Source: an uncultured Oceanisphaera sp. (GTDB lineage Bacteria; Pseudomonadota; Gammaproteobacteria; Enterobacterales; Aeromonadaceae). From it: 64,000 nt of DNA. Position numbers and translations under genes: made by a program. The first letter of the stretch is position 1, and each line of letters opens with the position of its first letter. Shown here piece after piece: positions 1 to 64,000 of this stretch. The notes below the pieces were generated by a model that saw only the letters and a program-made list of their open reading frames with translations, did no database searches and had not been told where the DNA came from. The stretch is taken from assembly GCF_947495715.1 (NCBI RefSeq), contig NZ_CANLZU010000003.1, positions 124,001 to 188,000 of the forward strand. Reading direction: 5' to 3'.

Positions 1-56
1 CGCGACCGAATGCACAATGCACCGGTACCTTTTTCCCCAGAGTAGCACAGGGCATT

Positions 57-68
57 ATTGTCAACAAT
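57..68. promoter_or_regulatory. Palindromic operator candidate left of the cysteine-free racemase
   Basis: ATTGTCAACAAT is a near-perfect palindrome in an AT-rich patch, followed within 20 bases by AACATGTT and TTGTTAA. A very similar palindrome, ATTGTTAACGAT, lies upstream of the first racemase at 3205-3216. Two such sites in the promoter-like regions of one catabolic cluster suggest a shared regulator. This one would serve a minus-strand gene lying left of the window. The regulator itself is not visible, so this is inference. Confidence 0.35.
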
Positions 69-137
69 AACGCAACATGTTGTTAAAAAAGGGACCGAAA
101 ACCCTGATCGCAAGGGGTGCCTGAGTGGGTCAGCCGA

Positions 138-803
138 TTACGGCTGGGTCATGGCTCTTACGGCGGCCCGCGCCGCCGCGTTCACCGCCACCAGCAAGGG
201 CACCTCGAACTGCGGCTGCAATCTCGGCGCCGCGGCCGACAGCGGGCCGCCGCCCATGATCACCGCCTGGGCCGCATCCTGCTCCATGGATGCGCTCACC
301 GCCGTCGCCAGCGCCGCATCGAGCCGCGCGGGAGAGGCCACCAGCTCCAGCGGATCACCGGGCGTCACCCGAGTACCACGATACTGCTCGGCGTAGCCCA
401 ATTCGGCGGCCTTCCGTTCAAAAGAGGCGATCAACTGCTCGTCCGGGGTGACGGTCACGATACCGAATGGCCGGCCACCGCGAGCCGCCTCGTGAAATAC
501 CGCCTCGCCAATGCCGAACACCGGAATCGATACTCGGGCACGCAGCTCTTCCAGACCCGGGTCGCTGAACGCCGATACGATCAAGGCCGACACCCGTTCA
601 TCGGCCGCCGCTTTCACTCCCAGTGCCACCACGTCCGCCGCCGCATTCTGCATGTTCTGTGGCGTGGTCAGCAGCGGAGGCACCGCCGTATTGGTCAGGC
701 TTTTCAGCCGCGCCTGCGAACCGGCTTCTCTCTGGGCCAGCTCGGTCATCAAGGCAGTCGCCTCGGCATTCGAGTTGGGGTTGATCAGTACTATGGTGTT
801 GAT
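138..803 (-). CDS. Asp/Glu/hydantoin racemase-family protein lacking cysteines
   Basis: About 221 residues, related to the Asp/Glu/hydantoin racemase superfamily. The N-terminal INPNSN motif and the SAFSDPGL and GGGPLS segments align with INPNTT, ACFGDPGL and GCAGMS of the paralogue at 2438-3172. Active family members use two cysteines at those last two positions. Here both are replaced (Ala/Ser and Gly) and the protein has no cysteine, so it may be a pseudoenzyme or catalyse a different reaction. No ATG, GTG or TTG exists in frame ahead of the INPN motif. The best initiation point is an ATC codon at 801-803 behind AGGAG (six-base spacing); starting at the internal TTG/ATG near 750 would delete the conserved motif. 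It follows the NCS1 permease on the same strand, but a terminator (890-914) separates them. Confidence 0.75.
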   Translation of the reverse strand: MNTIVLINPNSNAEATALMTELAQREAGSQARLKSLTNTAVPPLLTTPQNMQNAAADVVALGVKAAADERVSALIVSAFSDPGLEELRARVSIPVFGIGEAVFHEAARGGRPFGIVTVTPDEQLIASFERKAAELGYAEQYRGTRVTPGDPLELVASPARLDAALATAVSASMEQDAAQAVIMGGGPLSAAAPRLQPQFEVPLLVAVNAAARAAVRAMTQP

Positions 804-889
804 GGGATTCTCCTGCTGCGGCTGGCTACTGGCCGTTTCATTTTGCCCGGTTCTTCTGCCCGGTTCACTGCCGATGATACACAGCCATT

Positions 890-914
890 AAAAAAGGCCC
901 CGAAGGGCCTTTTG
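890..914 (-). terminator. Rho-independent terminator after the NCS1 permease
   Basis: The stem AAAAGGCCC/GGGCCTTTT with a short loop ends in a T-run when read on the minus strand, directly after the permease stop. It separates the permease from the downstream racemase-like gene, which must then be expressed by read-through or from its own promoter. Confidence 0.8.
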
Positions 915-916
915 CA

Positions 917-2308
917 TTAATGGCGGAAGCGCTGGCAAGGCTGCCAGTACTGCATCAGCAGGTAGTAGACGATGCCGGCTGGCAACAGGCTGGCGTACCA
1001 GGACACGGAGGAGAAGGTCAGGGCTACCATGGCTCCGGCCAGGGCCGCGATGACCGCACCGTAGTTGACACCTTTGTAAGGGCCCTGCTCGTCATAGAGC
1101 TTGTCCAGGTCCAGCTTGCGACGACGCAGAATGAAGTAGTCCACCACCATCACCGCGAAGATGGGACCGAGGAAGGCCGAGTAGGTCTGCACGAACATCT
1201 GCAGGCCGGCGGAAGACTCTTCCTTGACCAGTTCCCAGGGGAAGGTGCAGAAGGCCAGCAGGCCCACCAGTATGGTGGAGGTACGGAACTTCAGCTTGAA
1301 CACGTCCATCAGGATATAGGTGGGCGGTACCACGTTATTGAGTACGTTGGTGGTCACCTGGGCGAAGGCGATGAACAGCAGGGTAATCACCAGCAGCGGC
1401 GTGTTGTCGACGGCACTGGAGAACACCTGAATCGGATCGGACACGCCGGTGGCACCGGACACCATCAGGCCAATCAGGCCCATGAACAGGGTACAGGGCA
1501 GAATGGACATGGCGTAAATCACCGTCAGCAGGCCCGGCTTGGTGCCTTCTTTCAGCTCGCGGGAATAATCGCTGACGTTCAGCATCATGGTGCTGTAGAT
1601 ACCGAGGAACAGCATGGTCGCGCCCCAGAACGGCAGTCCCCAGGTGCCTTCAACGTTTACCAGATTGGTGGTGATTTCCTCACCGTAACGGTCGATGACA
1701 CTCCAGAACATGTAGACCAGCGCCAGCAGGATGAAGCCGCTGCCCACGTTTTCCAGCCACTTGATGCCCTGAAAACCGAAGATCGACAGACCAATCTGCA
1801 AAAACTGGAACAGCACGAAGAACAGCACCAGATTGTCGTATCCGAACAGGGTGGCGGACACCGCATTGATGGCGCCGGCCCCTATCCAGCTCTGAAAACC
1901 GTACCAGACGATAGCCGGTACCGCTCGCACCAGTCCCGGAAAGCGGGTACCGGAAAAACCGAAGGCGGCCCGCGCCTGCACCATGAAGGGGATGCCGTAT
2001 TTGTAACCGGCGGCGCCGTTCAATGCCAGCGCAATGCCAATCACAAAGCAGCCGATGGCAATGGCCACGCAGGTTTGCAACAGGTTGAGGGTGCCAACGA
2101 TGCTGGAGCCCATGGTAAAGGTGCCAATGGATACGCAGCCACCGAACCAGGCCAGCAGGTAGGAAAACCGCCCCATGATTCGGTGCTTCTGCGGTGCCAG
2201 TGATTCTTCACCCGCCTTCTTGTCATTGCCGCCGGCGGCATTGGCCGGCCCTGCCTTGCCTGTTTGCATGGGAATGGCGACGTCGCTGTTTACATTCTGA
2301 ATAGCCAT
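917..2308 (-). CDS. NCS1-family nucleobase/hydantoin/allantoin permease
   Basis: 463 residues with about 12 hydrophobic segments, the usual size for the NCS1 (nucleobase:cation symporter-1) family. Family-like features are the GTFTMGSSIVG segment in the first membrane helices, the WYGFQSWIGAGA segment and the NVSDYSRE segment. The protein should be an inner-membrane cation symporter for a hydantoin, allantoin, uracil or related ring. Its position between two hydantoin-racemase-type genes on the same strand favours allantoin or a hydantoin. The exact substrate cannot be read from sequence. The N-terminal about 45 residues are polar and low complexity. Confidence 0.85.
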   Translation of the reverse strand: MAIQNVNSDVAIPMQTGKAGPANAAGGNDKKAGEESLAPQKHRIMGRFSYLLAWFGGCVSIGTFTMGSSIVGTLNLLQTCVAIAIGCFVIGIALALNGAAGYKYGIPFMVQARAAFGFSGTRFPGLVRAVPAIVWYGFQSWIGAGAINAVSATLFGYDNLVLFFVLFQFLQIGLSIFGFQGIKWLENVGSGFILLALVYMFWSVIDRYGEEITTNLVNVEGTWGLPFWGATMLFLGIYSTMMLNVSDYSRELKEGTKPGLLTVIYAMSILPCTLFMGLIGLMVSGATGVSDPIQVFSSAVDNTPLLVITLLFIAFAQVTTNVLNNVVPPTYILMDVFKLKFRTSTILVGLLAFCTFPWELVKEESSAGLQMFVQTYSAFLGPIFAVMVVDYFILRRRKLDLDKLYDEQGPYKGVNYGAVIAALAGAMVALTFSSVSWYASLLPAGIVYYLLMQYWQPCQRFRH

Positions 2309-2437
2309 AGTCTAGTCCTCGGTATTCCGTCACTCGGGGCCGTTACCGCCCCAGTCCTCTGCCGGCTGCCCTGAGCCGTGCATCCGTTGCGACAGTCAAA
2401 CTACCCTGTCTGTCGCAATCAATGTGGGTAAATCATC

Positions 2438-3172
2438 TCAGGCGATATTGAGTTGCCGCCCCGGGTGAGCCATGTCCGGCCGCGGCCAGCTGAAGGTCAG
2501 TACCTTACTGGTACCCAGCTTCATGTCCACCATGGCCTCGCACAATTTGACTGCCGCTACTGTACCGTCAATCACCGGAATGCCGATGGCCTGCTCGATA
2601 TGCTCCCGATACTGGGACATGCCGGCACAGCCCAGCACGATGGCCTCGGCATGATCTTCGGCCTTGGCTCGCTCGCATTCGGCAATCACCTTGGCGATGG
2701 CGGCGTCCGGCGAGGTCGCCAGATCCAGCACCCGCATCGGCGTGGTACGAATGTTTTTGCACTGTTCACCAAAGCCGTAGCGGCTGACCAGATGCTCGGT
2801 CATGAAGCGTACCCGGGGCGCCGTGGTCACCACGCTGAAACAGGCACCACTCATCACCGCCATATGAAACGCCGCCTCGGCAATGCCCAGCACCGGCTTG
2901 TCGGTCAATTCCCGGGCGGCATAGAGCCCGGGGTCTCCGAAGCAGGCCAGCACATAGGCATCGATATTTTCTTCCCGATCGCCTTTGGCAATCTCTTCCA
3001 GCACGCCGGGTACCGACAGCGCCTCGTCGTAGAAACTTTCGATGGACGCCGGGCCGCTGGCCGGGCTCACTGCCAGCACCTGAGTGTCGGGCCGCGCCAC
3101 CTGGTCCGCCAGCCGCTGCAATGCATCGGTAAACGACTGGGTAGTATTGGGGTTGATGATCTTTATTCTCAC
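2438..3172 (-). CDS. Hydantoin/allantoin racemase
   Basis: 244 residues of the Asp/Glu/hydantoin racemase family, which epimerises C5 of hydantoins or allantoin with a two-cysteine mechanism. Both cysteine motifs are present: ACFGDPGL near residue 80 and GCAGMSQY near residue 185; the N-terminal INPNTT motif is also intact. The start is GTG at 3170-3172, six bases behind a strong AAGGAG. It heads a minus-strand cluster with the NCS1 permease. Allantoin versus hydantoin specificity is open; similar genes in purine clusters are called hpxA. Confidence 0.85.
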   Translation of the reverse strand: MRIKIINPNTTQSFTDALQRLADQVARPDTQVLAVSPASGPASIESFYDEALSVPGVLEEIAKGDREENIDAYVLACFGDPGLYAARELTDKPVLGIAEAAFHMAVMSGACFSVVTTAPRVRFMTEHLVSRYGFGEQCKNIRTTPMRVLDLATSPDAAIAKVIAECERAKAEDHAEAIVLGCAGMSQYREHIEQAIGIPVIDGTVAAVKLCEAMVDMKLGTSKVLTFSWPRPDMAHPGRQLNIA

Positions 3173-3204
3173 GACGATCTCCTTGTTTACGAACCAATCA
3201 ATTT

Positions 3205-3216
3205 ATTGTTAACGAT
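3205..3216. promoter_or_regulatory. Palindromic operator candidate upstream of the racemase operon
   Basis: ATTGTTAACGAT sits 33 bases ahead of the racemase GTG start in an AT-rich promoter region. It matches the palindrome at 57-68 in 10 of 12 positions. Further TTAA/GTAAC-rich half-sites follow (GATCGTTAATC, CGTAACGGGTAACG near 3262-3287). Binding by a local regulator is inference. Confidence 0.35.
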
Positions 3217-3470
3217 TTGATAGTAGAACAAGGATTAACAAACTGTAAACATATTTATATGATCGTTAATCATCGTAACGGGTAACGAAAATGTTCTTCA
3301 AGGAATGGATAACAATTCATGATTTAAACTTAAGGCATTGATATTAAATTGTATTTAGTGAAAACCACCGAAGGAGGCGAGCCTCATTCGCATTCTCTTT
3401 CGGCCCATTACAGCACCTCACGTGTTTCCATTTTGTTAGCAATAATGTGATTCAGGTCATAACAACGGGC
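3217..3470. other. AT-rich gene-free region
   Basis: No gene is visible. The stretch is markedly AT-richer than its surroundings and holds the promoter region of the racemase-permease operon. A CRP-like half-palindrome, TGTGA-N6-TCATA, lies at 3446-3461 but is 270 bases from the start and unsupported otherwise. Confidence 0.5.
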
Positions 3471-3473
3471 CGT

Positions 3474-3501
3474 AAAAAAAGCCCTCCTGAACGGAGGGCT
3501 T
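3474..3501 (-). terminator. Terminator of the two-component operon
   Basis: GCCCTCC/GGAGGGC stem with a five-base loop, followed by seven T when read on the minus strand, 33 bases after the histidine kinase stop. Confidence 0.85.
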
Positions 3502-3533
3502 GCCCGGTGTGGAGTGAATAATCCGGCGGCGGA

Positions 3534-4888
3534 TTAACCTTGTTGCGGCAGCTGCACCATGGCTTCAAAGCCGTCCTGTCGGTTTGAAGCCGGTGAGTGC
3601 AGCGTCAGGCTGGTACCGGCACCGCGGGCAATGGCCTCCACAATCGCCAGCCCCAATCCGGATCCTGCCTTGATACCTGAATGAGTGGCAGAATGAGTGC
3701 CTGGGGCACGCGAAAAACGCGCCGTCAGCCCGGCCAAAACAGCTTCTGGCACCACGGGCCCGCCGTTGCTTACCCGCAACACGCCGGTTTGCGACAGGCA
3801 GACCCTCACCGGCTGCTGCTCATCGCCGTATTTGAGCGCATTCTCGAGCAGATTACGCACCAGGATGGCGAAGGCATCCACATCGAGGGTGGTGAATACC
3901 GGCGTCTGCTCGGGCACCGATAACTGCGGCGCTCTGCCAGCAAATTCCCGCCGACATTCTTCGACCACATGCCGCAAGACCGGAACCACATCATGGGGCT
4001 CGGCCGACACCAGGGCGCCCCCTTCCGCCTTGGCCAGTTGCATCAGTTTTTCCGACAACCGCACCAGCCTGCGCAGCGAAGTTTCAATCTGACTCACCCG
4101 CTGCTGTAAGGGGCCGTCCGGTGTTTCACGTCGCAAGCGCTGGACCTGGGCCAGTGCTGCGGCCAGCGGGGTACGCAATTCATGGGCGCTGTTGGCGGTG
4201 AAGCTGCGCTCCGATTCCAGCGCGCGCCGCAACCGCTCCATCAGCTGATTGACCGCCTGGGCGACCGGCTCGATTTCCGCCGGCAAACGGGCCGCCGTGA
4301 CCGGCGACAAATCGCCGGCGCCACGGGCCTCGATGGCGCCCTTGTAGGCCAGCACGCTTTGCAGACTAAAACGCACCAGTAACCAGATGCCCAGCAGGCT
4401 GACCGGAATCAACAGCAACAGCGGCAACAGCAATGCCATCACCGCGTCCCATGTGGCATTCCGCCGATGCGCCAGCGGTTCGGCCACTTCGATGAAAATG
4501 GTGTCACTCACCGCCGACTCACCGTACAGCCGATGATGATCCAGCGTACGAAAACCGGTACGGGGCCGTGCATCAAACAGCGCAGGATCCACATCGTGCG
4601 ACTGCAACAACACATTACCGTCGGCATCGCGCACCAGATAACTGAGCAGTTCGGTATGGGGGCGCAACATCGCAATCTGCTGGGGCAATAACGGCTCTTC
4701 GCGGTTCACGATTTCGGTCACCGCCAACGGCAGTATGCGTTGGGCGGTTTCTTCCAGCGCGCTGTCGAAGGCCTCATCCAGCTCGTTGCGCACCACCAGC
4801 CCCGACGCCAGAGTCGCGACCAGCCACAACAGGGTGACCCCCAGGGTCAGACCCAGGCCAAGTCGGCGCTGCAGGCTGCTGCCCGACC

Positions 4889-4892
<4 letters not shown>
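3534..4892 (-). CDS. Sensor histidine kinase, QseC/TctE type
   Basis: 452 residues: membrane helix at about 12-34, periplasmic sensor about 35-148, second helix about 150-173, HAMP-like linker, then dimerisation domain with the phospho-accepting His237 in SAHELRTPL. The ATPase domain has an N-box NLLENALKYG near 345 and a G-box GSGLGLAIVE near 410. It overlaps the upstream response regulator by four bases (ATGA), so the two are translationally coupled. The divergent PepSY/DUF2271/flavoreductase genes are the obvious target. The signal is unknown; a metal such as ferric iron, or redox stress, is plausible from context. Confidence 0.9.
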
Positions 4893-5548
<656 letters not shown>

Positions 5549-5755
5549 GCGCTGTTCCTTGGTGTTGGTCTGTCTTTACCGATAGTAACGGCCCTGGCTG
5601 ACAGCTGCCTGAACAAAACGCGTCTGTTCGGCACTTTGGCCGCCAATCGCCAGTATACGAAGTCGGCCGACCCGGGGGCGCCTGCATTTTTTCGGGCTTC
5701 AGGCTGTTGTCAGGAAAGGTGGGCACAATGAGACATCTTTTACAGGAGACCGCCC

Positions 5756-6106
5756 ATGAAACCCATACTGCTTACCGCCACCACCCTCGCCCTCGCGCTG
5801 ACTGCCGGCACCGCCTATGCCGACGACGATTGCCATGATCCGGTTGCCGACTGGCAGCCACGTGAAGCCCTGCGCCAGATGCTGGAACAGCAAGACTGGC
5901 AGGTACGACGCATCAAGGTCGATGACGGCTGCTATGAGGTCAAGGGCATGGACCGCAGCGGCAATCGCATCGAAGCCAAGTATGCACCGGCCTCGTTGCG
6001 CATTCGCAGCCTGGAAGTCGAGTTTGCCGACGATGGTGATACCTCCGATTATCCGGCGCTGCCGACCATGCCCTCCATGCCCCTCTCATCCGAAACGGTT
6101 GAGTGA
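5756..6106 (+). CDS. Periplasmic PepSY-domain protein
   Basis: 116 residues with a clear signal peptide (cleavage after AYA, about residue 22) and one PepSY-like domain (REALRQMLEQQDWQVRRIKVDDGCYEVKG region). Small exported PepSY proteins are commonly encoded beside QseBC-type systems and membrane reductases. The start follows AGGAG with correct spacing. Two cysteines remain in the mature protein. It is the first gene of a three-gene operon with DUF2271 and the flavoreductase fusion. A sensing or inhibitory accessory role is inferred, not demonstrated. Confidence 0.8.
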   Translation: MKPILLTATTLALALTAGTAYADDDCHDPVADWQPREALRQMLEQQDWQVRRIKVDDGCYEVKGMDRSGNRIEAKYAPASLRIRSLEVEFADDGDTSDYPALPTMPSMPLSSETVE

Positions 6107-6134
6107 CCGATTCATCAACACGGAGAGCATCATC

Positions 6135-6605
6135 ATGAAAACAACCGCAGCGATTCTTGTTCTGGCGTCGGCACTCGCCCTGCCGAGCCTGGCCCAGGCG
6201 CGGGAAGTCACCCTGACCACAGAATTGAAAGGCTATGACGGTGATGGCGCCTATATGGCCATCTATCTCACCGATGCCGACGGCCGCTACCAGGACACCC
6301 TGTGGGTGGCCGGCAAGAAGTCAAAATACTACAAGCACCTGAAAGGCTGGGCGCGCGGCGGCGGCATGAAGCGCGCCGAATATGACGGTAAAACCGGTGC
6401 CAGCCTCACCAGCGGGCACACCCTGACCACCAGGGTGGAGCTGGACGATTCGCTGTTCGACGCCGGTTACCAGCTGCGGGTGGATACTTCGGTTGAAGAC
6501 ATGCGCGATCAACGCGCCGACGTGATTGCGCCGCTGACCACGGCAGGAGCCGGCCAGCCGATAAACGGTCGCGGCTACGTGAAATCCTTCACCTACCAGC
6601 TGTAA
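6135..6605 (+). CDS. DUF2271 periplasmic protein
   Basis: 156 residues with a signal peptide ending near AQA (residue 22) and a DUF2271-type body: VTLTTELKGYDGDGAYMAI, WVAGKKSKYYKHLKGW and the C-terminal GRGYVKSFTYQL. DUF2271 genes recur next to PepSY-TM reductases, and often next to ApbE flavinyltransferases, in proteobacteria. No apbE is present here. The 28-base gap to the preceding gene and GGAG ahead of the ATG support operon membership. Molecular function is unknown. Confidence 0.8.
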   Translation: MKTTAAILVLASALALPSLAQAREVTLTTELKGYDGDGAYMAIYLTDADGRYQDTLWVAGKKSKYYKHLKGWARGGGMKRAEYDGKTGASLTSGHTLTTRVELDDSLFDAGYQLRVDTSVEDMRDQRADVIAPLTTAGAGQPINGRGYVKSFTYQL

Positions 6606-6627
6606 CCGGTCAACGAGGAGAGGCGCC

Positions 6628-8847
6628 ATGCTGCGCAAACTGCATTCACTGTCGGCATTGCCGGCCGCCCTGTTCATTCTGACCCTGGCGGTGACCGGTG
6701 CCGTGCTGTCCATCGAACCGGCCATGGAACGGGCCGGTGCCCAGGTGCCTGCCACCGGCCAGATTAGCGTGGCCGAGCTGGCCGAACGAGTAGGCCGCCA
6801 TTATGCCGATGTGGAACAGATTGAACGCCGGCCTTCGGGCGCCATCGTCGTCTATTACCGCCAGTCAGATCAAAGCGGCGCCGATCTGGTCAGCCCGCTC
6901 ACCGGGCAGGCCATCGCTCCCTATCAGCCTTCTGCCTTTTTCCGCTGGGTTCGGCAACTGCATCGTTCCCTGCTGCTGGACTCGCCCGGCCGGGCGATGG
7001 CCGGCATAACGGCCTTGGTCATGCTGATACTGTCGCTCTCCGGCACCCTGATGCTGGTAAGGTTACAGGGCGGCTGGCGCCGGCTGTTCGGCCCGGTGGC
7101 AGGTAGCGGCAGCAAACGGCTGCATGCCAGGCTGAGTCGTGCCGCCCTGCCCGGCCTGCTGTTATCGGCCCTGACCGGTTTGTATATGTCGGCGCTCACC
7201 TTCGGCCTGATCGCGGAAGGAACACCGGCAGAGCCCGAATGGCCCGCCATTACCGCCAACGGTCAGCCTGCCTCGGCGGCCAGCCTGGCCGCCCTGCAAA
7301 CCCTCGACCTGACCGAGCTGAAAGAACTGGTTTACCCCTATCCGAATGAGCCGACCGATGTGTATTCGCTGCACACCACGCAAGGTGCCGGCTATATCAA
7401 TCCCTACAGCGGAGAGCTGTTGTCGTACCAGCGGGATGACAGCCGACAGGGCGTGCAGGCGTTCTTGACCATGCTGCATACCGGCGAAGGCCTCTGGTGG
7501 CTGGGGCTCTTGCTCGGCCTCGGTGCGCTGGTGGTGCCGGTACTGACCGTTACCGGCATACGAGTATGGTGGCAACGCCGCCGGGCCCGGCCAAAACTGG
7601 CCAACAACTGCGGGGCCCATATTGCCGATACGGTGATCCTGGTCGGCAGTGAAGCCAACAGCACCTGGGGCTTTGCCAACACCCTGCATGATGCGCTGAC
7701 CGCGGCCGGCCACCGCGTGCATACCGCACCCATGAACCATCTGGCCTCCGGTTATCGGCGCGCCCGACAGTTGCTGATTTTGACCGCCACCTACGGTGAC
7801 GGGGATGCCCCCGCCTCGGGCAACCGCTTTCTGGCTCGTCTGGCCCGCATCAAACCCCGCCCCGATACCCGCTTTGCGGTGCTCGGCTTTGGCGACCGGC
7901 AGTTCCCGCAGTTTTGCCGGTTTGCAAACACGGTAGAGACGGCACTGCTGGCTGGCGGCTGGTCATCACTCATGCCGCTGGAAACCATAGATCGGCAGTC
8001 GACACAGACCTTCTCGCGCTGGGGCCAGCGGCTGGGTCAGGCGCTCGGCTGTGAACTGAAATTGGATCACACGCCCCGTCGGGCCCCCACGACTCGGCTG
8101 CAACTGGCCGAACGGGTGGACTATGGCGCAGACACAGAGGCGCCAACCAGCGTATTGCGCTTCACCATGCCGGCCGATGCCGACACCGTCTGGCGGCGCC
8201 TGATCGGACAAAGCGGCCTGCCGCCTTTCGAGGCCGGCGACCTGGTCGGTATCTATCCGCCGGGCAGCGCCGTACCAAGGCTCTATTCGCTGGCCAGCGC
8301 CTCAGCCGATGGTCAGCTGGAAATCTGCGTACGCAAACACGAAGGCGGTGTCTGCTCCGGCTTTTTACACGCCCTGCAGCCGGGTGGCGACATAGAGGCC
8401 TTTATTCAGCCCCATCCGGCATTTCGCCCCCTCGCCGGGCAGACACCTGTGGTGCTGATTGGTGCCGGCACCGGCATAGGGCCACTGGCCGGCTTTATTC
8501 GTCATAACCGCCAGAAACGCCCGGTGCATCTTTACTGGGGCGGCCGTGACCCCCAGTCCGACTTTCTTTACCAGCCGGAGCTGCAGCATTATCTGGCCGA
8601 CCGGCGATTGACGCAGCTGAACACCGCCTTTTCGCGCGTCGGCGAACGCTGCTACGTGCAGGACAGGATCATGGCGGACGGCTCGCAACTGCGTACCCTG
8701 ATTGAAAGAGGCGCACAAATTCTGGTGTGTGGTGGCCGGGACATGGCCAACAGCGTGATGGTCACCCTGAATCAGGTAATGGCCCCGCTGGGCATGGATG
8801 TGCAGACCCTCAAGGCGCAGGGCCGCTATCGGGAGGATGTTTACTGA
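6628..8847 (+). CDS. PepSY-TM / flavodoxin / ferredoxin-NADP reductase fusion
   Basis: 739 residues. The N-terminal half (about 1-320) is a PepSY-associated membrane domain with four hydrophobic helices and haem-ligand-type histidines (QLHRSLLLD, MLHTGEGLWW). A flavodoxin-like domain starts near 335 (VGSEANSTWGFA, ATYGDGDAP). An FAD domain follows (RLYSLAS near 550; GVCSGFL), then an NADPH domain (IGAGTGIGPLAGF near 608) and the terminal GRYREDVY. This layout matches membrane sulfite-reductase-like flavoproteins thought to move electrons from NADPH to the periplasm, for example to ferric iron. Last gene of the operon; a terminator follows 34 bases later. Confidence 0.88.
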   Translation: MLRKLHSLSALPAALFILTLAVTGAVLSIEPAMERAGAQVPATGQISVAELAERVGRHYADVEQIERRPSGAIVVYYRQSDQSGADLVSPLTGQAIAPYQPSAFFRWVRQLHRSLLLDSPGRAMAGITALVMLILSLSGTLMLVRLQGGWRRLFGPVAGSGSKRLHARLSRAALPGLLLSALTGLYMSALTFGLIAEGTPAEPEWPAITANGQPASAASLAALQTLDLTELKELVYPYPNEPTDVYSLHTTQGAGYINPYSGELLSYQRDDSRQGVQAFLTMLHTGEGLWWLGLLLGLGALVVPVLTVTGIRVWWQRRRARPKLANNCGAHIADTVILVGSEANSTWGFANTLHDALTAAGHRVHTAPMNHLASGYRRARQLLILTATYGDGDAPASGNRFLARLARIKPRPDTRFAVLGFGDRQFPQFCRFANTVETALLAGGWSSLMPLETIDRQSTQTFSRWGQRLGQALGCELKLDHTPRRAPTTRLQLAERVDYGADTEAPTSVLRFTMPADADTVWRRLIGQSGLPPFEAGDLVGIYPPGSAVPRLYSLASASADGQLEICVRKHEGGVCSGFLHALQPGGDIEAFIQPHPAFRPLAGQTPVVLIGAGTGIGPLAGFIRHNRQKRPVHLYWGGRDPQSDFLYQPELQHYLADRRLTQLNTAFSRVGERCYVQDRIMADGSQLRTLIERGAQILVCGGRDMANSVMVTLNQVMAPLGMDVQTLKAQGRYREDVY

Positions 8848-8881
8848 GGGCAGAATCGAATAACCAGCATGACAGCGTGAT

Positions 8882-8921
8882 AAAAAAACAGGGGGCAGCC
8901 GATGGGCTGTCCCCTGTTTTT
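8882..8921. terminator. Bidirectional terminator
   Basis: A 15-base-pair near-perfect stem (about AAACAGGGGGCAGCC paired with GGCTGTCCCCTGTTT) with a GATG loop, an A-run on the left and a T-run on the right. It serves the flavoreductase gene (+) and the YeeN gene (-). Confidence 0.9.
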
Positions 8922-8951
8922 GTCTGCCCGAAGGCATACGACCGGCCGGTA

Positions 8952-9668
8952 TTAATACTCGGCGTTGTGGTACACGTTCTGTACGTCGTCCACGTCGTCC
9001 AGCATGTCGAGAAAACGCTCGAGCTGGGCCACATCGTCACCGGTCACTTCAACGGTGTTCTGGGGCACAAACTGAATGCTGTCGACGTCAAAGTCGATGT
9101 CGCAAAAGGCCTCGGTCAACGCCTGCTTGGTCTTGAAGTATTCGGTGTGCGGCGCAAACACGGTGATCTTGCCGCCTTCCTGCTCGACATCGGTCACATC
9201 CACGTCGGCCATCATCAGCGCTTCCAGCACGGCGTCTTCGTCGTCGCCGGCAAACACCAGAATGGCGCAGTGGTCAAACATGTGACTGACGGTGCCGGAG
9301 GTACCGATCTTGGCCTTGACCTTGTTGAAGCACTGGCGCACATCGCCGATGGTGCGGTTGGGGTTGTCGGTCAGACAATCCACGATCACCATGCAGTTGC
9401 CGGGGCCAAAACCTTCGTAGCGGGCGGGAGAAAAGTCTTCACCGGCGCCACTGGTGGCTTTTTGCAGGGCTTTTTCGACGACATGGGCAGGCACCTGGTC
9501 TTTCTTGGCGCGCTCAATCAGGCCGCGCAGCGCCAGGTTACCGTCCGGGTCGGCACCACCGGACTTGGCAACAACATAGATTTCACGGCCGTATTTGCTG
9601 TAGACCTTGCTCTTGGCATTCGCCGTTTTGGCGATGGATTCTTTGCGGTTTTGATAGGCTCTGCCCAT
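8952..9668 (-). CDS. yeeN: YebC/PmpR-family protein, YeeN type
   Basis: 238 residues of the YebC family. The N-terminus [33 protein letters not shown] and the segment [24 protein letters not shown] are the family's conserved blocks. The N-terminus and the [10 protein letters not shown] region look more like YeeN than YebC. YebC proteins act in translation of difficult sequences such as proline stretches, and have also been described as DNA-binding regulators. Single gene, convergent with the flavoreductase operon. Confidence 0.88.
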
Positions 9669-9771
9669 GGGATGGTCTCGTTGTTCATCGGAAGAGGGCG
9701 AATTTTACACACAGAAAAGCAGCAGATCTATTTTCATGTTCCCTGCCGCCCTGTTTTTCTGCCCCTCATCG

Positions 9772-10494
9772 TCAATAACCGGCAAATTCCTCGGTACGCA
9801 ACTGATCTTCGGCGACCCCGGCATCAAGCAGCATGGTTTTCATCGCCGCCACCAGCCCGGGCGGCCCGTCCAGATAATAAACGGGTCGGGTCAGGTCGGT
9901 CAGATAACGCGCCAGCATGGCTCTGTCCACATAGCCGCGCTCGCCTTGCCAGTGTTGTGCCGACTGCTCGGCCTGACTCATGGTGGCCACCAAAGTGCAG
10001 CCCGGATTATCGGCACAAACCTGTGTCAGCTCGTCGAGAAAGGCGGCATCTTCCGGCCGCCGGTTGGCATAAAACAGCGTCATTTTGCGCCCCTTATGCT
10101 CGGCAACGGCCTGCAGCAGCATGCTTCTGACCGGTGTGATGCCGATGCCGCCGGTAATAAACACCAGCTCCCGAGTCACATCGACAGGCAGGGTAAAATC
10201 GCCATAAGGACCCTTGAGGGTAACGTCGGCCCCCGGCTCCAGAGCACTGATCACCCGCTTGAAGGCGCTGTCTCTGATGCGAGTGGCGACCATCAGCTCG
10301 GACTCGGCAGGGGTGGACGCCAGAGAGAGAATACGCCCGTTACCCTCTTCGTCGGTTTCGGGCGGATCGACCAGTAACAGGCGGGCACACTGACCGGCCT
10401 TGAAGCCGAAATCATCGGGCTTGTCGAAATACAACGCCAGGGTGTCTTCGGCAACCCGTTGCTTGCGCTTGAGTGTGAGTTGATAACTGGCCAT
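9772..10494 (-). CDS. FAD/NAD(P) oxidoreductase, ferredoxin reductase-like
   Basis: 240 residues forming a bare ferredoxin-reductase-type flavoprotein. The FAD-binding part carries GRILSLAST and KGPYGDFTL; the NAD(P) part has FITGGIGITPVRSML and the terminal YLDGPPGLVAAMKTML and EEFAGY. No iron-sulfur or haem domain is fused, so an external redox partner is expected. The ATG has GAGGAG ahead of it. It lies 24 bases after the small gene at 10519-10839 on the same strand, and the two are probably co-transcribed. Confidence 0.85.
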   Translation of the reverse strand: MASYQLTLKRKQRVAEDTLALYFDKPDDFGFKAGQCARLLLVDPPETDEEGNGRILSLASTPAESELMVATRIRDSAFKRVISALEPGADVTLKGPYGDFTLPVDVTRELVFITGGIGITPVRSMLLQAVAEHKGRKMTLFYANRRPEDAAFLDELTQVCADNPGCTLVATMSQAEQSAQHWQGERGYVDRAMLARYLTDLTRPVYYLDGPPGLVAAMKTMLLDAGVAEDQLRTEEFAGY

Positions 10495-10518
10495 GACCGA
10501 TGGCTCCTCTGACTCGAA

Positions 10519-10839
10519 TCAGACTTCAATATCCAGCTCGATGCCGGCGTCCTCATTCGAGCTGTGATAACGCCGGTTGATGATATCGAGCCGACGGCTC
10601 ATGGCGGTGTTGGCACCAATCAGACAGAATGCACCCCGGTGTAAGCCCAGCCAGGCTTCAAAGGCGGCCTGGCGCCGATCCCGTTCTCGATCCTGATGGC
10701 GCGGCCGAATGGCAACATAAGGCTGCACCGCCGTAATCACCGGTATTACCGGGCGACGCACCTGATCGGCATGAGCCGACTCGGTGCCGGGCTGAACCAG
10801 ATTGGGCAACATGGTGGGCAAGATTACCGGTATTGTCAT
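10519..10839 (-). CDS. Small conserved-looking protein of unknown function
   Basis: 106 residues. I do not recognise a family. A textbook ribosome-binding site (GGGAGG, five bases ahead of ATG) and close spacing to the downstream flavin reductase support a real gene. The protein begins MTIPVILPTMLPNL, has a basic central stretch (RPRHQDRERDRRQAAFEAW) and an acidic C-terminus. No signal peptide, membrane helix or metal motif stands out. Confidence 0.65.
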   Translation of the reverse strand: MTIPVILPTMLPNLVQPGTESAHADQVRRPVIPVITAVQPYVAIRPRHQDRERDRRQAAFEAWLGLHRGAFCLIGANTAMSRRLDIINRRYHSSNEDAGIELDIEV

Positions 10840-10919
10840 CGCAACCTCCCTGCATGAATTACCTGATTATGGCTGCCGTGCCTTCGATCGGTACATAATC
10901 ACCGAGCCCTTACTATAGG

Positions 10920-11732
10920 TCAGCTCACCGAGATTGACAGCCCGGTGTCCGGGTCTTGCCTGCCGGCCACATTGAGCAAAAAAGCGCGTATTTGCTCGGC
11001 GGTGGCCTCCGGATGCGAAATAAAGGAAGCGTGCGAAGCCCGGGGCTCAACGTGGCTTTGGCTGTGCGGTGCCAGGGCATCGACCAGGGCAACGGCCTTT
11101 TTCGGCACCAGGCCGTCGAGCCGGCCATACAGGCGCAACATGGGTAATTGCAGCCGACTCAAGCCGGTGCGCAAATCCACATCGCCCAGCAGCGCCAGGC
11201 CGGCGGCCAGCGCGGCCGGATCGGGCGCCGGCTTTTGAGCCAGGCTGTCACGCAGTTGGCGAATGTCTTCCCGCGCATGTTCGCTGCCCATCGCCTGCAG
11301 CGCCAGAAAACGATTGACCACCTGCCGATGATCCTCGGCCAGTTGCTGTTCAAAGGCTGCCAGTACCGCAGGCTTGATGCCGGGCCAGTCGTCCCCGGCG
11401 ACAAACCGGGGCGAGCTGGCCAGGGTGATCAGGCTTCGCACCCGCATTGGTGCCTGCAGGGCGGCATGGGTGGCGACCAGCCCGCCCAGCGACCAGCCCA
11501 GCCAGGCCGCCTCGTCGGGCACGGCTCCCAACACGGCGGCGGCCCAGTCATCCAGGCCGGCATGCGCAGGCAGCGCCGGGCTGTGGCCAAAGCCGGGCAA
11601 GTCGACCAGATGCAGCCGAAAGTCTGCTTCCAGTCGTGGGGCCAGCCCCTGCCAGACCGCACCGTTCATGCCCCAGCCGTGCAACAACACCAGATCCGGC
11701 CCCCGGCCGCGCCGTTCTACATATACACTCAT
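10920..11732 (-). CDS. bioH: Pimeloyl-[ACP] methyl ester esterase BioH
   Basis: About 270 residues, alpha/beta hydrolase. The oxyanion region VLLHGWGMN, nucleophile Ser81 in GWSLGG, Asp in LYGRLDGLVP near 205 and His in PRASHASF near 233 form the catalytic triad. BioH removes the methyl group from pimeloyl-ACP methyl ester at the end of pimelate synthesis for biotin. The ATG at 11732 is preferred over an upstream TTG. The bioH-comF-nfuA arrangement with bioH divergent is the same as in enterobacteria. The C-terminus is slightly extended. Confidence 0.9.
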   Translation of the reverse strand: MSVYVERRGRGPDLVLLHGWGMNGAVWQGLAPRLEADFRLHLVDLPGFGHSPALPAHAGLDDWAAAVLGAVPDEAAWLGWSLGGLVATHAALQAPMRVRSLITLASSPRFVAGDDWPGIKPAVLAAFEQQLAEDHRQVVNRFLALQAMGSEHAREDIRQLRDSLAQKPAPDPAALAAGLALLGDVDLRTGLSRLQLPMLRLYGRLDGLVPKKAVALVDALAPHSQSHVEPRASHASFISHPEATAEQIRAFLLNVAGRQDPDTGLSISVS

Positions 11733-11760
11733 CTGCAAACCCCGTTATCTTGATACCGCC

Positions 11761-12456
11761 ATGATAAGACGGCTGACCGCCCGCTTACAATCAGGCCCTC
11801 TCTGGTGGGGCCAGTGCCTGCTGTGTCGGCACGACTGCGAGCAACAGGCGCTGATCTGCCGTCAGTGCCGGGACGAGTTGCCACAGCTGGAACACCCCTG
11901 CCCGCGATGCGCCTTTCCGCTGGCGGTGACAGACGCTCACTGCGGCCAATGTCAGCGCCGTCCGCCACCCTGGCAACGAATGCGGGTACTGGCCGACTTT
12001 GAGTCGCCCTACCCTCGCCTGATCCACGACCTCAAATATCATCAACGGGCATTGAACGGTCGCCTGCTCGGTCAGTTGCTGGCCCGACAACTGGCACCAC
12101 CCTATCCGGAGGCCATACTGCCGGTGCCATTGCACTGGTGGCGGCAACTGAGGCGAGGCTACAACCAGGCCACCGAAATTGCCCGCGGCCTGCAGGATGT
12201 ACTGAACATTCCGGTGGATACTGACGCCTTGCGTCGACTGCGCGCCACCGCCTCTCAGACCCAACTCAATCGCCGCCAGCGCAAGCGAAACCTGCACGGC
12301 GCCTTTGCTGCTCGCCCCATGGCATATCATCACGTGGCATTGCTGGATGATGTGATCACCACCGGCACCACCATGACCGAGCTGACCCGGCTGCTACACC
12401 GCCAGGGGGTAAGCCGGGTAGAGGTGTGGGCCGCATGCCGGACTCTTGATCACTGA
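11761..12456 (+). CDS. comF: ComF/GntX family phosphoribosyltransferase-like protein
   Basis: 231 residues. The N-terminal zinc-ribbon region has cysteine pairs (CLLC, CRQC, CPRC, CGQC). The C-terminal phosphoribosyltransferase domain has the PRPP loop ALLDDVITTGTTMTE and the LRRGYNQATEIARGL block typical of ComF. In naturally competent species ComF aids DNA uptake and recombination; in E. coli the homologue is GntX. The start at 11761 lies only 28 bases from the divergent bioH start, so the promoters must overlap the coding regions. Confidence 0.88.
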   Translation: MIRRLTARLQSGPLWWGQCLLCRHDCEQQALICRQCRDELPQLEHPCPRCAFPLAVTDAHCGQCQRRPPPWQRMRVLADFESPYPRLIHDLKYHQRALNGRLLGQLLARQLAPPYPEAILPVPLHWWRQLRRGYNQATEIARGLQDVLNIPVDTDALRRLRATASQTQLNRRQRKRNLHGAFAARPMAYHHVALLDDVITTGTTMTELTRLLHRQGVSRVEVWAACRTLDH

Positions 12457-12528
12457 CGACTATTCAAGCGGCGGCAACAGGAGTATGATTTAAAGTTGAG
12501 TTGTTTAGTCAGGTTTACGAGGATAGCG

Positions 12529-13107
12529 ATGATTACGATTTCCGAAACCGCCCAGGAACATTTCCGCAAACTGTTGTCGCAACAGCCGGAAGGCACCAAT
12601 ATCCGGGTGTTTGTGGTTAACCCGGGCACCCCCAACGCCGAATGCGGCGTCTCTTACTGCCCGCCCGATGCCGTCGATCATGACGATATGCATTTGCCGT
12701 TCGAAGGTTTTGAGGCGGTCGTGGATCAGCAGAGCGTCTCTTTCCTGGACGCCGCCGAAATCGATTTTGTCAGCGATCAGATGGGCTCTCAGCTCACCCT
12801 GAAAGCCCCCAATGCCAAAATGGCCAAGGTACCGGATGATGCGCCGCTGGCGGACCGAGTCGAATATGTGCTGCAGTCCCAGATCAACCCGGGGCTGGCC
12901 AGCCACGGCGGCAAGGTGGTACTGACCGAAATCACGCCGGATGGCCTGGCCATTCTGCAGTTTGGCGGCGGCTGTAACGGTTGCTCCATGATTGATGTCA
13001 CGCTGAAAGATGGTATCGAAAAGCAGCTGCTTGAACTGTTTGCCGGCGAAATTACCGGTGTGCGCGATGCCACCGATCATGAGCGCGGCGAGCACTCCTA
13101 CTACTGA
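12529..13107 (+). CDS. nfuA: Fe-S biogenesis protein NfuA
   Basis: 192 residues, the same length as E. coli NfuA. The N-terminal degenerate A-type domain begins [16 protein letters not shown]. The C-terminal Nfu domain carries Cys149 and Cys152 in GGGCNGCSM, which bind the [4Fe-4S] cluster between two subunits. NfuA delivers clusters to apoproteins, especially under oxidative stress or iron limitation. It lies downstream of comF with a 72-base gap and ends at a strong terminator. Confidence 0.95.
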
Positions 13108-13140
13108 GTTCACCACTCGGTGTAGTAAAAGGCGAATAGT

Positions 13141-13170
13141 AAAAAGGGAGCCATGTCGGCTCCCTTTTTT
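13141..13170 (+). terminator. Terminator of nfuA
   Basis: AAAGGGAGCC/GGCTCCCTTT stem with a five-base loop and a T-run, 34 bases after the nfuA stop; the A-run upstream makes it potentially bidirectional. Confidence 0.88.
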
Positions 13171-13201
13171 GTCAGTATTTACCGTTTAACCCGCTGAAGT
13201 C

Positions 13202-13470
13202 GGCCAAAGGGTCCGACTCCGCCGACACGCCGTAAACCCCTCCCTGGGGGCTCAACCGCGCCATCCTTGGCGCAGATGGTCGGCTGAGCAGATCCCCTTG
13301 TCCTCCTGCAAGCTTCTCCATGCCTGTTAGTGTCACCGGCAGACGACTCAAGAGTTAAAAGGAGACAGCAGGGATTGCCTCAGCCGACCGTCACATGACA
13401 GGGATGTCATGTGCTGAGCGCCACAAGGATGTGCTTGAAGCGGGTCGGAGGAGGCAACCCTGTTGCCTCC
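13202..13470 (+). repeat. Composite interspersed repeat, copy A (type I then type II)
   Basis: Fills the gap between the convergent nfuA and gpsA genes. The type I module (13202-13306) has outer arms GGCCAAAGGGTCCGACTC and the partner ending GATCCCCTTGTCC. Its inner hairpins are CCCC-TCCCT-GGGG and GCGCC-ATCCTT-GGCGC. The type II module (13361-13470) has arms GGAGACAGCAGGGATTGCC and CAACCCTGTTGCCTCC. Its inner hairpins have stem CACATGAC with loop AGGGAT and stem CAC with loop AAGGAT. Type II read forward resembles type I read backward, so the element is an inverted pair. No protein is encoded. Confidence 0.85.
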
Positions 13471-13534
13471 TAGCTTCGATACGCTAGATAAACCTGACTT
13501 GTGACGCAAAGATAGGCTTATCGCTTGCGGCACG

Positions 13535-14539
13535 TTATTCCGTCTTGCGATCCCGGCTCAGCAGGGCAATGGCCGCTTCTTTGGCATTCTTGCCCTGATA
13601 CAGCACCTGATAGACCTGCTCGCAGATGGGCATTTCCACGCTGTAACGGGCCGCCAGCTGATGTACTTCGGCGGCATTGCGATAGCCTTCCACCACCTGA
13701 CCGATGTCGGTCATGGCTGCCTGCACGTCCTGTCCCCGGCCGAGGGCCAGGCCAAAACGGCGGTTGCGCGACTGATTGTCGGTGCAGGTCAGCACCAGAT
13801 CACCCAGCCCCGCCATGCCCATGAAGGTTTCCTGTCTGGCACCCAGGGCCACGCCCAGGCGCTGCAGCTCCACCATGCCACGGGTAATCAGCGCGGTACG
13901 GGCGTTGGCACCGAAACCCAGGCCGTCGGCCAGGCCGGCACCGATGGCGATGACGTTTTTCACCGCCCCACCGAGTTGCAAGCCCACCATGTCGTCGTTG
14001 AGATAAACCCGGAACGAGCGATCACAGTGCACCAGATCCGCCAAGTCGCCGGCAAAATCATCGTCGGAAGACGCAAGAGAAATGGCGGTGGGTAGCCCCA
14101 TGGCCAGCTCTTTGGCAAAGGTCGGCCCCGACAAGACCGCCAGCGGGATCCGGTCACCCAGAATCTCTCGGGCCACATCCTGCAACAGGCTGCCGGAAGT
14201 AGGGTCCAGCCCCTTGGTGGCCCAGGCAACGCGGCTGTCTTTGCGCAAAAACGGCTTTATCTGTTTCAGCACATCGGCAAACACATGACTCGGCACCACC
14301 ACCAGCAGATCGCGACTGGCCTGCACCACCTGCTTCAGGCCGGCTTCGGGAATCAGGCTGTCGGGAAAGGTGGCATCGGGCAGAAAAACCTTGTTGCAGC
14401 GCTCAGTGGCCAGGGTCGCCACCTGCTCGGGCCTGTGACTCCACAGCAGGGTTCGGTGGCCATTACGCGCGATGGCAATGGCCAGTGCCGTACCATAGGA
14501 GCCGGCACCCAAAACCGAGATGGCGGCATCCTTATGCAT
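13535..14539 (-). CDS. gpsA: Glycerol-3-phosphate dehydrogenase [NAD(P)+]
   Basis: 334 residues. The N-terminal dinucleotide fold [10 protein letters not shown], the WATKGLD and LSGPTFAKE blocks, catalytic-site Lys in [13 protein letters not shown] and the [11 protein letters not shown] region identify GpsA. It makes sn-glycerol 3-phosphate from dihydroxyacetone phosphate for phospholipid synthesis. The start overlaps the secB stop by one base, giving a coupled secB-gpsA pair. Full length. Confidence 0.96.
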
Positions 14540-15021
14540 CAGGCATCCGCCTGCTGTTGCTGGGCACGCTGTACGTGGGCGGCAAACAGAGCATCGAAGT
14601 TCACCGGTGCCAGGTTCAGTTGCGGGAAGGAACCGCGACCCACCAGGCTGCCCACGGTTTCACGGGCATAGGGGAACAGGATATTGGGGCAGAAGGCACC
14701 CAGGCAGTGCGCCAGTTGCGGCTCGGCCATGTTGCCGATGGTAAAGATACCGGCCTGCTGAATTTCGCACAGGTACACGGTTTCGCCTTCGCCCATGTGG
14801 CAGGTCACGGTCAGGGTCAGTACCACTTCGAATACGTTGTCACCCAGACGGGCGCTCTTGGTATCCAGATCCAGTTTTACTTCGGGCTTCCATTCTTTCT
14901 GGAATACCAGCGGCGTGGACGGCGCTTCGAAGGACACGTCCTTCAGATAGACACGCTGGATCTGAAATTCAACCTGTTGCTGGGCCTCGGTGTTGGCGGC
15001 GCCGTTTTCTGTTTCAGCCAT
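14539..15021 (-). CDS. secB: Protein-export chaperone SecB
   Basis: 160 residues, usual SecB length. The block [16 protein letters not shown] near the N-terminus and [22 protein letters not shown] in the second half are family hallmarks. The homotetramer keeps preproteins unfolded and hands them to SecA. Translationally coupled to gpsA, and 31 bases downstream of yibN. E. coli has grxC between yibN and secB; it is absent here. Confidence 0.96.
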
Positions 15022-15052
15022 GAAGATATCCTTATTTTTATGCGTTGAAAGA

Positions 15053-15481
15053 TTAACGTTTGGTTACCGGCAGGTTCTGGGTACGCCAGTCGGCCATGCC
15101 GCCACGCAGGGCGTGAACCTGGTTGAAGCCGGCCTTGGTCAACAGACGACCGACACCGCTGGTGGTCATACCGGTTTCGCACACCAGTATGACCGGCTTG
15201 TCCTGGTATTTCTCGATCAGGTTCAGGTTATTGGCCTTGAGCTGAGCGGCAGGCACGTTGATGGCGCCGGCAATGTGGCCCTTGCGGAATTCTTCGGCGG
15301 CGCGAACATCCACCACCACGGCGTTTTGCTTGTTGATCAGTAATACCGCCTGCTGACTCGGTACTATCTGCACCTTGGTCAGTTTGGACATCAGGGTCAT
15401 GTAGATGATGACGGCAACCAGGCCCAGCCAGACCATGCTCAGCATGGGGTGACTGGCGGCAAAATCGAGGTACTCTTGCAT
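15053..15481 (-). CDS. yibN: Membrane-anchored rhodanese YibN
   Basis: 142 residues: one N-terminal membrane helix (about 12-31) followed by a single rhodanese domain. The active-site loop is CETGMTTSG with its Cys near residue 97; [22 protein letters not shown] is the typical rhodanese block. First gene of yibN-secB-gpsA, divergent from gpmI-envC, the same neighbourhood as in enterobacteria. YibN has been linked to the membrane insertion machinery; the sulfur substrate is not known. Confidence 0.9.
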
Positions 15482-15699
15482 AATGTTACTTCTTTAGAGT
15501 CAAAATACGGAAAAGCCCGAGTATACATGGGGCATCGGTAAATAACAGCAGCCCGAGTCCAATCACCCTTCTCCACCTTCGTGGCCGGAATTGCCGCCGG
15601 TGTTCGGCTGGAGACCAAATCGGCAACTGTAGTAAGATAAAGCCGGTTAAGCCGCCTCGACCCGTCTTTATACAACAAATAACAACATAGGTTTACACT

Positions 15700-17232
15700 A
15701 TGAACTCGACCAAAAAGCCCCTGGTTCTCATCATTATGGATGGATGGGGTTATAGTGAAAAAACGGAACATAACGCCATTCACACCGCGCATACTCCGGT
15801 GCTCGACGACCTGATGCAACACCGCCCCTCGATGCTGATTTCCACCTCCGGTCACGACGTGGGTCTGCCCGAAGGCCAGATGGGCAACTCCGAGGTTGGC
15901 CACGTCAACATCGGTGCCGGCCGCATCGTTTATCAGGATCTGACCCGCATCGACAAGGCCATCGAAAACGGGGATTTCTTCTCCAATCCGGTGCTGACCG
16001 CCGCCATCGACGGCGCCGCCGATCAGGGCAAGGCCGTGCATATCATGGGCCTGCTGTCGGCCGGTGGCGTACACAGTCATGAAGACCAGATAGCCACCAT
16101 GATCAACATGGCCGCCGAGCGCGGTGCCGAGCACATCTATCTGCATGCCTTTCTCGATGGCCGGGATGTCGCCCCCCGCTCCGCCCAGCCGTCCATCGAA
16201 CGTGTCGACACCCTGTTTGCCGACTTGGGTAAGGGTCGTCTGGCCTCGGTGGTGGGGCGTTACTTCGCCATGGACAGAGACAACCGCTGGGATCGGGTAC
16301 AAAGCGCCTATGATTTGCTGACCCAGGGCCGGGCCGAGTATCACAGTGCCACCGGTGTCGAGGCGCTGCAGGCCGCCTATGCCCGTGAAGAAAACGACGA
16401 ATTCGTCCAGACCACCACCGTCGGTGAGCCGGTTTCCATGCAGGACGGCGATGCGGTCATCTTCATGAACTTTCGTGCCGATCGGGCCCGGGAGCTGACC
16501 CGCGCCTTCGTGCAGGATGATTTCACCGGCTTTGAACGTACCAGCCGGCCGGCCCTGAGCAGCTTCGTGATGCTGACCGAATATGCGGCCGACATCGACA
16601 CGTCCTGTGCCTATCCGCCCGAGGCTCTGCCCAACACCCTGGGTGAATGGCTGGCCAAACACAACAAGACCCAGTTGCGTATCTCCGAGACCGAAAAGTA
16701 CGCGCACGTCACCTTCTTCTTCAACGGTGGCCGGGAAGCCTGCTTCGAGGGCGAACAGCGCGAGCTGATCCCCAGCCCCCAGGTGGCCACCTACGATCTG
16801 CAGCCGGAAATGAACGCCGAATTGCTCACCGACAAACTGGTGGCCGCCATCAAAAGCCAGGCCTATGACGTCATCATCTGCAACTACCCCAACGGCGACA
16901 TGGTCGGCCACACCGGGGTATTCGAGGCGGCGGTCAAGGCCTGTGAAGCCGTGGACACCTCCATCGGCCGGGTAGTGGAAGCGCTGGAACAAGTGGGCGG
17001 CGAAGCGCTGATCACCGCCGATCACGGCAATGCCGAGCAGATGGTCAATCCGGTCACCGGTCAGGTACAAACTGCGCACACCAACCTGCCGGTGCCGCTG
17101 ATTTACGTCGGCCGCGATGCGGTTCCGGCCGCCAAGGGCCGGCTGTCGGATCTGGCACCGACCATGCTGAGCCTGATGGGGATGGAAACACCGACGCAAA
17201 TGACTGGCAAGCCTCTGATGGTTCTGAAATAA
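15700..17232 (+). CDS. gpmI: 2,3-bisphosphoglycerate-independent phosphoglycerate mutase
   Basis: 510 residues. The metal-binding and catalytic blocks are present: IMDGWGYS, the catalytic-serine region [57 protein letters not shown] and TADHGNAE. It interconverts 3- and 2-phosphoglycerate using two manganese ions. The 218-base divergent region to yibN holds the promoters. EnvC begins 10 bases after its stop. Confidence 0.96.
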
Positions 17233-17242
17233 TCTAGCCCAT

Positions 17243-18469
17243 ATGGGCAAACAACGACTGATCGTTTCATTATTACTGCTAAGCACCGGCCTGATGGCCG
17301 GTGCTTTTGCTTGGGCGGATGACAGCAAGGATCTCAAGAACGTTCAGGGTCAGATTGCCAGTCAGAAACAGGACGTACAGCAACAGAAAAAACAGTTGAG
17401 CCAGCTGCAGCAGCAGCTCGCCCGGGATGAAAAGGCCATTTCCGCGGTGGCCCGGAAGCTGAATCAGACTCGGCACCAGCTGAAAGACAACGAGGCCGCC
17501 CTCGCCCGGCTGGACCAGGAACACCGCGCCCTGGGCAAACAGGCCGAGCAACAACAGCAGTTGCTGGCGGAACAACTCAGGGCCGCCTATCAGAATGGCC
17601 GGCACGACTACCTGAAATTGCTGCTCAATGGTCAGGACAGCACCGAGATAGACCGGTTGCTGCACTACTATGCCCACATTAATCAGGCGCGGGCCGACGC
17701 CCTGCAACAGCTGGCTCGTACCCGCGAGCAACTGGCCGACAACCGCCGTCGTGCCGAGCAGAGCCGCAACCAGCTCAACCAGCTATTAGCCCGGCAGCAG
17801 ACCGAACGACAAAAACTGAGCGAGCAGCAGGCCAAACGCAGCCAGACCGCCAAACAACTCAATGCGGCGCTGGATCGGAGCAATCAACGCCTGAACAATC
17901 TGCAACAGGCGGCCGGTCACCTGGAACGCCAGATCAAGGCCGCTCGGGAAAGAGCCGCCCGGGAACAGGCGGCGCGCGAACGAGCGGCCCGGGAACAGGC
18001 CGAACGCAACCGGCTCGCCCAACAACAGGGTGGCTCCGGCAGAACGCCGGTAGTCGCCAAAACCAGCGGCAACTTCGCCGGTCTGGCCAAGGGTACCCTG
18101 CCCTGGCCGCTCAAGGGGGCGCTTATCCATCGCTTCGGCTCTGCCCGCACCAGCCAGATGCACTGGAAAGGCCTGCTGATCGGCGCTCCGGTCGGCAAGG
18201 AAGTCAGCGCCATCGCAAATGGCCAGGTGGTGTACGCCGACTGGCTCAGCGGTTTCGGCATGGTGATGGTGATCGATCACGGCAAAGGCTTCATGAGCCT
18301 CTATGGCCATAACCAATCGCTGCTGCGCAACCCCGGTGACGAGGTCAAGGCCGGCCAGCCCATCGCGCTGAGTGGCGAAAGCGGTGGCCAGGACAAGGCC
18401 GGCCTCTACTTTGAAATTCGTTATCAGGGCAAGGCCATCGATCCCCAGCCCTGGCTGGCACGAGGCTGA
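17243..18469 (+). CDS. envC: Murein hydrolase activator EnvC
   Basis: 408 residues: signal peptide (cleavage near AFA), a long glutamine-rich coiled coil (about 30-260, with repeated RERAAREQA units near 240-255) and a C-terminal LytM/M23 domain (about 285-405). The domain is degenerate as in EnvC: an HWKGLLIGAP segment stands where active peptidases bind zinc. EnvC is recruited by FtsX to activate amidases at the septum, and ftsEX lies 7 kb away in this window. Co-transcribed with gpmI. Confidence 0.93.
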   Translation: MGKQRLIVSLLLLSTGLMAGAFAWADDSKDLKNVQGQIASQKQDVQQQKKQLSQLQQQLARDEKAISAVARKLNQTRHQLKDNEAALARLDQEHRALGKQAEQQQQLLAEQLRAAYQNGRHDYLKLLLNGQDSTEIDRLLHYYAHINQARADALQQLARTREQLADNRRRAEQSRNQLNQLLARQQTERQKLSEQQAKRSQTAKQLNAALDRSNQRLNNLQQAAGHLERQIKAARERAAREQAARERAAREQAERNRLAQQQGGSGRTPVVAKTSGNFAGLAKGTLPWPLKGALIHRFGSARTSQMHWKGLLIGAPVGKEVSAIANGQVVYADWLSGFGMVMVIDHGKGFMSLYGHNQSLLRNPGDEVKAGQPIALSGESGGQDKAGLYFEIRYQGKAIDPQPWLARG

Positions 18470-18488
18470 CGTTAACGCTAGCCTGCCA

Positions 18489-18740
18489 CTAGCAGGTCGC
18501 CGCTTCCAGTTCGTCAATCAGCCACAGCGCCTCGGCCTGACTGGTGCCGCACACGTCGGCCATGGCCTTGAAGGTGCCGCACACCGCCGGCCGCTCCGGC
18601 TTGCCAAACAGCGCACAGCGCATATCCTCCAGCAGATGCAGACAGGGCTCGCCGGCGGCCTTGCCATCGGGCATACCCGGCAGCGGGCCGCTGATACTGG
18701 GGGCGATACAGCAGGCACCGCAATTACTTCGACATTCCAT
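18489..18740 (-). CDS. YkgJ-type cysteine cluster protein
   Basis: 83 residues with eight cysteines: CRSNCGACC at the N-terminus, then C near 33, 42, 54, 64 and at the C-terminus. It resembles the YkgJ/UPF0153 family of small putative Fe-S or zinc-binding proteins (GKAAGEPCLHLLEDMRCALF, PAVCGTFKA blocks). Convergent with envC, 19 bases apart. Function unknown. Confidence 0.82.
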   Translation of the reverse strand: MECRSNCGACCIAPSISGPLPGMPDGKAAGEPCLHLLEDMRCALFGKPERPAVCGTFKAMADVCGTSQAEALWLIDELEAATC

Positions 18741-18858
18741 TACACGACCTCTCGACTTGGCCGAGCAGTATAACGGCTCGCGGCCGCCCGCAGTAGTGGG
18801 GAGTCAAGGCCGGCGGATTGGTATAAAATGGCGTTTTTCATCACACTGGATGTTTACC

Positions 18859-19236
18859 ATGCGCCTGACCGTTCACTGCCTGGAGCAACTGCCGGCCATT
18901 CATCGTCACCACGCCGACATCATACTGCAGGGCAGAGCCCTGCCCGAGCAGGCGGTATTTTATCTCGCCACCTTTAACGACAGGGCTGTGGCTCTGGCCT
19001 GGCGACAGCAGGAGCGAATCGACTTTATCGCGGTACGCGACATTACCCGCCGCCGGGGCATAGGCCGGGAGCTGTTGCGCCAGATCCGACAGGAAGCCCG
19101 GGCCGCCGGCCTGACCCGACTCGACTGCAACCCGGCCCAGGCGCCGGAAGAACAAAGAGCCGGACTGGCCGCCTTTTTAACCAGCCAGGGCTTCAGCACC
19201 CAGGCGGGACTGCTAAGCTGTTGCCTAGACAAATAA
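18859..19236 (+). CDS. panM: GNAT-family PanM/PanZ, PanD maturation factor
   Basis: 125 residues. A reduced GNAT fold with acetyl-CoA loop RDITRRRGIGRELLRQI and the C-terminal block GLTRLDCNPAQAPEE. It matches the small PanM family that triggers self-cleavage of aspartate decarboxylase PanD and restrains it when CoA is abundant. ATG at 18859 is used; an in-frame ATG at 18850 is possible. fumC begins 24 bases downstream. Confidence 0.75.
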   Translation: MRLTVHCLEQLPAIHRHHADIILQGRALPEQAVFYLATFNDRAVALAWRQQERIDFIAVRDITRRRGIGRELLRQIRQEARAAGLTRLDCNPAQAPEEQRAGLAAFLTSQGFSTQAGLLSCCLDK

Positions 19237-19260
19237 AGGTCAACAGCAAAGGAGGCGGTG

Positions 19261-20637
19261 ATGAAGACGAGAACCGAACGGGACTCTATGGGCGAGGTGC
19301 AGGTACCGGACCAGGCCCTCTACGGTGCCCAGACCCAGCGAGCCATCAACAATTTTCCGATCTCCGGTCAGCCGCTGCCTTCGGCCTTTATCCAGGCCAT
19401 CGCCCGCATCAAAGCCGCCTGCGCCCATGCCAACGGCCAGCTCAAGCGGCTGGATCAAGACAAGGCCGATGCCATTATTCAGGCTGCGGGCGAGATAGTC
19501 GAAGGTCAGCACCCGGAAGCCTTTCCCATCGACGTCTACCAGACCGGTTCCGGCACCAGCACCAACATGAACGTCAACGAAGTGCTGGCACATCTGGCCG
19601 CGGCTCGCCTGAGCAAGGAAATAGGTGCCAATGACGACGTCAACATGGGCCAGAGTTCCAACGATGTCATTCCTTCCGCCATTCATGTCAGCGCCGCCCT
19701 GAGCCTGAGCCGCGAGCTGCTGCCGGCCTTGCTGCAGCTGGAGCAGGCCATGCTCACCAAGGCCGAGCAGTTGCAAAGCCAGGTAAAAACCGGTCGCACC
19801 CACCTGATGGATGCCATGCCGCTGCGCTTCGATCAGGAGCTGGGTGGCTGGGCCACCCAGATACGCTATGGCCACGAACGGCTGGAAGGGCTACAAAGCC
19901 GGCTGCAGCAACTGGCGCTGGGCGGTACCGCCATCGGCACCGGCATCAACGCCGACCCGCGTCAGGCTCAACTGGCCTGCGACTATCTCAATGATCACTC
20001 CGGGCTCGACTTCTGCCCGGCCGAAGACCATTTCTACAGCCTGAGCAGCCAGGACACGGCGGTCGAGCTGTCGGGACAACTCAAGACCCTGGCGGTGGCG
20101 CTGATGAAAATTGCCAACGATCTGCGCTGGATGAACTCGGGCCCACTCACCGGCCTGGCGGAAATTCAGCTGACCGCCCTGCAGCCGGGGTCGTCCATCA
20201 TGCCCGGCAAGGTCAATCCGGTGATCCCCGAGGCGGTAGCCATGGTGGCCGCTCAGGTGATTGGTCTGGACGCGGCCATCACGGTGGCCGGTCAGTCCGG
20301 CAACTTTCAGCTCAACGTGATGCTGCCGCTGGTGGCCAACAACCTGCTGACCATGACCCGACTACTGGCCAACAGCGCCCCGCTGCTGGCCGAAGCCATT
20401 GAGGGCTTTACCGTCAATCAGCATCATATCGATCAGAACCTGGCCAAAAATCCGATTCTGGTGACCGCGCTCAATCCGGTGATTGGATACGACAAGGCGG
20501 CCAAGATCGCCAAAAAGGCCTATGCGGAGCACAGGCCGATACTGGAAGTCGCGCTGGAAGAAACCGAGCTGTCGGAAGCGGAGTTACGCCAGCTGCTGGA
20601 TCCGGCGGCATTGACGCGAGGCAGCCAGAGCCACTAA
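19261..20637 (+). CDS. fumC: Class II fumarate hydratase
   Basis: 458 residues. Superfamily signatures: TGSGTSTNMNVNEV, MGQSSNDVIPSAIH, KTGRTHLMDAMP and the catalytic serine loop GSSIMPGKVNP. It hydrates fumarate to malate in the TCA cycle without an iron-sulfur cluster. The ATG at 19261 lies five bases after GGAGG; the GTG just before it is not needed. It ends four bases from the convergent cryptochrome gene. Confidence 0.94.
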   Translation: MKTRTERDSMGEVQVPDQALYGAQTQRAINNFPISGQPLPSAFIQAIARIKAACAHANGQLKRLDQDKADAIIQAAGEIVEGQHPEAFPIDVYQTGSGTSTNMNVNEVLAHLAAARLSKEIGANDDVNMGQSSNDVIPSAIHVSAALSLSRELLPALLQLEQAMLTKAEQLQSQVKTGRTHLMDAMPLRFDQELGGWATQIRYGHERLEGLQSRLQQLALGGTAIGTGINADPRQAQLACDYLNDHSGLDFCPAEDHFYSLSSQDTAVELSGQLKTLAVALMKIANDLRWMNSGPLTGLAEIQLTALQPGSSIMPGKVNPVIPEAVAMVAAQVIGLDAAITVAGQSGNFQLNVMLPLVANNLLTMTRLLANSAPLLAEAIEGFTVNQHHIDQNLAKNPILVTALNPVIGYDKAAKIAKKAYAEHRPILEVALEETELSEAELRQLLDPAALTRGSQSH

Positions 20638-20641
20638 TCCC

Positions 20642-21991
20642 TCATGACTCCAGCGGCAGCAGGGGCGCGGGATAGTTCAGCAATTCGCGCCCCTGCTGAT
20701 GCGATTCTACCTGCGCCAGGCTGACCGGCCCCAGCTCCGGTAGCCAGTAATGCAGATGCTCGAGTTGCGGATCATACTGACGCCATTGACGATGTGGATT
20801 GAAACGGCGCCCATGACGCGGATCATGGCCGGTACCGGCGATATATGCCCAGTTACCCCAGTTGCTGGCCACATCGAAGTCGACCAGATACTGCTCGAAA
20901 AAACGGGCCCCCAGCCGCCAATCCAGTCCCAGCTCGTGAATAAAGCAACTGGCCAGATTCTGCCGCAACCGGTTGGAACAAAAACCGGTCGTCATCAATT
21001 CACGCAGTCCGGCATCAATCATCGGCCAGCCGGTCTGCGCGCGACACCAGGCCTGCCAGTAACGGGAATGATGCCGTCCGGAAGGCGCTCGCCCCGTCAG
21101 TCCCTGCGCGGAAAACACTCGTCGACCATGCAGCCGTAACGACCAGTGAAAATACTCACGCCAGAGCAGCTCGAATTTGAGCCAGTAACTGTGCTCGTCG
21201 GCGCCATGCTGATGCTCGTAGTCATCGATTTGCTGCCATACTCGGCGCACCGACAAACAGCCCCAGGCCAGGGCCGCACTGAGCCGGCTGGCGTAATAAT
21301 GCCCATGCAGCTGATTGCGACTGGCCTTGTAATGAGCAATGGCCTGCCGTTCAAACAGGTAATGCCGCAACCAGCCCGTGGCCGCGGACTCTCCACCAAC
21401 CTGAGCCGGATGAGGCTGCTCGCCCTCCGAATATTGCGGCCAGTCAATGCCGGTTGGCAATGGACAGAGTGCCGGCGTCAGGTGCTCGAGCCCGGTAGCG
21501 GCGACCGGCGGGGTGACCGACAGGGCCAGCCGTGACTCTACCTGCTTGCGAAAACCGCTGAAGCTGGCAGGAAATGCCGCCAGTACCGGCTGCAGCTGTT
21601 CCGCCTCAAACAGCGTCTGGGCCGAAAACAGCGTCATCGCCACCCCGTGATGGCGCAGTTGCTCAACCCAGGCGGCTTCTTCCGGCGCCTGAGCTTCATG
21701 GGTGAGCAACGAAAAGGGACTGTGCCGGTACCACTGCAGCAGTAATTCAGCCGGATCGCCACTCAGCACATAAAGCGGGCAAGGAGCCAGCCGGCGGGAC
21801 AGATCTGCCAGCGCCTGTTGCAGGTAGCGCGCCTTGGCCACGCCTAACCGGTGCAGCCCCTCGCTGTCGGGTTGCCGCCAGCAAGAAGGCAGAATAAACA
21901 CGGCTGCCGCCGCACCCTGGCTTTCCGCCAGGCGACGCAACCCCCGATGATCATCAAGGCGCAAATCATTACGTAACCAGAGTAGTTGCAT
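20642..21991 (-). CDS. DASH-type cryptochrome/photolyase
   Basis: 449 residues with an N-terminal antenna-binding Rossmann domain (LLWLRNDLRLDDH) and a C-terminal FAD domain. DASH-like features are GGESAATGWLRHYLFE, HYKASRNQLHGHYYASRLSAALAWGCLSVR, the WREYFHWSL block and DFDVASNWGNWAYIAGTGHDPR. DASH proteins repair cyclobutane dimers, mainly in single-stranded DNA, using blue light. The ATG follows GGAG. Assignment to DASH rather than CPD class I photolyase is from these motifs only. Confidence 0.87.
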   Translation of the reverse strand: MQLLWLRNDLRLDDHRGLRRLAESQGAAAAVFILPSCWRQPDSEGLHRLGVAKARYLQQALADLSRRLAPCPLYVLSGDPAELLLQWYRHSPFSLLTHEAQAPEEAAWVEQLRHHGVAMTLFSAQTLFEAEQLQPVLAAFPASFSGFRKQVESRLALSVTPPVAATGLEHLTPALCPLPTGIDWPQYSEGEQPHPAQVGGESAATGWLRHYLFERQAIAHYKASRNQLHGHYYASRLSAALAWGCLSVRRVWQQIDDYEHQHGADEHSYWLKFELLWREYFHWSLRLHGRRVFSAQGLTGRAPSGRHHSRYWQAWCRAQTGWPMIDAGLRELMTTGFCSNRLRQNLASCFIHELGLDWRLGARFFEQYLVDFDVASNWGNWAYIAGTGHDPRHGRRFNPHRQWRQYDPQLEHLHYWLPELGPVSLAQVESHQQGRELLNYPAPLLPLES

Positions 21992-22133
21992 TCAGGCTCT
22001 CCAGAAAAAGTGACCACAACCAGGACCGCCAGCTCCGTTATTATTGTTCATGACCCGCCATTACGTTTGAGGCAAGCCTGCTTCCTTGCCAAAACCGGGG
22101 TCTTATGCCACACGGATTAATCATTTGGTCAGA

Positions 22134-22198
22134 CTGTCATCCTGACGAAGGTCAGGATCTTCCCGCAGAAAGATACCGGGGCAAGCCCGGTATGACAG
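22134..22198. repeat. Structured palindromic intergenic repeat (three hairpins)
   Basis: Outer arms CTGTCAT and ATGACAG enclose hairpins CCTGAC-GAAG-GTCAGG and CCGGG-GCAAG-CCCGG, with a further ATCTT/AAGAT pairing between them. It resembles the dispersed palindromic repeats seen in many proteobacterial genomes. It is distinct from the composite repeats here, although GCAAG-type loops also occur inside copies B and D. The surrounding gene-free stretch (21992-22261) shows nothing else. Confidence 0.7.
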
Positions 22199-22261
22199 AA
22201 TTTTAAACACGGCATTATTGTCAGAAACTGATCACTTCTTTATTAGGCTTGCTCTTAATAC

Positions 22262-22290
22262 AAAAAAGGGATGCCGAAGCATCCCTTTTC
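22262..22290 (-). terminator. Terminator of glpX
   Basis: AAAAGGGATGC/GCATCCCTTTT stem with a CGAA loop and T-run on the minus strand, 16 bases after the glpX stop. Confidence 0.88.
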
Positions 22291-22305
22291 ACACCAACGC
22301 AGCCG

Positions 22306-23313
22306 TTACAGGATGATGTCCTGCAACGCCTGGTTCTTGCGAGACAGAATATGAGTCGAGCGAATACGACGCACGGTCCGCGACTTGCCACGGATCACCA
22401 GAGTTTCGGTGTGGGCGTAGTAACCATCGCTGCTGATACCTTCCAGCAGATCACCCTTGGTGATGCCGGTTGCTGCAAACAGCACGTTGTCGGTACGCGC
22501 CATGTCTTCCAGCTTCAGTACCTTGCCGACTTCAATGCCCATCTGCCGGCAGCGTTCTATCTCTTGCTGCCCCAGAGCCAAGTTCTCTTCACTCGGCCCC
22601 TTGACCTCATAGCGCGGCATCAGACGAGCCTGCATATCGCCGTCCAGCGAGCGCACCGCGGCGGCGGAAATCACCCCTTCGGGAGCGCCGCCGATGCAAT
22701 AGAGCATGTCGACTTCACTCTCGGGAATACAGGCGAGAATGGAGGCGGCAACATCGCCGTCGGGCACGGCGAACACGCGCACACCCAGCGCCTGTATGGT
22801 CTTGATTGCCTTGTCGTGGCGCGGCTTGGCCAGGGTGATCACGGTAAAGCGTGACAGCGGCTTGTTCAATGCCTTGGCAACGGCCTTGATATTTTGCTCT
22901 ATCGACTTGCTCAAATCGATGGCGCCTTTGGCGCGGGCGCCGACGATCAGCTTTTCCATGTACATGTCGGGGGCACGCAAAAAAGCGCCCTTTTCACCGA
23001 CGGCAATCACCGCCAGGGCGTTTGACTGGCCCATGGCGGTCATGCGGGTTCCTTCGATAGGATCGACGGCAATATCGACATTTTCACCACCCATACCGAC
23101 CTTTTCGCCGATATAGAGCATGGGGGCGTCGTCAATTTCACCCTCGCCGATCACCACCTCACCACTGATTTCAATTTCATTCAGCACATGACGCATGGCC
23201 GCCACGGCGGCGCCGTCGGCGATATTCTTGTCGCCTCGTCCCAGCCACTTGTAGCCGGCCAGGGCGGCGGCTTCGGTCACTCGGGAAAATTCAATGGCCA
23301 ATTCACGTCTCAT
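22306..23313 (-). CDS. glpX: Class II fructose-1,6-bisphosphatase GlpX
   Basis: 335 residues, usual GlpX length. Metal and substrate blocks: GEGEIDDAPMLYIGE, DIAVDPIEGTRM and YCIGGAPEGVISAAA. It hydrolyses fructose 1,6-bisphosphate in gluconeogenesis with manganese. AGGA precedes the ATG. It is 28 bases downstream of the carbonic anhydrase gene on the same strand and is followed by a terminator. Confidence 0.95.
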   Translation of the reverse strand: MRRELAIEFSRVTEAAALAGYKWLGRGDKNIADGAAVAAMRHVLNEIEISGEVVIGEGEIDDAPMLYIGEKVGMGGENVDIAVDPIEGTRMTAMGQSNALAVIAVGEKGAFLRAPDMYMEKLIVGARAKGAIDLSKSIEQNIKAVAKALNKPLSRFTVITLAKPRHDKAIKTIQALGVRVFAVPDGDVAASILACIPESEVDMLYCIGGAPEGVISAAAVRSLDGDMQARLMPRYEVKGPSEENLALGQQEIERCRQMGIEVGKVLKLEDMARTDNVLFAATGITKGDLLEGISSDGYYAHTETLVIRGKSRTVRRIRSTHILSRKNQALQDIIL

Positions 23314-23341
23314 GAAGATTTCCTACTCGTTCAAGTTATTA

Positions 23342-23992
23342 TTACTTATCCAATATGCGCTGTTGCAGAATACGATAAACATCTGGCGTTTCTGCTTTCT
23401 CGGATACACAGACATCCAGATCGTGCAATTTGCCATCTTTGATACCGTATACCCAGCCGTGAATCGACAGTTCCTGTCCACGCTGCCAGGCGTGCTGCAC
23501 TATGGTGGTACGACACAGGTTAGCCACCTGCTCGACCACGTTAAGCTCGCACAGGGCGTCTTCTCTTGCCTGTTCGGGTTCAATGCCGAGCAAGTCTTTA
23601 CGATAGCGGTGATACAGGTCTTTAAGGCTGCACAGCCAGTTATCGATAAGCCCCAGCTCCGCATCACCCATGGCGGCCTTAACGCCACCGCAGCCGTAGT
23701 GGCCGCAAATAATAATGTGTTTTACCTTCAACACTTCAACCGCGTATTGTACCACCGACAAACAGTTGAAGTCGGTGTGCATCACCAGGTTGGCCACGTT
23801 ACGATGCACAAATACGTCACCGGGCAGCAGGCCGGTCAGCTGGTTGGCGGGAACCCGGCTGTCGGAGCAGCCAATCCACAGATACTCGGGTGCCTGCTGC
23901 AGCGCCAACTTTTCAAAAAAGGTCGGATCTTCCGCCTTGATCCGCTCCGACCATTCCTGGTTGTTGTTGAACAGCTGCTTCAGTATTTTCAT
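23342..23992 (-). CDS. can: Beta-class carbonic anhydrase
   Basis: 216 residues. Zinc ligands and catalytic dyad are visible: CSDSRVPAN (Cys, Asp, Arg) near 42 and [10 protein letters not shown] (His, Cys) near 98-101. It interconverts CO2 and bicarbonate to supply carboxylases. AGGA precedes the ATG. Lies between rpoH and glpX on the same strand, with the rpoH terminator just upstream. Confidence 0.95.
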
Positions 23993-24036
23993 GGGATTGT
24001 CCTGCTTTTATCTGGTCAAAAATAAGTTATTGACGG

Positions 24037-24061
24037 AAAAAAGGCCCCAGCGGGGCCCTTT
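24037..24061 (-). terminator. Terminator of rpoH
   Basis: GGGCCCC/GGGGCC stem flanked by AAA and a six-base T-run on the minus strand, 21 bases past the rpoH stop. Confidence 0.85.
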
Positions 24062-24081
24062 CACCATCATATTGATGTTGC

Positions 24082-24954
24082 TCAGGCATCCATGGCCGTT
24101 TTCAGCTTTTTCAATGCGCTTTTTTCCAGCTGGCGAATACGCTCGGCAGACACGCCGTATTCATCGGCCAGCGTCTGCAGTGTGGTCTTGTCGTCTTCAT
24201 CCAGCCAGCGGGCCTGAATGATATGCTGGCTGCGCTCATCCAGCGTGGCCAGCGCCGCGCGCAGGCGACGATTGGCGGTTTGCTCCCAGTTGGACTCTTC
24301 CACCTGGTGGGCCACGTCCGAGGCATGATCCTGCAGATAATGTACCGGCGAAAAACTGGTGTCCTTGTCGTCGTCATCGGACGCCAGATCGAAAGCCTGA
24401 TCCTGCGCGCTCATGCGCGACTCCATCTCCAGCACTTCGGCAGGCAGCACGCCCAGGTTCTCGGCCACCATTTCCACTTCCTGCTGGTTGAACCAGCCCA
24501 GGCGCTTCTTGGACTTGCGCAGATTGAAGAACAGTTTGCGCTGTGCCTTGGTGGTCGCCACCTTGACCACGCGCCAGTTACGCAGCACGTATTCGTGAAT
24601 TTCAGCCTTGATCCAGTGTACCGCGAAGGACACCAGACGCACGCCCACCGTGGGGTCGAAGCGTTTGACCGCCTTCATCAGGCCGATGTTGCCTTCCTGG
24701 ATAAGGTCGGCCTGAGGCAGACCGTACCCCGAGTAACTCTTGGCAATGTGCACCACAAAGCGCAGATGCGACATGATCATCTGGCGGGCCGAGGCCAGGT
24801 CACCATCGTTCTGCAGCCGCTCGGCCAGTGATTTTTCTTCTTCCGCGCTCAGCACGGGAATGGTATTGACTGCCTGGATATAGGCCTCCAGGCTACCCTG
24901 GGGAACCAGGGCAAAGTGGCGCTGAAAATCTGTCGTCATTAAACTCGCATTCAT
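24082..24954 (-). CDS. rpoH: Heat-shock sigma factor RpoH (sigma-32)
   Basis: 290 residues. Region 2 contains [37 protein letters not shown] and [15 protein letters not shown]. The RpoH box region lies in [17 protein letters not shown], and region 4 ends with [24 protein letters not shown]. It directs heat-shock transcription. The start ([11 protein letters not shown]) is chosen at 24954 behind GGAG; longer in-frame extensions lack support. It lies downstream of ftsYEX on the same strand, as in E. coli, with its own promoter. Confidence 0.96.
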
Positions 24955-25052
24955 TACATGACTCCGTATCAAAACAGCTGCGGCTTGCACCCTGCCATGA
25001 CGTTGGTGGTCTGGTTGTGCACACATTGCAAGATGAGGGCGCAGCAACGGAA

Positions 25053-25080
25053 AATGTATTTATCTGGGAATAAATGTCAA
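25053..25080 (-). promoter_or_regulatory. Sigma-70-type promoter of rpoH
   Basis: On the minus strand TTGACA (-35) and TACATT (-10) are spaced 16 bases, placing the start of transcription roughly 90 bases ahead of the rpoH ATG. The resulting 5' UTR could carry the thermosensing structure known for rpoH mRNA; I did not fold it. Confidence 0.6.
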
Positions 25081-25129
25081 GCGGATCGCCTGTTTCTGCC
25101 CCCATGAGACCACAATACGGCCATCAAGT

Positions 25130-26077
25130 TCAACTCGGCTCTATGGCGCGAATGTGACGCCGCACCGAAAATCCGGACGCCAACAGGCTGAGCAGGGTGC
25201 CGGTCAGGATAAGCAGCAGGCTTTCCTGCGCTCCCAGTCCCAGCAGATCAAAATCACTCTGATACAAGGCCGCCAGGGCATTGACCTTGTGGCTGAGCCA
25301 GAACACCATCACCAGGGTCAACCACCAGGCCAGCAGGCCGCCGATAATGCCGTACCAGAGCCCCACATATAAAAAGGGCCGCTGAATGAAGCTGTCGGTC
25401 GCCCCCACCAGCTTCATCACCTCGATCTCGTAACGACTGTTGAGGATATTAAGCCGCAGCGTATTGCTGACCACCAGCAGCACGCCGGCCAGCAACAGGG
25501 TCGCCATGCCGACCACCGCCTGGCGCAACAGATCGACGATGCCCGACAGCCGGGCCAGCCAGGCCATGTCCAGCCGGGCGGTCGCCACGACAGGCTCGGC
25601 ACTCATGTCCGCCAGCAGCAACTCGGCGGCATCCGGCACCCGACCGCTTTCGGACAGGTTGAGAATCAACACCGCCGGCAACGGATTGTCTTCCAGCAGC
25701 TCCAGCGCCTCGGCAAAGCCGGCGGCGCCCTTGAAGTCGGCCAGGCCCTGATCGGCACTGATGTAGGTGATTTTTTCTATCTCGGCTAGCGTCGCCAGCC
25801 GCTGCTGCAGCTCGGTCACCTGGGTTTCGGTGGCACCCTGCTGCAGGTACAGGCTGATCTGCGCCTTGCTCTGCCAGAATTCACTGACCGACTCGGCATT
25901 TTTCAGCAATACATAGAAACTCGCCGGCAATGCCAGACTGACTCCCAGCACGGCAATGGTCATCAGCGAGCTCAGCGGTGTGCGCCACAGCTCACCCAGA
26001 CTGGCGAACAACTGGCGCAGGTGATCGACACCATACATGGCCAGTCGCTGCGGCCAGGACAACTTGTGCCTGCTCAT
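25130..26077 (-). CDS. ftsX: Cell-division ABC permease FtsX
   Basis: 315 residues with a cytoplasmic N-terminus, one helix (about 38-60), a large periplasmic domain that contacts EnvC, then three C-terminal helices. The segments LRLNILNSRYEIEVMKLVGATDSFIQRPFLYVG and the terminal SVRRHIRAIEPS match FtsX. With FtsE it couples septation to amidase activation. It overlaps ftsE by four bases. Confidence 0.95.
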   Translation of the reverse strand: MSRHKLSWPQRLAMYGVDHLRQLFASLGELWRTPLSSLMTIAVLGVSLALPASFYVLLKNAESVSEFWQSKAQISLYLQQGATETQVTELQQRLATLAEIEKITYISADQGLADFKGAAGFAEALELLEDNPLPAVLILNLSESGRVPDAAELLLADMSAEPVVATARLDMAWLARLSGIVDLLRQAVVGMATLLLAGVLLVVSNTLRLNILNSRYEIEVMKLVGATDSFIQRPFLYVGLWYGIIGGLLAWWLTLVMVFWLSHKVNALAALYQSDFDLLGLGAQESLLLILTGTLLSLLASGFSVRRHIRAIEPS

Positions 26078-26739
26078 ACGCTCTCCTCCGCCTGCATGCG
26101 CCCACTATCCAGAGTCAGGGTGCGATAACGCTGTGAGTTGATAAGACCGGTATCGTGGGTGGCAATCAGCACGCTGACGCCCACCCGGTTAAAGGCTTCG
26201 AACAGCCGCAGAATTTCCATCGACAGCTCGGGATCCAGGTTGCCGGTCGGCTCGTCGGCCAGCAGCAATGACGGCTTGTTGACGATGGCCCGGGCGATGC
26301 CTACCCGCTGCTGCTCACCGCCGGACAACATGGGCGGAAAATAACGATCCTTGCCGAGCAGGCCGACCTTGTCGAGCGCCGCCGACACCCGGCGGCGAAT
26401 ATCCTGATGGCTATACCCTTCGATCACCAGCGGCAACGCCACATTGTCGAACACGGTACGGGCATTAATCAGGTGATGATCCTGAAAAATCATGCCGATA
26501 CGACGCCGCACATAGGGAATGTGACCACGAGCGATACGACTCACGTCCTGGCCATTGAACAATACCTGACCATCGGTGGGTCTTTCCATCACGCTGATCA
26601 GCTTGAGCAGGGTGCTCTTGCCGGCCCCCGAATGGCCGGTAAGGTACGCCATCTCCCCCTTGTCCAGGTGAAAACTGACCTTTTGCAGGGCCTGAAAGCC
26701 GCCGCTGTATACCTTGCTAACCTGCTCGAAGCGGATCAT
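26074..26739 (-). CDS. ftsE: Cell-division ATPase FtsE
   Basis: 221 residues: Walker A GHSGAGKST, signature LSGGEQQRVGIARA, Walker B LLLADEPTGNLD and the H-loop THD. Cytoplasmic ATPase of the FtsEX complex. It starts directly after ftsY (adjacent codons) and overlaps ftsX, giving the conserved ftsY-ftsE-ftsX operon. Confidence 0.96.
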   Translation of the reverse strand: MIRFEQVSKVYSGGFQALQKVSFHLDKGEMAYLTGHSGAGKSTLLKLISVMERPTDGQVLFNGQDVSRIARGHIPYVRRRIGMIFQDHHLINARTVFDNVALPLVIEGYSHQDIRRRVSAALDKVGLLGKDRYFPPMLSGGEQQRVGIARAIVNKPSLLLADEPTGNLDPELSMEILRLFEAFNRVGVSVLIATHDTGLINSQRYRTLTLDSGRMQAEESV

Positions 26740-28395
26740 TTATTCTTCCTGACTGAAAAGAGCGTCGATGAATTCCCGGGAATTGAAGGGCCGCAAATCG
26801 TCGATTTTTTCGCCCACGCCGATGTAACGAATGGGAATACCGAACTTGTCTGCCACCGCAAAAATAACCCCACCCTTGGCGGTACCGTCCAGCTTGCTCA
26901 GGGTGATACCGGTAATAGGCACCGCCTCGTTGAACACCTTGGCCTGACTCAGGGCGTTCTGGCCGGTACCGGCATCCAGCGTCAGCATGATCTCGTGCGG
27001 CGCGGCGCCGTCGATTTTCTGCATCACCCGCACGATTTTCTTCAGCTCGTCCATCAGGTGTGCCTTGTTCTGCAGACGACCGGCGGTATCGGCAATCAAG
27101 ACGTCGACCTTGCGCGCCTTGGCGGCCTCGACCGCATCGAAAATCACCGACGCGGCATCGGCGCCGGTATGCTGGGCAATCACCGGAATATCGTTACGCT
27201 CGCCCCACACCTGCAACTGCTCTACCGCCGCGGCGCGAAAGGTATCGCCGGCAGCCAGCATCACCGACTTGCCCTCGGCCTGGAACTGACGCGCCAGCTT
27301 GCCGATGGTGGTGGTCTTGCCGACGCCGTTGACGCCGACCATCAGGATCACGTAAGGCTTGTGCTCGCTGTCGACAACCAACGGCTGGTCGACCTTGTCC
27401 AGGATGGCGGCCATCTCTTCTTTCAGCAGCTCATAAAGCGCCTCGCCGTCTTTCAGCTGACGGCGGCTGGCCTGACGGGTCAGGTTGTCGATAATCGACA
27501 GGGTAGTTTCCACGCCCAAGTCCGCCGTCAGCAGCTGGGTTTCCAGCTCTTCGAACAGCTCGTCGTCAATTTTCTTGCCGCTGAACAGACCAAAGAAGCC
27601 GGAACCCAGATTTTGCCGGGTTTTCAGCAAGCCCTGCTTGAGGCGAGCGAAAAAGCCCTTTTTGGGCGCCTTTTCGGCCTTTTTGGCAGACGCTTCGGCT
27701 TCCTCCGCCAACCGGGCCTGCTCCGCCGCTTCTTCTTCGGCGGCGAGACGCGCTTCTTCTTCCACCGCCTGCCGTGCTTCCTCTTCCGCACGAGCCAGCG
27801 CGTCGGCTTCTTCCGCCAGACGGGCCTGTTCGGCTGCTTCGGCTTCTGCCGCCAGGCGGGCCTGCTCGGCTGCCTCGGCTTCCGCCGCCAGCCGGGCCTG
27901 CTCGGCCGCTTCGGCTTCCGCTGCCAGACGAGCCTGCTCGGCCGCTTCGGCTTCCGCTGCCAGCCGGGCCTGTTCGGCCGCTTCGGCTTCCGCCGCCAGC
28001 CGGGCCTGTTCGGCCGCTTCGGCTTCCGCCGCCAGACGGGCCTGTTCGGCTGCCTCGGCTTCCGCCGCCAGACGGGCCTGTTCGGCCGCTTCGGCTTCCG
28101 CCGCCAGCCGGGCCTGTTCGACTGCCTCGGCTTCCGCCGCCAGACGGGCCTGCTCGGCCGCTTCGGCTTCGGCCGCCAGACGGGCCTGTTCGGCCGCTTC
28201 GGCTTCCGCCGCCAGACGGGCCTGCTCTGCTGCCTGAGCTTGCTGCTCCTGCAGCGCCTCTTCCACTTCTGCCGTACCGGATTCAACTTCCGATTCAATC
28301 GCCGGCTGCTCGGCCTGTTTTTGCTCTTCTGCTAGGTCCTGCTGATCTTTGTTTTTGCCAAAGCCCAGCCAGGAGAAAAAACCTTTTTTCGCCAT
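26740..28395 (-). CDS. ftsY: Signal recognition particle receptor FtsY with long repeat domain
   Basis: 551 residues. The C-terminal NG domain (about 250-551) holds GVNGVGKTTTIGKLA, DTFRAAAVEQL, DTAGRLQNK and TLSKLDGTAKGG. This GTPase docks ribosome-SRP complexes at the membrane. The N-terminal acidic A domain is unusual: about 12 tandem copies of a 12-residue unit (EQARLAAEAEAA), encoded by 36-base DNA repeats at about 27815-28245. The start MAKKGFFSWLGFGK resembles that of other FtsY proteins. First gene of ftsYEX, divergent from rsmD. Confidence 0.95.
   Translation of the reverse strand: MAKKGFFSWLGFGKNKDQQDLAEEQKQAEQPAIESEVESGTAEVEEALQEQQAQAAEQARLAAEAEAAEQARLAAEAEAAEQARLAAEAEAVEQARLAAEAEAAEQARLAAEAEAAEQARLAAEAEAAEQARLAAEAEAAEQARLAAEAEAAEQARLAAEAEAAEQARLAAEAEAAEQARLAAEAEAAEQARLAEEADALARAEEEARQAVEEEARLAAEEEAAEQARLAEEAEASAKKAEKAPKKGFFARLKQGLLKTRQNLGSGFFGLFSGKKIDDELFEELETQLLTADLGVETTLSIIDNLTRQASRRQLKDGEALYELLKEEMAAILDKVDQPLVVDSEHKPYVILMVGVNGVGKTTTIGKLARQFQAEGKSVMLAAGDTFRAAAVEQLQVWGERNDIPVIAQHTGADAASVIFDAVEAAKARKVDVLIADTAGRLQNKAHLMDELKKIVRVMQKIDGAAPHEIMLTLDAGTGQNALSQAKVFNEAVPITGITLSKLDGTAKGGVIFAVADKFGIPIRYIGVGEKIDDLRPFNSREFIDALFSQEE
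27815..28245. repeat. 36-base tandem repeats inside ftsY
   Basis: About 12 tandem 36-base units, near-identical with scattered third-position differences, encode the EQARLAAEAEAA array of the FtsY A domain. Such arrays can expand or contract by slippage, and copy number may differ between strains. The antisense open frames here are by-products of the repeat. Confidence 0.9.
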
Positions 28396-28525
28396 CCTGC
28401 TATTACTCGCTTGTGTCGGGGGAGATTAGGGCTGGCCGTGACTCGGCCCCTTCATTAGAATACTCACCCCTTATGGGTGCAAAACCGCCTTATACTAGCA
28501 CTTTATTGAAAGACGGCGAAACGAG

Positions 28526-29122
28526 ATGGCAAAAGCAAAACCGGCAAAAAACACCTCGGCAGGCGGCGGACAAATTCGCCTGATCGGTGGTCAATGGCGC
28601 GGACGTAAATTGCCGGTGCTGAACAGCGAAGGACTCAGACCCACTACCGACAGAGTAAAAGAAACCCTGTTCAACTGGCTGATGTTCGACGTACGGGGTG
28701 GGAACTGCCTGGATCTGTTTGCCGGCAGCGGCAGCCTGGGATTTGAAGCCCTGTCGCGCGGCGCCGCCAAGGTGGTATTGGTAGAAAAGGATACCCAGGT
28801 TGCCCAGCAGCTACAGCGCAATCTGGCCAGCCTGCCCGAGGCTCCGGGCCGGGTTATCAATACCGATGCTCTCGCCTTTCTGCAAACGGCGGCAACGCCG
28901 TTCGAGCTGGTGTTTCTGGATCCACCGTTTCACCGGGAATTACTGCCCAACGTCTGTCAGTTACTGGAACAGGGCGGCTGGCTGAGCGAAAACGCCAAAA
29001 TCTACATCGAGCGGGAACAGAATTCGGCATCGTTACCGCTACCGTCAAACTGGCGGCTGCTGAAAGACAAGCAGGCGGGACAGGTCAGTTATCAACTTTA
29101 TACAAGGGAACAAGTGGAATGA
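28526..29122 (+). CDS. rsmD: 16S rRNA (guanine966-N2)-methyltransferase RsmD
   Basis: 198 residues. Key blocks: IRLIGGQWRGRKLPV, LRPTTDRVKETLFNWL, the SAM-binding LDLFAGSGSLGFEALSRGA and the catalytic LVFLDPPF. It methylates G966 of 16S rRNA in the small subunit. Divergent from ftsY, the classical arrangement; the stop overlaps the next start (ATGA). Confidence 0.96.
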   Translation: MAKAKPAKNTSAGGGQIRLIGGQWRGRKLPVLNSEGLRPTTDRVKETLFNWLMFDVRGGNCLDLFAGSGSLGFEALSRGAAKVVLVEKDTQVAQQLQRNLASLPEAPGRVINTDALAFLQTAATPFELVFLDPPFHRELLPNVCQLLEQGGWLSENAKIYIEREQNSASLPLPSNWRLLKDKQAGQVSYQLYTREQVE

Positions 29123-29400
29123 AGGTATTAAATTTCGTGATGCGCGTAGTCATGCTGGTGTTCTGGGCCGGTATTATTTACGCGCTGGTGGGCCCCGATT
29201 TTCAGGAAGTCGGCTCCATGCCGCTGATCCTCGGTGCCGTGGTGCTGTTCATGCATTTGCTGCAGATGCTGATGCTCAAGCAGGTCGCGAGCCTGCTGCA
29301 CCCCACCTTGAAGGATTATCTGGCGGTACTGGTGTTCGGCTCCTTTGCCATGCATCACCACAGGGCGCGCCTGAAAGAGATCACCGAACAGAAGCGCTAA
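29119..29400 (+). CDS. DUF1145 small membrane protein
   Basis: 93 residues, with three hydrophobic helices (about 7-25, 32-50 and 65-80) and a short basic tail ending AMHHHRARLKEITEQKR. It matches the DUF1145 family (YhhL-like) found next to rsmD in many gammaproteobacteria. Translationally coupled to rsmD by an ATGA overlap. Function unknown. Confidence 0.82.
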   Translation: MKVLNFVMRVVMLVFWAGIIYALVGPDFQEVGSMPLILGAVVLFMHLLQMLMLKQVASLLHPTLKDYLAVLVFGSFAMHHHRARLKEITEQKR

Positions 29401-29403
29401 GCT

Positions 29404-29857
29404 CGGCCTTATACCAATCCCAGTAATGATCTGATCATATTGAGGCCCTAGACCAGAGGCAACACAGCCGCCTCCCTCGACACGCCATGGATAATGACAC
29501 TCACCGTTTCAGCCGCTGCGAACATTCACTGGATGTTCGGTCAGGCTGAAACCGTTCGTCACGGCGAGGCAAGCTCGCCCCATCTAAGCTCGGACATGCC
29601 GTCTGACCGCCAGGGAGGGCGGGAATGCCGGAACGGCAGGAGCATTTTTCGGCCTTGGCATTTGACGATCGGCTGAGGCAATCCCTGCCGCCTCTTCTTG
29701 ATGCCTGAGTTAGCTGTTGTCATAACAAACAGGCGACGCCGGAGCTTCAAGGAGGACAAAGGGATCCGCTCAGCCGACCTTTCGTTTCAGGGATGAAACG
29801 GAGAGCGTACATGGAGGTATTCATAGCGAGTCGGTGGAGCGGGCCCTTTGGCCGATA
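29404..29857 (-). repeat. Composite interspersed repeat, copy B (inverted orientation)
   Basis: Between convergent genes for the DUF1145 and DUF2007 proteins. The tail (29404-29455), read in reverse, is nearly identical to the tail of copy E for about 60 bases. The enlarged type II module (29456-29694) contains nested hairpins, including GTTTCAGCC/GGCTGAAAC around GAACATTCACTGGATGTTC, and CCGCC-AGGGAG-GGCGG. The type I module (29751-29857) has arms GGACAAAGGGATCCGCTC and GAGCGGGCCCTTTGGCC, inner hairpin GTTTC-AGGGAT-GAAAC and a second hairpin TAC-ATGGAG-GTA. Polarity is opposite to copies A, C and E. Confidence 0.85.
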
Positions 29858-29928
29858 TACAAACATTGAGCTACAAAACCAAGCTGTTTTCCTACTCTGG
29901 ATTTGTGACCAAAAGACAGTCGGCCTTA

Positions 29929-30246
29929 CTACTCGGTGGTATCGGCCTCATGGCCGCACTGCCAGCAGGTTTCAAAGCTGCCGGCATTGTGCTCGCCACA
30001 GCGTCGGCAATACCAGGCCGGGCCGGCGCCGCGCCGATAAGGCTCCAGAATAAGTTGTGCCTGCTCCAGATCCTGCGCCCGCACCAGCAGAGTCACTTCC
30101 ACCGCATTGGCGGGCAGCTCGCCCAGGGCGCCGGACAGGGCTTCGCCCTGTAACTGCACCCTGATACCCGACACCTCCAGCGATCCCTTCAGGGTATGCG
30201 CTTCCAGGCTGTTGGCCGCCTGATAAACCGAAATCCACTCGTTCAT
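29929..30246 (-). CDS. DUF2007 protein with C-terminal zinc ribbon
   Basis: 105 residues. The N-terminal part (WISVYQAANSLEAHTLKGSLEVSGI, DLEQAQLIL) is a DUF2007-type putative signal-transducing domain. The C-terminus has two CxxC knuckles, CRRCGEHN and CWQCGHE, forming a RanBP2-like zinc ribbon. Soluble cytoplasmic protein of unknown role. It is separated from the csrB terminator by about 30 bases on the same strand. Confidence 0.8.
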   Translation of the reverse strand: MNEWISVYQAANSLEAHTLKGSLEVSGIRVQLQGEALSGALGELPANAVEVTLLVRAQDLEQAQLILEPYRRGAGPAWYCRRCGEHNAGSFETCWQCGHEADTTE

Positions 30247-30273
30247 TATGCTCCGGCGCCGGAATGACAGATA

Positions 30274-30545
30274 GAAAAAGGGGGTGACATCATGTCACCC
30301 CCTTTTGGGTTGTCGTATGGTTAATCCGTAAACCAAGTTGCTCCCTGCATTCCCTGACAAAATTACCTTATCCTTAAGGTGTTCCTCTTCCCGATCCATC
30401 GGGGTGTCCTGGTCGTCCTGACTGCGATTCATCCTGAGTCGCTTGACTATCTCCATCCTGGAGGTGTCCTTGACCGCATCCTGCGGGGTTCCTTTTGCCG
30501 TTCCTGGCAGCCTGTCTTCCTGACCGACTTCCTTGCTCCTTGCAC
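30274..30545 (-). ncRNA. csrB: CsrB-type CsrA-sequestering regulatory RNA
   Basis: About 272 nt on the minus strand with 18 GGA triplets, many as CAGGAUG, CAGGAC, AAGGA or CAGGAA between short stems, the pattern of CsrB/CsrC RNAs that titrate CsrA. A promoter is visible (TTGAGC, 16 bases, TATAGT at 30551-30578). The 3' end is a strong hairpin, GGGGGTGACAT/ATGTCACCCCC, followed by five T. A GacA/UvrY-type box lies about 157 bases upstream of the start. Expected role: antagonist of CsrA in carbon storage, motility and biofilm control. A 91-codon open frame inside it is judged spurious. Confidence 0.92.
30281..30306 (-). terminator. Terminator of csrB
   Basis: Perfect inverted repeat GGGGGTGACAT/ATGTCACCCCC with A-run and T-run on both sides; it forms the 3' hairpin of the CsrB-type RNA. 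Confidence 0.92.
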
Positions 30546-30550
30546 TACTA

Positions 30551-30578
30551 ACTATAGATAACTTTGCCAAAGGCTCAA
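30551..30578 (-). promoter_or_regulatory. csrB promoter
   Basis: Minus-strand TTGAGC (-35, 30573-30578) and TATAGT (-10, 30551-30556) with a 16-base spacer just ahead of the GGA-rich RNA. The weak -35 fits a promoter that depends on an activator. Confidence 0.7.
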
Positions 30579-30701
30579 GACAGAAAAGCAGACCAAGAGT
30601 TCAGCCCAGAACACAGTGAAGATACAATTCATTGATTTAAATGAATATATTTTCTTTTACATCGTTAATGCTGCAGCTTAAAACGTCTTATCCGCCTCTT
30701 C

Positions 30702-30719
30702 CTTGAGAGATCTCTTACA
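30702..30719. promoter_or_regulatory. GacA/UvrY binding site upstream of csrB
   Basis: CTTGAGAGATCTCTTACA agrees at 15 of 18 positions with the palindrome TGTAAGAGATCTCTTACA that fits the GacA/UvrY consensus (TGTAAG-N6-CTTACA). It is centred about 165 bases upstream of the predicted csrB start, the usual long distance for this class. The remaining sequence between sseA and csrB (30579-30824) is AT-rich with no gene. Confidence 0.82.
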
Positions 30720-30824
30720 AGCCTGCAAGGCAATAGCTCTCATCAGATACCTGGCTACAAAACGTTGGCTCACAAGGGACTCACCGCTTAGGATAAAACC
30801 GTCTGATATAAAGGAGTGATTCTA

Positions 30825-31682
30825 ATGAAAACCTTACTGTTGCCATCGGCACTGGTGGACTCAAGCTGGCTGGCCGAACATCTGCATCATCCGGATCTGG
30901 TTGTACTGGACGCCAGCTGGCACATGCCGGCCGCCAAACGTTCCGGAGAGCAGGAATGGCGCCAGCAACGCATTCCCGGGGCACGTTTCTTCGACTTCGA
31001 CAGTAAAATCAAAGATAACGACAGCTCGCTGCCACATATGTTGCCATCGGAAGCTCAATTCTCGCAGCAGGTATCGGAACTCGGCCTGAGTAATCATCAT
31101 CACATCGTGATTTACGACAGCAGCGGCATGTTTGCCGCACCGCGAGCCTGGTGGATGCTCAGGGCCATGGGGCACGAAAAAGTGGCGGTATTGGATGGCG
31201 GCCTGCCGGCCTGGATACAACAGGGATATGCACTGGAAAGCGGCGAGCCGGCCGTCGTCTCGCCCGGTCACTTTGTCGCCCACCGGCAGGCCGACTGGAT
31301 AGCCGATGCGACTCAGGTGCAAACGGCCCTGTCCCAATCTGATACTCGGGTGCTGGACGCCCGGAGTCGGGAGCGATTCAGCGGTCAGGCCGCCGATCCG
31401 CGCCCCGGCGTTCGTCCCGGTCATATGCCCGGCGCCCACTGCCTGCCCTTTGGCGAGCTGCTGGAACAGGGCCACTTCCTGCCATCGGAGCTACTGGCCC
31501 AAAAACTGGCGTTACATCTGGCGCCCGAACAAGGCCTTATCTGCAGCTGCGGCTCGGGCGTGACCGCCGCCATTCTGGCCCTGGCGGCGAACCTGACCGG
31601 CCACAAGCAAGTCGCCGTTTACGACGGCTCCTGGACCGAGTGGGGTGGCAACCCCGACCTGCCGGTGGTTACCGACAACTAA
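30825..31682 (+). CDS. sseA: 3-mercaptopyruvate sulfurtransferase
   Basis: 285 residues: two rhodanese domains, the first inactive and the second with the catalytic loop CGSGVTA at about Cys242. The CGSGVTA sequence distinguishes mercaptopyruvate from thiosulfate sulfurtransferases. It moves sulfur from 3-mercaptopyruvate to thiols or cyanide in the cytoplasm. ATG at 30825 follows AAGGAG. A terminator follows immediately. Confidence 0.92.
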   Translation: MKTLLLPSALVDSSWLAEHLHHPDLVVLDASWHMPAAKRSGEQEWRQQRIPGARFFDFDSKIKDNDSSLPHMLPSEAQFSQQVSELGLSNHHHIVIYDSSGMFAAPRAWWMLRAMGHEKVAVLDGGLPAWIQQGYALESGEPAVVSPGHFVAHRQADWIADATQVQTALSQSDTRVLDARSRERFSGQAADPRPGVRPGHMPGAHCLPFGELLEQGHFLPSELLAQKLALHLAPEQGLICSCGSGVTAAILALAANLTGHKQVAVYDGSWTEWGGNPDLPVVTDN

Positions 31683-31716
31683 AAAAGTGCCCGCCATAAG
31701 GCGGGCACTTTCATTT
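31681..31716 (+). terminator. Terminator of sseA, possibly bidirectional
   Basis: AAAGTGCCCGCC/GGCGGGCACTTT stem with an ATAA loop and an imperfect T-run; the A-run on the left may also stop yijD transcripts. Confidence 0.85.
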
Positions 31717-31742
31717 TTATTAGCTTATTTTACCGGGCTGCC

Positions 31743-32105
31743 TTATTCGGCAGCAGGTCGTGCCGCCACACCCATCTTCAGCGCCAGCCAGATCACCAGC
31801 ACCAGGCTTATCATCACCGACAGGTAGTTGGTGCCCATTTCCGGAAACTGGGTACGCAGGAATGCCGAATAACCGAACACCCCGATCAGGAAAGCGAGCA
31901 GAGTACAGAGGGGAGTGTCACCCTCCATCGGAACGCTCAGATATTCCTGATACAACATGTACGCGGCCAGAGCCAGCGCAATGATGGGGAACACGGAAAA
32001 TGCCAGCTGGCTGACGCTCAGGGTCGCCAGTGTGGCGTTACCACAAAGACCAACCAACAGCGCTAGCAAGATAGGTTTACGACGGATTTGTTTACTTCCT
32101 GACAT
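31743..32105 (-). CDS. yijD: YijD family inner-membrane protein
   Basis: 120 residues with four hydrophobic helices (about 12-30, 33-50, 62-80, 93-112). Length, helix pattern and position directly downstream of fabR match YijD. The ATG at 32105 is preferred because AGGAAGG lies six bases ahead; the ATG two codons earlier abuts that site. Function unknown, probably connected with fatty-acid or membrane homeostasis through its operon. Confidence 0.85.
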   Translation of the reverse strand: MSGSKQIRRKPILLALLVGLCGNATLATLSVSQLAFSVFPIIALALAAYMLYQEYLSVPMEGDTPLCTLLAFLIGVFGYSAFLRTQFPEMGTNYLSVMISLVLVIWLALKMGVAARPAAE

Positions 32106-32128
32106 GGTCATCCTTCCTAATGTAGGGC

Positions 32129-32740
32129 CTAGAGCCTCTTCGCTTTATTATATGCATCTGCGCCCTTGGCAATGATACGCAGTTGCAGGGTCATACGTTC
32201 GGCCAAAGCCGCACGTTCTTTTTCATTCATGTCCAGCGCCTCGGCCCCGGCACTGAACACGATGGTAACCATCGCCTGGGCCTGGGTCTCGGCGTAGCTT
32301 CGGCTAGTTTGTTGCTTCTCTTCCAGATAATCTGTGAGCTCGGCGGTAAAATGCTGAATTTCGCGGCCTACCGCCTGACGGAATGCGGCCGAAGTACCGG
32401 AACGCTCCCGCAGCAACAACCGGAACACATCCGGACTTCGCTCGATAAACTCCATAAAGGTTTTTACCGAAATCTGGATAACACTACCACCATCGGCAAT
32501 GCGTTGACGAGCCTGACGCATCAATTGACGCAGGGTCAGACCCCCTTCATCCACCAATGTCAGCCCCAGCTCTTCCATGTCCTTGAAGTGACGGTAAAAA
32601 GAGGTGGGTGCCAGTCCCGCCTCCCGCGCGACTTCGCGCAGACTCAGACTGGAGAAGCTGCGTTCGGCGCTCAACTGGCGAAAAGCCGCATCAATCAGAG
32701 TACGTCGAGTCTTTTCTTTTTGTTCTGCGCGAATGCCCAC
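32129..32740 (-). CDS. fabR: TetR-family unsaturated fatty acid repressor FabR
   Basis: 203 residues. The helix-turn-helix is in [31 protein letters not shown], and the region ahead of it, [16 protein letters not shown]-like, is FabR-typical. FabR senses the unsaturated/saturated acyl-CoA or acyl-ACP balance and represses unsaturated fatty-acid genes. The start codon is GTG with a weak ribosome site. Palindromes ahead of fabR (32754-32765) and ahead of the divergent desaturase (32853-32870) are likely operators. Confidence 0.92.
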
Positions 32741-32753
32741 TGCACACCAGGGT

Positions 32754-32765
32754 CTAACATGTTAG
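32754..32765. promoter_or_regulatory. Palindrome upstream of fabR
   Basis: CTAACATGTTAG is a perfect 12-base palindrome 13 bases ahead of the fabR start; position suggests autoregulation. It differs from the 32853-32870 palindrome, so the binding protein is uncertain. Confidence 0.4.
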
Positions 32766-32852
32766 TAATAGGATCATACCCCTTTGTCATCACGCGGTCA
32801 GCTCCAAGAGGTCAATTTGTAATTGACGCTGGCCGGTATTAAATATGAAAAT

Positions 32853-32870
32853 AGTGTACAGCTGTTCGCT
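32853..32870. promoter_or_regulatory. FabR/DesT-like operator ahead of the desaturase
   Basis: AGTGTACAGCTGTTCGCT is an 18-base near-palindrome of the AGCGTACA/TGTACGCT class bound by FabR-type repressors. It ends two bases ahead of the first possible desaturase ATG, so repressor binding would overlap the transcription start. The neighbouring fabR makes it the likely ligand. Confidence 0.6.
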
Positions 32871-32884
32871 CAATGGATAACAAG

Positions 32885-34003
32885 ATGCGTAAACCTCCTC
32901 TGCTCTGGACCAACCTTTTGCTGTTTTCAGCCACCGGCCTGGCCACCATGGTACTGGTTCCCTGGTACGGCCTGACTCAAGGCTATGATGGCTGGCAATG
33001 GCTCGCCATGCTGGTGCTGTTCAGTTACAGCTGCCTGTCGATCACCGCCGGTTATCATCGCCTGTGGGCGCACAAGGCCTATGACGCCCACCCCCTGTTG
33101 CAGTGGGTGTTCGCACTGGGCGGCGCCCTGTCTTTGCAGAATTCCGCCTATCACTGGTGTGCCGATCACCGGCGCCACCATCGTCATGTGGACGATCTGG
33201 ACAAGGACCCCTATTCCGCCAGCCGAGGCCTCTGGTTCTCGCACATGGGCTGGATGCTGCGTCACTACCACACCCCCGACGACAGCAATGTCCCCGACCT
33301 CAAGCGCAACCGCATCCTGCAGTTTCAGCACAGGCACTATCTGGCGCTGACCCTGATGATGAATATCGCCTTGCCTTTGTTGCTGGGCGTCTGGCACGGC
33401 GATGTCTGGGGCATGCTGCTGATGGCCGGTGTGTTGCGCCTGTTCCTCGGCCACCATGTGACCTTCTTCATCAACTCCCTGGCCCATTACTGGGGTCGCC
33501 AGCCCTACACCAGCAAGAACTCGGCCCGCGACAACGATCTGCTGGCGGTACTGACCTTCGGCGAGGGCTATCACAACTTCCATCATCTGTTCGAATTCGA
33601 TTATCGCAACGGTATCCGCTGGTGGCATTACGATCCCACCAAGTGGTTAATCCGTACCATGAGCTGGCTGGGCCTGGCATCCAGGCTACGCACCTGCCCC
33701 CAGGAGCGAATCGAACAGGCCCAGCTGGAACGCCGGCTGGAGGTGGCCCGCCAGAAGATACTGCGCCAACAGCAGAATGCCGATACCGAGCAGTGGCTGG
33801 CGCTGTTGCACAGCGAGTACGATCGCTTGCTGCATCAGCTCAAGAGCTACTATCAGGTGCGCAAGAGCCTGCTGGACCTGAAGAAAAAGGCCGCCCGCTG
33901 CAAATACGAAGAGCTGCGTCTCAAGCTGAATTGTGACGAACTGAAAGCCGCCTTCACCACACAGCGGCGCAACTGGCTCAAACTCACTACCCAGTTTGCC
34001 TGA
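32885..34003 (+). CDS. Membrane acyl-lipid/acyl-CoA fatty acid desaturase
   Basis: About 372 residues (376 if the ATG at 32873 is used). The three histidine boxes of delta-9 desaturases are present: HRLWAH, HRRHHRHVD and HNFHHLFE near 240. Hydrophobic helices flank them. The last about 110 residues are charged and helical and extend beyond a bare catalytic domain. It should introduce a double bond into acyl chains aerobically in the inner membrane. ATG at 32885 has a weak GGA site; the earlier ATG lies against the operator and would make the mRNA almost leaderless. Divergent from fabR. Confidence 0.88.
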   Translation: MRKPPLLWTNLLLFSATGLATMVLVPWYGLTQGYDGWQWLAMLVLFSYSCLSITAGYHRLWAHKAYDAHPLLQWVFALGGALSLQNSAYHWCADHRRHHRHVDDLDKDPYSASRGLWFSHMGWMLRHYHTPDDSNVPDLKRNRILQFQHRHYLALTLMMNIALPLLLGVWHGDVWGMLLMAGVLRLFLGHHVTFFINSLAHYWGRQPYTSKNSARDNDLLAVLTFGEGYHNFHHLFEFDYRNGIRWWHYDPTKWLIRTMSWLGLASRLRTCPQERIEQAQLERRLEVARQKILRQQQNADTEQWLALLHSEYDRLLHQLKSYYQVRKSLLDLKKKAARCKYEELRLKLNCDELKAAFTTQRRNWLKLTTQFA

Positions 34004-34023
34004 TGGCACAAATGGCATTACCG

Positions 34024-34057
34024 AATAAGGCGGGATATCCCGCCTTATTTATTTTTT
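34024..34057 (+). terminator. Terminator of the desaturase gene
   Basis: AATAAGGCGGGAT/ATCCCGCCTTATT perfect stem followed by a T-rich run. Confidence 0.9.
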
Positions 34058-34201
34058 GCTGATAATACGAACAAGGTCACTGTTATCCCCTACCCTGAAC
34101 ACTTCCCTTTGACAAAAACTCTGCAAAACACCATAGTCTTCGCCATTTTAATTCGACAGCAAATGTACGTTTAACTTTACAGTCAGCAGGAGCAGCAAGA
34201 C

Positions 34202-35551
34202 GTGGAAAAAAGGGCGCAGTTCAGTAGCAAGCTGGGGTTCGTGATGGCCGCCGCCGGTTCGGCCATCGGCGTGGGTAATATCTGGGGCTTTCCCACTCAG
34301 GCGGCGAGTAACGGCGGCGGCGCCTTTCTGCTGGTTTATCTGCTGTTTATCTTTCTGCTCGGCTACCCCATGCTGGTGGCGGAAATCACCATAGGTCGTC
34401 ACGGTCAGGCCACGCCATTCCGGGCCCTGCAAACCCTGACCCGCAATCCGCTGGGCAAGGTCATCGCCGGTCTGGTGGGACTGGCGGCGGTGATTACCGT
34501 CAGCCTGATCTTCACCTTTTACGCCATCGTCTCCGGCTGGTTTGTCGCCTATGCCCTGGAGCCATTGGCCAGCATGGCCGGCGCCCATGATGCCGCCGGC
34601 TGGCTGACCGGCTTTTCCACTTCCCGCAACCTGGTGTTCACTCTGCTGTTCGCCCTGTTGAGCCTCTATGTGGTCAGCCGGGGGCTGGAGCAGGGCATCG
34701 AAAAGTGGTCGAGCCGGCTGATGCCGCTGTTACTGGTCATGTTGGTGCTGCTGACCGGATACATGCTGTCGCAGCCCGGTGCCGGTGAAGGTCTCGAAGC
34801 CTATCTGGTACCGGACTTTTCGCGGGTACTGAACGGTGAGGTGCTGATTGGCGCCCTTGGACAGAGCTTTTTCTCGCTGTCTCTGGGGGCGGCGGTGATG
34901 ATGCTGTATGGCTCCTACCTGAGCCGCCAGGCCAGCATTCCTGCTCTGGCCGCCCAGGTGACCCTGCTCGACACCGGCGTGGCCTTTCTGGCCGGTCTGC
35001 TGATCCTGCCCGCCATGTATGTGGCCCAGCACAACGGTGTGCCCATTTTTGCCGAAGACGGCAGCCTGCTCAGCTCGGATACTTTGGTGTTCTCGGTCTT
35101 GCCGGCGCTGTTCGACACCATGGGCCAGGCCCAGTATCCGGTGGCCTTCGCCTTCTTCCTGCTGATGATAGTGGCGGCGCTGACCTCCGCCATCTCCATG
35201 CTGGAGGCACCGGTGTCGCTGGCGATGGAGTCCACCGGGCTGTCGCGCATCAAGGCCACCTGGCTGATGACCGCCCTTTGTACCCTGGTAAGCGTGATTA
35301 TCGTGTTCAATTTCGGCGCCCTGTTCGGGCTGGTGATCACCCTCACCACCCAGTATGCCCAGCCGCTGGTCAGCCTGTGCATCACCCTGTATGCCGGTTG
35401 GATCTGGCAGCGCAACAAGGTGCTGGCCGAGCTGAAGTCGGGCTGCCCCGAGCTGGAACAGGGCCTGTTCTGGAAGATCTGGCCCTGGTACGTACGTTTC
35501 GTGTGTCCGGTACTGGTGCTGGTAGTGATTGTTCAGTCGATAGGTAACTAA
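34202..35551 (+). CDS. Sodium-dependent NSS-family transporter
   Basis: 449 residues with about 11 membrane helices. The sodium-site motif AAAGSAIGVGNIWGFPTQAASNGGGAFL in helix 1 identifies the neurotransmitter:sodium symporter (LeuT) family. These proteins import amino acids or related compounds with sodium. The start is GTG at 34202 behind CAGGAG. Substrate not predictable. Copy C of the composite repeat follows its stop. Confidence 0.9.
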   Translation: MEKRAQFSSKLGFVMAAAGSAIGVGNIWGFPTQAASNGGGAFLLVYLLFIFLLGYPMLVAEITIGRHGQATPFRALQTLTRNPLGKVIAGLVGLAAVITVSLIFTFYAIVSGWFVAYALEPLASMAGAHDAAGWLTGFSTSRNLVFTLLFALLSLYVVSRGLEQGIEKWSSRLMPLLLVMLVLLTGYMLSQPGAGEGLEAYLVPDFSRVLNGEVLIGALGQSFFSLSLGAAVMMLYGSYLSRQASIPALAAQVTLLDTGVAFLAGLLILPAMYVAQHNGVPIFAEDGSLLSSDTLVFSVLPALFDTMGQAQYPVAFAFFLLMIVAALTSAISMLEAPVSLAMESTGLSRIKATWLMTALCTLVSVIIVFNFGALFGLVITLTTQYAQPLVSLCITLYAGWIWQRNKVLAELKSGCPELEQGLFWKIWPWYVRFVCPVLVLVVIVQSIGN

Positions 35552-35599
35552 TACCAAACAGCTTAAATAACTGATCTATTCGGTTACTCTGTAGAGGTC

Positions 35600-35994
35600 G
35601 AACAAAGGGACCGCTCCACCGACACGCTACAAGTACATCCATGTAAGGCTCCGCCGCGCCATCCCTGGCGCGGAGGGTCGGCGGAGCAGATCCCTTTATC
35701 CTCCCTGAAGCCAGGGAGTTGCCTGTTGGCGTCGTCTACAGGCAACTCGGTGCAAGAGAAGAGGCAACAGAGATCGACTACCACGACCGTGAAATGCCAT
35801 GGACGGCATTTCCAAGCCCCCAGGGGGCAGCTTGCTGCCTGCATCAAGTTTGGTGATGGACCAAACATCCAGTGAATGTTTGCAGCCATCGCCAAGCGCA
35901 GATGGCCTTAGCCCATGGCGTGTCGTGGGAGGCGGCTGTGTTACCTCTGATCTCGGGGTTAAAATGATCAGATGTTTATTCAAACTGGTATTAC
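35600..35994 (+). repeat. Composite interspersed repeat, copy C
   Basis: Between the convergent NSS transporter and oligopeptidase genes. The type I module (35600-35704) has arms GAACAAAGGGACCGCTC and the partner ending GATCCCTTTATCC. Its inner hairpins are TAC-ATCCAT-GTA and CCGCGCC-ATCCCT-GGCGCGG. The spacer carries the hairpin GAGTTGCCTGT/ACAGGCAACTC. The type II module (35761-35947) starts GAGGCAACAGAGATCG and ends GGCTGTGTTACCTC; it holds ATGCC-ATGGAC-GGCAT and a roughly 80-base insertion. The tail aligns with the tails of copies B and E and with the remnant at 53.2 kb. Confidence 0.85.
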
Positions 35995-36091
35995 TCACGG
36001 GTAAACCCGCGATAGAAACTGATGAACAATAGACAGACCCCGGGCCGACTTCAAAAGTCGGCCAAGGGTAATACATGAATCAAAAAACGGT

Positions 36092-38263
36092 TCAGTTAAC
36101 CAGCCCGGCGCGCTCGCTGAAGCCCGCCACCCTGGTGCCGGACTCTTCACCGGCCAGCGCCAGCAGAAAGGCGTATTCCCGCGCCAGCTCATGATACGCC
36201 TCGAAACGGCCGGACTTGCCACCGTGGCCAGTGTCCATGTCGCAATGCAGCAGCAACAGATGGTCGTCGGTTTTCATCTCGCGCAGCTTGGCCACCCACT
36301 TGGCCGGTTCCCAGTACTGCACCTGGGAGTCATGCAGACCTGTGGTCACCAGCATGTGCGGATACGCCTGCTGCTGCACCTGATCGTAAGGGCTGTACGA
36401 CTTCATGTAATGGTAATATTCGGGATCCGCCGGGTTGCCCCACTCGTCGTATTCGCCGGTGGTCAGCGGAATGGAGTCATCCAGCATGGTGGTCACCACG
36501 TCCACGAAAGGCACCGCCGCCACCACACCCTTGTACAGTTCAGGCGCCATGTTGATGACCGAGGCTACCAGCAGGCCCCCGGCGCTACCACCGGACGCAA
36601 AGACTCGCTCCTTATCGCCATAACCCTGCTCTACCAGCTCGCGGGTGACGTCGATAAAATCGTGAAAGGTGTTCTCCTTGCTGAGCAGTCGACCCTGCTC
36701 ATACCAGTCCCGGCCCAGCTCTTCGCCGCCGCGCACATGGGCGATGGCATAAACGAAGCCGCGATCAAGCAGGCTCAGCCGCGAGCTGCTGAAGTCCGGA
36801 TCCATGCTGGCACCGTAAGAGCCATAGGCGTACACCAGCAGTGGGTTGCTGCCATCATTCTTGAACTTGTCGGCCCGGTATACCAGCGACACCGGCACCT
36901 TGGCGCCGTCCCGCGCGGTCACCCACAGCCGTTCGCTGCGGTAATCATCGGCATTGAACTCCTTGCCCACATATTGCTGCTTGAGTTCGCGTCGCTCCTG
37001 GGTGTCCATGTTCACTTCATAGATAGTCGTCGGCCGGGTCATGGAGGAGTAACCGTAACGCAACCAGGGAGTATCGTCTTCGGCGTTCACCCCCATCCAG
37101 GTGACATAGGCGGGATCATCGAAACGAATATCGTGTTCGCGACCATCCTTGCGGTGGATCTGGCGCAGGTGCACCAGGCCTTCGCTGCGCTCTTCCAGCA
37201 CCAGCCAGTCGCGAAACAGGGAAAAACCTTCCAGCAGCACCTCGTCCCGGGCCGGGATCAGCGGCTGCCATTGCTCGGCAGTGCCGTTTTCCGCCAGATA
37301 GAGGCCAAAGTTGGCACCATCCTTGTTGGAGCGGACGTAAAACCGGCCCTGATAGTGTTCGACATCGTATTCGTGACCACGCTTGCGGGGCAGAAACACC
37401 TGTGCCGGTGTGGTGGGATCGTTGGCCGATACCAGGCTGATTTCGCTGGACACCGTGTTCCAGGCACCAATAACGATATAGTCTTCGGAACGGCTCTTGT
37501 AGATGCTGGTATAAAAGCTGGCATCCTGCTCTTCATGCACCAGCACGTCTTCGCTCTGGGGCGTCCCCAGGGTGTGACGATAAACCTGATAGGGCAGCAG
37601 GGTATTTTCATCCTGCTTGACGTAAAACAGGGTCTTGCCGTCGTTGGCCCATTCCAGATTGCCGGAGGTATTCTCCAGCACCTCATCATACAGCTCGCCG
37701 TTTTGCAGCGATTTGAATCGAATCTGATACTGACGGCGGGACACAAAGTCTTCGGCGAAGGCCAGGGTCTGCTGATCGGGGCTGACGGCCACCTGACCCA
37801 GGCCGTAATAGGCCTGATCCTTGGCACGCTCGTTGCCGTCCAGCAGCAGTTCTATTCGTTCGGGCTGCTCTTCGGGATGGCGTTCGATAATGCCGTATTC
37901 CAGTCCTTTCTGGTAACGGGTCTGATAGCGATAACCGTTTTTCAGATAGGGAACCGAGCTGTCGTCCTGACGGATACGGGCAATCATCTCCTGATACAGA
38001 TCTTCCTGCAGTACATTCAGCGGAGTCAGTACCTGCTCACTGTACTGGTTTTCCTGTTCAAGATAAGCGAGCACCTGCGGATCGTCACGCTCGTCATCGC
38101 GCATCCAGTGATAATTGTCGACCCGGATGTCGTCGTGATTGTTCAGAATGTGAGGAATTTTATTGGCGACAGGGGGCTTTACGTCCACATCGGTACCTTT
38201 AGCGTAGGGTTTGGCACAAGCCACCCATACTAACATCAAGCAAAGCTTCGCCCTATTGCGCAT
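36092..38263 (-). CDS. ptrB: Oligopeptidase B-like S9 peptidase with exported N-terminus
   Basis: 723 residues: N-terminal beta-propeller (about 90-440) and C-terminal alpha/beta hydrolase. The catalytic Ser is in GGSAGGLL, the His in DTGHGG, and the Asp in the GLHDSQV region. The family cleaves short peptides after basic residues. The PtrB-typical PHILNNHDDIRVDNYHWMRDDERDDPQVLAYLEQEN block begins near residue 36. It is preceded by a hydrophobic, signal-like leader (KLCLMLVWVACAKPYAKG), so this copy is probably periplasmic, unlike cytosolic E. coli PtrB. Confidence 0.88.
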   Translation of the reverse strand: MRNRAKLCLMLVWVACAKPYAKGTDVDVKPPVANKIPHILNNHDDIRVDNYHWMRDDERDDPQVLAYLEQENQYSEQVLTPLNVLQEDLYQEMIARIRQDDSSVPYLKNGYRYQTRYQKGLEYGIIERHPEEQPERIELLLDGNERAKDQAYYGLGQVAVSPDQQTLAFAEDFVSRRQYQIRFKSLQNGELYDEVLENTSGNLEWANDGKTLFYVKQDENTLLPYQVYRHTLGTPQSEDVLVHEEQDASFYTSIYKSRSEDYIVIGAWNTVSSEISLVSANDPTTPAQVFLPRKRGHEYDVEHYQGRFYVRSNKDGANFGLYLAENGTAEQWQPLIPARDEVLLEGFSLFRDWLVLEERSEGLVHLRQIHRKDGREHDIRFDDPAYVTWMGVNAEDDTPWLRYGYSSMTRPTTIYEVNMDTQERRELKQQYVGKEFNADDYRSERLWVTARDGAKVPVSLVYRADKFKNDGSNPLLVYAYGSYGASMDPDFSSSRLSLLDRGFVYAIAHVRGGEELGRDWYEQGRLLSKENTFHDFIDVTRELVEQGYGDKERVFASGGSAGGLLVASVINMAPELYKGVVAAVPFVDVVTTMLDDSIPLTTGEYDEWGNPADPEYYHYMKSYSPYDQVQQQAYPHMLVTTGLHDSQVQYWEPAKWVAKLREMKTDDHLLLLHCDMDTGHGGKSGRFEAYHELAREYAFLLALAGEESGTRVAGFSERAGLVN

Positions 38264-38414
38264 ACCGCCACTCCTTTATCTTCGACAATCCAAAAGTGGA
38301 CGAATTTTAACCAGACAAGAAAGCGTTTACCAAATTATTTACTGAAAAAACCGTATAAACACAGTATAAAAACTCGAATGGAGCCAGAAAGCACCGGCTC
38401 CTGCATGAAAGTCA

Positions 38415-38729
38415 CTACTTACGTCGCCAACTGCCATCGGCCAGTTGGATATAATGCCCACCGGCGGTACGTTCGATATTCAGCTGACCGGCGCGACTCT
38501 GTACCACCGTCAGGCTGGTACCGGTTCGTCTGGCGATTTCCTGATAATTTTCCAGCCGTTTGCGATTGATGTCATTGGCGATGACATTGACCTCGCCACT
38601 ACCACGTACCACCCCTACCAGGCCATTCAGCTGTTCGCCGATCAGGCCCTGTTGCTTGGCCTGCTGCAAATCCAGCGCCCAGGCCGACCAGCTCAGGCTG
38701 GCCACCAATATCACTGCTAACCACCGCAT
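38415..38729 (-). CDS. ydbL: YdbL-family (DUF1318) periplasmic protein
   Basis: 104 residues with a signal peptide (cleavage after SAWA, about residue 19). The body matches DUF1318: QQAKQQGLIGEQLNGLVGVV, VIANDINRKRLENYQEIARRTG and QSRAGQLNIE. Third gene of ydbH-ynbE-ydbL. In E. coli YdbL helps assemble the YdbH-YnbE bridge that carries phospholipids to the outer membrane. GGGGAG precedes the ATG at 38729. Confidence 0.88.
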   Translation of the reverse strand: MRWLAVILVASLSWSAWALDLQQAKQQGLIGEQLNGLVGVVRGSGEVNVIANDINRKRLENYQEIARRTGTSLTVVQSRAGQLNIERTAGGHYIQLADGSWRRK

Positions 38730-38739
38730 AGAGACTCCC

Positions 38740-38946
38740 CTAGAACAAGTCCTGTTCCTGTTCGAACAACTTTTCCAGCTCCCGATCGACCCGGACCCGG
38801 ATTTCATGATCCACCTTGACGTTCAGGTTGACCGTAATGGGCTTGTCCGGCACCACCACCTCCACCCGGGGCGTACAGGCGCTCAGTAACAAACTCAGTG
38901 ACAAGCTCTGTAACAAGGGGCCAATCATGGCCGTACCTTTACGCAT
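38740..38946 (-). CDS. ynbE: YnbE-family outer-membrane lipoprotein
   Basis: 68 residues: lipoprotein signal with lipobox LSAC at about residue 24, then TPRVEVVVPDKPITVNLNVKVDHEIRVRVD, the YnbE signature that extends the beta-groove of YdbH. The ATG follows the ydbH stop directly. Mature protein about 45 residues. Confidence 0.88.
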   Translation of the reverse strand: MRKGTAMIGPLLQSLSLSLLLSACTPRVEVVVPDKPITVNLNVKVDHEIRVRVDRELEKLFEQEQDLF

Positions 38947-40740
38947 TTACTCGCTCTCCCCCTGTAGCCTGGCCGGTAATCGCTCACTCAACTCCTGAGC
39001 GAAACGCAGGCTGGCCAGCAACTGTAGCAGGTTTTCCTGGTGGCGATAATTGAAGTTGACCGGGTGCATGTTACCCATCACCGGCGCCTGCCCCCGTAAT
39101 CGACTATCGATAACTGCCTCGCCAGTGGCCGCCATCGAAATATCTGCCTCCAGACGCTGGTAACGCAGGTCACTGAGCAGCCCCAGAGTCAGCCCGAGCG
39201 ACAGGTTGCTCTCTCCTGTCGCCAGCAACGGCTCACCTGCCTGATAAGAGACCCAGCCATTATCACTATAGGCTTTTCCTCCGCTGATACTAAAGCTGGG
39301 GTCAAATGAAAACGGCAGCCGTCCGTGTAGTTTGCCACTGCCGGTCAGCCCGGTGACACCGGCATAGCTCAGCACCTGTTCCAGCGAAATGTCGCTCAGG
39401 TGCACCTCGCCATTCGGCGTCGCGCTCAGCGCCATGGGAGCAAACGCCAGCCGGCCGCCAAAGGCCCGGGCCGTCAGGCCGGACAGCCAGGGCTTGCCTT
39501 TTCGCCAGTCCAGGGCGGCGTGAATATCGGTCATGGGCACCCCCACATCGAACCGCGCTGCCGACAGGGCCTGGGGGCCGATACTGCGCAGCCTTGCTTT
39601 GTCCCATATCAAATTGAAGCTGGCGGCCAGCTGCTCGGCATGCATGTCCCGGTAGCTCAGCTGCCCCTCGGCCAACGTGGCCTCCAGCGTTATCGGTTGC
39701 CCCGTATCGAGCAGGTTCGCCGCCAGCAGCGACAACTGCAGCTTGCCCGTCTCAAATGCCAGCCCTACCGGCAGTGCCAACCAGCCATTCAGCCACTGCC
39801 ACACCTCGGTAACCGGTAACGACTGGTTCGGTATTGTCAGCGCCAGCCCCCGGTCATAATGCCAGTCGCCTGTCAGTTGCAGACCGCGCGTCAGCTCCAG
39901 AGTCACCGCGCCCTGGCGCCGATCCGCACCCGCACCGCTCAGCAGCAACGCCGCACCGGGCAGCGTTTGCTGTTGCCAGCGCCCCGGCTGCCAGCTCAGG
40001 CGCGCGCGCCAGGGGCCGTTTCGCATCATATTCCCCACCGGCGCCAGCTCCAGTCGATTAAGCTCCAGCTGTTTCCAACGCAGCCGCGCCACCTTCAGCC
40101 GCGAGTCCGGCAGTAGCTGCCAGCCGGACTCGCCCTGCTCGGCCGCCAACTGCAACTGCCAGGTGCCGGTCAAGGGGGCCGGCAGCTCGCCCCTGGCCGC
40201 CAGCCGCAATGGCTGCCCCGGCTGCCAGCCACCGTTGAAAAACAGTGGCTGCTGCAGGACGGGAGTCATCAGCATTCCCGGCAACTCCCCCTGCCAGCGC
40301 CAGCCCTGCTGCTCCGGCAATAATTCCAGCCGTGCATCGCCGGCATCCGTATGCCAGATAATCTCGAGATGTTGCCGGGTGTGGCGCAGTTCGGCGGCAC
40401 CGGTAACGATGGCCTCGGGCAGGTGCAGGGTCAGGTGGTCGATATGAAAATCGATGGCCGGCAGCGTCAGCAACAGCGACAAGGCGTCGCCTTCTCCTTC
40501 GGCGGTGCCGCCGCCACTGCGAGAGCAGCTCAAGTCCAGACTCAAACGCTGCAGTCGCCCTTCGATGCGGCCTTCATTCAGTTGCAGCGCCAGGCCTTCG
40601 GCCTGTTCTTTGGGGCAGGCCGGCACCTGCGCCCGGGCCAGAGTCGCCTGCACCTGTAGCCACGCCGGCAAGGGCTGCGTCTGCGCCAGGGCCGGCCACA
40701 ACAGCCCGATGCAGAGCAGCAGTGATCGTCGTGTTTTCAT
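38947..40740 (-). CDS. ydbH: AsmA-like intermembrane transport protein YdbH
   Basis: 597 residues, beginning at the ATG 40740 with a signal sequence (MKTRRSLLLCIGLLWPALA). Beta-rich, low-motif sequence; the C-terminal part (VGVPMTDIHAALDWRKGKPWLSGLTARAFGGRLAFAP, then GSGKLHGRLPF and GQAPVMGNMHPVNFNYRHQENLLQLLASLRFAQEL) is typical of YdbH. E. coli YdbH is near 880 residues, so this one is clearly shorter. With YnbE and YdbL it should form a groove for phospholipid transfer to the outer membrane, redundant with TamB and YhdP. Confidence 0.85.
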   Translation of the reverse strand: MKTRRSLLLCIGLLWPALAQTQPLPAWLQVQATLARAQVPACPKEQAEGLALQLNEGRIEGRLQRLSLDLSCSRSGGGTAEGEGDALSLLLTLPAIDFHIDHLTLHLPEAIVTGAAELRHTRQHLEIIWHTDAGDARLELLPEQQGWRWQGELPGMLMTPVLQQPLFFNGGWQPGQPLRLAARGELPAPLTGTWQLQLAAEQGESGWQLLPDSRLKVARLRWKQLELNRLELAPVGNMMRNGPWRARLSWQPGRWQQQTLPGAALLLSGAGADRRQGAVTLELTRGLQLTGDWHYDRGLALTIPNQSLPVTEVWQWLNGWLALPVGLAFETGKLQLSLLAANLLDTGQPITLEATLAEGQLSYRDMHAEQLAASFNLIWDKARLRSIGPQALSAARFDVGVPMTDIHAALDWRKGKPWLSGLTARAFGGRLAFAPMALSATPNGEVHLSDISLEQVLSYAGVTGLTGSGKLHGRLPFSFDPSFSISGGKAYSDNGWVSYQAGEPLLATGESNLSLGLTLGLLSDLRYQRLEADISMAATGEAVIDSRLRGQAPVMGNMHPVNFNYRHQENLLQLLASLRFAQELSERLPARLQGESE

Positions 40741-40828
40741 CTTCAAGCGATTCAAAGGGGCACCTTCATCAAATCGGCTTGCGCCGCGGCATACAGGCAT
40801 TAAGCTGAACACAACAGGGGGTGATTCA

Positions 40829-41185
40829 ATGGACAAGATCGTGTTCTGGGGCATTATCGCCATCGCCGCCATGGTGATTGGCCGACGGCTCTATACCTAC
40901 TTTTATAATAGCGGCCAGCCCCGGCATAGTCTGGAGGTGATGGTGGCGAACAAGCGCACTCGGGAGTTCATGGGTCGGACCCGTAAAGATCCGACCGAGC
41001 TGCCACCGCCAAGAATGCAGTATTACGTGACCTTCCGGCCGCTGGAAGGAGGAGACGAACGGGAATTTCGGGTGGCCCAGCATCTGTATGAACAGCTCGA
41101 GCAGGAAGAAACCGGCACCCTGGTGTTTCGAGGCCGCCGGTTCATCGCCTTTGAACCGGACGAAACTATCCTGGATAACGACTGA
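40829..41185 (+). CDS. DUF2500 membrane-anchored protein
   Basis: 118 residues: one N-terminal helix (about 4-22), then a soluble beta domain with MQYYVTFRPLEGGDEREFRVAQHLYEQLEQEETGTLVFRGRRFIAFEP, matching DUF2500. Its 3' end overlaps the convergent DUF411 gene by 20 bases. Function unknown. Start at 40829 behind a weak AGGGGG site. Confidence 0.82.
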   Translation: MDKIVFWGIIAIAAMVIGRRLYTYFYNSGQPRHSLEVMVANKRTREFMGRTRKDPTELPPPRMQYYVTFRPLEGGDEREFRVAQHLYEQLEQEETGTLVFRGRRFIAFEPDETILDND

Positions 41186-41594
41186 ACACCGCCGTGTTAC
41201 CCTGCTTGTCGAAACTCAGCACCTCATAGGGTGAGCCGGGAATATCCATGCCCGGGGCACTTTGCGGCATGCCGGGAATGGTCAGGCCCCGTACCGCCGG
41301 CTTTTCTTTCAGCAGCCGCCGCACATCCGCCGCCGGTACGTGCCCTTCAATCACATAACCCTCGATCACACCGGTATGGCAGGAAGCCAATTCGGGTTTG
41401 ACCCCGGCCATCGCCTTCACCGGGCCCAGATTGTCGCCATTCACTACCGTCACCTCAAAGCCGGATGCTTCCATGTGCGTCACCCAGTCTTCACAGCAGC
41501 CACAGGTTTCCGATTTGTACACGGTGAGCGATGCCGCCAGCACGGGACCGGATAACAGCACCCCCGCCAGACCATAAAGCCAGTTTTTCATCAT
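41166..41594 (-). CDS. DUF411 periplasmic metal-binding protein
   Basis: 142 residues with a signal peptide ending near VLA (residue 20). The motif YKSETCGCCEDWVTHMEASGFEV near the N-terminus and CHTGVIEGYVIEGHVPAADVRRLL mark DUF411, a family often found near copper-resistance genes and thought to bind copper or another soft metal through the CGCC site. Convergent with and overlapping the DUF2500 gene. Confidence 0.87.
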   Translation of the reverse strand: MMKNWLYGLAGVLLSGPVLAASLTVYKSETCGCCEDWVTHMEASGFEVTVVNGDNLGPVKAMAGVKPELASCHTGVIEGYVIEGHVPAADVRRLLKEKPAVRGLTIPGMPQSAPGMDIPGSPYEVLSFDKQGNTAVFSRYPG

Positions 41595-41737
41595 GGTTAC
41601 CTCTACATTATCATTGTCGTTCGGACAAGATTAACAGCCGTGATCGGCGCCGTCTTGATTCGGCACGGTATTCAGTGCAACGACAAAACGGTATCCTGCT
41701 ATCATTGCGCCATCTTGTTGTCTTACCTGGAGTTATT

Positions 41738-42127
41738 ATGTCTTATCTGGCCGTGAAACACGCCCACATGATGTTTGCCCTGCTCAGCATCATACTGTTC
41801 ATGCTGCGCGCCTGGCTGGCCGTGCCGTCGCCTGCCAATATCAAAAGCAAACTGCTGAAAATACTGCCCCATGTCAACGATACCCTGTTGCTGGGTCTGG
41901 GCGTGTGGCTGGCCATCAGTAGCCAGCAAATCCCCTTCGGCAACAGCCCCTGGCTCACCGCCAAGGTCATCGGCCTGGTGCTGTATATCGTGATTGGCAC
42001 CATCGCCATCAAGCGCGGCAAGACCCGCGGCCAGCGTCTGGCTGCCTTCCTGGCTTCCATCGCCATCTTTGCCTACATCTACGGCGCTGCCGTCAGCAAG
42101 TCTCCGCTGTCCTGGCTGGCGTTGTAA
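41738..42127 (+). CDS. SirB2-family membrane protein
   Basis: 129 residues, four helices covering most of the protein: about 10-28, 46-62, 75-92, 103-120. The HAHMMFALLSIILFMLRAWLA start and the KSKLLKILPHVNDTLLLGLGVWLA block match the SirB2/YchQ family. Function unknown. TGGAG precedes the ATG. Copy D of the composite repeat begins 27 bases after its stop. Confidence 0.85.
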   Translation: MSYLAVKHAHMMFALLSIILFMLRAWLAVPSPANIKSKLLKILPHVNDTLLLGLGVWLAISSQQIPFGNSPWLTAKVIGLVLYIVIGTIAIKRGKTRGQRLAAFLASIAIFAYIYGAAVSKSPLSWLAL

Positions 42128-42153
42128 GTCCAATCCAACCTGTCTTGGTTTCT

Positions 42154-42557
42154 GAGGCAACAGGGCTGCCTCACCCGACTCGCTACGGGAAAATGACACT
42201 CGTTGTTTCAGCTTACTGCGAACATTCACTGGATGTTCGGTCAAGCTGAAACAACTCGTCTCGGCAAGACAAGCTTGCCCCATCTAAGTTCACACATGCC
42301 ATCTGACCGCCAGGGATGGCAGGAATGTCGGAACGGCAGGAGCATTTTCCGGCCTTGGCATGTGATGGTCGGGTGAGACAATCCCTGTTACCTCCTCTCA
42401 ACGCCCGAGTTGGCTGTCGGCGGCACCAGAAGCTAACTCCGATGCATCAAGGAGGACAAAGGGATCTGCTCCGCCGACCTTCTGTTTCAGGGATGAAACA
42501 GAGAGCGTACAAGGATGTATCTATAGCGAGTCGGCGGAGCGGGCCCTTTGTCCGATA
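42154..42557 (-). repeat. Composite interspersed repeat, copy D (inverted orientation)
   Basis: Between the convergent SirB2 gene and the frameshifted gene. The enlarged type II module (42154-42394) has arms GAGGCAACAGGGCTGCCTC and CAATCCCTGTTACCTC, the nested GTTTCAGCTT/AAGCTGAAAC hairpin and GCC-AGGGAT-GGC. The type I module (42451-42557) has near-perfect arms GGACAAAGGGATCTGCTC and GAGCGGGCCCTTTGTCC. Its inner hairpins are CTGTTTC-AGGGAT-GAAACAG and TAC-AAGGAT-GTA. The latter reads GTACAAGGATGT, a full match to the CsrA SELEX consensus. Confidence 0.87.
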
Positions 42558-42576
42558 TCCAGGCGTTTAACAAAGC

Positions 42577-42959
42577 TCATGGCTCCACCACCGGAAACAC
42601 CGGAAACGCTCCGGGCTGCAGCCAGTTCCACTCCTCTTCCTGATACAGGGCATTGGCCGAACGCGGATCCATCGGCACCAGCACATCTCCCCGCTGCAAG
42701 GTCACCGTGGCTCGCGTCACTGCAAGCTCTGTCTGCAGCTTTTCCCTCACTCCCGGCCGGATTTTGGTCTGGGGCCGCACTCCGGTTATCTCCAGCCTGT
42801 CGCCCGGGTCGACAGGGTATCCAGTGTCGTCAGATAGGTGTCAACGGTCCGGCTGTCGGGTAGCGACTGCTTATTTTCAAGCTCAAAGGGGGTTGGCGGT
42901 ATCGATTTCCCCCAGGCCAGGCTGCTGCACAGCAACAGAAAAACCACTGAAACCCTCAT
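42577..42959 (-). pseudogene. Frameshifted small exported protein
   Basis: An ATG at 42959 opens a signal peptide (MRVSVVFLLLCSSLAWG) and about 40 more residues, but the frame stops at 42786. The protein continues in another frame as ...DPGDRLEITGVRPQTKIRPG to the stop at 42577 (ending FPVFPVVEP). Joined, the two parts would give about 125 residues. The switch must lie between about 42795 and 42840, around a GTCGAC/CCCGGG-rich stretch. Decay, sequencing error or a programmed shift are all possible. Family not recognised. Confidence 0.6.
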
Positions 42960-43158
42960 GTCGACTCCAGCAAGATGGTTTTATTTCAATTACTTATACA
43001 CACAAGCACAAAAAAAAGACAACGATGACCAGCGTCAGAATCAGACCATCAATAAGCATTTGTAGAAAAATGGCGACAGTCTGCCCCGAAAAGGTTGCGA
43101 CAAAACTTGTCACACCCCGAGCCTAGGATAGAATCATACCAAGCAAGAGGGCATCACC

Positions 43159-44118
43159 ATGAGTAAGAAGCTATTAAGACAATTGACCCTGGCGCGCTGT
43201 GTTCCCTATCGTCCGTACAAGCTGACCGCACGCCAGCTGCAAGAAAAACTGGAAGAAGAAGGCATTCAGGTCAGCCTGCGCACCGTGCAGCGGGATCTGG
43301 AAGAAATGTCCGGCATGGGACTGTTCGATCTCACCTCCGATGATCGCAGCAAGCCTCATGGCTGGTGCTTTGAACGCAATGGCTTGAATGACTTCGCCAA
43401 CTTCATGCCGCTCAGCCTGGCCATGGCACTGAAAACCTGGAACGACCAGGCCGCCGACCTGCTGCCGGCCAGCGTGCTGAGTGAATTGAACCCGATTATC
43501 GACAAGGCCACCCAGGTCATCAACGACAGCCAGAGCGAGCTGGCCGGTCGCTGGATGGAAAACGTGGTACGCCTGCCCAAGCCATTCGCCGGCAGCCCGG
43601 ACATTCGTCGCGCCACCACCATTCGTGACGCCCTGTGGCGCGGCCGCAAATTCAGCGCCGAGATCAAAAGGGTCATCAAGGGCCGTACCGTCTGGCTGCG
43701 CTACGAACAGGTAAATCCGCTCGGCATCGTCAGTCGTAAAGAAAGCACCATGCTGCTGTGTACCGTATCGGACATGGATCCCAAGATTTACGGCATTCCC
43801 TTCGAGCACATCAAGGATGTAGAGCTGACCAGCCGTCCGGTGACACAGCCACGAGAGTTCAGCGTCAACAAGCTGATCCGCGAGAAGGGTTACCATGAAG
43901 AAGCCGATACCATCCATTTTGTCGGCCGAATCACCCACCCGAACCGGGCCATTATGGAAGACGCCATTCCAGGCAATAACCCCAGGTTGACCCGCTACGA
44001 CAAGCAGAGCATGATGGTGGAAACCGACGTCAAGGATTCGCCCGAATTTCGTCGCTGGTTGACCGATATGGCGGGTAAAGTCGAGATACTGGCGCCAGAA
44101 TCGCTGAAAAAAAGCTGA
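43159..44118 (+). CDS. HTH/WYL-domain transcriptional regulator
   Basis: 319 residues. An N-terminal winged helix (about 15-60: KLTARQLQEKLEEEGIQVSLRTVQRDLEEM) is followed by a WYL ligand-sensing domain (about 160-240: IKRVIKGRTVWLRYEQVNPLGIVSRKESTMLLCTV) and a WCX-type C-terminus. WYL regulators often respond to nucleic-acid-like or other ligands, and many guard defence or stress genes. Next gene, 68 bases downstream, is the FtsZ homologue; co-transcription is possible. Confidence 0.88.
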   Translation: MSKKLLRQLTLARCVPYRPYKLTARQLQEKLEEEGIQVSLRTVQRDLEEMSGMGLFDLTSDDRSKPHGWCFERNGLNDFANFMPLSLAMALKTWNDQAADLLPASVLSELNPIIDKATQVINDSQSELAGRWMENVVRLPKPFAGSPDIRRATTIRDALWRGRKFSAEIKRVIKGRTVWLRYEQVNPLGIVSRKESTMLLCTVSDMDPKIYGIPFEHIKDVELTSRPVTQPREFSVNKLIREKGYHEEADTIHFVGRITHPNRAIMEDAIPGNNPRLTRYDKQSMMVETDVKDSPEFRRWLTDMAGKVEILAPESLKKS

Positions 44119-44186
44119 GTTAACATAACATTACCGATCTCGGGGGCTGACTGATTCGGCCCCTTTGTTTTTTCACGGAGTACCGG

Positions 44187-45266
44187 ATGCGCGACCTCTA
44201 TTTTGAACCGGCCGAACCGGATTGTGATGCCATTAATATCGGCGTCATCGGCGTCGGCGGTTGCGGTGGCAACACCGTCAACCTGCTGGCCGACGGCGCC
44301 CTGCCCGAGCACGTTCATATCGTGGCCATGAATACCGACGCCAAGGCGCTGCAGCAGAGCCAGGTCAACACCCTGCAACTGGGCAAGATACTGACCCGGG
44401 GCCTGGGCGCCGGCGCCCAGGCCGAAATTGGCCGACAGGCTGCCGAAGAAAGCCTGGACGAGATCCGCGCCCAGTTGAATGGCGCGGATTTGTGCTTTAT
44501 TACCGCCGGCATGGGCGGCGGTACCGGTACCGGCGCCGCCCCCATCGTCGCCAGGGTGGCGCGTGAACTGGGAGTGATGACGGTGGCCATCGTCACCCGT
44601 CCGTTCGGCTTTGAAGGCAAGCAACGCGCCAAAGCCGCCGACGAAGGGCTCAAGACCCTGGCCGAACACACCGATGCCCTGCTGGTGCTGCCCAACGACT
44701 ACCTGCTCAAGGTACTGGGCGCCAAAACACCGCTGCTGCAAGCCTTTACCGAAAGCAGCAAGGTCATTCAGAACGCGGTCAAGGGTCTGGCTGACATCAT
44801 CGGCCAGACCGGCCTTATCAATATCGACTTTGCCGATGTGCGCACCATCATGAGCCAGCAGGGCAAGGCGGTGATGGGCATCGGCCTCGGCAATGGCGAA
44901 AACAAGGTGGCCGACGCCACCCTGCAGGCGCTGAATAATCCGCTGCTTGAGAAGGTAGAGCTGGAGCGCGCCCGGGGTGTGCTGCTGAACGTGGTCGCCT
45001 CGATGGACATCGGCCTCGATGATTTCCAGAAAATCGGCGATCAGGTCGCCGAGTGCGTGGGCGAATACGCTACCGTGGTGTCCGGCATCAGCCTGGACCC
45101 CAATCTGGTCGACAGCATACAGGTGACCATGATCGCCACCGGCATACAGCTGCCGCAGGAAACCATAGCGCCGTCCCAACCGCAGCATCAGCCGCAAGCC
45201 GCGCCCTCGGAGCCCACACCGGAAGGGCTGGATATTCCCGCCTTTCTGCGCCAGCGACAGCAATAA
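44187..45266 (+). CDS. Stand-alone FtsZ homologue
   Basis: 359 residues. The tubulin-like GTPase core is intact: GVGGCGGNTVNLL (T1), the GTP signature GGGTGTGAAP near 110-120, VTRPFGFEGKQRAKAADEG and the T7 loop NIDFADVRTIMS near 210. A short Gln/Pro-rich linker leads to LDIPAFLRQRQQ, matching the FtsZ C-terminal peptide that binds FtsA and ZipA. It is not in the dcw cluster (no ftsA or lpxC), and shows substitutions unlike typical gammaproteobacterial FtsZ (CGG for GGG in T1, LPEHVHIVAMNTD). Hence probably a second FtsZ paralogue. Confidence 0.85.
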   Translation: MRDLYFEPAEPDCDAINIGVIGVGGCGGNTVNLLADGALPEHVHIVAMNTDAKALQQSQVNTLQLGKILTRGLGAGAQAEIGRQAAEESLDEIRAQLNGADLCFITAGMGGGTGTGAAPIVARVARELGVMTVAIVTRPFGFEGKQRAKAADEGLKTLAEHTDALLVLPNDYLLKVLGAKTPLLQAFTESSKVIQNAVKGLADIIGQTGLINIDFADVRTIMSQQGKAVMGIGLGNGENKVADATLQALNNPLLEKVELERARGVLLNVVASMDIGLDDFQKIGDQVAECVGEYATVVSGISLDPNLVDSIQVTMIATGIQLPQETIAPSQPQHQPQAAPSEPTPEGLDIPAFLRQRQQ

Positions 45267-45268
45267 CG

Positions 45269-45300
45269 AAAAAGGCCGGTGCAATGCACCGGCCTTTTTA
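45269..45300. terminator. Bidirectional terminator between ftsZ-like and gltS
   Basis: AAAAAGGCCGGTGCA/TGCACCGGCCTTTTT perfect inverted repeat serving both convergent genes. Confidence 0.9.
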
Positions 45301-45327
45301 CTTCACCGTTGTTACGACCGGCTCACC

Positions 45328-46536
45328 TTAACCAAAGACGTTCAGGCACCAGGTAATGGCAGGAATTGCCACTATGTCGATAAGCACGGCACCACACAGC
45401 GGCGCCACAATAAAGGCCTTGTGCGAAAACACCTTGTAGCGATCGCACACCGCGCCCATGTTGGCCACGGCGTTGGGGGTTGCGCCCAGCCCGTGTCCGA
45501 CAAAACCGGCACACAGTACCGCCGCATCATAGTTGCCCCCCATCAGCCGGAACATCAGGAATACCGCCAGCAGTATGATGGCCAGGGTCTGCACCACCAG
45601 GATGATCAGCAGCGACCAGCCCAGATCCGCCAGCTGCCACAATTGCAGCGACATCATCGCCATGGTCAGAAAAATGCCCAGGCAAAAATCGCTGACCACA
45701 TTGATGGCGTTATCGGGCAGCGTCAGCAGAGCAAACTTCTCGTTCAGGTTGCGCAGCACGATGGCAATGAACATGGCACCGACATAAGAAGGCAGAATAA
45801 TGTCGAAGTCTGCACGCAGGTGACCACTCAGCCACAAGCCGGCAATCATGGTGCACAGCACCACCGCCAGAATTTTCAGCAACAGGGTGCCGGTAATGGT
45901 GGCCGGTACCGAACGCTCCGAGGCTTCCAGTGCCTTCAGGTCATGTACCTGTTCCGCATGAATTTCGATCTTGTGCCGACTGATCAGCAAGCGGGCCACC
46001 GGGGCACCGAGCAGACCACCGGCGACCATGCCGAAGGTGGCTGCCGCCAGGGCGGCGGTGGTAGCACCGGTCACGCCCAGCGCTTCGGCTTCGGGGCCAA
46101 AGGCCGCGGCCGCCCCAAAGCCGCCTTCCAGCGACACCGCACCGGCCATCAGACCCAGCAGCGGGTGTTCACCCAACAGGGAGGCAATACCGATGCCCAG
46201 CCCGTTCTGCAATAACGCCAGCAACCAGCAGGCCACCAGATAAATGCCCAGCACCTTGCCGCCTTTTTTCAGCAGCGCCAGGCTGCCACCCAGACCGACG
46301 GTGGCAAAAAAGGCAATCATCAACGGGGTTTGCAGGGCGGTGTCGAACTTGAACTCGACGCCTCCCCAGTGGCGGGCGGCCCACACCACCAGCGCGAAAC
46401 CGAAGCCGCCGATCACCGGCGCCGGTACACACAACTGGTGCAACAGGGGTACCTTGCGCTGCAAGACCAGTCCCAGCATCAGCAACAGGGCGGCCAGCGC
46501 CGTGGTGTTCATCACATCGAGAGTAATGAGATTCAT
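45328..46536 (-). CDS. gltS: Sodium/glutamate symporter GltS
   Basis: 402 residues with ten or more membrane helices. Inverted-repeat reentrant loops carry GAVSLEGGFGAAAAFGPEAEALG and AGFVGHGLGATPNAVANM, the GltS signature pair. Imports glutamate with sodium. It lies 78 bases after hutG on the same strand. Glutamate is the product of HutG, so the pair fits histidine/glutamate use. Confidence 0.94.
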   Translation of the reverse strand: MNLITLDVMNTTALAALLLMLGLVLQRKVPLLHQLCVPAPVIGGFGFALVVWAARHWGGVEFKFDTALQTPLMIAFFATVGLGGSLALLKKGGKVLGIYLVACWLLALLQNGLGIGIASLLGEHPLLGLMAGAVSLEGGFGAAAAFGPEAEALGVTGATTAALAAATFGMVAGGLLGAPVARLLISRHKIEIHAEQVHDLKALEASERSVPATITGTLLLKILAVVLCTMIAGLWLSGHLRADFDIILPSYVGAMFIAIVLRNLNEKFALLTLPDNAINVVSDFCLGIFLTMAMMSLQLWQLADLGWSLLIILVVQTLAIILLAVFLMFRLMGGNYDAAVLCAGFVGHGLGATPNAVANMGAVCDRYKVFSHKAFIVAPLCGAVLIDIVAIPAITWCLNVFG

Positions 46537-46614
46537 CTTATTTCCCTATATCTACAACTAATTACAACATCAACCAAGACCGGCGAGTGACGCGGTCAGG
46601 GCCGACAAAGGGTG

Positions 46615-47565
46615 TCAGCCGGCAAGCCGGGCCAACAGACGGGCGGCCACACGGGCCGTATTCGAGTGCCGATCCCGAGCCGGGTTCAGCTCGGCGATAT
46701 CGGCCATCTTTATCTTGTTGCTGGCCTTGATGCGCTCCAGCGCATATTCCAGCAAGCCCAGATCCATGCCGCGTGCGGCCGGCGCACTGACACCCGGCGC
46801 CAGACTGGCCGGCAGCACATCGAGACAAACGGTGACATAGAGCAGGTCAACCTCATCGATCGCCTGATCCAGCGCCGCATTCAGCGGCGCTATATCCCAG
46901 TTGTTCAGCTCTTCATCCCGCACGATACGGGTATTCAGCTGGCTGGCGCGCTCAAACAGGGCGTCGGTATTGTGGTAGCGGCTGACGCCGATACAGGTGT
47001 AATGAAACGGCAGACCCCGCGCTTCACAAAGCGCGGCACACTGGTTGAACGGGGTACCGGAGCTGGCCCGTGCCGAACGGCGCAAGTCCAGATGCGCATC
47101 GAAGTTGATGATGCCGATGCGAGGAGCGTCCTGCCGGCGGCACAGATGATCGACCAGACCGCTGAAACTGGCATAGGCAATCTCGTGCCCGCCACCCAGG
47201 CCAATCACCCTATGCCCCGCATCCATAAAGGCGGCCACCTTGTCGGCATACAGCGCCTGAGCGATTTCCAGCTCATCGTCGTGACAATGCACATCGCCAC
47301 CGTCGTAGAGGGGCATATCCAGATGCCAGGCCAGGTTGGCGGTGGCCGAACGCAGCGCGCCGGGGCCGGCGGCCGCGCCCGCCTGGCCCTGATTACGGAC
47401 CACGCCGGCATCGGAACAAAACCCCAGCAGTACCAGACCGGCAGCCTGATCACCCGCGATCGCCTGCACCTGCTGGTGCCAGCGCCGGGCCAGCTCACCT
47501 TCTTCATGATCTACCCGCCCCTGCCACAAAGACATGTCGGCGGTGCTATATCCGGTGTGTTCCAT
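46615..47565 (-). CDS. hutG: Formimidoylglutamase HutG (arginase family)
   Basis: 316 residues. Ureohydrolase manganese-binding motifs: GGGHE, NFDAHLDLR and a variant third motif VTVCLDVLPASLAPGVSAPAARG. The last, with HLDLR, fits formimidoylglutamase, which cleaves N-formimidoyl-glutamate to glutamate and formamide in histidine breakdown. GAGGAG precedes the start. Operon with the IclR regulator (21-base gap) and gltS. No hutU, hutH or hutI is nearby. Confidence 0.88.
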   Translation of the reverse strand: MEHTGYSTADMSLWQGRVDHEEGELARRWHQQVQAIAGDQAAGLVLLGFCSDAGVVRNQGQAGAAAGPGALRSATANLAWHLDMPLYDGGDVHCHDDELEIAQALYADKVAAFMDAGHRVIGLGGGHEIAYASFSGLVDHLCRRQDAPRIGIINFDAHLDLRRSARASSGTPFNQCAALCEARGLPFHYTCIGVSRYHNTDALFERASQLNTRIVRDEELNNWDIAPLNAALDQAIDEVDLLYVTVCLDVLPASLAPGVSAPAARGMDLGLLEYALERIKASNKIKMADIAELNPARDRHSNTARVAARLLARLAG

Positions 47566-47586
47566 TACGACTCCTCACAAAATTGA

Positions 47587-48309
47587 CTAATAGCTCATGG
47601 CACCCAGCCGCGCGGCGGCATCGCAAGCCCAGCGAATCCACTGACTCTGGCTGCCGCCAACCCGCTCGGCGGGTGCCATCAGGCTGATGGCGCCGAGCAA
47701 ATGTTCCCGGCTGCCCATGACCGGAGCGCTGACGCCCCAGACTCCCTTGTCTATTTCGCCCTGTGACACCGCGTACCCCTGCTCCCGCACCTGTGCCAGT
47801 GCCTGCATCATCAGGGTGCGCTCTGCCGCAGGCAGCTCCGCCAGTATCTGTTCGCGCAGCGCCTCGTCCATAAACGCCAGCAAGGCTCTGGCGCTGGCGC
47901 CATGGCGCAACGGTTGGGAATACCCTTTCTGATAACAGCAGCGCAGGGCCTGAGAGCTGTCGATCATCTCGACACACAGCGCCCGGTTGCCGGAAATCAT
48001 CATCAGGGCGGCACTTTCTCCGGATCGTTCCGCCAATTCGGCCAGCAAGGGCCGGGCCCAGGTCAGCACGCTGTTTTGATGCTCGAAACCGGCGGCCAGC
48101 TGAACGGCCATGGGGCCGGGAGCATATCTGCCGCTTTGGCGTTCCTGCACCAGTGACCAACGGCACAGCACCGCCAGATAACGATAGGTGCTGGACAGTG
48201 GCAGACCGGTCAGGTCGGCGAGTTCGCGGGCGGTCATGGCCTCCGGGGCCGTCACCAGGGATGACAACAGCGTAAACGCCTTGTCCTGAGAGCTGATTTT
48301 AATGGTCAT
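47587..48309 (-). CDS. IclR-family transcriptional regulator
   Basis: 240 residues. The N-terminal winged helix (about 10-70: TARELADLTGLPLSSTYRYLAVL) is followed by the IclR effector domain with GYSQPLRHGASARALLAF, YAVSQGEIDKGVWGVSAPVMG and SLMAPAERV. ATG at 48309 has AGGA eight bases ahead. First gene of the IclR-hutG-gltS operon, so it probably senses a histidine-pathway intermediate or glutamate; that is inference. The usual hut regulator is HutC (GntR family), so an IclR here is unusual. Confidence 0.9.
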   Translation of the reverse strand: MTIKISSQDKAFTLLSSLVTAPEAMTARELADLTGLPLSSTYRYLAVLCRWSLVQERQSGRYAPGPMAVQLAAGFEHQNSVLTWARPLLAELAERSGESAALMMISGNRALCVEMIDSSQALRCCYQKGYSQPLRHGASARALLAFMDEALREQILAELPAAERTLMMQALAQVREQGYAVSQGEIDKGVWGVSAPVMGSREHLLGAISLMAPAERVGGSQSQWIRWACDAAARLGAMSY

Positions 48310-48361
48310 GATGCTGTCCTCACGGCGCACATTGCCTGAAAAAACGACGATGTAAACTTGG

Positions 48362-48380
48362 ATTCTCAATATGCGAGAAT
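48362..48380. promoter_or_regulatory. Inverted-repeat operator ahead of the IclR-hutG-gltS operon
   Basis: ATTCTC and GAGAAT form a perfect six-base inverted repeat spaced seven bases, 53 bases upstream of the IclR start. Position fits an autoregulatory IclR site. Confidence 0.45.
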
Positions 48381-48466
48381 ATCATGTAAATATAGTGCTA
48401 AGTTTCTAATGAAAAACCGCATGATTTACCATGATTTAACATTCATGCTCGCCAATCCGTAGCCGA

Positions 48467-48625
48467 ATGAGCGAGGTCATCCTCGGCATGATGTCGAACA
48501 TAAAAGGTACCAGTCGTGTCTGGTTCGTGAGTGAAGCAGTGGAGTACGGAGGCGATAAAGAGGGAAAAGCAGGCAAGAAAAAGGGCAAGCCAATCGGCCT
48601 GCCCGTCATGAAGAATACCAGTTGA
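48467..48625 (+). other. Small open frame of doubtful status in a gene-free gap
   Basis: The gap 48381-48791 holds no recognisable gene. A 52-codon frame (MSEVILGMMSN...GLPVMKNTS), rich in Lys and Gly, runs on the plus strand without a clear ribosome site, and overlaps a hairpin that looks like a minus-strand terminator. It may be a gene remnant, a small protein, or chance. No family recognised. Confidence 0.2.
48577..48605 (-). terminator. Terminator-like hairpin downstream of the nuclease-like gene
   Basis: Minus-strand stem GGGCAGGCC/GGCTTGCCC with a GATT loop and a TTTTT run, about 190 bases past the stop at 48792. The distance leaves room for a long 3' UTR or a small RNA; a second hairpin (TTATCC...GGATAA) lies just upstream. 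Confidence 0.6.
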
Positions 48626-48791
48626 TTATCCGGGTCACCAACCTGGATAACTGTACTTCGAAAGCAATCTAGGGTCTCGAGTAATATTAAATCCCCGAAA
48701 ACCTTAAAAACCCAGCATTGATTAACCAATGTTTGATATCGCTCGCGTTATTGCATTATTGCCGAATGAAAGCGTGAGCACTCTCACATCG

Positions 48792-49910
48792 CTACAGGGC
48801 GATATCCACCCATACCAGCCGGTGATCCGAGCTGTCCTTGCGCTCCGGCCAACCCCGCCGGTTCCAGAACAGTTCGCCGTCCGTTTCGCCAGGGGCTTGC
48901 CAGTAAACGCCACTGGCCAGTGCCTGCAGGCTGCGCCCCGGCAACACATAATCGAGCCGCAACCCCTGACTGTGGGTCCAGAAACGCGGCGATCCCCGCC
49001 GCGATGACATGCCTCGCAGCGCAAAGCCGCCGCGTGAGGCGGGTCGCAGCCGGCCAAGGGCCACACTGCGATTAAGCGCCGTGTCGGCCAGCAAGGCCTG
49101 AATGCCCGCACGAAAACCATCGCCATCCTGCGGATCCGCATTCAGATCCCCGAGGATCACGAAGTCCGACCCGGGATCCAGCCCGCCCCGGTTACCCGCG
49201 TCATCCACCAGATAGTCACCACGTCCGGGGCTCACATAGTCATGCCACAGGCGCAGCTCGTCGTGATTGCGGCAGCTGTTTCGTCGCTCCGGGCCTTCGT
49301 CGATGGGCGGCGCCGGATGGCAGGCCAGCAGATGCAGCACCCGGCCATTGGGCAGGCGCACCGGCAGGTCGAGATGATTCTTGGACGACAGCGGCAACAC
49401 CGCCAACGCCTCGGCGCCGTAATAGCTGCCGGACTCGGTCATCGGCAGGCGGGCACCGGGCATGTTCCGCCATAAAAAACTTTGAAAACTGCGCATTCGA
49501 TCGAATAACAACGGAAAACGCGACAACACCGCAAAGCCGTACTGACCGTGAAAGGCGCCAAAGCCCAGGCCGTCACCGGGCAGCGTCGGGATGCCCGCGC
49601 CATGTAACGCCACCGGGGCCAGCAAACCGGTATTGGTGGGCACCAGATAGCGATAGGGGTACTCGATGCCCCGCTCGCCGACGGCCAGGTAGTCGGCACA
49701 AAACCGCCGCAGGTGATGGTCGTCACGGCTTTCGCCGTCGTGATCAAACTCGTTCAGCAGCAACACATCGGGCCGGATATGCTGCACAATACGGGCGATA
49801 TTCCGCGGCTGGCGGTGGCCCGCCGCCAGATCGGCCGCCAATTGTCCCGGCCGGGCGCGATCCAGCGCCACATTAAAGGTGGCAACTCTCACTTTTGAAA
49901 ACGACATCAT
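48792..49910 (-). CDS. Endonuclease/exonuclease/phosphatase-family protein
   Basis: 372 residues of the EEP superfamily. Active-site blocks: VRVATFNVALD, VLLLNEFDHDG, LLACHPAPP, VILGDLNADPQDG and the terminal SSDHRLVWVDI. No signal peptide is evident, so it is probably cytoplasmic. The superfamily includes nucleases and sphingomyelinase- or inositol-phosphatase-like enzymes; the substrate is not predictable. The start MMSFSKVRVATFN has only a weak ribosome site. Confidence 0.85.
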   Translation of the reverse strand: MMSFSKVRVATFNVALDRARPGQLAADLAAGHRQPRNIARIVQHIRPDVLLLNEFDHDGESRDDHHLRRFCADYLAVGERGIEYPYRYLVPTNTGLLAPVALHGAGIPTLPGDGLGFGAFHGQYGFAVLSRFPLLFDRMRSFQSFLWRNMPGARLPMTESGSYYGAEALAVLPLSSKNHLDLPVRLPNGRVLHLLACHPAPPIDEGPERRNSCRNHDELRLWHDYVSPGRGDYLVDDAGNRGGLDPGSDFVILGDLNADPQDGDGFRAGIQALLADTALNRSVALGRLRPASRGGFALRGMSSRRGSPRFWTHSQGLRLDYVLPGRSLQALASGVYWQAPGETDGELFWNRRGWPERKDSSDHRLVWVDIAL

Positions 49911-49983
49911 GTAGCTGGCTTGCCTTTATTGTTCAAACTGTCATCATTCTTGTATTAATCGCTGTTTTTCAAGGATGAAAACG

Positions 49984-50277
49984 ATGTTCGGCACCATAAG
50001 TCTGATTTCGCTGGCGCTATTTGGCCTGCTGTATGCGCTGCGCCGCCGCCAGGAAAGCTTTTTGATCACCATAGAGGGTGTCCACCTCAATGTGAAACGG
50101 GGACAACCACCCCAGACGCTGATCCGCCATTGCCAACAGCTGATGCAGGATGCCCGCACCCTCAAGGGTACCATTCGCGGCTTCAGGAAAGGTGACGGCG
50201 TAGTGCTCAGTTGCTCGCGCAGCATTCCCGCTTCCTACCGCCAGGACATTCACCTGTTCTGGCAGCAGCAGTCTTGA
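49984..50277 (+). CDS. DUF3634 membrane-anchored small protein
   Basis: 97 residues: one N-terminal helix (about 3-17), then a basic soluble domain with GVHLNVKRGQPPQTLIRHCQQLM and GVVLSCSRSIPASYRQDI, matching DUF3634 of Vibrio and Aeromonas relatives. The ATG at 49984 is chosen because AAGGA lies eight bases ahead; the ATG nine bases earlier sits on that site. Function unknown. Confidence 0.78.
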   Translation: MFGTISLISLALFGLLYALRRRQESFLITIEGVHLNVKRGQPPQTLIRHCQQLMQDARTLKGTIRGFRKGDGVVLSCSRSIPASYRQDIHLFWQQQS

Positions 50278-50408
50278 ACAGCCAATCATATCGAGCTGCC
50301 ATAATGATCAATCACAGCCCGAAATCGGCCTCAAATTTGCCCCGGCACTCTTGACCTGAACCCGATTTCCCGCTTTGCTGGTGATATTACTCTTGATGAG
50401 GTTTAACG

Positions 50409-51071
50409 ATGAAATTATATCCCCTGTTACTCTGTGGTCTGCTGGCCGCCTGTTCGAGTCAGCCTGAGGTCGAACAGGCCGAGAAGCCGACCCCCGCCAC
50501 CAGCAGCCAGTCTCCCCAGGAAATTACTCCCAAGGGAGAATTTGCCCAGATTGATGTCAGCCGCTCCCAGCAGGCGATGGACGCCATTACCAGCGGTAAT
50601 GCCGATACCATCAACGAGATACTGAAAACGCCCAACGAATACGCGCCACCGGTGCTGTATCTGATGTCGGCCATCATGTTCGACAACGACTATCAGGATC
50701 AGGCCACCTTCTGGTATTACGCCGCCCAGCTGCGGGCGCGCAGCGACGCCAACAAATCCGGCGACGACACCGCCCACACCGCCGTTAATCAGCTTAATCA
50801 ACGCTTTGGTGTTCGTATTGCCCCTTATTCCATGAGCAACCCCCAACGACTGCAAGGCATCGTCAGCCAGGTGCTGGAATGGGACAGCGAACAGAGCCGC
50901 AGCTACGATCCGCGCTGGATTGCCCTGCAGGGTAAAGACGTGGTCACCGAGACCAAAGTCGACTTCGCCCCTCGTGAAAGATGGCAGGAAATCGACGCCC
51001 TGACCCGCGGCCAGTTCCGCCAGGGACTGGAACAGGCGCTGACCAAGTTACGCGAAGCCCCGGCCCAGTAA
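50409..51071 (+). CDS. Lipoprotein of unknown function
   Basis: 220 residues with a lipoprotein signal and lipobox LAAC at Cys15, then a Pro/Ser/Glu-rich linker. The rest is a helical domain: AMDAITSGNADTINEILKTPNEYAPPVLYLMSAIMFDNDYQDQATFWYYAAQLRARSDAN, resembling small Sel1/TPR-like helical repeats. GAGG precedes the ATG. I do not recognise a named family. Single gene. Confidence 0.75.
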   Translation: MKLYPLLLCGLLAACSSQPEVEQAEKPTPATSSQSPQEITPKGEFAQIDVSRSQQAMDAITSGNADTINEILKTPNEYAPPVLYLMSAIMFDNDYQDQATFWYYAAQLRARSDANKSGDDTAHTAVNQLNQRFGVRIAPYSMSNPQRLQGIVSQVLEWDSEQSRSYDPRWIALQGKDVVTETKVDFAPRERWQEIDALTRGQFRQGLEQALTKLREAPAQ

Positions 51072-51252
51072 CACCGCCTCTTTACCGCTTTCACTCACAT
51101 CCCGGTCTTTACCGGGATGTTTTATTTTGTGACCCTGATAATCTATCGCTCATTGCGAAAGGCGGCGTCACCATCGACCCTCGTCGATTTACACTCCGCC
51201 TTGCACCGCGAACTCGTTGAATTACCTACCAGGATCACAGGAGATCACCTTA

Positions 51253-51933
51253 ATGAACGCGTCGTCCCATCATCCGGTTCACGTCTGGGACTGGTCCATC
51301 CGCCTTTTTCACTGGAGTCTGCCGCTACTGCTGTTTTTGCTGTGGCGCTCGGCCGGCGAGGATATGGATCAGCACATGCTGTTCGCCCAGCTGCTGCTGG
51401 GGTTGCTGCTGTATCGCATTATCTGGGGCTTTATAGGCACCCCTTATGCCCGTTTCAGCCATTTTATCTACCATCCGGGCCGGATCATCGGCTACCTGCG
51501 CGCCAGCCTCACGCCGCACAAGCCGGTGTATCTCAGCCATAATCCGCTCGGCGGCATCATGGTACTGGTGATGCTGGCTACCCTGCTGTTTCAGGCCGGT
51601 ACCGGCCTGTTCGCCACCGACGACATCTTTTATGAAGGGCCCCTGTATCGCTACGTATCGGGCGCCACCGTCAGCTGGATGACCGACTGGCACAAGTCCT
51701 GGTTTTATGACGGCTTGCTGCTGATTATCGGGCTGCACGTGCTGGCCATCGCCCTGTATCGACTGCGCGGAGAAAACCTGGTCAAGCCCATGCTCACCGG
51801 TCATAAAGAGGCCCCGATCAATCGCGTGGCCGATCGGCTGGAGCGCCATCCGCAGGCCTTTCCCTGGCTGCGCTGCATGCTGTCTGCCGCGCTGGCGGCC
51901 GGCACCATCTGGGCGCTGTTCAACGCCGTCTGA
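51253..51933 (+). CDS. Cytochrome b561-family membrane protein
   Basis: 226 residues with four core helices. Haem-ligand histidines are expected in VWDWSIRLFHWSLP (about residues 10-20) and in the last helices (TDWHKSWFYDGLLLIIGLHVLAIALY). The YRIIWGFIGTPYARFSHF block is typical of di-haem cytochrome b561 proteins. It is convergent with a cytochrome c' gene 60 bases away, a common pairing in which it passes electrons to a c-type cytochrome. AGGAG precedes the start at 51253. Confidence 0.88.
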   Translation: MNASSHHPVHVWDWSIRLFHWSLPLLLFLLWRSAGEDMDQHMLFAQLLLGLLLYRIIWGFIGTPYARFSHFIYHPGRIIGYLRASLTPHKPVYLSHNPLGGIMVLVMLATLLFQAGTGLFATDDIFYEGPLYRYVSGATVSWMTDWHKSWFYDGLLLIIGLHVLAIALYRLRGENLVKPMLTGHKEAPINRVADRLERHPQAFPWLRCMLSAALAAGTIWALFNAV

Positions 51934-51948
51934 TTTCCGCTATCGAAT

Positions 51949-51980
51949 ACAAAAAAGGAGCCTTACGGCTCCTTTTTTGT
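51949..51980. terminator. Bidirectional terminator between the two cytochrome genes
   Basis: ACAAAAAAGGAGCC/GGCTCCTTTTTTGT near-perfect inverted repeat. Confidence 0.9.
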
Positions 51981-51995
51981 ATTCTAACATACCGC

Positions 51996-52454
51996 TTAAT
52001 CGCGATAGTCGTCGTGGCAGGCTTTACAGCCTTTCATCACCTTGCCCACGGCAGCACGGGCCTGGGCTTCATCGAAGCCCGGCTCGCCAGACACCGCAAT
52101 CAGCTCTTGCAGCGCACTGCCAAAGGCCTTGCCCTTGGCACTGAAACCGTCCATGTCTTCCCAGGCGGCGGGCAGCATGTTGCTGTCGGCAACGCCCTCG
52201 GTGGCCGGTACATAGGTTTCACCCAGCAGCTTGCCGACATTGCCCATGTTCAGCGCCCGCTGATGCAGTGCCTCACCATCGAAGTCGATTTCGCCTTTCA
52301 CCATGGCGCCCATCACCTTGGCCTGCGCGCCCATCACCTGATAGATGGACTGACGATACTTGACCAGATCATCCGCCTTGAACAACTCAGACTGGGCGGC
52401 AACACTGGTGGCGAACACGCCCCCCATGGCCAGCAGCACGACTTTTTTCAGCAT
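51996..52454 (-). CDS. Cytochrome c' (class II c-type cytochrome)
   Basis: 152 residues with a signal peptide (cleavage after VAA, about residue 20) and a four-helix bundle whose C-terminus carries the haem site CKACHDDYRD. The block YRQSIYQVMGAQAKVMGAMVKGEIDFD is typical. Periplasmic; the family binds NO and can protect against nitrosative stress. Convergent with the cytochrome b561 gene. Confidence 0.93.
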   Translation of the reverse strand: MLKKVVLLAMGGVFATSVAAQSELFKADDLVKYRQSIYQVMGAQAKVMGAMVKGEIDFDGEALHQRALNMGNVGKLLGETYVPATEGVADSNMLPAAWEDMDGFSAKGKAFGSALQELIAVSGEPGFDEAQARAAVGKVMKGCKACHDDYRD

Positions 52455-52569
52455 TTTTTGCTCCTTTTTCGTTATTTTTCAGTACTCATAAACAGCTTCA
52501 CAGCAATTAGCGGTTTACGGTAAACCATCGAATCAGGCAACGCCACCAGCAAAAAGTGAAGTTGCGACG

Positions 52570-53079
52570 CTACTCCTGATTAACCCAGATGAGGCCATCG
52601 GTAGCAAAGCCCCGCTCTTGAGCCTGAGCCACAAAACGGGCCTTCAATTCCGGGCTGACTATCGGGTCGCGCGCCAGCAGCCACAGATAATCGTGGTTAT
52701 AGCCGGACACAAAGGCATGCCGGTAGTCATCATCCAGCTCAAACACCACGTAAGAGCCGTAGAAGGGACCGAAAAAAGACACCTTCAGATAAGCCTCCTG
52801 CTCATCATTCACAAAATAGGCTTTGCCTTCCGCCGCCTTCGGCTCTCCGCTTTGTGCATCGACCCCCCGGTTGATCACGCGAATACCGCCATCTTCACGT
52901 GGCTGATATTCGGCACTCACTCGCTCCAGCCCTCGCTCAAAGGAGTGATCCAGCCGGGCCACCTCATACCAGGTGCCCAGATAACGCTCGGAGTCGAAAT
53001 TGTTGACCGGCGTTACCCCGTCCGGCATGCCCATGCAGCCGGACAGCAGCCCAACCAGAAACCAGCTCAGTATTCGCAT
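52570..53079 (-). CDS. blc: Outer-membrane lipocalin Blc
   Basis: 169 residues with lipobox LSGC at about Cys15 and the lipocalin signature FDSERYLGTWYEVARLDHSFERGL. The end, YNHDYLWLLARDPIVSPELKARFVAQAQERGFATDGLIW, matches bacterial Blc. It binds lysophospholipids or fatty acids on the inner leaflet of the outer membrane. The ATG at 53079 is chosen because the lipoprotein signal begins there. Confidence 0.92.
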   Translation of the reverse strand: MRILSWFLVGLLSGCMGMPDGVTPVNNFDSERYLGTWYEVARLDHSFERGLERVSAEYQPREDGGIRVINRGVDAQSGEPKAAEGKAYFVNDEQEAYLKVSFFGPFYGSYVVFELDDDYRHAFVSGYNHDYLWLLARDPIVSPELKARFVAQAQERGFATDGLIWVNQE

Positions 53080-53173
53080 CCTTTTTCTCCTTGACGTCGT
53101 CACCGCAGATCGGCTCGAAGACGTGTTTCTGCAATTCACAAACCTCGCAACAGCCTAGGCAGAAAGACGCCGA

Positions 53174-53256
53174 AGCCCAGTGGCGTGTCGTGGGAGGTGA
53201 CTCTGTTTCCTCTCGTGTGCAGCTTTGAAATAGATCATATTTTTATTTAGATTCGT
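53174..53256 (+). repeat. Remnant of a composite repeat (type II end plus tail)
   Basis: GGCGTGTCGTGGGAGG followed by a CTGTTTCCTC end matches the right arm of the type II modules of copies C and E. The following AT-rich tail aligns loosely with the tail of copy C. No left arm is present, so this is a solo fragment. The rest of the gap up to the universal stress gene shows only promoter-like AT-rich sequence. Confidence 0.6.
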
Positions 53257-53362
53257 ATCATTCGGCAGCTGACCACAAACTCGGCAATCATCTGCAATAC
53301 TGTCAGAAGCAACAATATTCCCGTAAGAAAACATTATCTTCCACCGATAAGGAACTACCAGG

Positions 53363-53779
53363 ATGTACAAACAACTCATGATCCCTGTCGATCTGGCTCA
53401 TGTTGAGCGGCTCGAAAAAGCCCTGCAAACCGGCGCTGACCTGGCCAAACTTTATAACATACCGGTCTGTTATATCGGGGTGTCGGCCAGCGCCCCTAGT
53501 GCCGTGGCGCATAACCCCGCCGAATTCAACGCCAAAATGCAGAAGTTTGCCAAGGATCAGGCAGAGAAGTACGGCCTGAAAAACGTCAGCAGTAGCGCCT
53601 GTATCAGCCCTGACCCGGCAGTAGATCTGAACAAGACCCTGCTGCAGGCGGCTAAAGATAATGGCGCCGATTTGGTGGTGATGGCCTCCCATGTACCCGG
53701 CCTTCTCGAGCACCTTTTCGCCTCCAATGCCGGCTATTTTGCTTCCCATTCCGATGCCTCCGTACTGGTGGTACGCTAG
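53363..53779 (+). CDS. Universal stress protein, UspF/G type
   Basis: 138 residues of the Usp fold. N-terminal YKQLMIPVDLAHVERLEKAL; C-terminal block GADLVVMASHVPGLLEHLFASNAGYFASHSDASVLVVR, where the nucleotide-binding G-2X-G-9X-G(S/T) pattern is replaced by a SH-x-P form typical of the UspF group. Cytoplasmic stress protein. AAGGA precedes the start. Confidence 0.88.
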   Translation: MYKQLMIPVDLAHVERLEKALQTGADLAKLYNIPVCYIGVSASAPSAVAHNPAEFNAKMQKFAKDQAEKYGLKNVSSSACISPDPAVDLNKTLLQAAKDNGADLVVMASHVPGLLEHLFASNAGYFASHSDASVLVVR

Positions 53780-53865
53780 AGGGCACCCCATCACTATATA
53801 GAATTTCGCCACCCCAACAGCATCTGGTCACCTGATGACCCATGATTTTCTTCCTGACTGGTATA

Positions 53866-54438
53866 TTACGGCTTGGTGCACTGCGCCAGTAGCTTGACGA
53901 AAAAGTCGCTGCCCTTGCGGCGGGCAAACTGGATATTGCGCTCGGGAATGGACTCGGGATCGTCATAGCTGGCCAGCGCCTGCTCCATGCTGGCTTCGCG
54001 GATCAGGTGCAGAGTGGGATAAGGCGAGCGGTTGGTGTAGTTGGCCGCATCATCCTGGGGTTCGCCGGCGAAGCAATAGTCGGGATGAAAACTGGCCAGC
54101 TGGTATTTTCCCTCGAAGTCCTGCTCGAACAGCGCGTCGTTGGCCATGTCGACCAGATCCAGGTAGGCGTAAAAACCCTCGAAACCACGCGGCAGGATCA
54201 CCAGGGTGGTTTCCACCTCCGGCTGCTCGTCCAGCAACACGCATTCGGCCAGCAGCGCCTGCAGCACCGCCTTGGGTTTGTGCTCTTCCACCGCCACATA
54301 ACGAATGCTGGCTCGCTCCACTTCCCGCCGGGCAAAGGGGCAGAGGTTGTACTTCATGATCACCTGTTTCACCCAGTTGGCGGTGTGCTCTATGTACTGC
54401 GCCTGTTCTGATTGCGTGTGTTCTGACTGTTCTGACAT
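53866..54438 (-). CDS. DUF1415 family protein
   Basis: 190 residues. NWVKQVIMKYNLCPFARREVERASIRY near the N-terminus and LPRGFEGFYAYLDLVDMANDAL, LASFHPDYCFAG and TNRSPYPTLHLIREASMEQAL are DUF1415 blocks. Soluble, function unknown; it is usually a single gene in gammaproteobacteria. Copy E of the composite repeat lies in its upstream region. Confidence 0.88.
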   Translation of the reverse strand: MSEQSEHTQSEQAQYIEHTANWVKQVIMKYNLCPFARREVERASIRYVAVEEHKPKAVLQALLAECVLLDEQPEVETTLVILPRGFEGFYAYLDLVDMANDALFEQDFEGKYQLASFHPDYCFAGEPQDDAANYTNRSPYPTLHLIREASMEQALASYDDPESIPERNIQFARRKGSDFFVKLLAQCTKP

Positions 54439-54551
54439 GACTCATTTCTCTTTCTGTTTCGACTCATCCGGCCGGAAAATTCATCCGCCCGCGACCATAA
54501 TTATACCCATCACATTAAACATTCGATCTTTTTGACTGCGATATCAATCTC

Positions 54552-54867
54552 GGACAAAGGGCCCGCTTCACCGACTCGCTCAAGCACCTCCCTGTGACGC
54601 TCAGCACATGACATCCCTGTCATGTGATGGTCGGCGAAGCAGATCCCTTCGTCCTCCTTGAAGCTCCGGCGTGGCCTGCAGGCGCCGTCTACAGGCAACT
54701 CGATGCTCGAGAAGAGGCAACAGAGATCGGCTACCTCGACCGTAAAATGCCAGGGACGGCATTTCCGAGCCCCCATGGATGGGTTCATGGCGTGTCGAGG
54801 GAGGCGGCTGTGTTGCCTCTGATCTGAGGCCTTAATATGACCAGATCATTACTGGGATTGGTATAAG
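54552..54867 (+). repeat. Composite interspersed repeat, copy E
   Basis: The only copy between tandem (both minus) genes. The type I module (54552-54657) has arms GGACAAAGGGCCCGCTTC and the partner ending GATCCCTTCGTCC. Its inner hairpins are CAC-CTCCCT-GTG and stem CACATGAC with loop ATCCCT. That last stem is identical to the type II stem of copy A, with the loop complemented. The type II module (54714-54819) starts GAGGCAACAGAGATCGG and ends GGCTGTGTTGCCTC, with ATGCC-AGGGAC-GGCAT and CCC-ATGGAT-GGG. The tail ends GGGATTGGTATAAG, as in copy B. Confidence 0.87.
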
Positions 54868-54888
54868 CCATCTTCGGATCGGGGAGTA

Positions 54889-55320
54889 TTACTGATAAAT
54901 CCGGCCATTATGCTTCAGCCAGCCGCCCGGGTGACGGCCTTTGGGGTCGTGATGGGTCCAGTGCACCACGCCGCCCTTTTTATTCCATTCATACTCGCCG
55001 TAAAACGCCACCGTATCGCCCACTTGCAGGCCGTCGATGCGTGGTGCCAGATCGATGTTATGGGCGATCAGCAGCGTCTGGCCGCTCGGCAATGTCAGCA
55101 GAAAACGCTGATGGCGGGAGCCCTTGTTGTCATCCGCCAGCAGGCGAGACACCCGGCCGCTGCCCTCCACCTGCACATCGCTCTGCCGGTTCTGATAGGC
55201 CAGCGCCAGCGGATCGGAGGCGGCCTGCTCCGTCGACAAAAAAGAAAAAAACGGCGGACTCTGAGTCAAGGCGCCGGCCAGACCGAGGCCAAGCAGCAGG
55301 ATAAGCAGGAGTTTTTTCAT
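54889..55320 (-). CDS. DUF3465 exported protein
   Basis: 143 residues with a signal or anchor sequence (KKLLLILLLGLGLAGAL). The body VQVEGSGRVSRLLADDNKGSRHQRFLLTLPSGQTLLIAHNIDLAPRI..VAFYGEYEWNKKGGVVHWTHHDP ends GWLKHNGRIYQ, matching DUF3465, an OB-fold-like family. ATG at 55320 follows GAGGTGG; the GTG four codons earlier overlaps that site. Function unknown. Likely operon with DUF3047, 30 bases upstream. Confidence 0.85.
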   Translation of the reverse strand: MKKLLLILLLGLGLAGALTQSPPFFSFLSTEQAASDPLALAYQNRQSDVQVEGSGRVSRLLADDNKGSRHQRFLLTLPSGQTLLIAHNIDLAPRIDGLQVGDTVAFYGEYEWNKKGGVVHWTHHDPKGRHPGGWLKHNGRIYQ

Positions 55321-55350
55321 TGGTATTGCCACCTCGTCATGGGGGTCATG

Positions 55351-55992
55351 TTATTCGCGGGTAAACACCAGATCCGCATAATAGCCGATGGCGCTGCCCT
55401 TGCCGTTATCGGCGTCGGTCATGATGGCCACCGCCTCGAGATAACGAAAGTCCTTGCCGAACAGCCGCCGCAGATCCGCCTTGAGATTACGCTTTTCACT
55501 TACCCAGCCGCCGCCGTCCTGCCGATTACGCAGCGCCAGCATCATCGCCTTGTCGCCGGCGAAGGGATTGGCCCAGCGCTGCCCCACTCCGGCCTGTTGC
55601 GCCCAGACGTAACTGATGGCCTTGCTGCTCAGCCGGGTCCAGCCGTCGCGCACCACCACATAAACCCGCACCGCAAAGTCGTCTCCTCGTTTGATGCGCT
55701 CGTCGGTCACCGCCGGAAACCGCTCCACCCGCCAGCGCCAGCTAAGCCAGGGCGTGGCATCCAGATCGATACGTTGTTCGTAGAAAAGGCCGGACGCCGC
55801 CCCTCGGCTGCTGGCCCGCACCACCGGTTGCTGCAATTGCGGGTCGAACACCAGTCGGTACTCGGTCTCTCCGGCAAAGCTTTTGGGCTCCCAGCCGAGC
55901 ATGTCGGCGGGGGTAAAGGTGAGCGCCCTGGCCGGCCCGGCGGCCAGCCAGACACCCAGTAACACAATCGCGAGCAGACGAGATGACATCAT
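55351..55992 (-). CDS. DUF3047 exported protein
   Basis: 213 residues with a signal peptide (cleavage after ARA, about residue 23). The body (LVFDPQLQQPVVRASSRGAASGLFYEQRIDLDATPWLSWRWRVE, DFAVRVYVVVRDGW, NPFAGDKAMMLALRN, IMTDADNGKGSAIGYYADLVF) matches DUF3047, a carbohydrate-module-like beta-sandwich of unknown role. Periplasmic. Probably co-transcribed with the DUF3465 gene. Confidence 0.87.
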   Translation of the reverse strand: MMSSRLLAIVLLGVWLAAGPARALTFTPADMLGWEPKSFAGETEYRLVFDPQLQQPVVRASSRGAASGLFYEQRIDLDATPWLSWRWRVERFPAVTDERIKRGDDFAVRVYVVVRDGWTRLSSKAISYVWAQQAGVGQRWANPFAGDKAMMLALRNRQDGGGWVSEKRNLKADLRRLFGKDFRYLEAVAIMTDADNGKGSAIGYYADLVFTRE

Positions 55993-56035
55993 GGTTCCCG
56001 GTGGTGGTATCTTCAGCCAGTATAGATGCAGCAGG

Positions 56036-56320
56036 CTAGCCCCATCGTCCCCACCACAGGGCGGCCGGCAACACCAGATTGGCCAGCACCGTCAGCCAGA
56101 ACATCAGCCGGAACGACGGCTTGCGCGACTTATGCCGAAGCAGATGCCGGGCCAGCCAACCGCCAGGCCAGCCCCCCAGCAACGCAAGCAGATGCAGGGT
56201 GCGTTCGCGCACCCGCCACTGGCCGTGAATCGCGGCTCGTTTGTCCCACCAGTACACACCAAAGGTGATCAGGCTGAGCACCAGATACCAGAGCGCCAGC
56301 CCGGCATAGATTCGAATCAT
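56036..56320 (-). CDS. DUF1294 small membrane protein
   Basis: 94 residues, three helices (about 3-22, 40-58, 72-90). FGVYWWDKRAAIHGQWRVRERTLHLLALLGGWPGGWLARHLLRHKSRKPSFR is the DUF1294 signature. ATG at 56320 overlaps the stop of the ABC exporter by four bases, so it is translationally coupled. Function unknown. Confidence 0.86.
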   Translation of the reverse strand: MIRIYAGLALWYLVLSLITFGVYWWDKRAAIHGQWRVRERTLHLLALLGGWPGGWLARHLLRHKSRKPSFRLMFWLTVLANLVLPAALWWGRWG

Positions 56321-58116
56321 GTTTTTTGCTCTTGCTCCCGTTGTTGTTGCTGCAACTGCCACAGCCGGGCATAACGGCCCTGGGTGGCCAGCAGTTGCTG
56401 GTGGCTGCCCTGCTCGACGATACGGCCCTGATCCATCACCAGAATATGGTCCGCATCCACTATGGTCGACAGCCGGTGAGCGATCACCAGGCTGGTCTGA
56501 CCGCGAGACACCTCGCGAATGGCCTGCAGTATGCTTTGCTCCGAACGGCTGTCGAGGGACGAGGTAGCCTCGTCAAACACCAGTATCGGCGGCCGCTTGA
56601 GAATGGTACGGGCGATGGCCACCCGCTGCTTTTCGCCGCCGCTGAGCTTGAGCCCGCGCTCCCCCACCAGGGTATGATGGCCATCCGGCAGCCGGGCAAT
56701 AAAGTCCTCCAGATGTGCCATCCGAATGGCCTGCTGCACCTCTTCTTCACTGGCGTCGATGCGGCCATAACGAATGTTGTCGTAGATGGAGGCGTTAAAC
56801 AGCACCGTATCCTGCGGCACTATGCCGATGGCCCGGCGTAACGAGCTCTGGCTAACCTGGCGAATGTCCTGACCGTCGATCAGAATAGTCCCGCCGGTCA
56901 CGTCGTAAAAACGGAACAGCAGCTTGACCAGGGTCGACTTGCCGCCGCCACTGGCGCCCACCACCGCCACTTTTTGCCGGGGCCGCACATGGAAGCTGAC
57001 CCGCTCCAGAATGGGCCGGTCCGGCCCATAACCGAAGCTCACCTCGCGAAATTCAATCTCGCCCCGGCTGATCACCAGTTCGGATGCAGCGGGGGCGTCA
57101 TTGATGGCCGGTGCCCGGCGCAACAGCGTGAACATGCGCTCGACATTGGCCATGGAGCCTTTCATTTCCCGGTACACGAAACCGAGAAAATTCAGCGGCA
57201 AGAACAACTGCATCATGAAGGCGTTAATCAGCACGAAGTCACCCAGGGTCATGGTGCCGGCCACCACGTTGCGCCCGGCCAGTACCATCATCACCGTCAT
57301 CGCCAGGGCAATGATCAGCGCCTGGCCGCCGTTCAATGCAAACAGCGTCAACCGATTCTTGCGCCGGGCCTGTTCCCAGTCGGCCAGATCGGTGTCGTAC
57401 CGGTCGGCCTCGTATTGCTCGTTGGTGAAGTATTTTACCGTTTCGAAATTGAGCAGGCTGTCTACCGCCCGGGAATTGCTCTGGGAGTCGGCCTGATTGG
57501 CGGCCCGCACATAGCCGGTGCGCCAGTCGGTGGCCACCACCGACCAGGCCACATACAGCACCACCGCCACCAGAGTGGTGAGCGCAAACCACACCGAATA
57601 GTTGGCCAGTAGCACCCCCACCACCAGGGCGATTTCGAACAGGGTCGGCACTATGTTGAACACCATGAAACGCAGCAGAAAACTGACTCCCGACACGCCC
57701 CGCTCTATGTCTCGCGACAGGCCGCCGGTACTGCGGTTGAGATGAAAGCCCAGCTCCAGCCGATGCAGATGGTTGAATACCGACAACCCGATGCGGCGCA
57801 TGGCCCGCTCGGTTACCCGGCCAAACAGCGCATCGCGAATTTCGCCGAACAGCACGTTGGCAAAACGCACGACGCCATAGGCCAGCAGCAGCCCCAACGG
57901 CAACGCCAGTACCCTGTTCTCGCCGGTGTCCATGGCATCGACGATATGCTTGAGAATGAAGGGCAGGCCCACGCTGGCCACCTTGGCCGCCACCAGACAC
58001 CCCAGTGCCAGCACGATACGGCCGCGATATTCAAGCAGATACGGCAGCAGGGTGCGCAGCGTCTGCCAGTTGAAGGAGGCGTTTTCCACCTCGGGATGAT
58101 AAGAGCCGCGTCGCAT
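56317..58116 (-). CDS. Atm1/HMT-type ABC exporter (permease-ATPase fusion)
   Basis: 599 residues: six-helix membrane domain (about 25-320) and a nucleotide-binding domain with Walker A GASGGGKST, signature LSGGEKQRVAIARTI, Walker B ILVFDEATSSLD and H-loop AHRLST. The NFETVKYFTNEQYEADRYD segment marks the Atm1/ABCB7 subfamily, exporters of glutathione-linked metal or sulfur species. Works as a homodimer in the inner membrane. Coupled to the DUF1294 gene. Confidence 0.9.
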   Translation of the reverse strand: MRRGSYHPEVENASFNWQTLRTLLPYLLEYRGRIVLALGCLVAAKVASVGLPFILKHIVDAMDTGENRVLALPLGLLLAYGVVRFANVLFGEIRDALFGRVTERAMRRIGLSVFNHLHRLELGFHLNRSTGGLSRDIERGVSGVSFLLRFMVFNIVPTLFEIALVVGVLLANYSVWFALTTLVAVVLYVAWSVVATDWRTGYVRAANQADSQSNSRAVDSLLNFETVKYFTNEQYEADRYDTDLADWEQARRKNRLTLFALNGGQALIIALAMTVMMVLAGRNVVAGTMTLGDFVLINAFMMQLFLPLNFLGFVYREMKGSMANVERMFTLLRRAPAINDAPAASELVISRGEIEFREVSFGYGPDRPILERVSFHVRPRQKVAVVGASGGGKSTLVKLLFRFYDVTGGTILIDGQDIRQVSQSSLRRAIGIVPQDTVLFNASIYDNIRYGRIDASEEEVQQAIRMAHLEDFIARLPDGHHTLVGERGLKLSGGEKQRVAIARTILKRPPILVFDEATSSLDSRSEQSILQAIREVSRGQTSLVIAHRLSTIVDADHILVMDQGRIVEQGSHQQLLATQGRYARLWQLQQQQREQEQKT

Positions 58117-58212
58117 GAGTCAGCCTGATACAGGGGAACAGAGATAACTTTATGATACCCCGTACGCTGGCAGATAACGGCCCCATTACTACGGAAAAGG
58201 AGTATGCAAACC

Positions 58213-58242
58213 AAAAAAAGCCACGCATGAGACCGTGGCTTT
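58213..58242 (-). terminator. Terminator of the small lipoprotein gene
   Basis: AAAGCCACG/CGTGGCTTT stem with an eight-base loop and a T-run on the minus strand, 27 bases past the stop at 58269. Confidence 0.82.
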
Positions 58243-58268
58243 AAGTATGCATAGGTACGCTTATGCCA

Positions 58269-58577
58269 TTACAGGGTATAGGTACAACCTTTGGCAATCG
58301 CGATAGGCTGGGCTACTTCCTTTGCCTGCAGGTAGGCCTTGTCCACAGCGGCTTGCGCGGATCCGGCGCCGGTGTTCACGCCCATAGAAGACAGCAGGGT
58401 ATTACCGGTGTTCAGGCTTTCCATCCGTGCGTTATGGTTATCGAAAGTCGCTTTGATTTCATCGCAGGACATGGCAGAAAAATCGTTAGAAGCAAGGTTG
58501 TTATTACCCATATCACCGGTCAACTGACAACCGCTCAACACCAGTAGTACACTGCCGGCAAATAATGCTTTTTTCAT
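58269..58577 (-). CDS. Small lipoprotein of unknown function
   Basis: 102 residues with signal peptide and lipobox LSGC at Cys17. Mature part: an Asn/Ser-rich stretch, then CDEIKATFDNHNARMESLNTGNTLLSSMGVNTGAGSAQAAVDKAYLQAKEVAQPIAIAKGCTYTL, with two further cysteines that may form a disulfide. Strong AT-rich upstream region and own terminator suggest a single well-expressed gene. Family not recognised. Confidence 0.82.
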   Translation of the reverse strand: MKKALFAGSVLLVLSGCQLTGDMGNNNLASNDFSAMSCDEIKATFDNHNARMESLNTGNTLLSSMGVNTGAGSAQAAVDKAYLQAKEVAQPIAIAKGCTYTL

Positions 58578-58833
58578 TTTATAGACCTATTTATTTTTAT
58601 TTATAACTATTGGGAACGCGACTCTACATGCGCATACCATCACTTACATCTCTAAACATTTAATGGTGTGATTAAGATCTATTTTTAACAGCCACAACAG
58701 GGCGCGCTCCAAACGAAAACCTAATGGAGTAGAGAAAACACGCCGCCATCTGAATATTAATACCGCATCCATCCGCTTCAGCTGAAACCGCTTTAGTGTA
58801 AGCTGGGCCATCACCATTACAGGGAGGCCCATC

Positions 58834-59799
58834 ATGGAACGGGTGCCAGATAACAGCATCTACAGCCTGCAGCTGAATGGCAGCGGTGGCATGCAGCCGC
58901 TGCCGGCGGGAACACCACTACCGACGTCAACCCCGGCCTGGGTGCACCTGGACTACGGTAAACCACAGACTGAGCTGTGGCTGCAACAGACCGGCCTGCT
59001 GAACGAAGCCGCCCGCGAGGCCTTGCTCGGCCAGAGCAGCCGGCCCAAGCTGGTGCGCCAGGGCGACAACCTGCTGCTGATCCTGCGGGGTATCAACCAC
59101 AATCAACAGGACCGACCGGAAGAAATGGTGGCGTTGCGCATCTTCATCAGCCCCCAGCTAATCCTAAGCAGTCGGCGCCGCCCGCTGCTGTCGGAAAAGG
59201 ACGTCTATGAGCAACTCGCCACCGGAGACGGTCCGCTCAACCCCGGCGACTGGCTGGTGGACATCTGCGATGCCCTCACCGACCGGGCCGGCGAATTTGT
59301 GGAAACGCTGCACGATCAGATTCTGGAACTGGAAGAAGCGGTGCTGGAAAACGAAATGCCCGCCACCGGCCAGCTGGGCCGCATTCGCAAACAGCTGATC
59401 ATGATTCGCCGTTACCTTTCGCCCCAGCGGGATCTGGTGGCCCGGCTGGCCAGCGAGAAAATCGGCTGGCTCAACGACGACGATCGCCGCCGCCTGCAGG
59501 ACATTGCCGACCGGCTGCGGCGCTGGCTGGACGATCTGGACGCCGGCGTAGCCCGTACCGCCGTACTGGCAGATGAAGTCAACAACATCATGGCCGAGGC
59601 CACCAACCGCCGTGCCTATCAGATGTCGATTATGGCGCTGCTGTTTTTGCCTGCCAGCTTTCTCACCGGCCTGTTCGGCATCAACCTGGGCGGCATGCCC
59701 GGCGCCAACAGTCCCGTTGCCTTCTGGACCTTCTGCCTTATTCTCACCGGGCTGGCAGTGGGACTCGGCCTCTGGCTGAAGCTGCGCCGCTGGTGGTAA
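58834..59799 (+). CDS. zntB: CorA-type zinc transporter ZntB
   Basis: 321 residues. Cytoplasmic N-terminal domain, long coiled helix (about 150-255), then two C-terminal helices with the selectivity motif GIN in FLTGLFGINLGGMPG. The LDYGKPQTELWLQQ and ILRGINHNQQDRPEEMVALRIF blocks fit ZntB rather than CorA. A homopentamer that moves zinc. GGGAGG precedes the start. Confidence 0.9.
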   Translation: MERVPDNSIYSLQLNGSGGMQPLPAGTPLPTSTPAWVHLDYGKPQTELWLQQTGLLNEAAREALLGQSSRPKLVRQGDNLLLILRGINHNQQDRPEEMVALRIFISPQLILSSRRRPLLSEKDVYEQLATGDGPLNPGDWLVDICDALTDRAGEFVETLHDQILELEEAVLENEMPATGQLGRIRKQLIMIRRYLSPQRDLVARLASEKIGWLNDDDRRRLQDIADRLRRWLDDLDAGVARTAVLADEVNNIMAEATNRRAYQMSIMALLFLPASFLTGLFGINLGGMPGANSPVAFWTFCLILTGLAVGLGLWLKLRRWW

Positions 59800-59891
59800 C
59801 ACGGGGCGAATCTCGCTTCGCTGTAATTATTCAGTCGCCATGAGGGTCTGCTTTACACATTCGGTTTATCGTCCATCAGGGAGTGACCCTC

Positions 59892-60431
59892 ATGAAACCA
59901 TTGCTTGGCAGCCTGTGTGCGCTGCTGTTATGTCCGCCGCTAATGGCGACTGAGCCCGATACCGCCGCCCTGTTCGAGCATCAGTTGCCTCGGCTACATT
60001 CCGGCGAGGTAGTCGACATGCGCCAGTTTGCCGGCCAGCCGATGCTGGTGATTAATACCGCCAGTTTTTGCGGCTTTACCGGTCAGTTCGAGGGGCTGGA
60101 GGCATTACATCAACGCTACCGGGAACAGGGTCTGAAAGTGATAGGCTTCCCCTCCAACGATTTTCGGCAGGAGGCCAAAAACGAAGCCGAGGCGGCCGAG
60201 GTGTGTTACGTGAACTACGGTGTGACCTTCGATATGGTCAACCCCATCAAGGTGCGGGGCGACGATGCTCATCCCATCTTTCGGGAAATTACCCGTCAGA
60301 GCGGCAAGCCGCCACGCTGGAATTTCTATAAATATGTGATCGATCGCAACGGCCAGGTGACGGCGGTGTTTTCCAGCATGACCAAGCCAAATGACCAGAA
60401 ACTGCAGGATGCCATCGCGGCGGTGTTGTAA
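59892..60431 (+). CDS. Exported glutathione peroxidase-like protein
   Basis: 179 residues with a signal peptide (cleavage after LMA, about residue 20) and a thioredoxin-like GPx fold. The catalytic tetrad is visible: Cys in NTASFCGFTGQFEGL, Gln in the same segment, and Trp-Asn in PPRWNFYKYVIDRNG. It would reduce hydroperoxides with thioredoxin- or glutathione-like donors in the periplasm. ATG at 59892; the GTG three codons earlier is also possible. Confidence 0.88.
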   Translation: MKPLLGSLCALLLCPPLMATEPDTAALFEHQLPRLHSGEVVDMRQFAGQPMLVINTASFCGFTGQFEGLEALHQRYREQGLKVIGFPSNDFRQEAKNEAEAAEVCYVNYGVTFDMVNPIKVRGDDAHPIFREITRQSGKPPRWNFYKYVIDRNGQVTAVFSSMTKPNDQKLQDAIAAVL

Positions 60432-60443
60432 GCCGCCACCAAC

Positions 60444-60472
60444 AAAAACGGCGCCCAGTGGGCGCCGTTTCT
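60444..60472. terminator. Terminator between gpx-like and terC-like genes
   Basis: AAACGGCGCC/GGCGCCGTTT stem between convergent genes, with a strong A-run on the left (T-run for the minus strand). Confidence 0.82.
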
Positions 60473-60491
60473 ACATATTACCGCGTTATGG

Positions 60492-62030
60492 TTAAGCAGC
60501 AAGCGGCGTGATCCGTACCTGAGCGATACGGAAGTCTTCTACCTCCGTGACCTCGAAGCGCAGATCTTCACGCTCGAATACCGCGCCCGCCTCGGGCAGC
60601 TGGCCGCTCCAGGCCAGCAGCATGCCGGCCAGGGTGGCGTATTCGTCAGCCGGATCCACCAGCCCCCGGCGCGACAGTACCTGCTCCAGGTAATGCAGAT
60701 CGGTACTGCCCTTCACCAGCCAGCCACTCCCTTCGATGACCACTTCGGGAGATTCGTCTTCGTCCAGAAACTCGCCGACGATGGCCTCCAGCAAATCGTG
60801 CGGCGTCACCAGCCCCTGCACGGTACCGAACTCGTCGTTCACCAGCACCATGTTGCCGCGGGCATCGCGCAGTATGTTGAGCAGGCGGATCACGCTGATG
60901 CTGTCCGGCACTATGATGGGGTCATTGCCCTCGGCCAGTTCGGCCAGGGTCTTGCCTTCTTTCAGGCCCACCATCAGATCCTTGGCGCGTACCACACCCA
61001 GCAGGTCGTCCAGCTCGCCATCACATACCGGAAACTGGCTGTGTGAAGAGGCCATCAGCTCGGCGATCACCTCTTCCCGGCTGTCGGACACGTCCAGCCA
61101 GACAATGTCGGCCCGGGGCGTCATCACGGTGCGAATGGAGCGCTCGGCCAGTGACAGCACGCCGCTGATCATGTTGCGCTCTTCTTCGGCAAAACCCTGC
61201 TCCTGAGCCTGTGCCGGGGTCTGTGCCGGCTGCTCCTGCTCCTGATCATGCTCTTTGCCACCCATCAGGCGAAAAATGGCGGCGGTGGTACGTTCACGCA
61301 GCGGCTGGCGAGCCTCTTCCCTGGCGGAGTTGCGCTGAGCCAGCTGGTTCAGGAATTCAATCAGAATCGAGAAACCGATGGCGGCGTACAAATAGCCCTT
61401 GGGAATATGGAAGCCGAAACCTTCCGCCACCAGACTGAAACCGATCATCAGCAGGAAGCTCAAACACAGCACCACTACGGTGGGGTGAGCGTTGACGAAA
61501 TCGGTCAGCGACTTGGAAGCAGCCACCATCACCAGCATCGCCAGTACCACCGCGGTCATCATCACCGGCAGGCTGTCGACCATACCCACGGCGGTAATAA
61601 TGGAGTCGAGCGAGAACACCGCATCCAGCACCAGAATCTGCGCAATCACCACGCCAAAACCGGCATAAACGGTGCTGGTTTCCTCTTCGTGCATATTGCC
61701 TTCCAGCCGCTCGTGCAGCTCGGTGGTGGCCTTGAACAGCAGAAAAATACCACCGGCTATCAGGATCAAATCACGTCCCGAAAAGCTCAACTCACCCAGG
61801 GTGATCAGCGGCGTGGTCAGGGTGACCAGCCAGGACACCACACTCAGCAGTGCCAGACGCATCAACAGCGCCAGCGACAGGCCGATAAGCCGGGCCTTGT
61901 CGCGCTGATGCGGCGGCAGCTTCTTGACCAAAATGGCAATAAACACCAGGTTGTCGATACCCAGCACGATTTCCAGAATAATCAGTGTCAGCAAGCCCGC
62001 CCACATAGACGGATCCATCAGGAATTCCAT
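60492..62030 (-). CDS. TerC-family membrane protein with CBS and CorC/HlyC domains
   Basis: 512 residues: a seven-helix TerC domain (about 1-240) with [17 protein letters not shown] and the matching [23 protein letters not shown] repeat. Two CBS domains follow (about 300-420; [43 protein letters not shown]), then a C-terminal transporter-associated CorC/HlyC domain. This is the YoaE/YegH layout. A role in manganese or other divalent ion export, possibly at sites of protein secretion, is known for the family. Confidence 0.9.
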
Positions 62031-62401
62031 GATTTACCTCTTGAGAGAATGTAGATGAATGCAGATCAGCGAATAACGCAGGCCAGGCCGGCAAAATCAG
62101 TATAGCCGGGGCAGCAGACAAATCCGGATGGGGTGGCGAGTGCCGGGGACGGCAAAAAACAGGGGGGAAGTGATAATTCAGAACTCTGTTGCAAGCAACT
62201 TCGCGAGCAATCCATATGGTACACCGGCGATTGACCGGACCTCTTGGTTAAAATGAACGCATATCATAATGGCAAAAAGCGGGCTGGCAAGATTATTTCT
62301 TTGCAAAGCCGACGACCACATTAACCGGCCGGCCGATCCTCGAGCGGGGCAGGCCTGGTAAAGGTAAGATAAAGACCACTGATTATAGAGGAGCCGACAT
62401 C
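62031..62401. other. Divergent gene-free promoter region
   Basis: No gene or strong repeat is seen. It should hold the promoters of the TerC-like gene and of pxpABC. The only clear signal is GAGGAG eight bases ahead of the pxpA ATG. Confidence 0.6.
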
Positions 62402-63148
62402 ATGCCCAGACTACTGCTGAACGCCGATATGGGAGAAAGCTTTGGCTCCTGGACCATGGGACAGGACGACGCCGTGATGCCCTTTGTGGACCTGGCCAAT
62501 GTGGCCTGCGGTTTTCATGCGGCCGACCCGGACACCATGCGCCGCACCGTGCAACTGGCACAACGGCACGGGGTAAACATCGGCGCGCATCCGGCCTATC
62601 CGGATCTGGTGGGGTTTGGTCGCCGCACCCTGGCCTGCACACCCGCCGAGATAGAAAACATGGTGCTGTATCAACTGGGCGCGCTCGACGCCCTGTGCCG
62701 GGCCGAGGGCACTCGGGTGAGTTACATCAAACCCCACGGCGCCCTCTACAACGACATGATGCGGGATGAGCACAAGCTGGCGGCGGTAATGAAGGCGGTG
62801 GCCGCCTTCGATGCCCGCTTGCCGTTAATGCTGATGGCCACGGCCAATCCTGCCCCGGCCCGGGCGCTGGCCACCCGGCACGGCATTGTCCTGTGGTTCG
62901 AGGCCTTTGCCGATCGCGCCTACGACGCCGCCGGTTTCCTGGTGTCCCGCACTCTGCCCGGCGCCGTGCATCAGGATCCGGCGATAATCGTCGAGCAGGC
63001 CCGGCGTATCGCCACCGGCGAACCGCTTGTCGCCAATGATGGCAGCGAACTGCGATTGCAGGCAGACACCCTGTGCGTGCATGGCGACAATCCCGAGTCC
63101 ATTGCCGCGGTGAAGGCCATTCGCCAAATGTTGGCCACGCTGCAATGA
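62402..63148 (+). CDS. pxpA: 5-oxoprolinase subunit A (LamB/YcsF)
   Basis: 248 residues. [40 protein letters not shown] is the family signature, and [28 protein letters not shown] and VHGDN follow. PxpA, with PxpB and PxpC, hydrolyses 5-oxoproline (pyroglutamate) to glutamate using ATP. GAGGAG precedes the start. Its stop overlaps the pxpB start. Confidence 0.95.
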
Positions 63149-63861
63149 GCATGATCCCCCAACCCCGGCTGGAAAATGCCGGCATGGATGCCTGGCTGGT
63201 ACGATTGTTCGACACCATAGACGAACGCAACATGGGCTGGATTACCGCCCTGGTGCGCGATTGCGAACGGGCCTTTGGTGAATGGCTTATCGATGTGGTG
63301 CCCTCTTACACCACGGTACTGGTGCAGTTCGACCCCTTGCAGCTGGACAACGTTGAGGCGCGCCGATTGCTGCAACAACTGCTGGCCGAGCTCACCCCCG
63401 ATGCCGACGACGAGACGGCGCCGGTAAAGGAGCTGCCGGTGTGGTATCACCCCAGCGTGGGCCCGGACATGGCCCGGCTGGAGCAACACACCGGGCTAAG
63501 CACCGACCGACTCATCGAACTGCACAGCGGTCACTGCTACCGGGTGTTTGCCCTGGGGTTTGCCCCCGGCTTCGCCTTTATGGGTACTCTGCCGGAACAA
63601 CTGGAACTGCCCCGCCTCGACACTCCGCGGCCACGGGTACCCGCCGGCAGCGTGGCCATTGCCGGCAGGCAGACCGCCGCCTATCCCAAGGCCTCTCCCG
63701 GCGGCTGGAACCTGCTGGGCCGTACTCCGGCCCGATTGTTCGATCCTCATAGTAAGGGCCTGAGCCTGCTGCAGGTGGGCGACCGGGTACGCTTTGTGCC
63801 GGTGAGCAAAACCGAATTCGAACGACTGGGCGGCGACAGCACGCCCATGAAGGAGTCTTGA
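63145..63861 (+). CDS. pxpB: 5-oxoprolinase subunit B (KipI family)
   Basis: 238 residues. The KipI-type blocks are present: [95 protein letters not shown]. The start at 63145 overlaps the pxpA stop (ATGA). PxpC follows with no gap. Confidence 0.94.
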
Positions 63862-64000
63862 ATGCACCACGGATATCTGACCATTCAACAGCCCGGCCCG
63901 CTCAGCACCCTGCAGGATGGAGGTCGTTTCGGGGTGCGTCGGCTGGGGGTGACCCAGGGCGGCCCGGCCGACCTGCACGCCTGGGCCTGGGCCAACTGGC
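63862..64000 (+). CDS. pxpC: 5-oxoprolinase subunit C, N-terminal part (cut by window end)
   Basis: The first 46 codons are seen. LTIQQPGPLSTLQDGGRFGVRRLGVTQGGPAD is the N-terminal signature of the biotin-dependent carboxylase/KipA-like family that completes PxpABC. AGGAG lies six bases ahead of the ATG, within the end of pxpB. The gene continues beyond 64000. Confidence 0.92.
   Translation, partial: MHHGYLTIQQPGPLSTLQDGGRFGVRRLGVTQGGPADLHAWAWANW

Follow-up and report, generated by a model that had tools for sequence, protein, structure and literature searches.

Among the closest described counterparts of the repeats reported here are the RNA hairpins of the Csr/Rsm system. In the accessible part of a review, RsmE is described as touching an ANGGAN hexaloop, of which it reads the A and the GGA, CsrA as bridging sites 10–63 nt apart (best above 18), and the CsrA hairpins obtained by SELEX as having mostly four or fewer pairs. 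The TwoAYGGAY motif has been proposed as a CsrA ligand on motif grounds (PMC4333381, in part) and is recorded from the human gut, gamma-proteobacteria and Clostridiales (PMC2864571, in part). REP units, among dispersed repeats, are short hairpins with GTAG/GTGG-type heads according to the accessible part of PMC2817692.

The window analysed here (64,000 nt; positions 124,001–188,000 on the forward strand of contig NZ_CANLZU010000003.1, assembly GCF_947495715.1) comes from an uncultured Oceanisphaera sp. and was found to contain five repeats, A to E, each made of two ~105-nt modules in inverted orientation. Where a module is intact, a long variable stem leads into a junction from which two short hairpins arise, each bearing the loop C(ANGGAN)G, and ~20 nt separate their GGAs. 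The usual arrangement in this genome is a head-to-head joining of two diverged modules. In their fixed letters and spacing the modules agree with Csr/Rsm sites. The repeats belong to a large dispersed family of structured RNA modules, and we consider it rather probable that these modules are one-dimer CsrA sites, forming a pool beside CsrB.

The five repeats and the CsrB RNA

The features of the region are given below, with bit scores against R1, a model built from this genome.

13141..13170, unstranded: intrinsic terminator of nfuA, between nfuA and element A, with an A-run before the stem and a T-run after it
13200..13306, minus: element A left module, type 1; loops CAAGGATG and CAGGGAGG; 97.3 bits
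13361..13469, plus: element A right module, type 2; loops CAGGGATG and CAAGGATG; 84.9 bits
29411..29700, minus: element B left end and left module, type 2; insertions interrupt both hairpins
29412: element B terminal inverted repeat, TACCAATCC
29751..29855, plus: element B right module, type 1; loops CAGGGATG and CATGGAGG; 104 bits
30270..30577, minus: CsrB sRNA, CsrA antagonist, separate from the repeats; RF00018, 94.7 bits (gathering score 71)
35598..35704, minus: element C left module, type 1; loops CAGGGATG and CATGGATG; 101.3 bits
35760..35947, plus: element C right module, type 2; loop 1 CATGGACG, ~80-nt insertion in hairpin 2; 66.6 bits
42155..42405, minus: element D left module, type 2; both hairpins interrupted, the insertion bearing CAGGGATG on the plus strand at 42311
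42451..42555, plus: element D right module, type 1; loops CAGGGATG and CAAGGATG (full GTACAAGGATGT at 42507); 113 bits
54550..54657, minus: element E left module, type 1; loops CAGGGATG and CAGGGAGG; 87.2 bits
54713..54819, plus: element E right module, type 2; loops CAGGGACG and CATGGATG; 106.2 bits
54820..54865, unstranded: element E outer end, with terminal inverted repeat GGATTGGTA at 54855

An earlier note on this DNA had counted at least nine exact C(ARGGAT)G hairpin loops in the five repeats, and all nine were located (A 3, B 1, C 1, D 3, E 1). On the plus strand these lie at 13399 and 13424 (A), 29788 (B) and 42311, 42488 and 42510 (D), and on the minus strand (low coordinate) at 13262 (A), 35660 (C) and 54612 (E). 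The count of three for D stands, while its placing was amended, because the loop at 42311 sits within a nested insertion and is not on the strand of the D left module. No C(ANGGAN)G hairpin loop was found on their own strand in the left modules of B and D. Copy A, which had been started at 13361, begins at 13200, as the units are module pairs. The full CsrA consensus claimed for copy D was confirmed, GTACAAGGATGT at 42507–42518 being the sole complete RUACARGGAUGU of the window, and the proposed CsrB-type RNA was borne out by the RF00018 match listed above.

The window holds 14 exact C(ARGGAT)G sequences on both strands, of which nine fall inside the repeats, counted here as 2.7% of the bases (binomial P = 1.6e-11; this, like the p-values given later, is optimistic as copies within one genome are related). 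A stem of at least 3 pairs underlies 9/9 of those inside the repeats (3–9 pairs) and 1/5 of those outside. When the loop was relaxed to C(ANGGAN)G and at least 4 stem pairs were required, 11 occurrences were found within repeats and 2 elsewhere in the window. The strict ARGGAT count is an undercount, because ATGGAT, AGGGAC and AGGGAG loops fill the same positions. The five copies of the window are a small sample of the repeat family.

Spread across genomes and conservation of the modules

At least 150 modules were identified in this genome, and at least 62 and at least 17 in two further genera of the same family, all per-genome counts being lower bounds because candidates were scored up to a cap. 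The module recurs across many Gammaproteobacteria: the scan across genera led to at least 113 named loci being fetched, and the set from other genera comprises 105 modules (63 loci with a module among 64 searched, from 113 fetched). One Xanthomonas locus (L160) carries an array of six alternating modules. Plasmid records gave no match to a 61-nt core. The linkers that were compared differ between genera.

The six-nucleotide loops in 191 hairpins of 104 distinct modules of this genome have GGA in 191/191, the first A in 190/191 and the closing C-G in 189/191, with both N positions taking all four bases. Seventeen hairpins fall outside this count, namely 10 with another loop length, all of which have GGA, 6 with insertions and 1 which is lost. 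For the other genera, GGA is present in 100/102 first hairpins without insertion and in 41/42 second hairpins not fixed by the search pattern. The distance between the two GGAs is 18–22 nt in 97/97 modules of this genome and 19–22 nt in 100/100 measured in other genera.

CsrA was detected in all 64 repeat-bearing genomes, which says little since 286 of the 295 genomes searched have it. The present genome has one CsrA, with L4 and R44, and in some of the repeat-bearing genomes the CsrA family is matched two or three times. The latter observation and the indirect nature of the link to CsrA would suit a site for a different protein that reads GGA loops, or for one CsrA paralogue only, but the modules follow the Csr/Rsm rules in loop, closing C-G and spacing alike, and we regard this explanation as very improbable. 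We know of no other such GGA-loop-reading protein.

The stems of the modules have been rewritten through compensatory change, with A-N-GGA-N kept. In the model-fitted cross-genus alignment, 95.5% of cells are paired versus 59.2% when shuffled, two-sided changes number 1159 versus 313, and the covariation score is 0.817 versus 0.168 shuffled and at most 0.116 when slid; the pairs with two-sided change (32/34) are near the shuffled value of 28.6. Alignments A2 and A3 were fitted to R1, and A2 covers 64/113 loci, those left out having been set aside without a preset rule and many being short or edge-cut. In alignment A1, made by sequence alone, the corresponding values are 92.3% versus 77.3% for paired cells, 18/35 versus 12.7 for pairs and 0.386 versus 0.141 for the score.

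Strand-specific signs were obtained from wobble pairs. Read on the GGA strand independently of any structure model, 63 stems have 92 G·T and 34 A·C mismatches (39 modules versus 6), while control hairpins gave 905 and 992 in the same count. A further 33 fetched loci, unused before, gave 56 G·T and 8 A·C (28 modules versus 1), again with no structure model and with 20/121 pattern hits dropped as their outer stem was not above the score limit. An excess of G·U over A·C on the GGA strand points to function as RNA. Selection on the paired loops which is strand-specific and fits RNA is thus supported by these comparisons.

Mobility, neighbouring genes and transcription

Terminal inverted repeats of the form TACCAATC...GATTGGTA were found at both ends of 17/41 dimers, at one end of 13 and at neither end of 11. 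The flanking 3-mers are equal in 12 of the 17 two-ended dimers, all of them TNA (p = 1e-4), so that part of the copies show both MITE hallmarks, terminal inverted repeats and target-site duplication. Since many copies in this genus carry inverted ends and TNA duplications, they spread as MITE-like elements and have moved. Element positions turn over between species. A comparison of sites A to D with a relative (G013) showed no element at the A and B sites, whose aligned flanks are just 33 and 7 nt apart, a single module at C and a 40-bit remnant at D, and an element is present 3' of nfuA in 2/15 genus genomes, the present one included. These ends, duplications and near-empty sites would also be expected of selfish or neutral MITE-like elements whose folded module serves the element itself, for instance by being bound, as single-stranded DNA or RNA, by a transposition or host factor, and which have no Csr role. 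Movement driven by terminal inverted repeats needs no interior, yet loops and stems are kept; the outer stems of Xanthomonas, Stenotrophomonas and Microbulbifer copies are often quite different while their loops are the same, and the fixed letters are the Csr loop letters. An element without a Csr role is therefore judged unlikely.

The orientation of the elements in this genome is left module minus, right module plus in 42/58 and the reverse in 0/58. Since the GGA modules of a dimer point outward, a transcript arriving from either side meets a GGA-loop module last. The earlier note had proposed that convergent read-through would end in such a module; the orientation agrees with this, and an intrinsic terminator lies between the facing gene end and the element in 8/81 cases, so that read-through is plausible for most copies as judged from sequence. 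The proposal does not hold on the nfuA side of copy A, which is shielded by the terminator at 13141–13170, and a similar terminator hairpin was seen by eye 3' of nfuA in 15/15 genus loci.

Of the 58 elements, 27 are in convergent and 4 in divergent gene settings, and the convergent share (27/57) exceeds that of window gaps (12/61, p = 0.002; this background includes gaps holding repeats). A terminator-like site within 150 nt was found at 11/85 element-facing gene ends, 16/68 other transcript ends and 4/41 operon-internal ends, and 20/58 elements have one within the modules on either strand under a loose rule with no shuffled control. Both observations, with the convergent settings, would suit mRNA 3'-end elements of REP/BIME type, whose long stems block exonucleases or aid termination between genes and whose loops are of minor importance. 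Such elements give no cause for a fixed A-N-GGA-N in two loops amid drifting stems, and a terminator-like site follows the module in just 1/104 cases versus 2 when shuffled. Convergent sites do not dominate in other genera (13/63 classified, on gene calls by a simple codon score), and single modules there, beside tandem neighbours, have no sense preference (11 sense versus 16 antisense). A purely 3'-end function is accordingly considered improbable, more so than a selfish element.

Some of these results also weigh against reading the modules as CsrA sites, namely the lack of sense preference, the turnover of positions and the level of sigma-70 consensus promoter-like sites at modules, which is at or below that of shuffled sequence. 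One promoter-like site lies in element B (29462–29434, minus strand). In addition, one genus of the same family (g20) has CsrA and no module in 15 genomes.

Putative CsrA role and comparison with known families

The preferred reading remains that of putative one-dimer CsrA sites. The module loops agree with the Csr/Rsm hairpin in having an ANGGAN hexaloop closed by C-G and two sites within 10–63 nt, and from this match we infer CsrA binding and titration. Where neighbouring transcription passes through an element, a module would bind one CsrA dimer across its two loops; the host transcript would then gain a CsrA site locally, close to its 3' end, and the numerous copies, taken together, might act as a dispersed pool of CsrA sites competing with mRNA targets, beside CsrB. 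Hairpin 1 has 7–9 pairs in most copies of the window, and this greater length than in SELEX hairpins might lower CsrA affinity. The CsrA-type loop reading of the earlier note is thus upheld for the loops, paired at ~20 nt, but not for a gene-specific 3' UTR role, against which speaks the frequent failure of copies to persist at a given site from one species to the next.

A bolder version, which we hold to be doubtful, is that a mobile high-copy family has made many gammaproteobacterial genomes CsrA sponges, with hundreds of paired modules each taking one dimer when transcribed from either side, CsrA availability following genome-wide read-through, and transposition giving new genes 3'-end CsrA sites. 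If CsrA does bind, a large class of sites would be absent from per-cell site counts and from models of CsrA/CsrB balance in many gammaproteobacteria. A transposable element would then be spreading a defined RNA-protein binding module, and the modules would serve affinity work as a compact natural ligand with two CsrA sites, available in very many evolutionary variants.

As far as searched, the repeat family is undescribed. No paper was recognised as describing it in a full-text search, mostly outside subscription papers, and the accessible parts of PMC9788540 and PMC4383904 concern other subjects. A scan of the window at Rfam gathering scores gave CsrB alone and no match to the repeats; RNase P was the only match in 18 named loci, and RF00018 gave nothing against element D up to E = 1. 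In 7 loci searched up to E = 5, Ysr224 gave weak matches antisense to the modules in 4, which were taken as generic-hairpin matches, because miRNA models score higher on the same hairpins.

The CsrB/RsmZ-type sRNAs resemble the modules in having several GGA-loop hairpins, with which they bind CsrA dimers. They are single genes with a promoter and a terminator, whereas the modules are dispersed pairs closed by a long stem, show neither promoter enrichment nor a terminator behind them, and are unmatched by Rfam. TwoAYGGAY (RF01731) likewise combines two hairpins with AYGGAY loops in one structure, but the available text on it gives no account of a high-copy paired repeat. RF01731 had 0 matches in this genome, control genomes being equally silent, none in element D up to E = 1 and none in 7 loci up to E = 5.

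Like the present repeat, REP/BIME sequences with their RAYT are high-copy, intergenic and arranged in inverted pairs and alternating arrays; the unit here, of ~105 nt with a two-hairpin junction, is unlike the short REP unit. A RAYT/REP origin was rejected: this genome has two Y1_Tnp matches, with no module within ~1.5 kb on either side of them, and the REP units described in print are of another kind. With the IS5/IS1031- or PIF-like MITEs, which make 3-bp TNA duplications, the elements share terminal inverted repeats, TNA duplications, the lack of a recognised internal gene and empty gaps in a relative. The repeat differs from them in that its interior is a conserved structured RNA, which is found in other genera as well, there without such ends as judged by eye.

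Anatomy of the repeat and its hexaloops

The repeat described here is a widespread, high-copy fold with two Csr-type loops, selected on one strand and mobile in the genus. The window was found to possess 14 exact C(ARGGAT)G strings (both strands counted), of which nine lie within repeats A to E (A 3, B 1, C 1, D 3, E 1), in agreement with the count of the earlier note. For nine of 14 to fall in the 2.7% of window bases that the repeats account for, the binomial P is 1.6e-11. A stem of 3–9 pairs lies beneath all nine repeat loops compared with one of the five outside the repeats. The full RUACARGGAUGU consensus, which had been claimed for copy D, occurs there as GTACAAGGATGT at 42507 and is the sole full match in the window, while the CsrB-type RNA proposed in the same note was verified by an Rfam match to CsrB on the minus strand (30270–30577).

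Folding and comparison gave a common plan for the module of ~105 nt, namely a long outer stem leading to an inner stem and two short hairpins, each with the loop C(ANGGAN)G. Two diverged forms have the following outer stems:

Type 1 outer stem: GGACAAAGGG...CCCTTTGTCC
Type 2 outer stem: AGAGGCAACAG...CTGTGTTGCCTCT

A covariance model built from 44 modules (R1) identified eight modules in the window on the GGA strand (66–113 bits), with five weak mirror matches (14–28 bits) on the opposite strand. B and D each add a further module on the left (the ninth and tenth overall), where insertions break both hairpins. Elements consist of an antisense type 2 module, a linker and a sense type 1 module; A, C and E follow this order when read on the minus strand, B and D when read on the plus. 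Among 58 distinct elements examined from the genome there were 42 '-+' dimers, no '+-', 15 with one module and one '++'. Of 43 gaps between modules, 37 measured 53–56 nt, and type 2 was paired with type 1 in 40 of the 42 dimers compared, two of which were window copies. The arrangement is looser in other genera (39 single, 16 '-+', three '+-', two '++' and three longer clusters).

Insertions in some first hairpins (window 29440–29700 and 42155–42405; fetched loci L145, L155, L174 and L192) recur across different genera, often with a GCTCCTGC stretch followed by GCCATCCNTGGC, which read from the other strand is a GGA hairpin. Window 53179–53218 resembles the 3' arm of the type 2 outer stem (family D4) and is apparently a decayed copy. 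In a Xanthomonas locus (L160, 2486–3354), six modules alternate between two sub-families, each on its own strand.

No Rfam family describing the repeat was detected in the window or in the named loci that were scanned, nor was the repeat found described in the literature searched. Sub-threshold Rfam matches to Ysr224, on the opposite strand from modules at four of seven loci (L128, L273, L183 and L160), are probably generic, with miRNA models scoring better at L128.

Conservation of the fold and selection on one strand

The cross-genus sample consisted of 105 modules from 63 of the 64 named loci searched (at least 113 loci matched, 113 fetched). In this alignment, which was fitted to R1, the stems are almost wholly rewritten and still paired in 95.5% of cells (59.2% shuffled), with 1159 two-sided changes (313 shuffled) and a covariation score of 0.817, compared with 0.168 for shuffled and at most 0.116 for slid partners. 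Two-sided change was seen in 32 of 34 pairs, a count that is close to the shuffled 28.6 and is little informative. The sequence-only alignment A1 gave two-sided change in 18 of 35 pairs versus 12.7, and a score of 0.386 versus 0.141.

The loops have the opposite pattern, their letters being kept, in a sample that is biased toward kept loops by the collection of modules through similarity or R1. Within the 104 distinct modules of this genome, all 191 hexaloops have GGA and 190 the first A, and both N positions take all four bases. Seventeen hairpins fell outside this count, ten having another loop length (all with GGA), six an insertion and one being lost. Among uninterrupted first hairpins in other genera, 100 of 102 have GGA (three more carry insertions), as do 41 of 42 second hairpins outside the search-pattern constraint. 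Every one of the 197 modules measured has a GGA-GGA distance of 18–22 nt.

RNA stems tolerate G·U pairs, which appear as A·C when the complementary strand is read. A stem walk from pattern hits only, with G·T and A·C treated alike, found 92 G·T versus 34 A·C in 63 distinct stems (p = 2e-7, such wobble-pair p-values being optimistic as copies are related to one another), with 39 modules leaning to G·T and six to A·C. The control of 435 hairpins from the same loci gave 905 G·T versus 992 A·C. A further 33 fetched loci gave 56 versus 8 (28 modules versus 1), and the 113 fetched loci together (101 stems) gave 148 versus 42. Model-based G·T:A·C counts were concordant (30:8, 134:23 and 100:15). This excess indicates that the GGA strand is selected as a single strand, most simply in the form of RNA, with single-stranded DNA as the alternative.

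Distribution, mobility and genomic setting

The genome has at least 150 modules, a lower bound since all 150 scored candidates matched R1. Modules were present in all 23 searched genomes of the genus, in 29 of 41 relatives, in 64 of 295 genomes order-wide (17 of 99 genera) and in 28 of 398 phylum-wide, all 28 within the same class. A scan of named genomes with the exact 30 bases of hairpin 2 matched at least 113 stretches, the matches listed including Xanthomonas, Stenotrophomonas, Microbulbifer, Marinobacter, Halopseudomonas, Oceanisphaera, Zobellella, Rheinheimera and Shewanella. The O. arctica locus (L142) has a type 2 module almost identical to that of the window, and its flank is shared too, which makes a close kinship of the window's organism with Oceanisphaera probable. 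No module was detected by R1 in 15 genomes of a genus of the same family (g20), though CsrA is present; this genus either truly lacks the module or has a diverged version missed by R1. First-look candidates in g20 were about as numerous as in the genome studied here.

Many copies in the genus have the ends TACCAATC...GATTGGTA; 17 of 41 dimers have both, 13 one and 11 none. Flanking 3-mers (TTA, TAA or TGA) are equal in 12 of the 17 two-ended dimers (shuffle mean 4.9, p = 1e-4). An element follows nfuA in two of the 15 genus genomes with this locus (this genome and G010), with fragments seen by eye in two more. Of four comparable gaps in a relative (G013), those of A and B have no element, that of C has a single module in the other strand arrangement and that of D a 40-bit remnant. 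Element positions are therefore subject to turnover, at some sites but not at all of them.

By neighbouring genes, 27 of the 58 elements are convergent, 26 tandem and four divergent, with one lacking a class. Compared with all window gaps, convergent sites are enriched (27/57 versus 12/61, p = 0.002) and divergent sites depleted (4/57 versus 13/61, p = 0.04); other gaps of at least 60 nt in the same loci were convergent in two cases, tandem in 10 and divergent in 12. Clusters in other genera were tandem (45), convergent (13), divergent (5) or at an edge (10), and single modules there showed no sense preference relative to tandem neighbours (11 sense versus 16 antisense). No enrichment of promoter-like sites was found beside modules; one such site lies at the left end of element B.

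Terminator-like sites were found between stop codon and element in eight of 81 cases (two expected by shuffling), and within 150 nt of 11 of 85 gene ends facing an element, compared with 16 of 68 transcript ends elsewhere and four of 41 operon-internal ones. Within modules they occur in 20 of 58 elements (a raw count by a loose rule, without shuffled control). Unlike most elements, copy A has a terminator (13141–13170) ahead of it on the nfuA side; none was seen by eye on the gpsA side.

Genome G490 has six modules in tandem in one orientation on one strand, ~227 nt apart (locus L271, 919–2157). The array, with 12 GGA loops in a row, lies upstream of and antisense to ORF 2296–3294, by eye of solute-binding type, and may be a stand-alone CsrA sponge gene. 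A 36-nt repeat array in the window (27655–28338; 14 overlapping copies listed) lies within minus-strand ORF 26740–28395.

Comparison with known CsrA sites

The fixed letters and spacing of the modules coincide with those of Csr/Rsm sites. According to a review (PMC7652899), the RsmE loop is ANGGAN, where the protein contacts A and GGA while the N positions vary, the SELEX consensus is RUACARGGAUGU, and one dimer spans sites 10–63 nt apart with an optimum above 18; ANGGA sites ~10–55 nt apart have been reported elsewhere (PMC6028588). A single CsrA match was found in the genome, and it has the residues L4 and R44 that are rated critical (PMC7652899); CsrB is present as well. The co-occurrence of CsrA with the repeat proves nothing, as CsrA is found in nearly all genomes of the order. 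SELEX hairpins mostly have at most four pairs (PMC7652899) and module hairpin 1 is often longer, which counts against an easy CsrA reading. On the likeness of loop and spacing it is likely that the modules bind CsrA, and local 3' UTR effects and pool-wide CsrA titration, as the earlier note had put forward, are possible. The nearest precedent for the repeat is the TwoAYGGAY motif, itself a proposed CsrA binder (PMC4333381).
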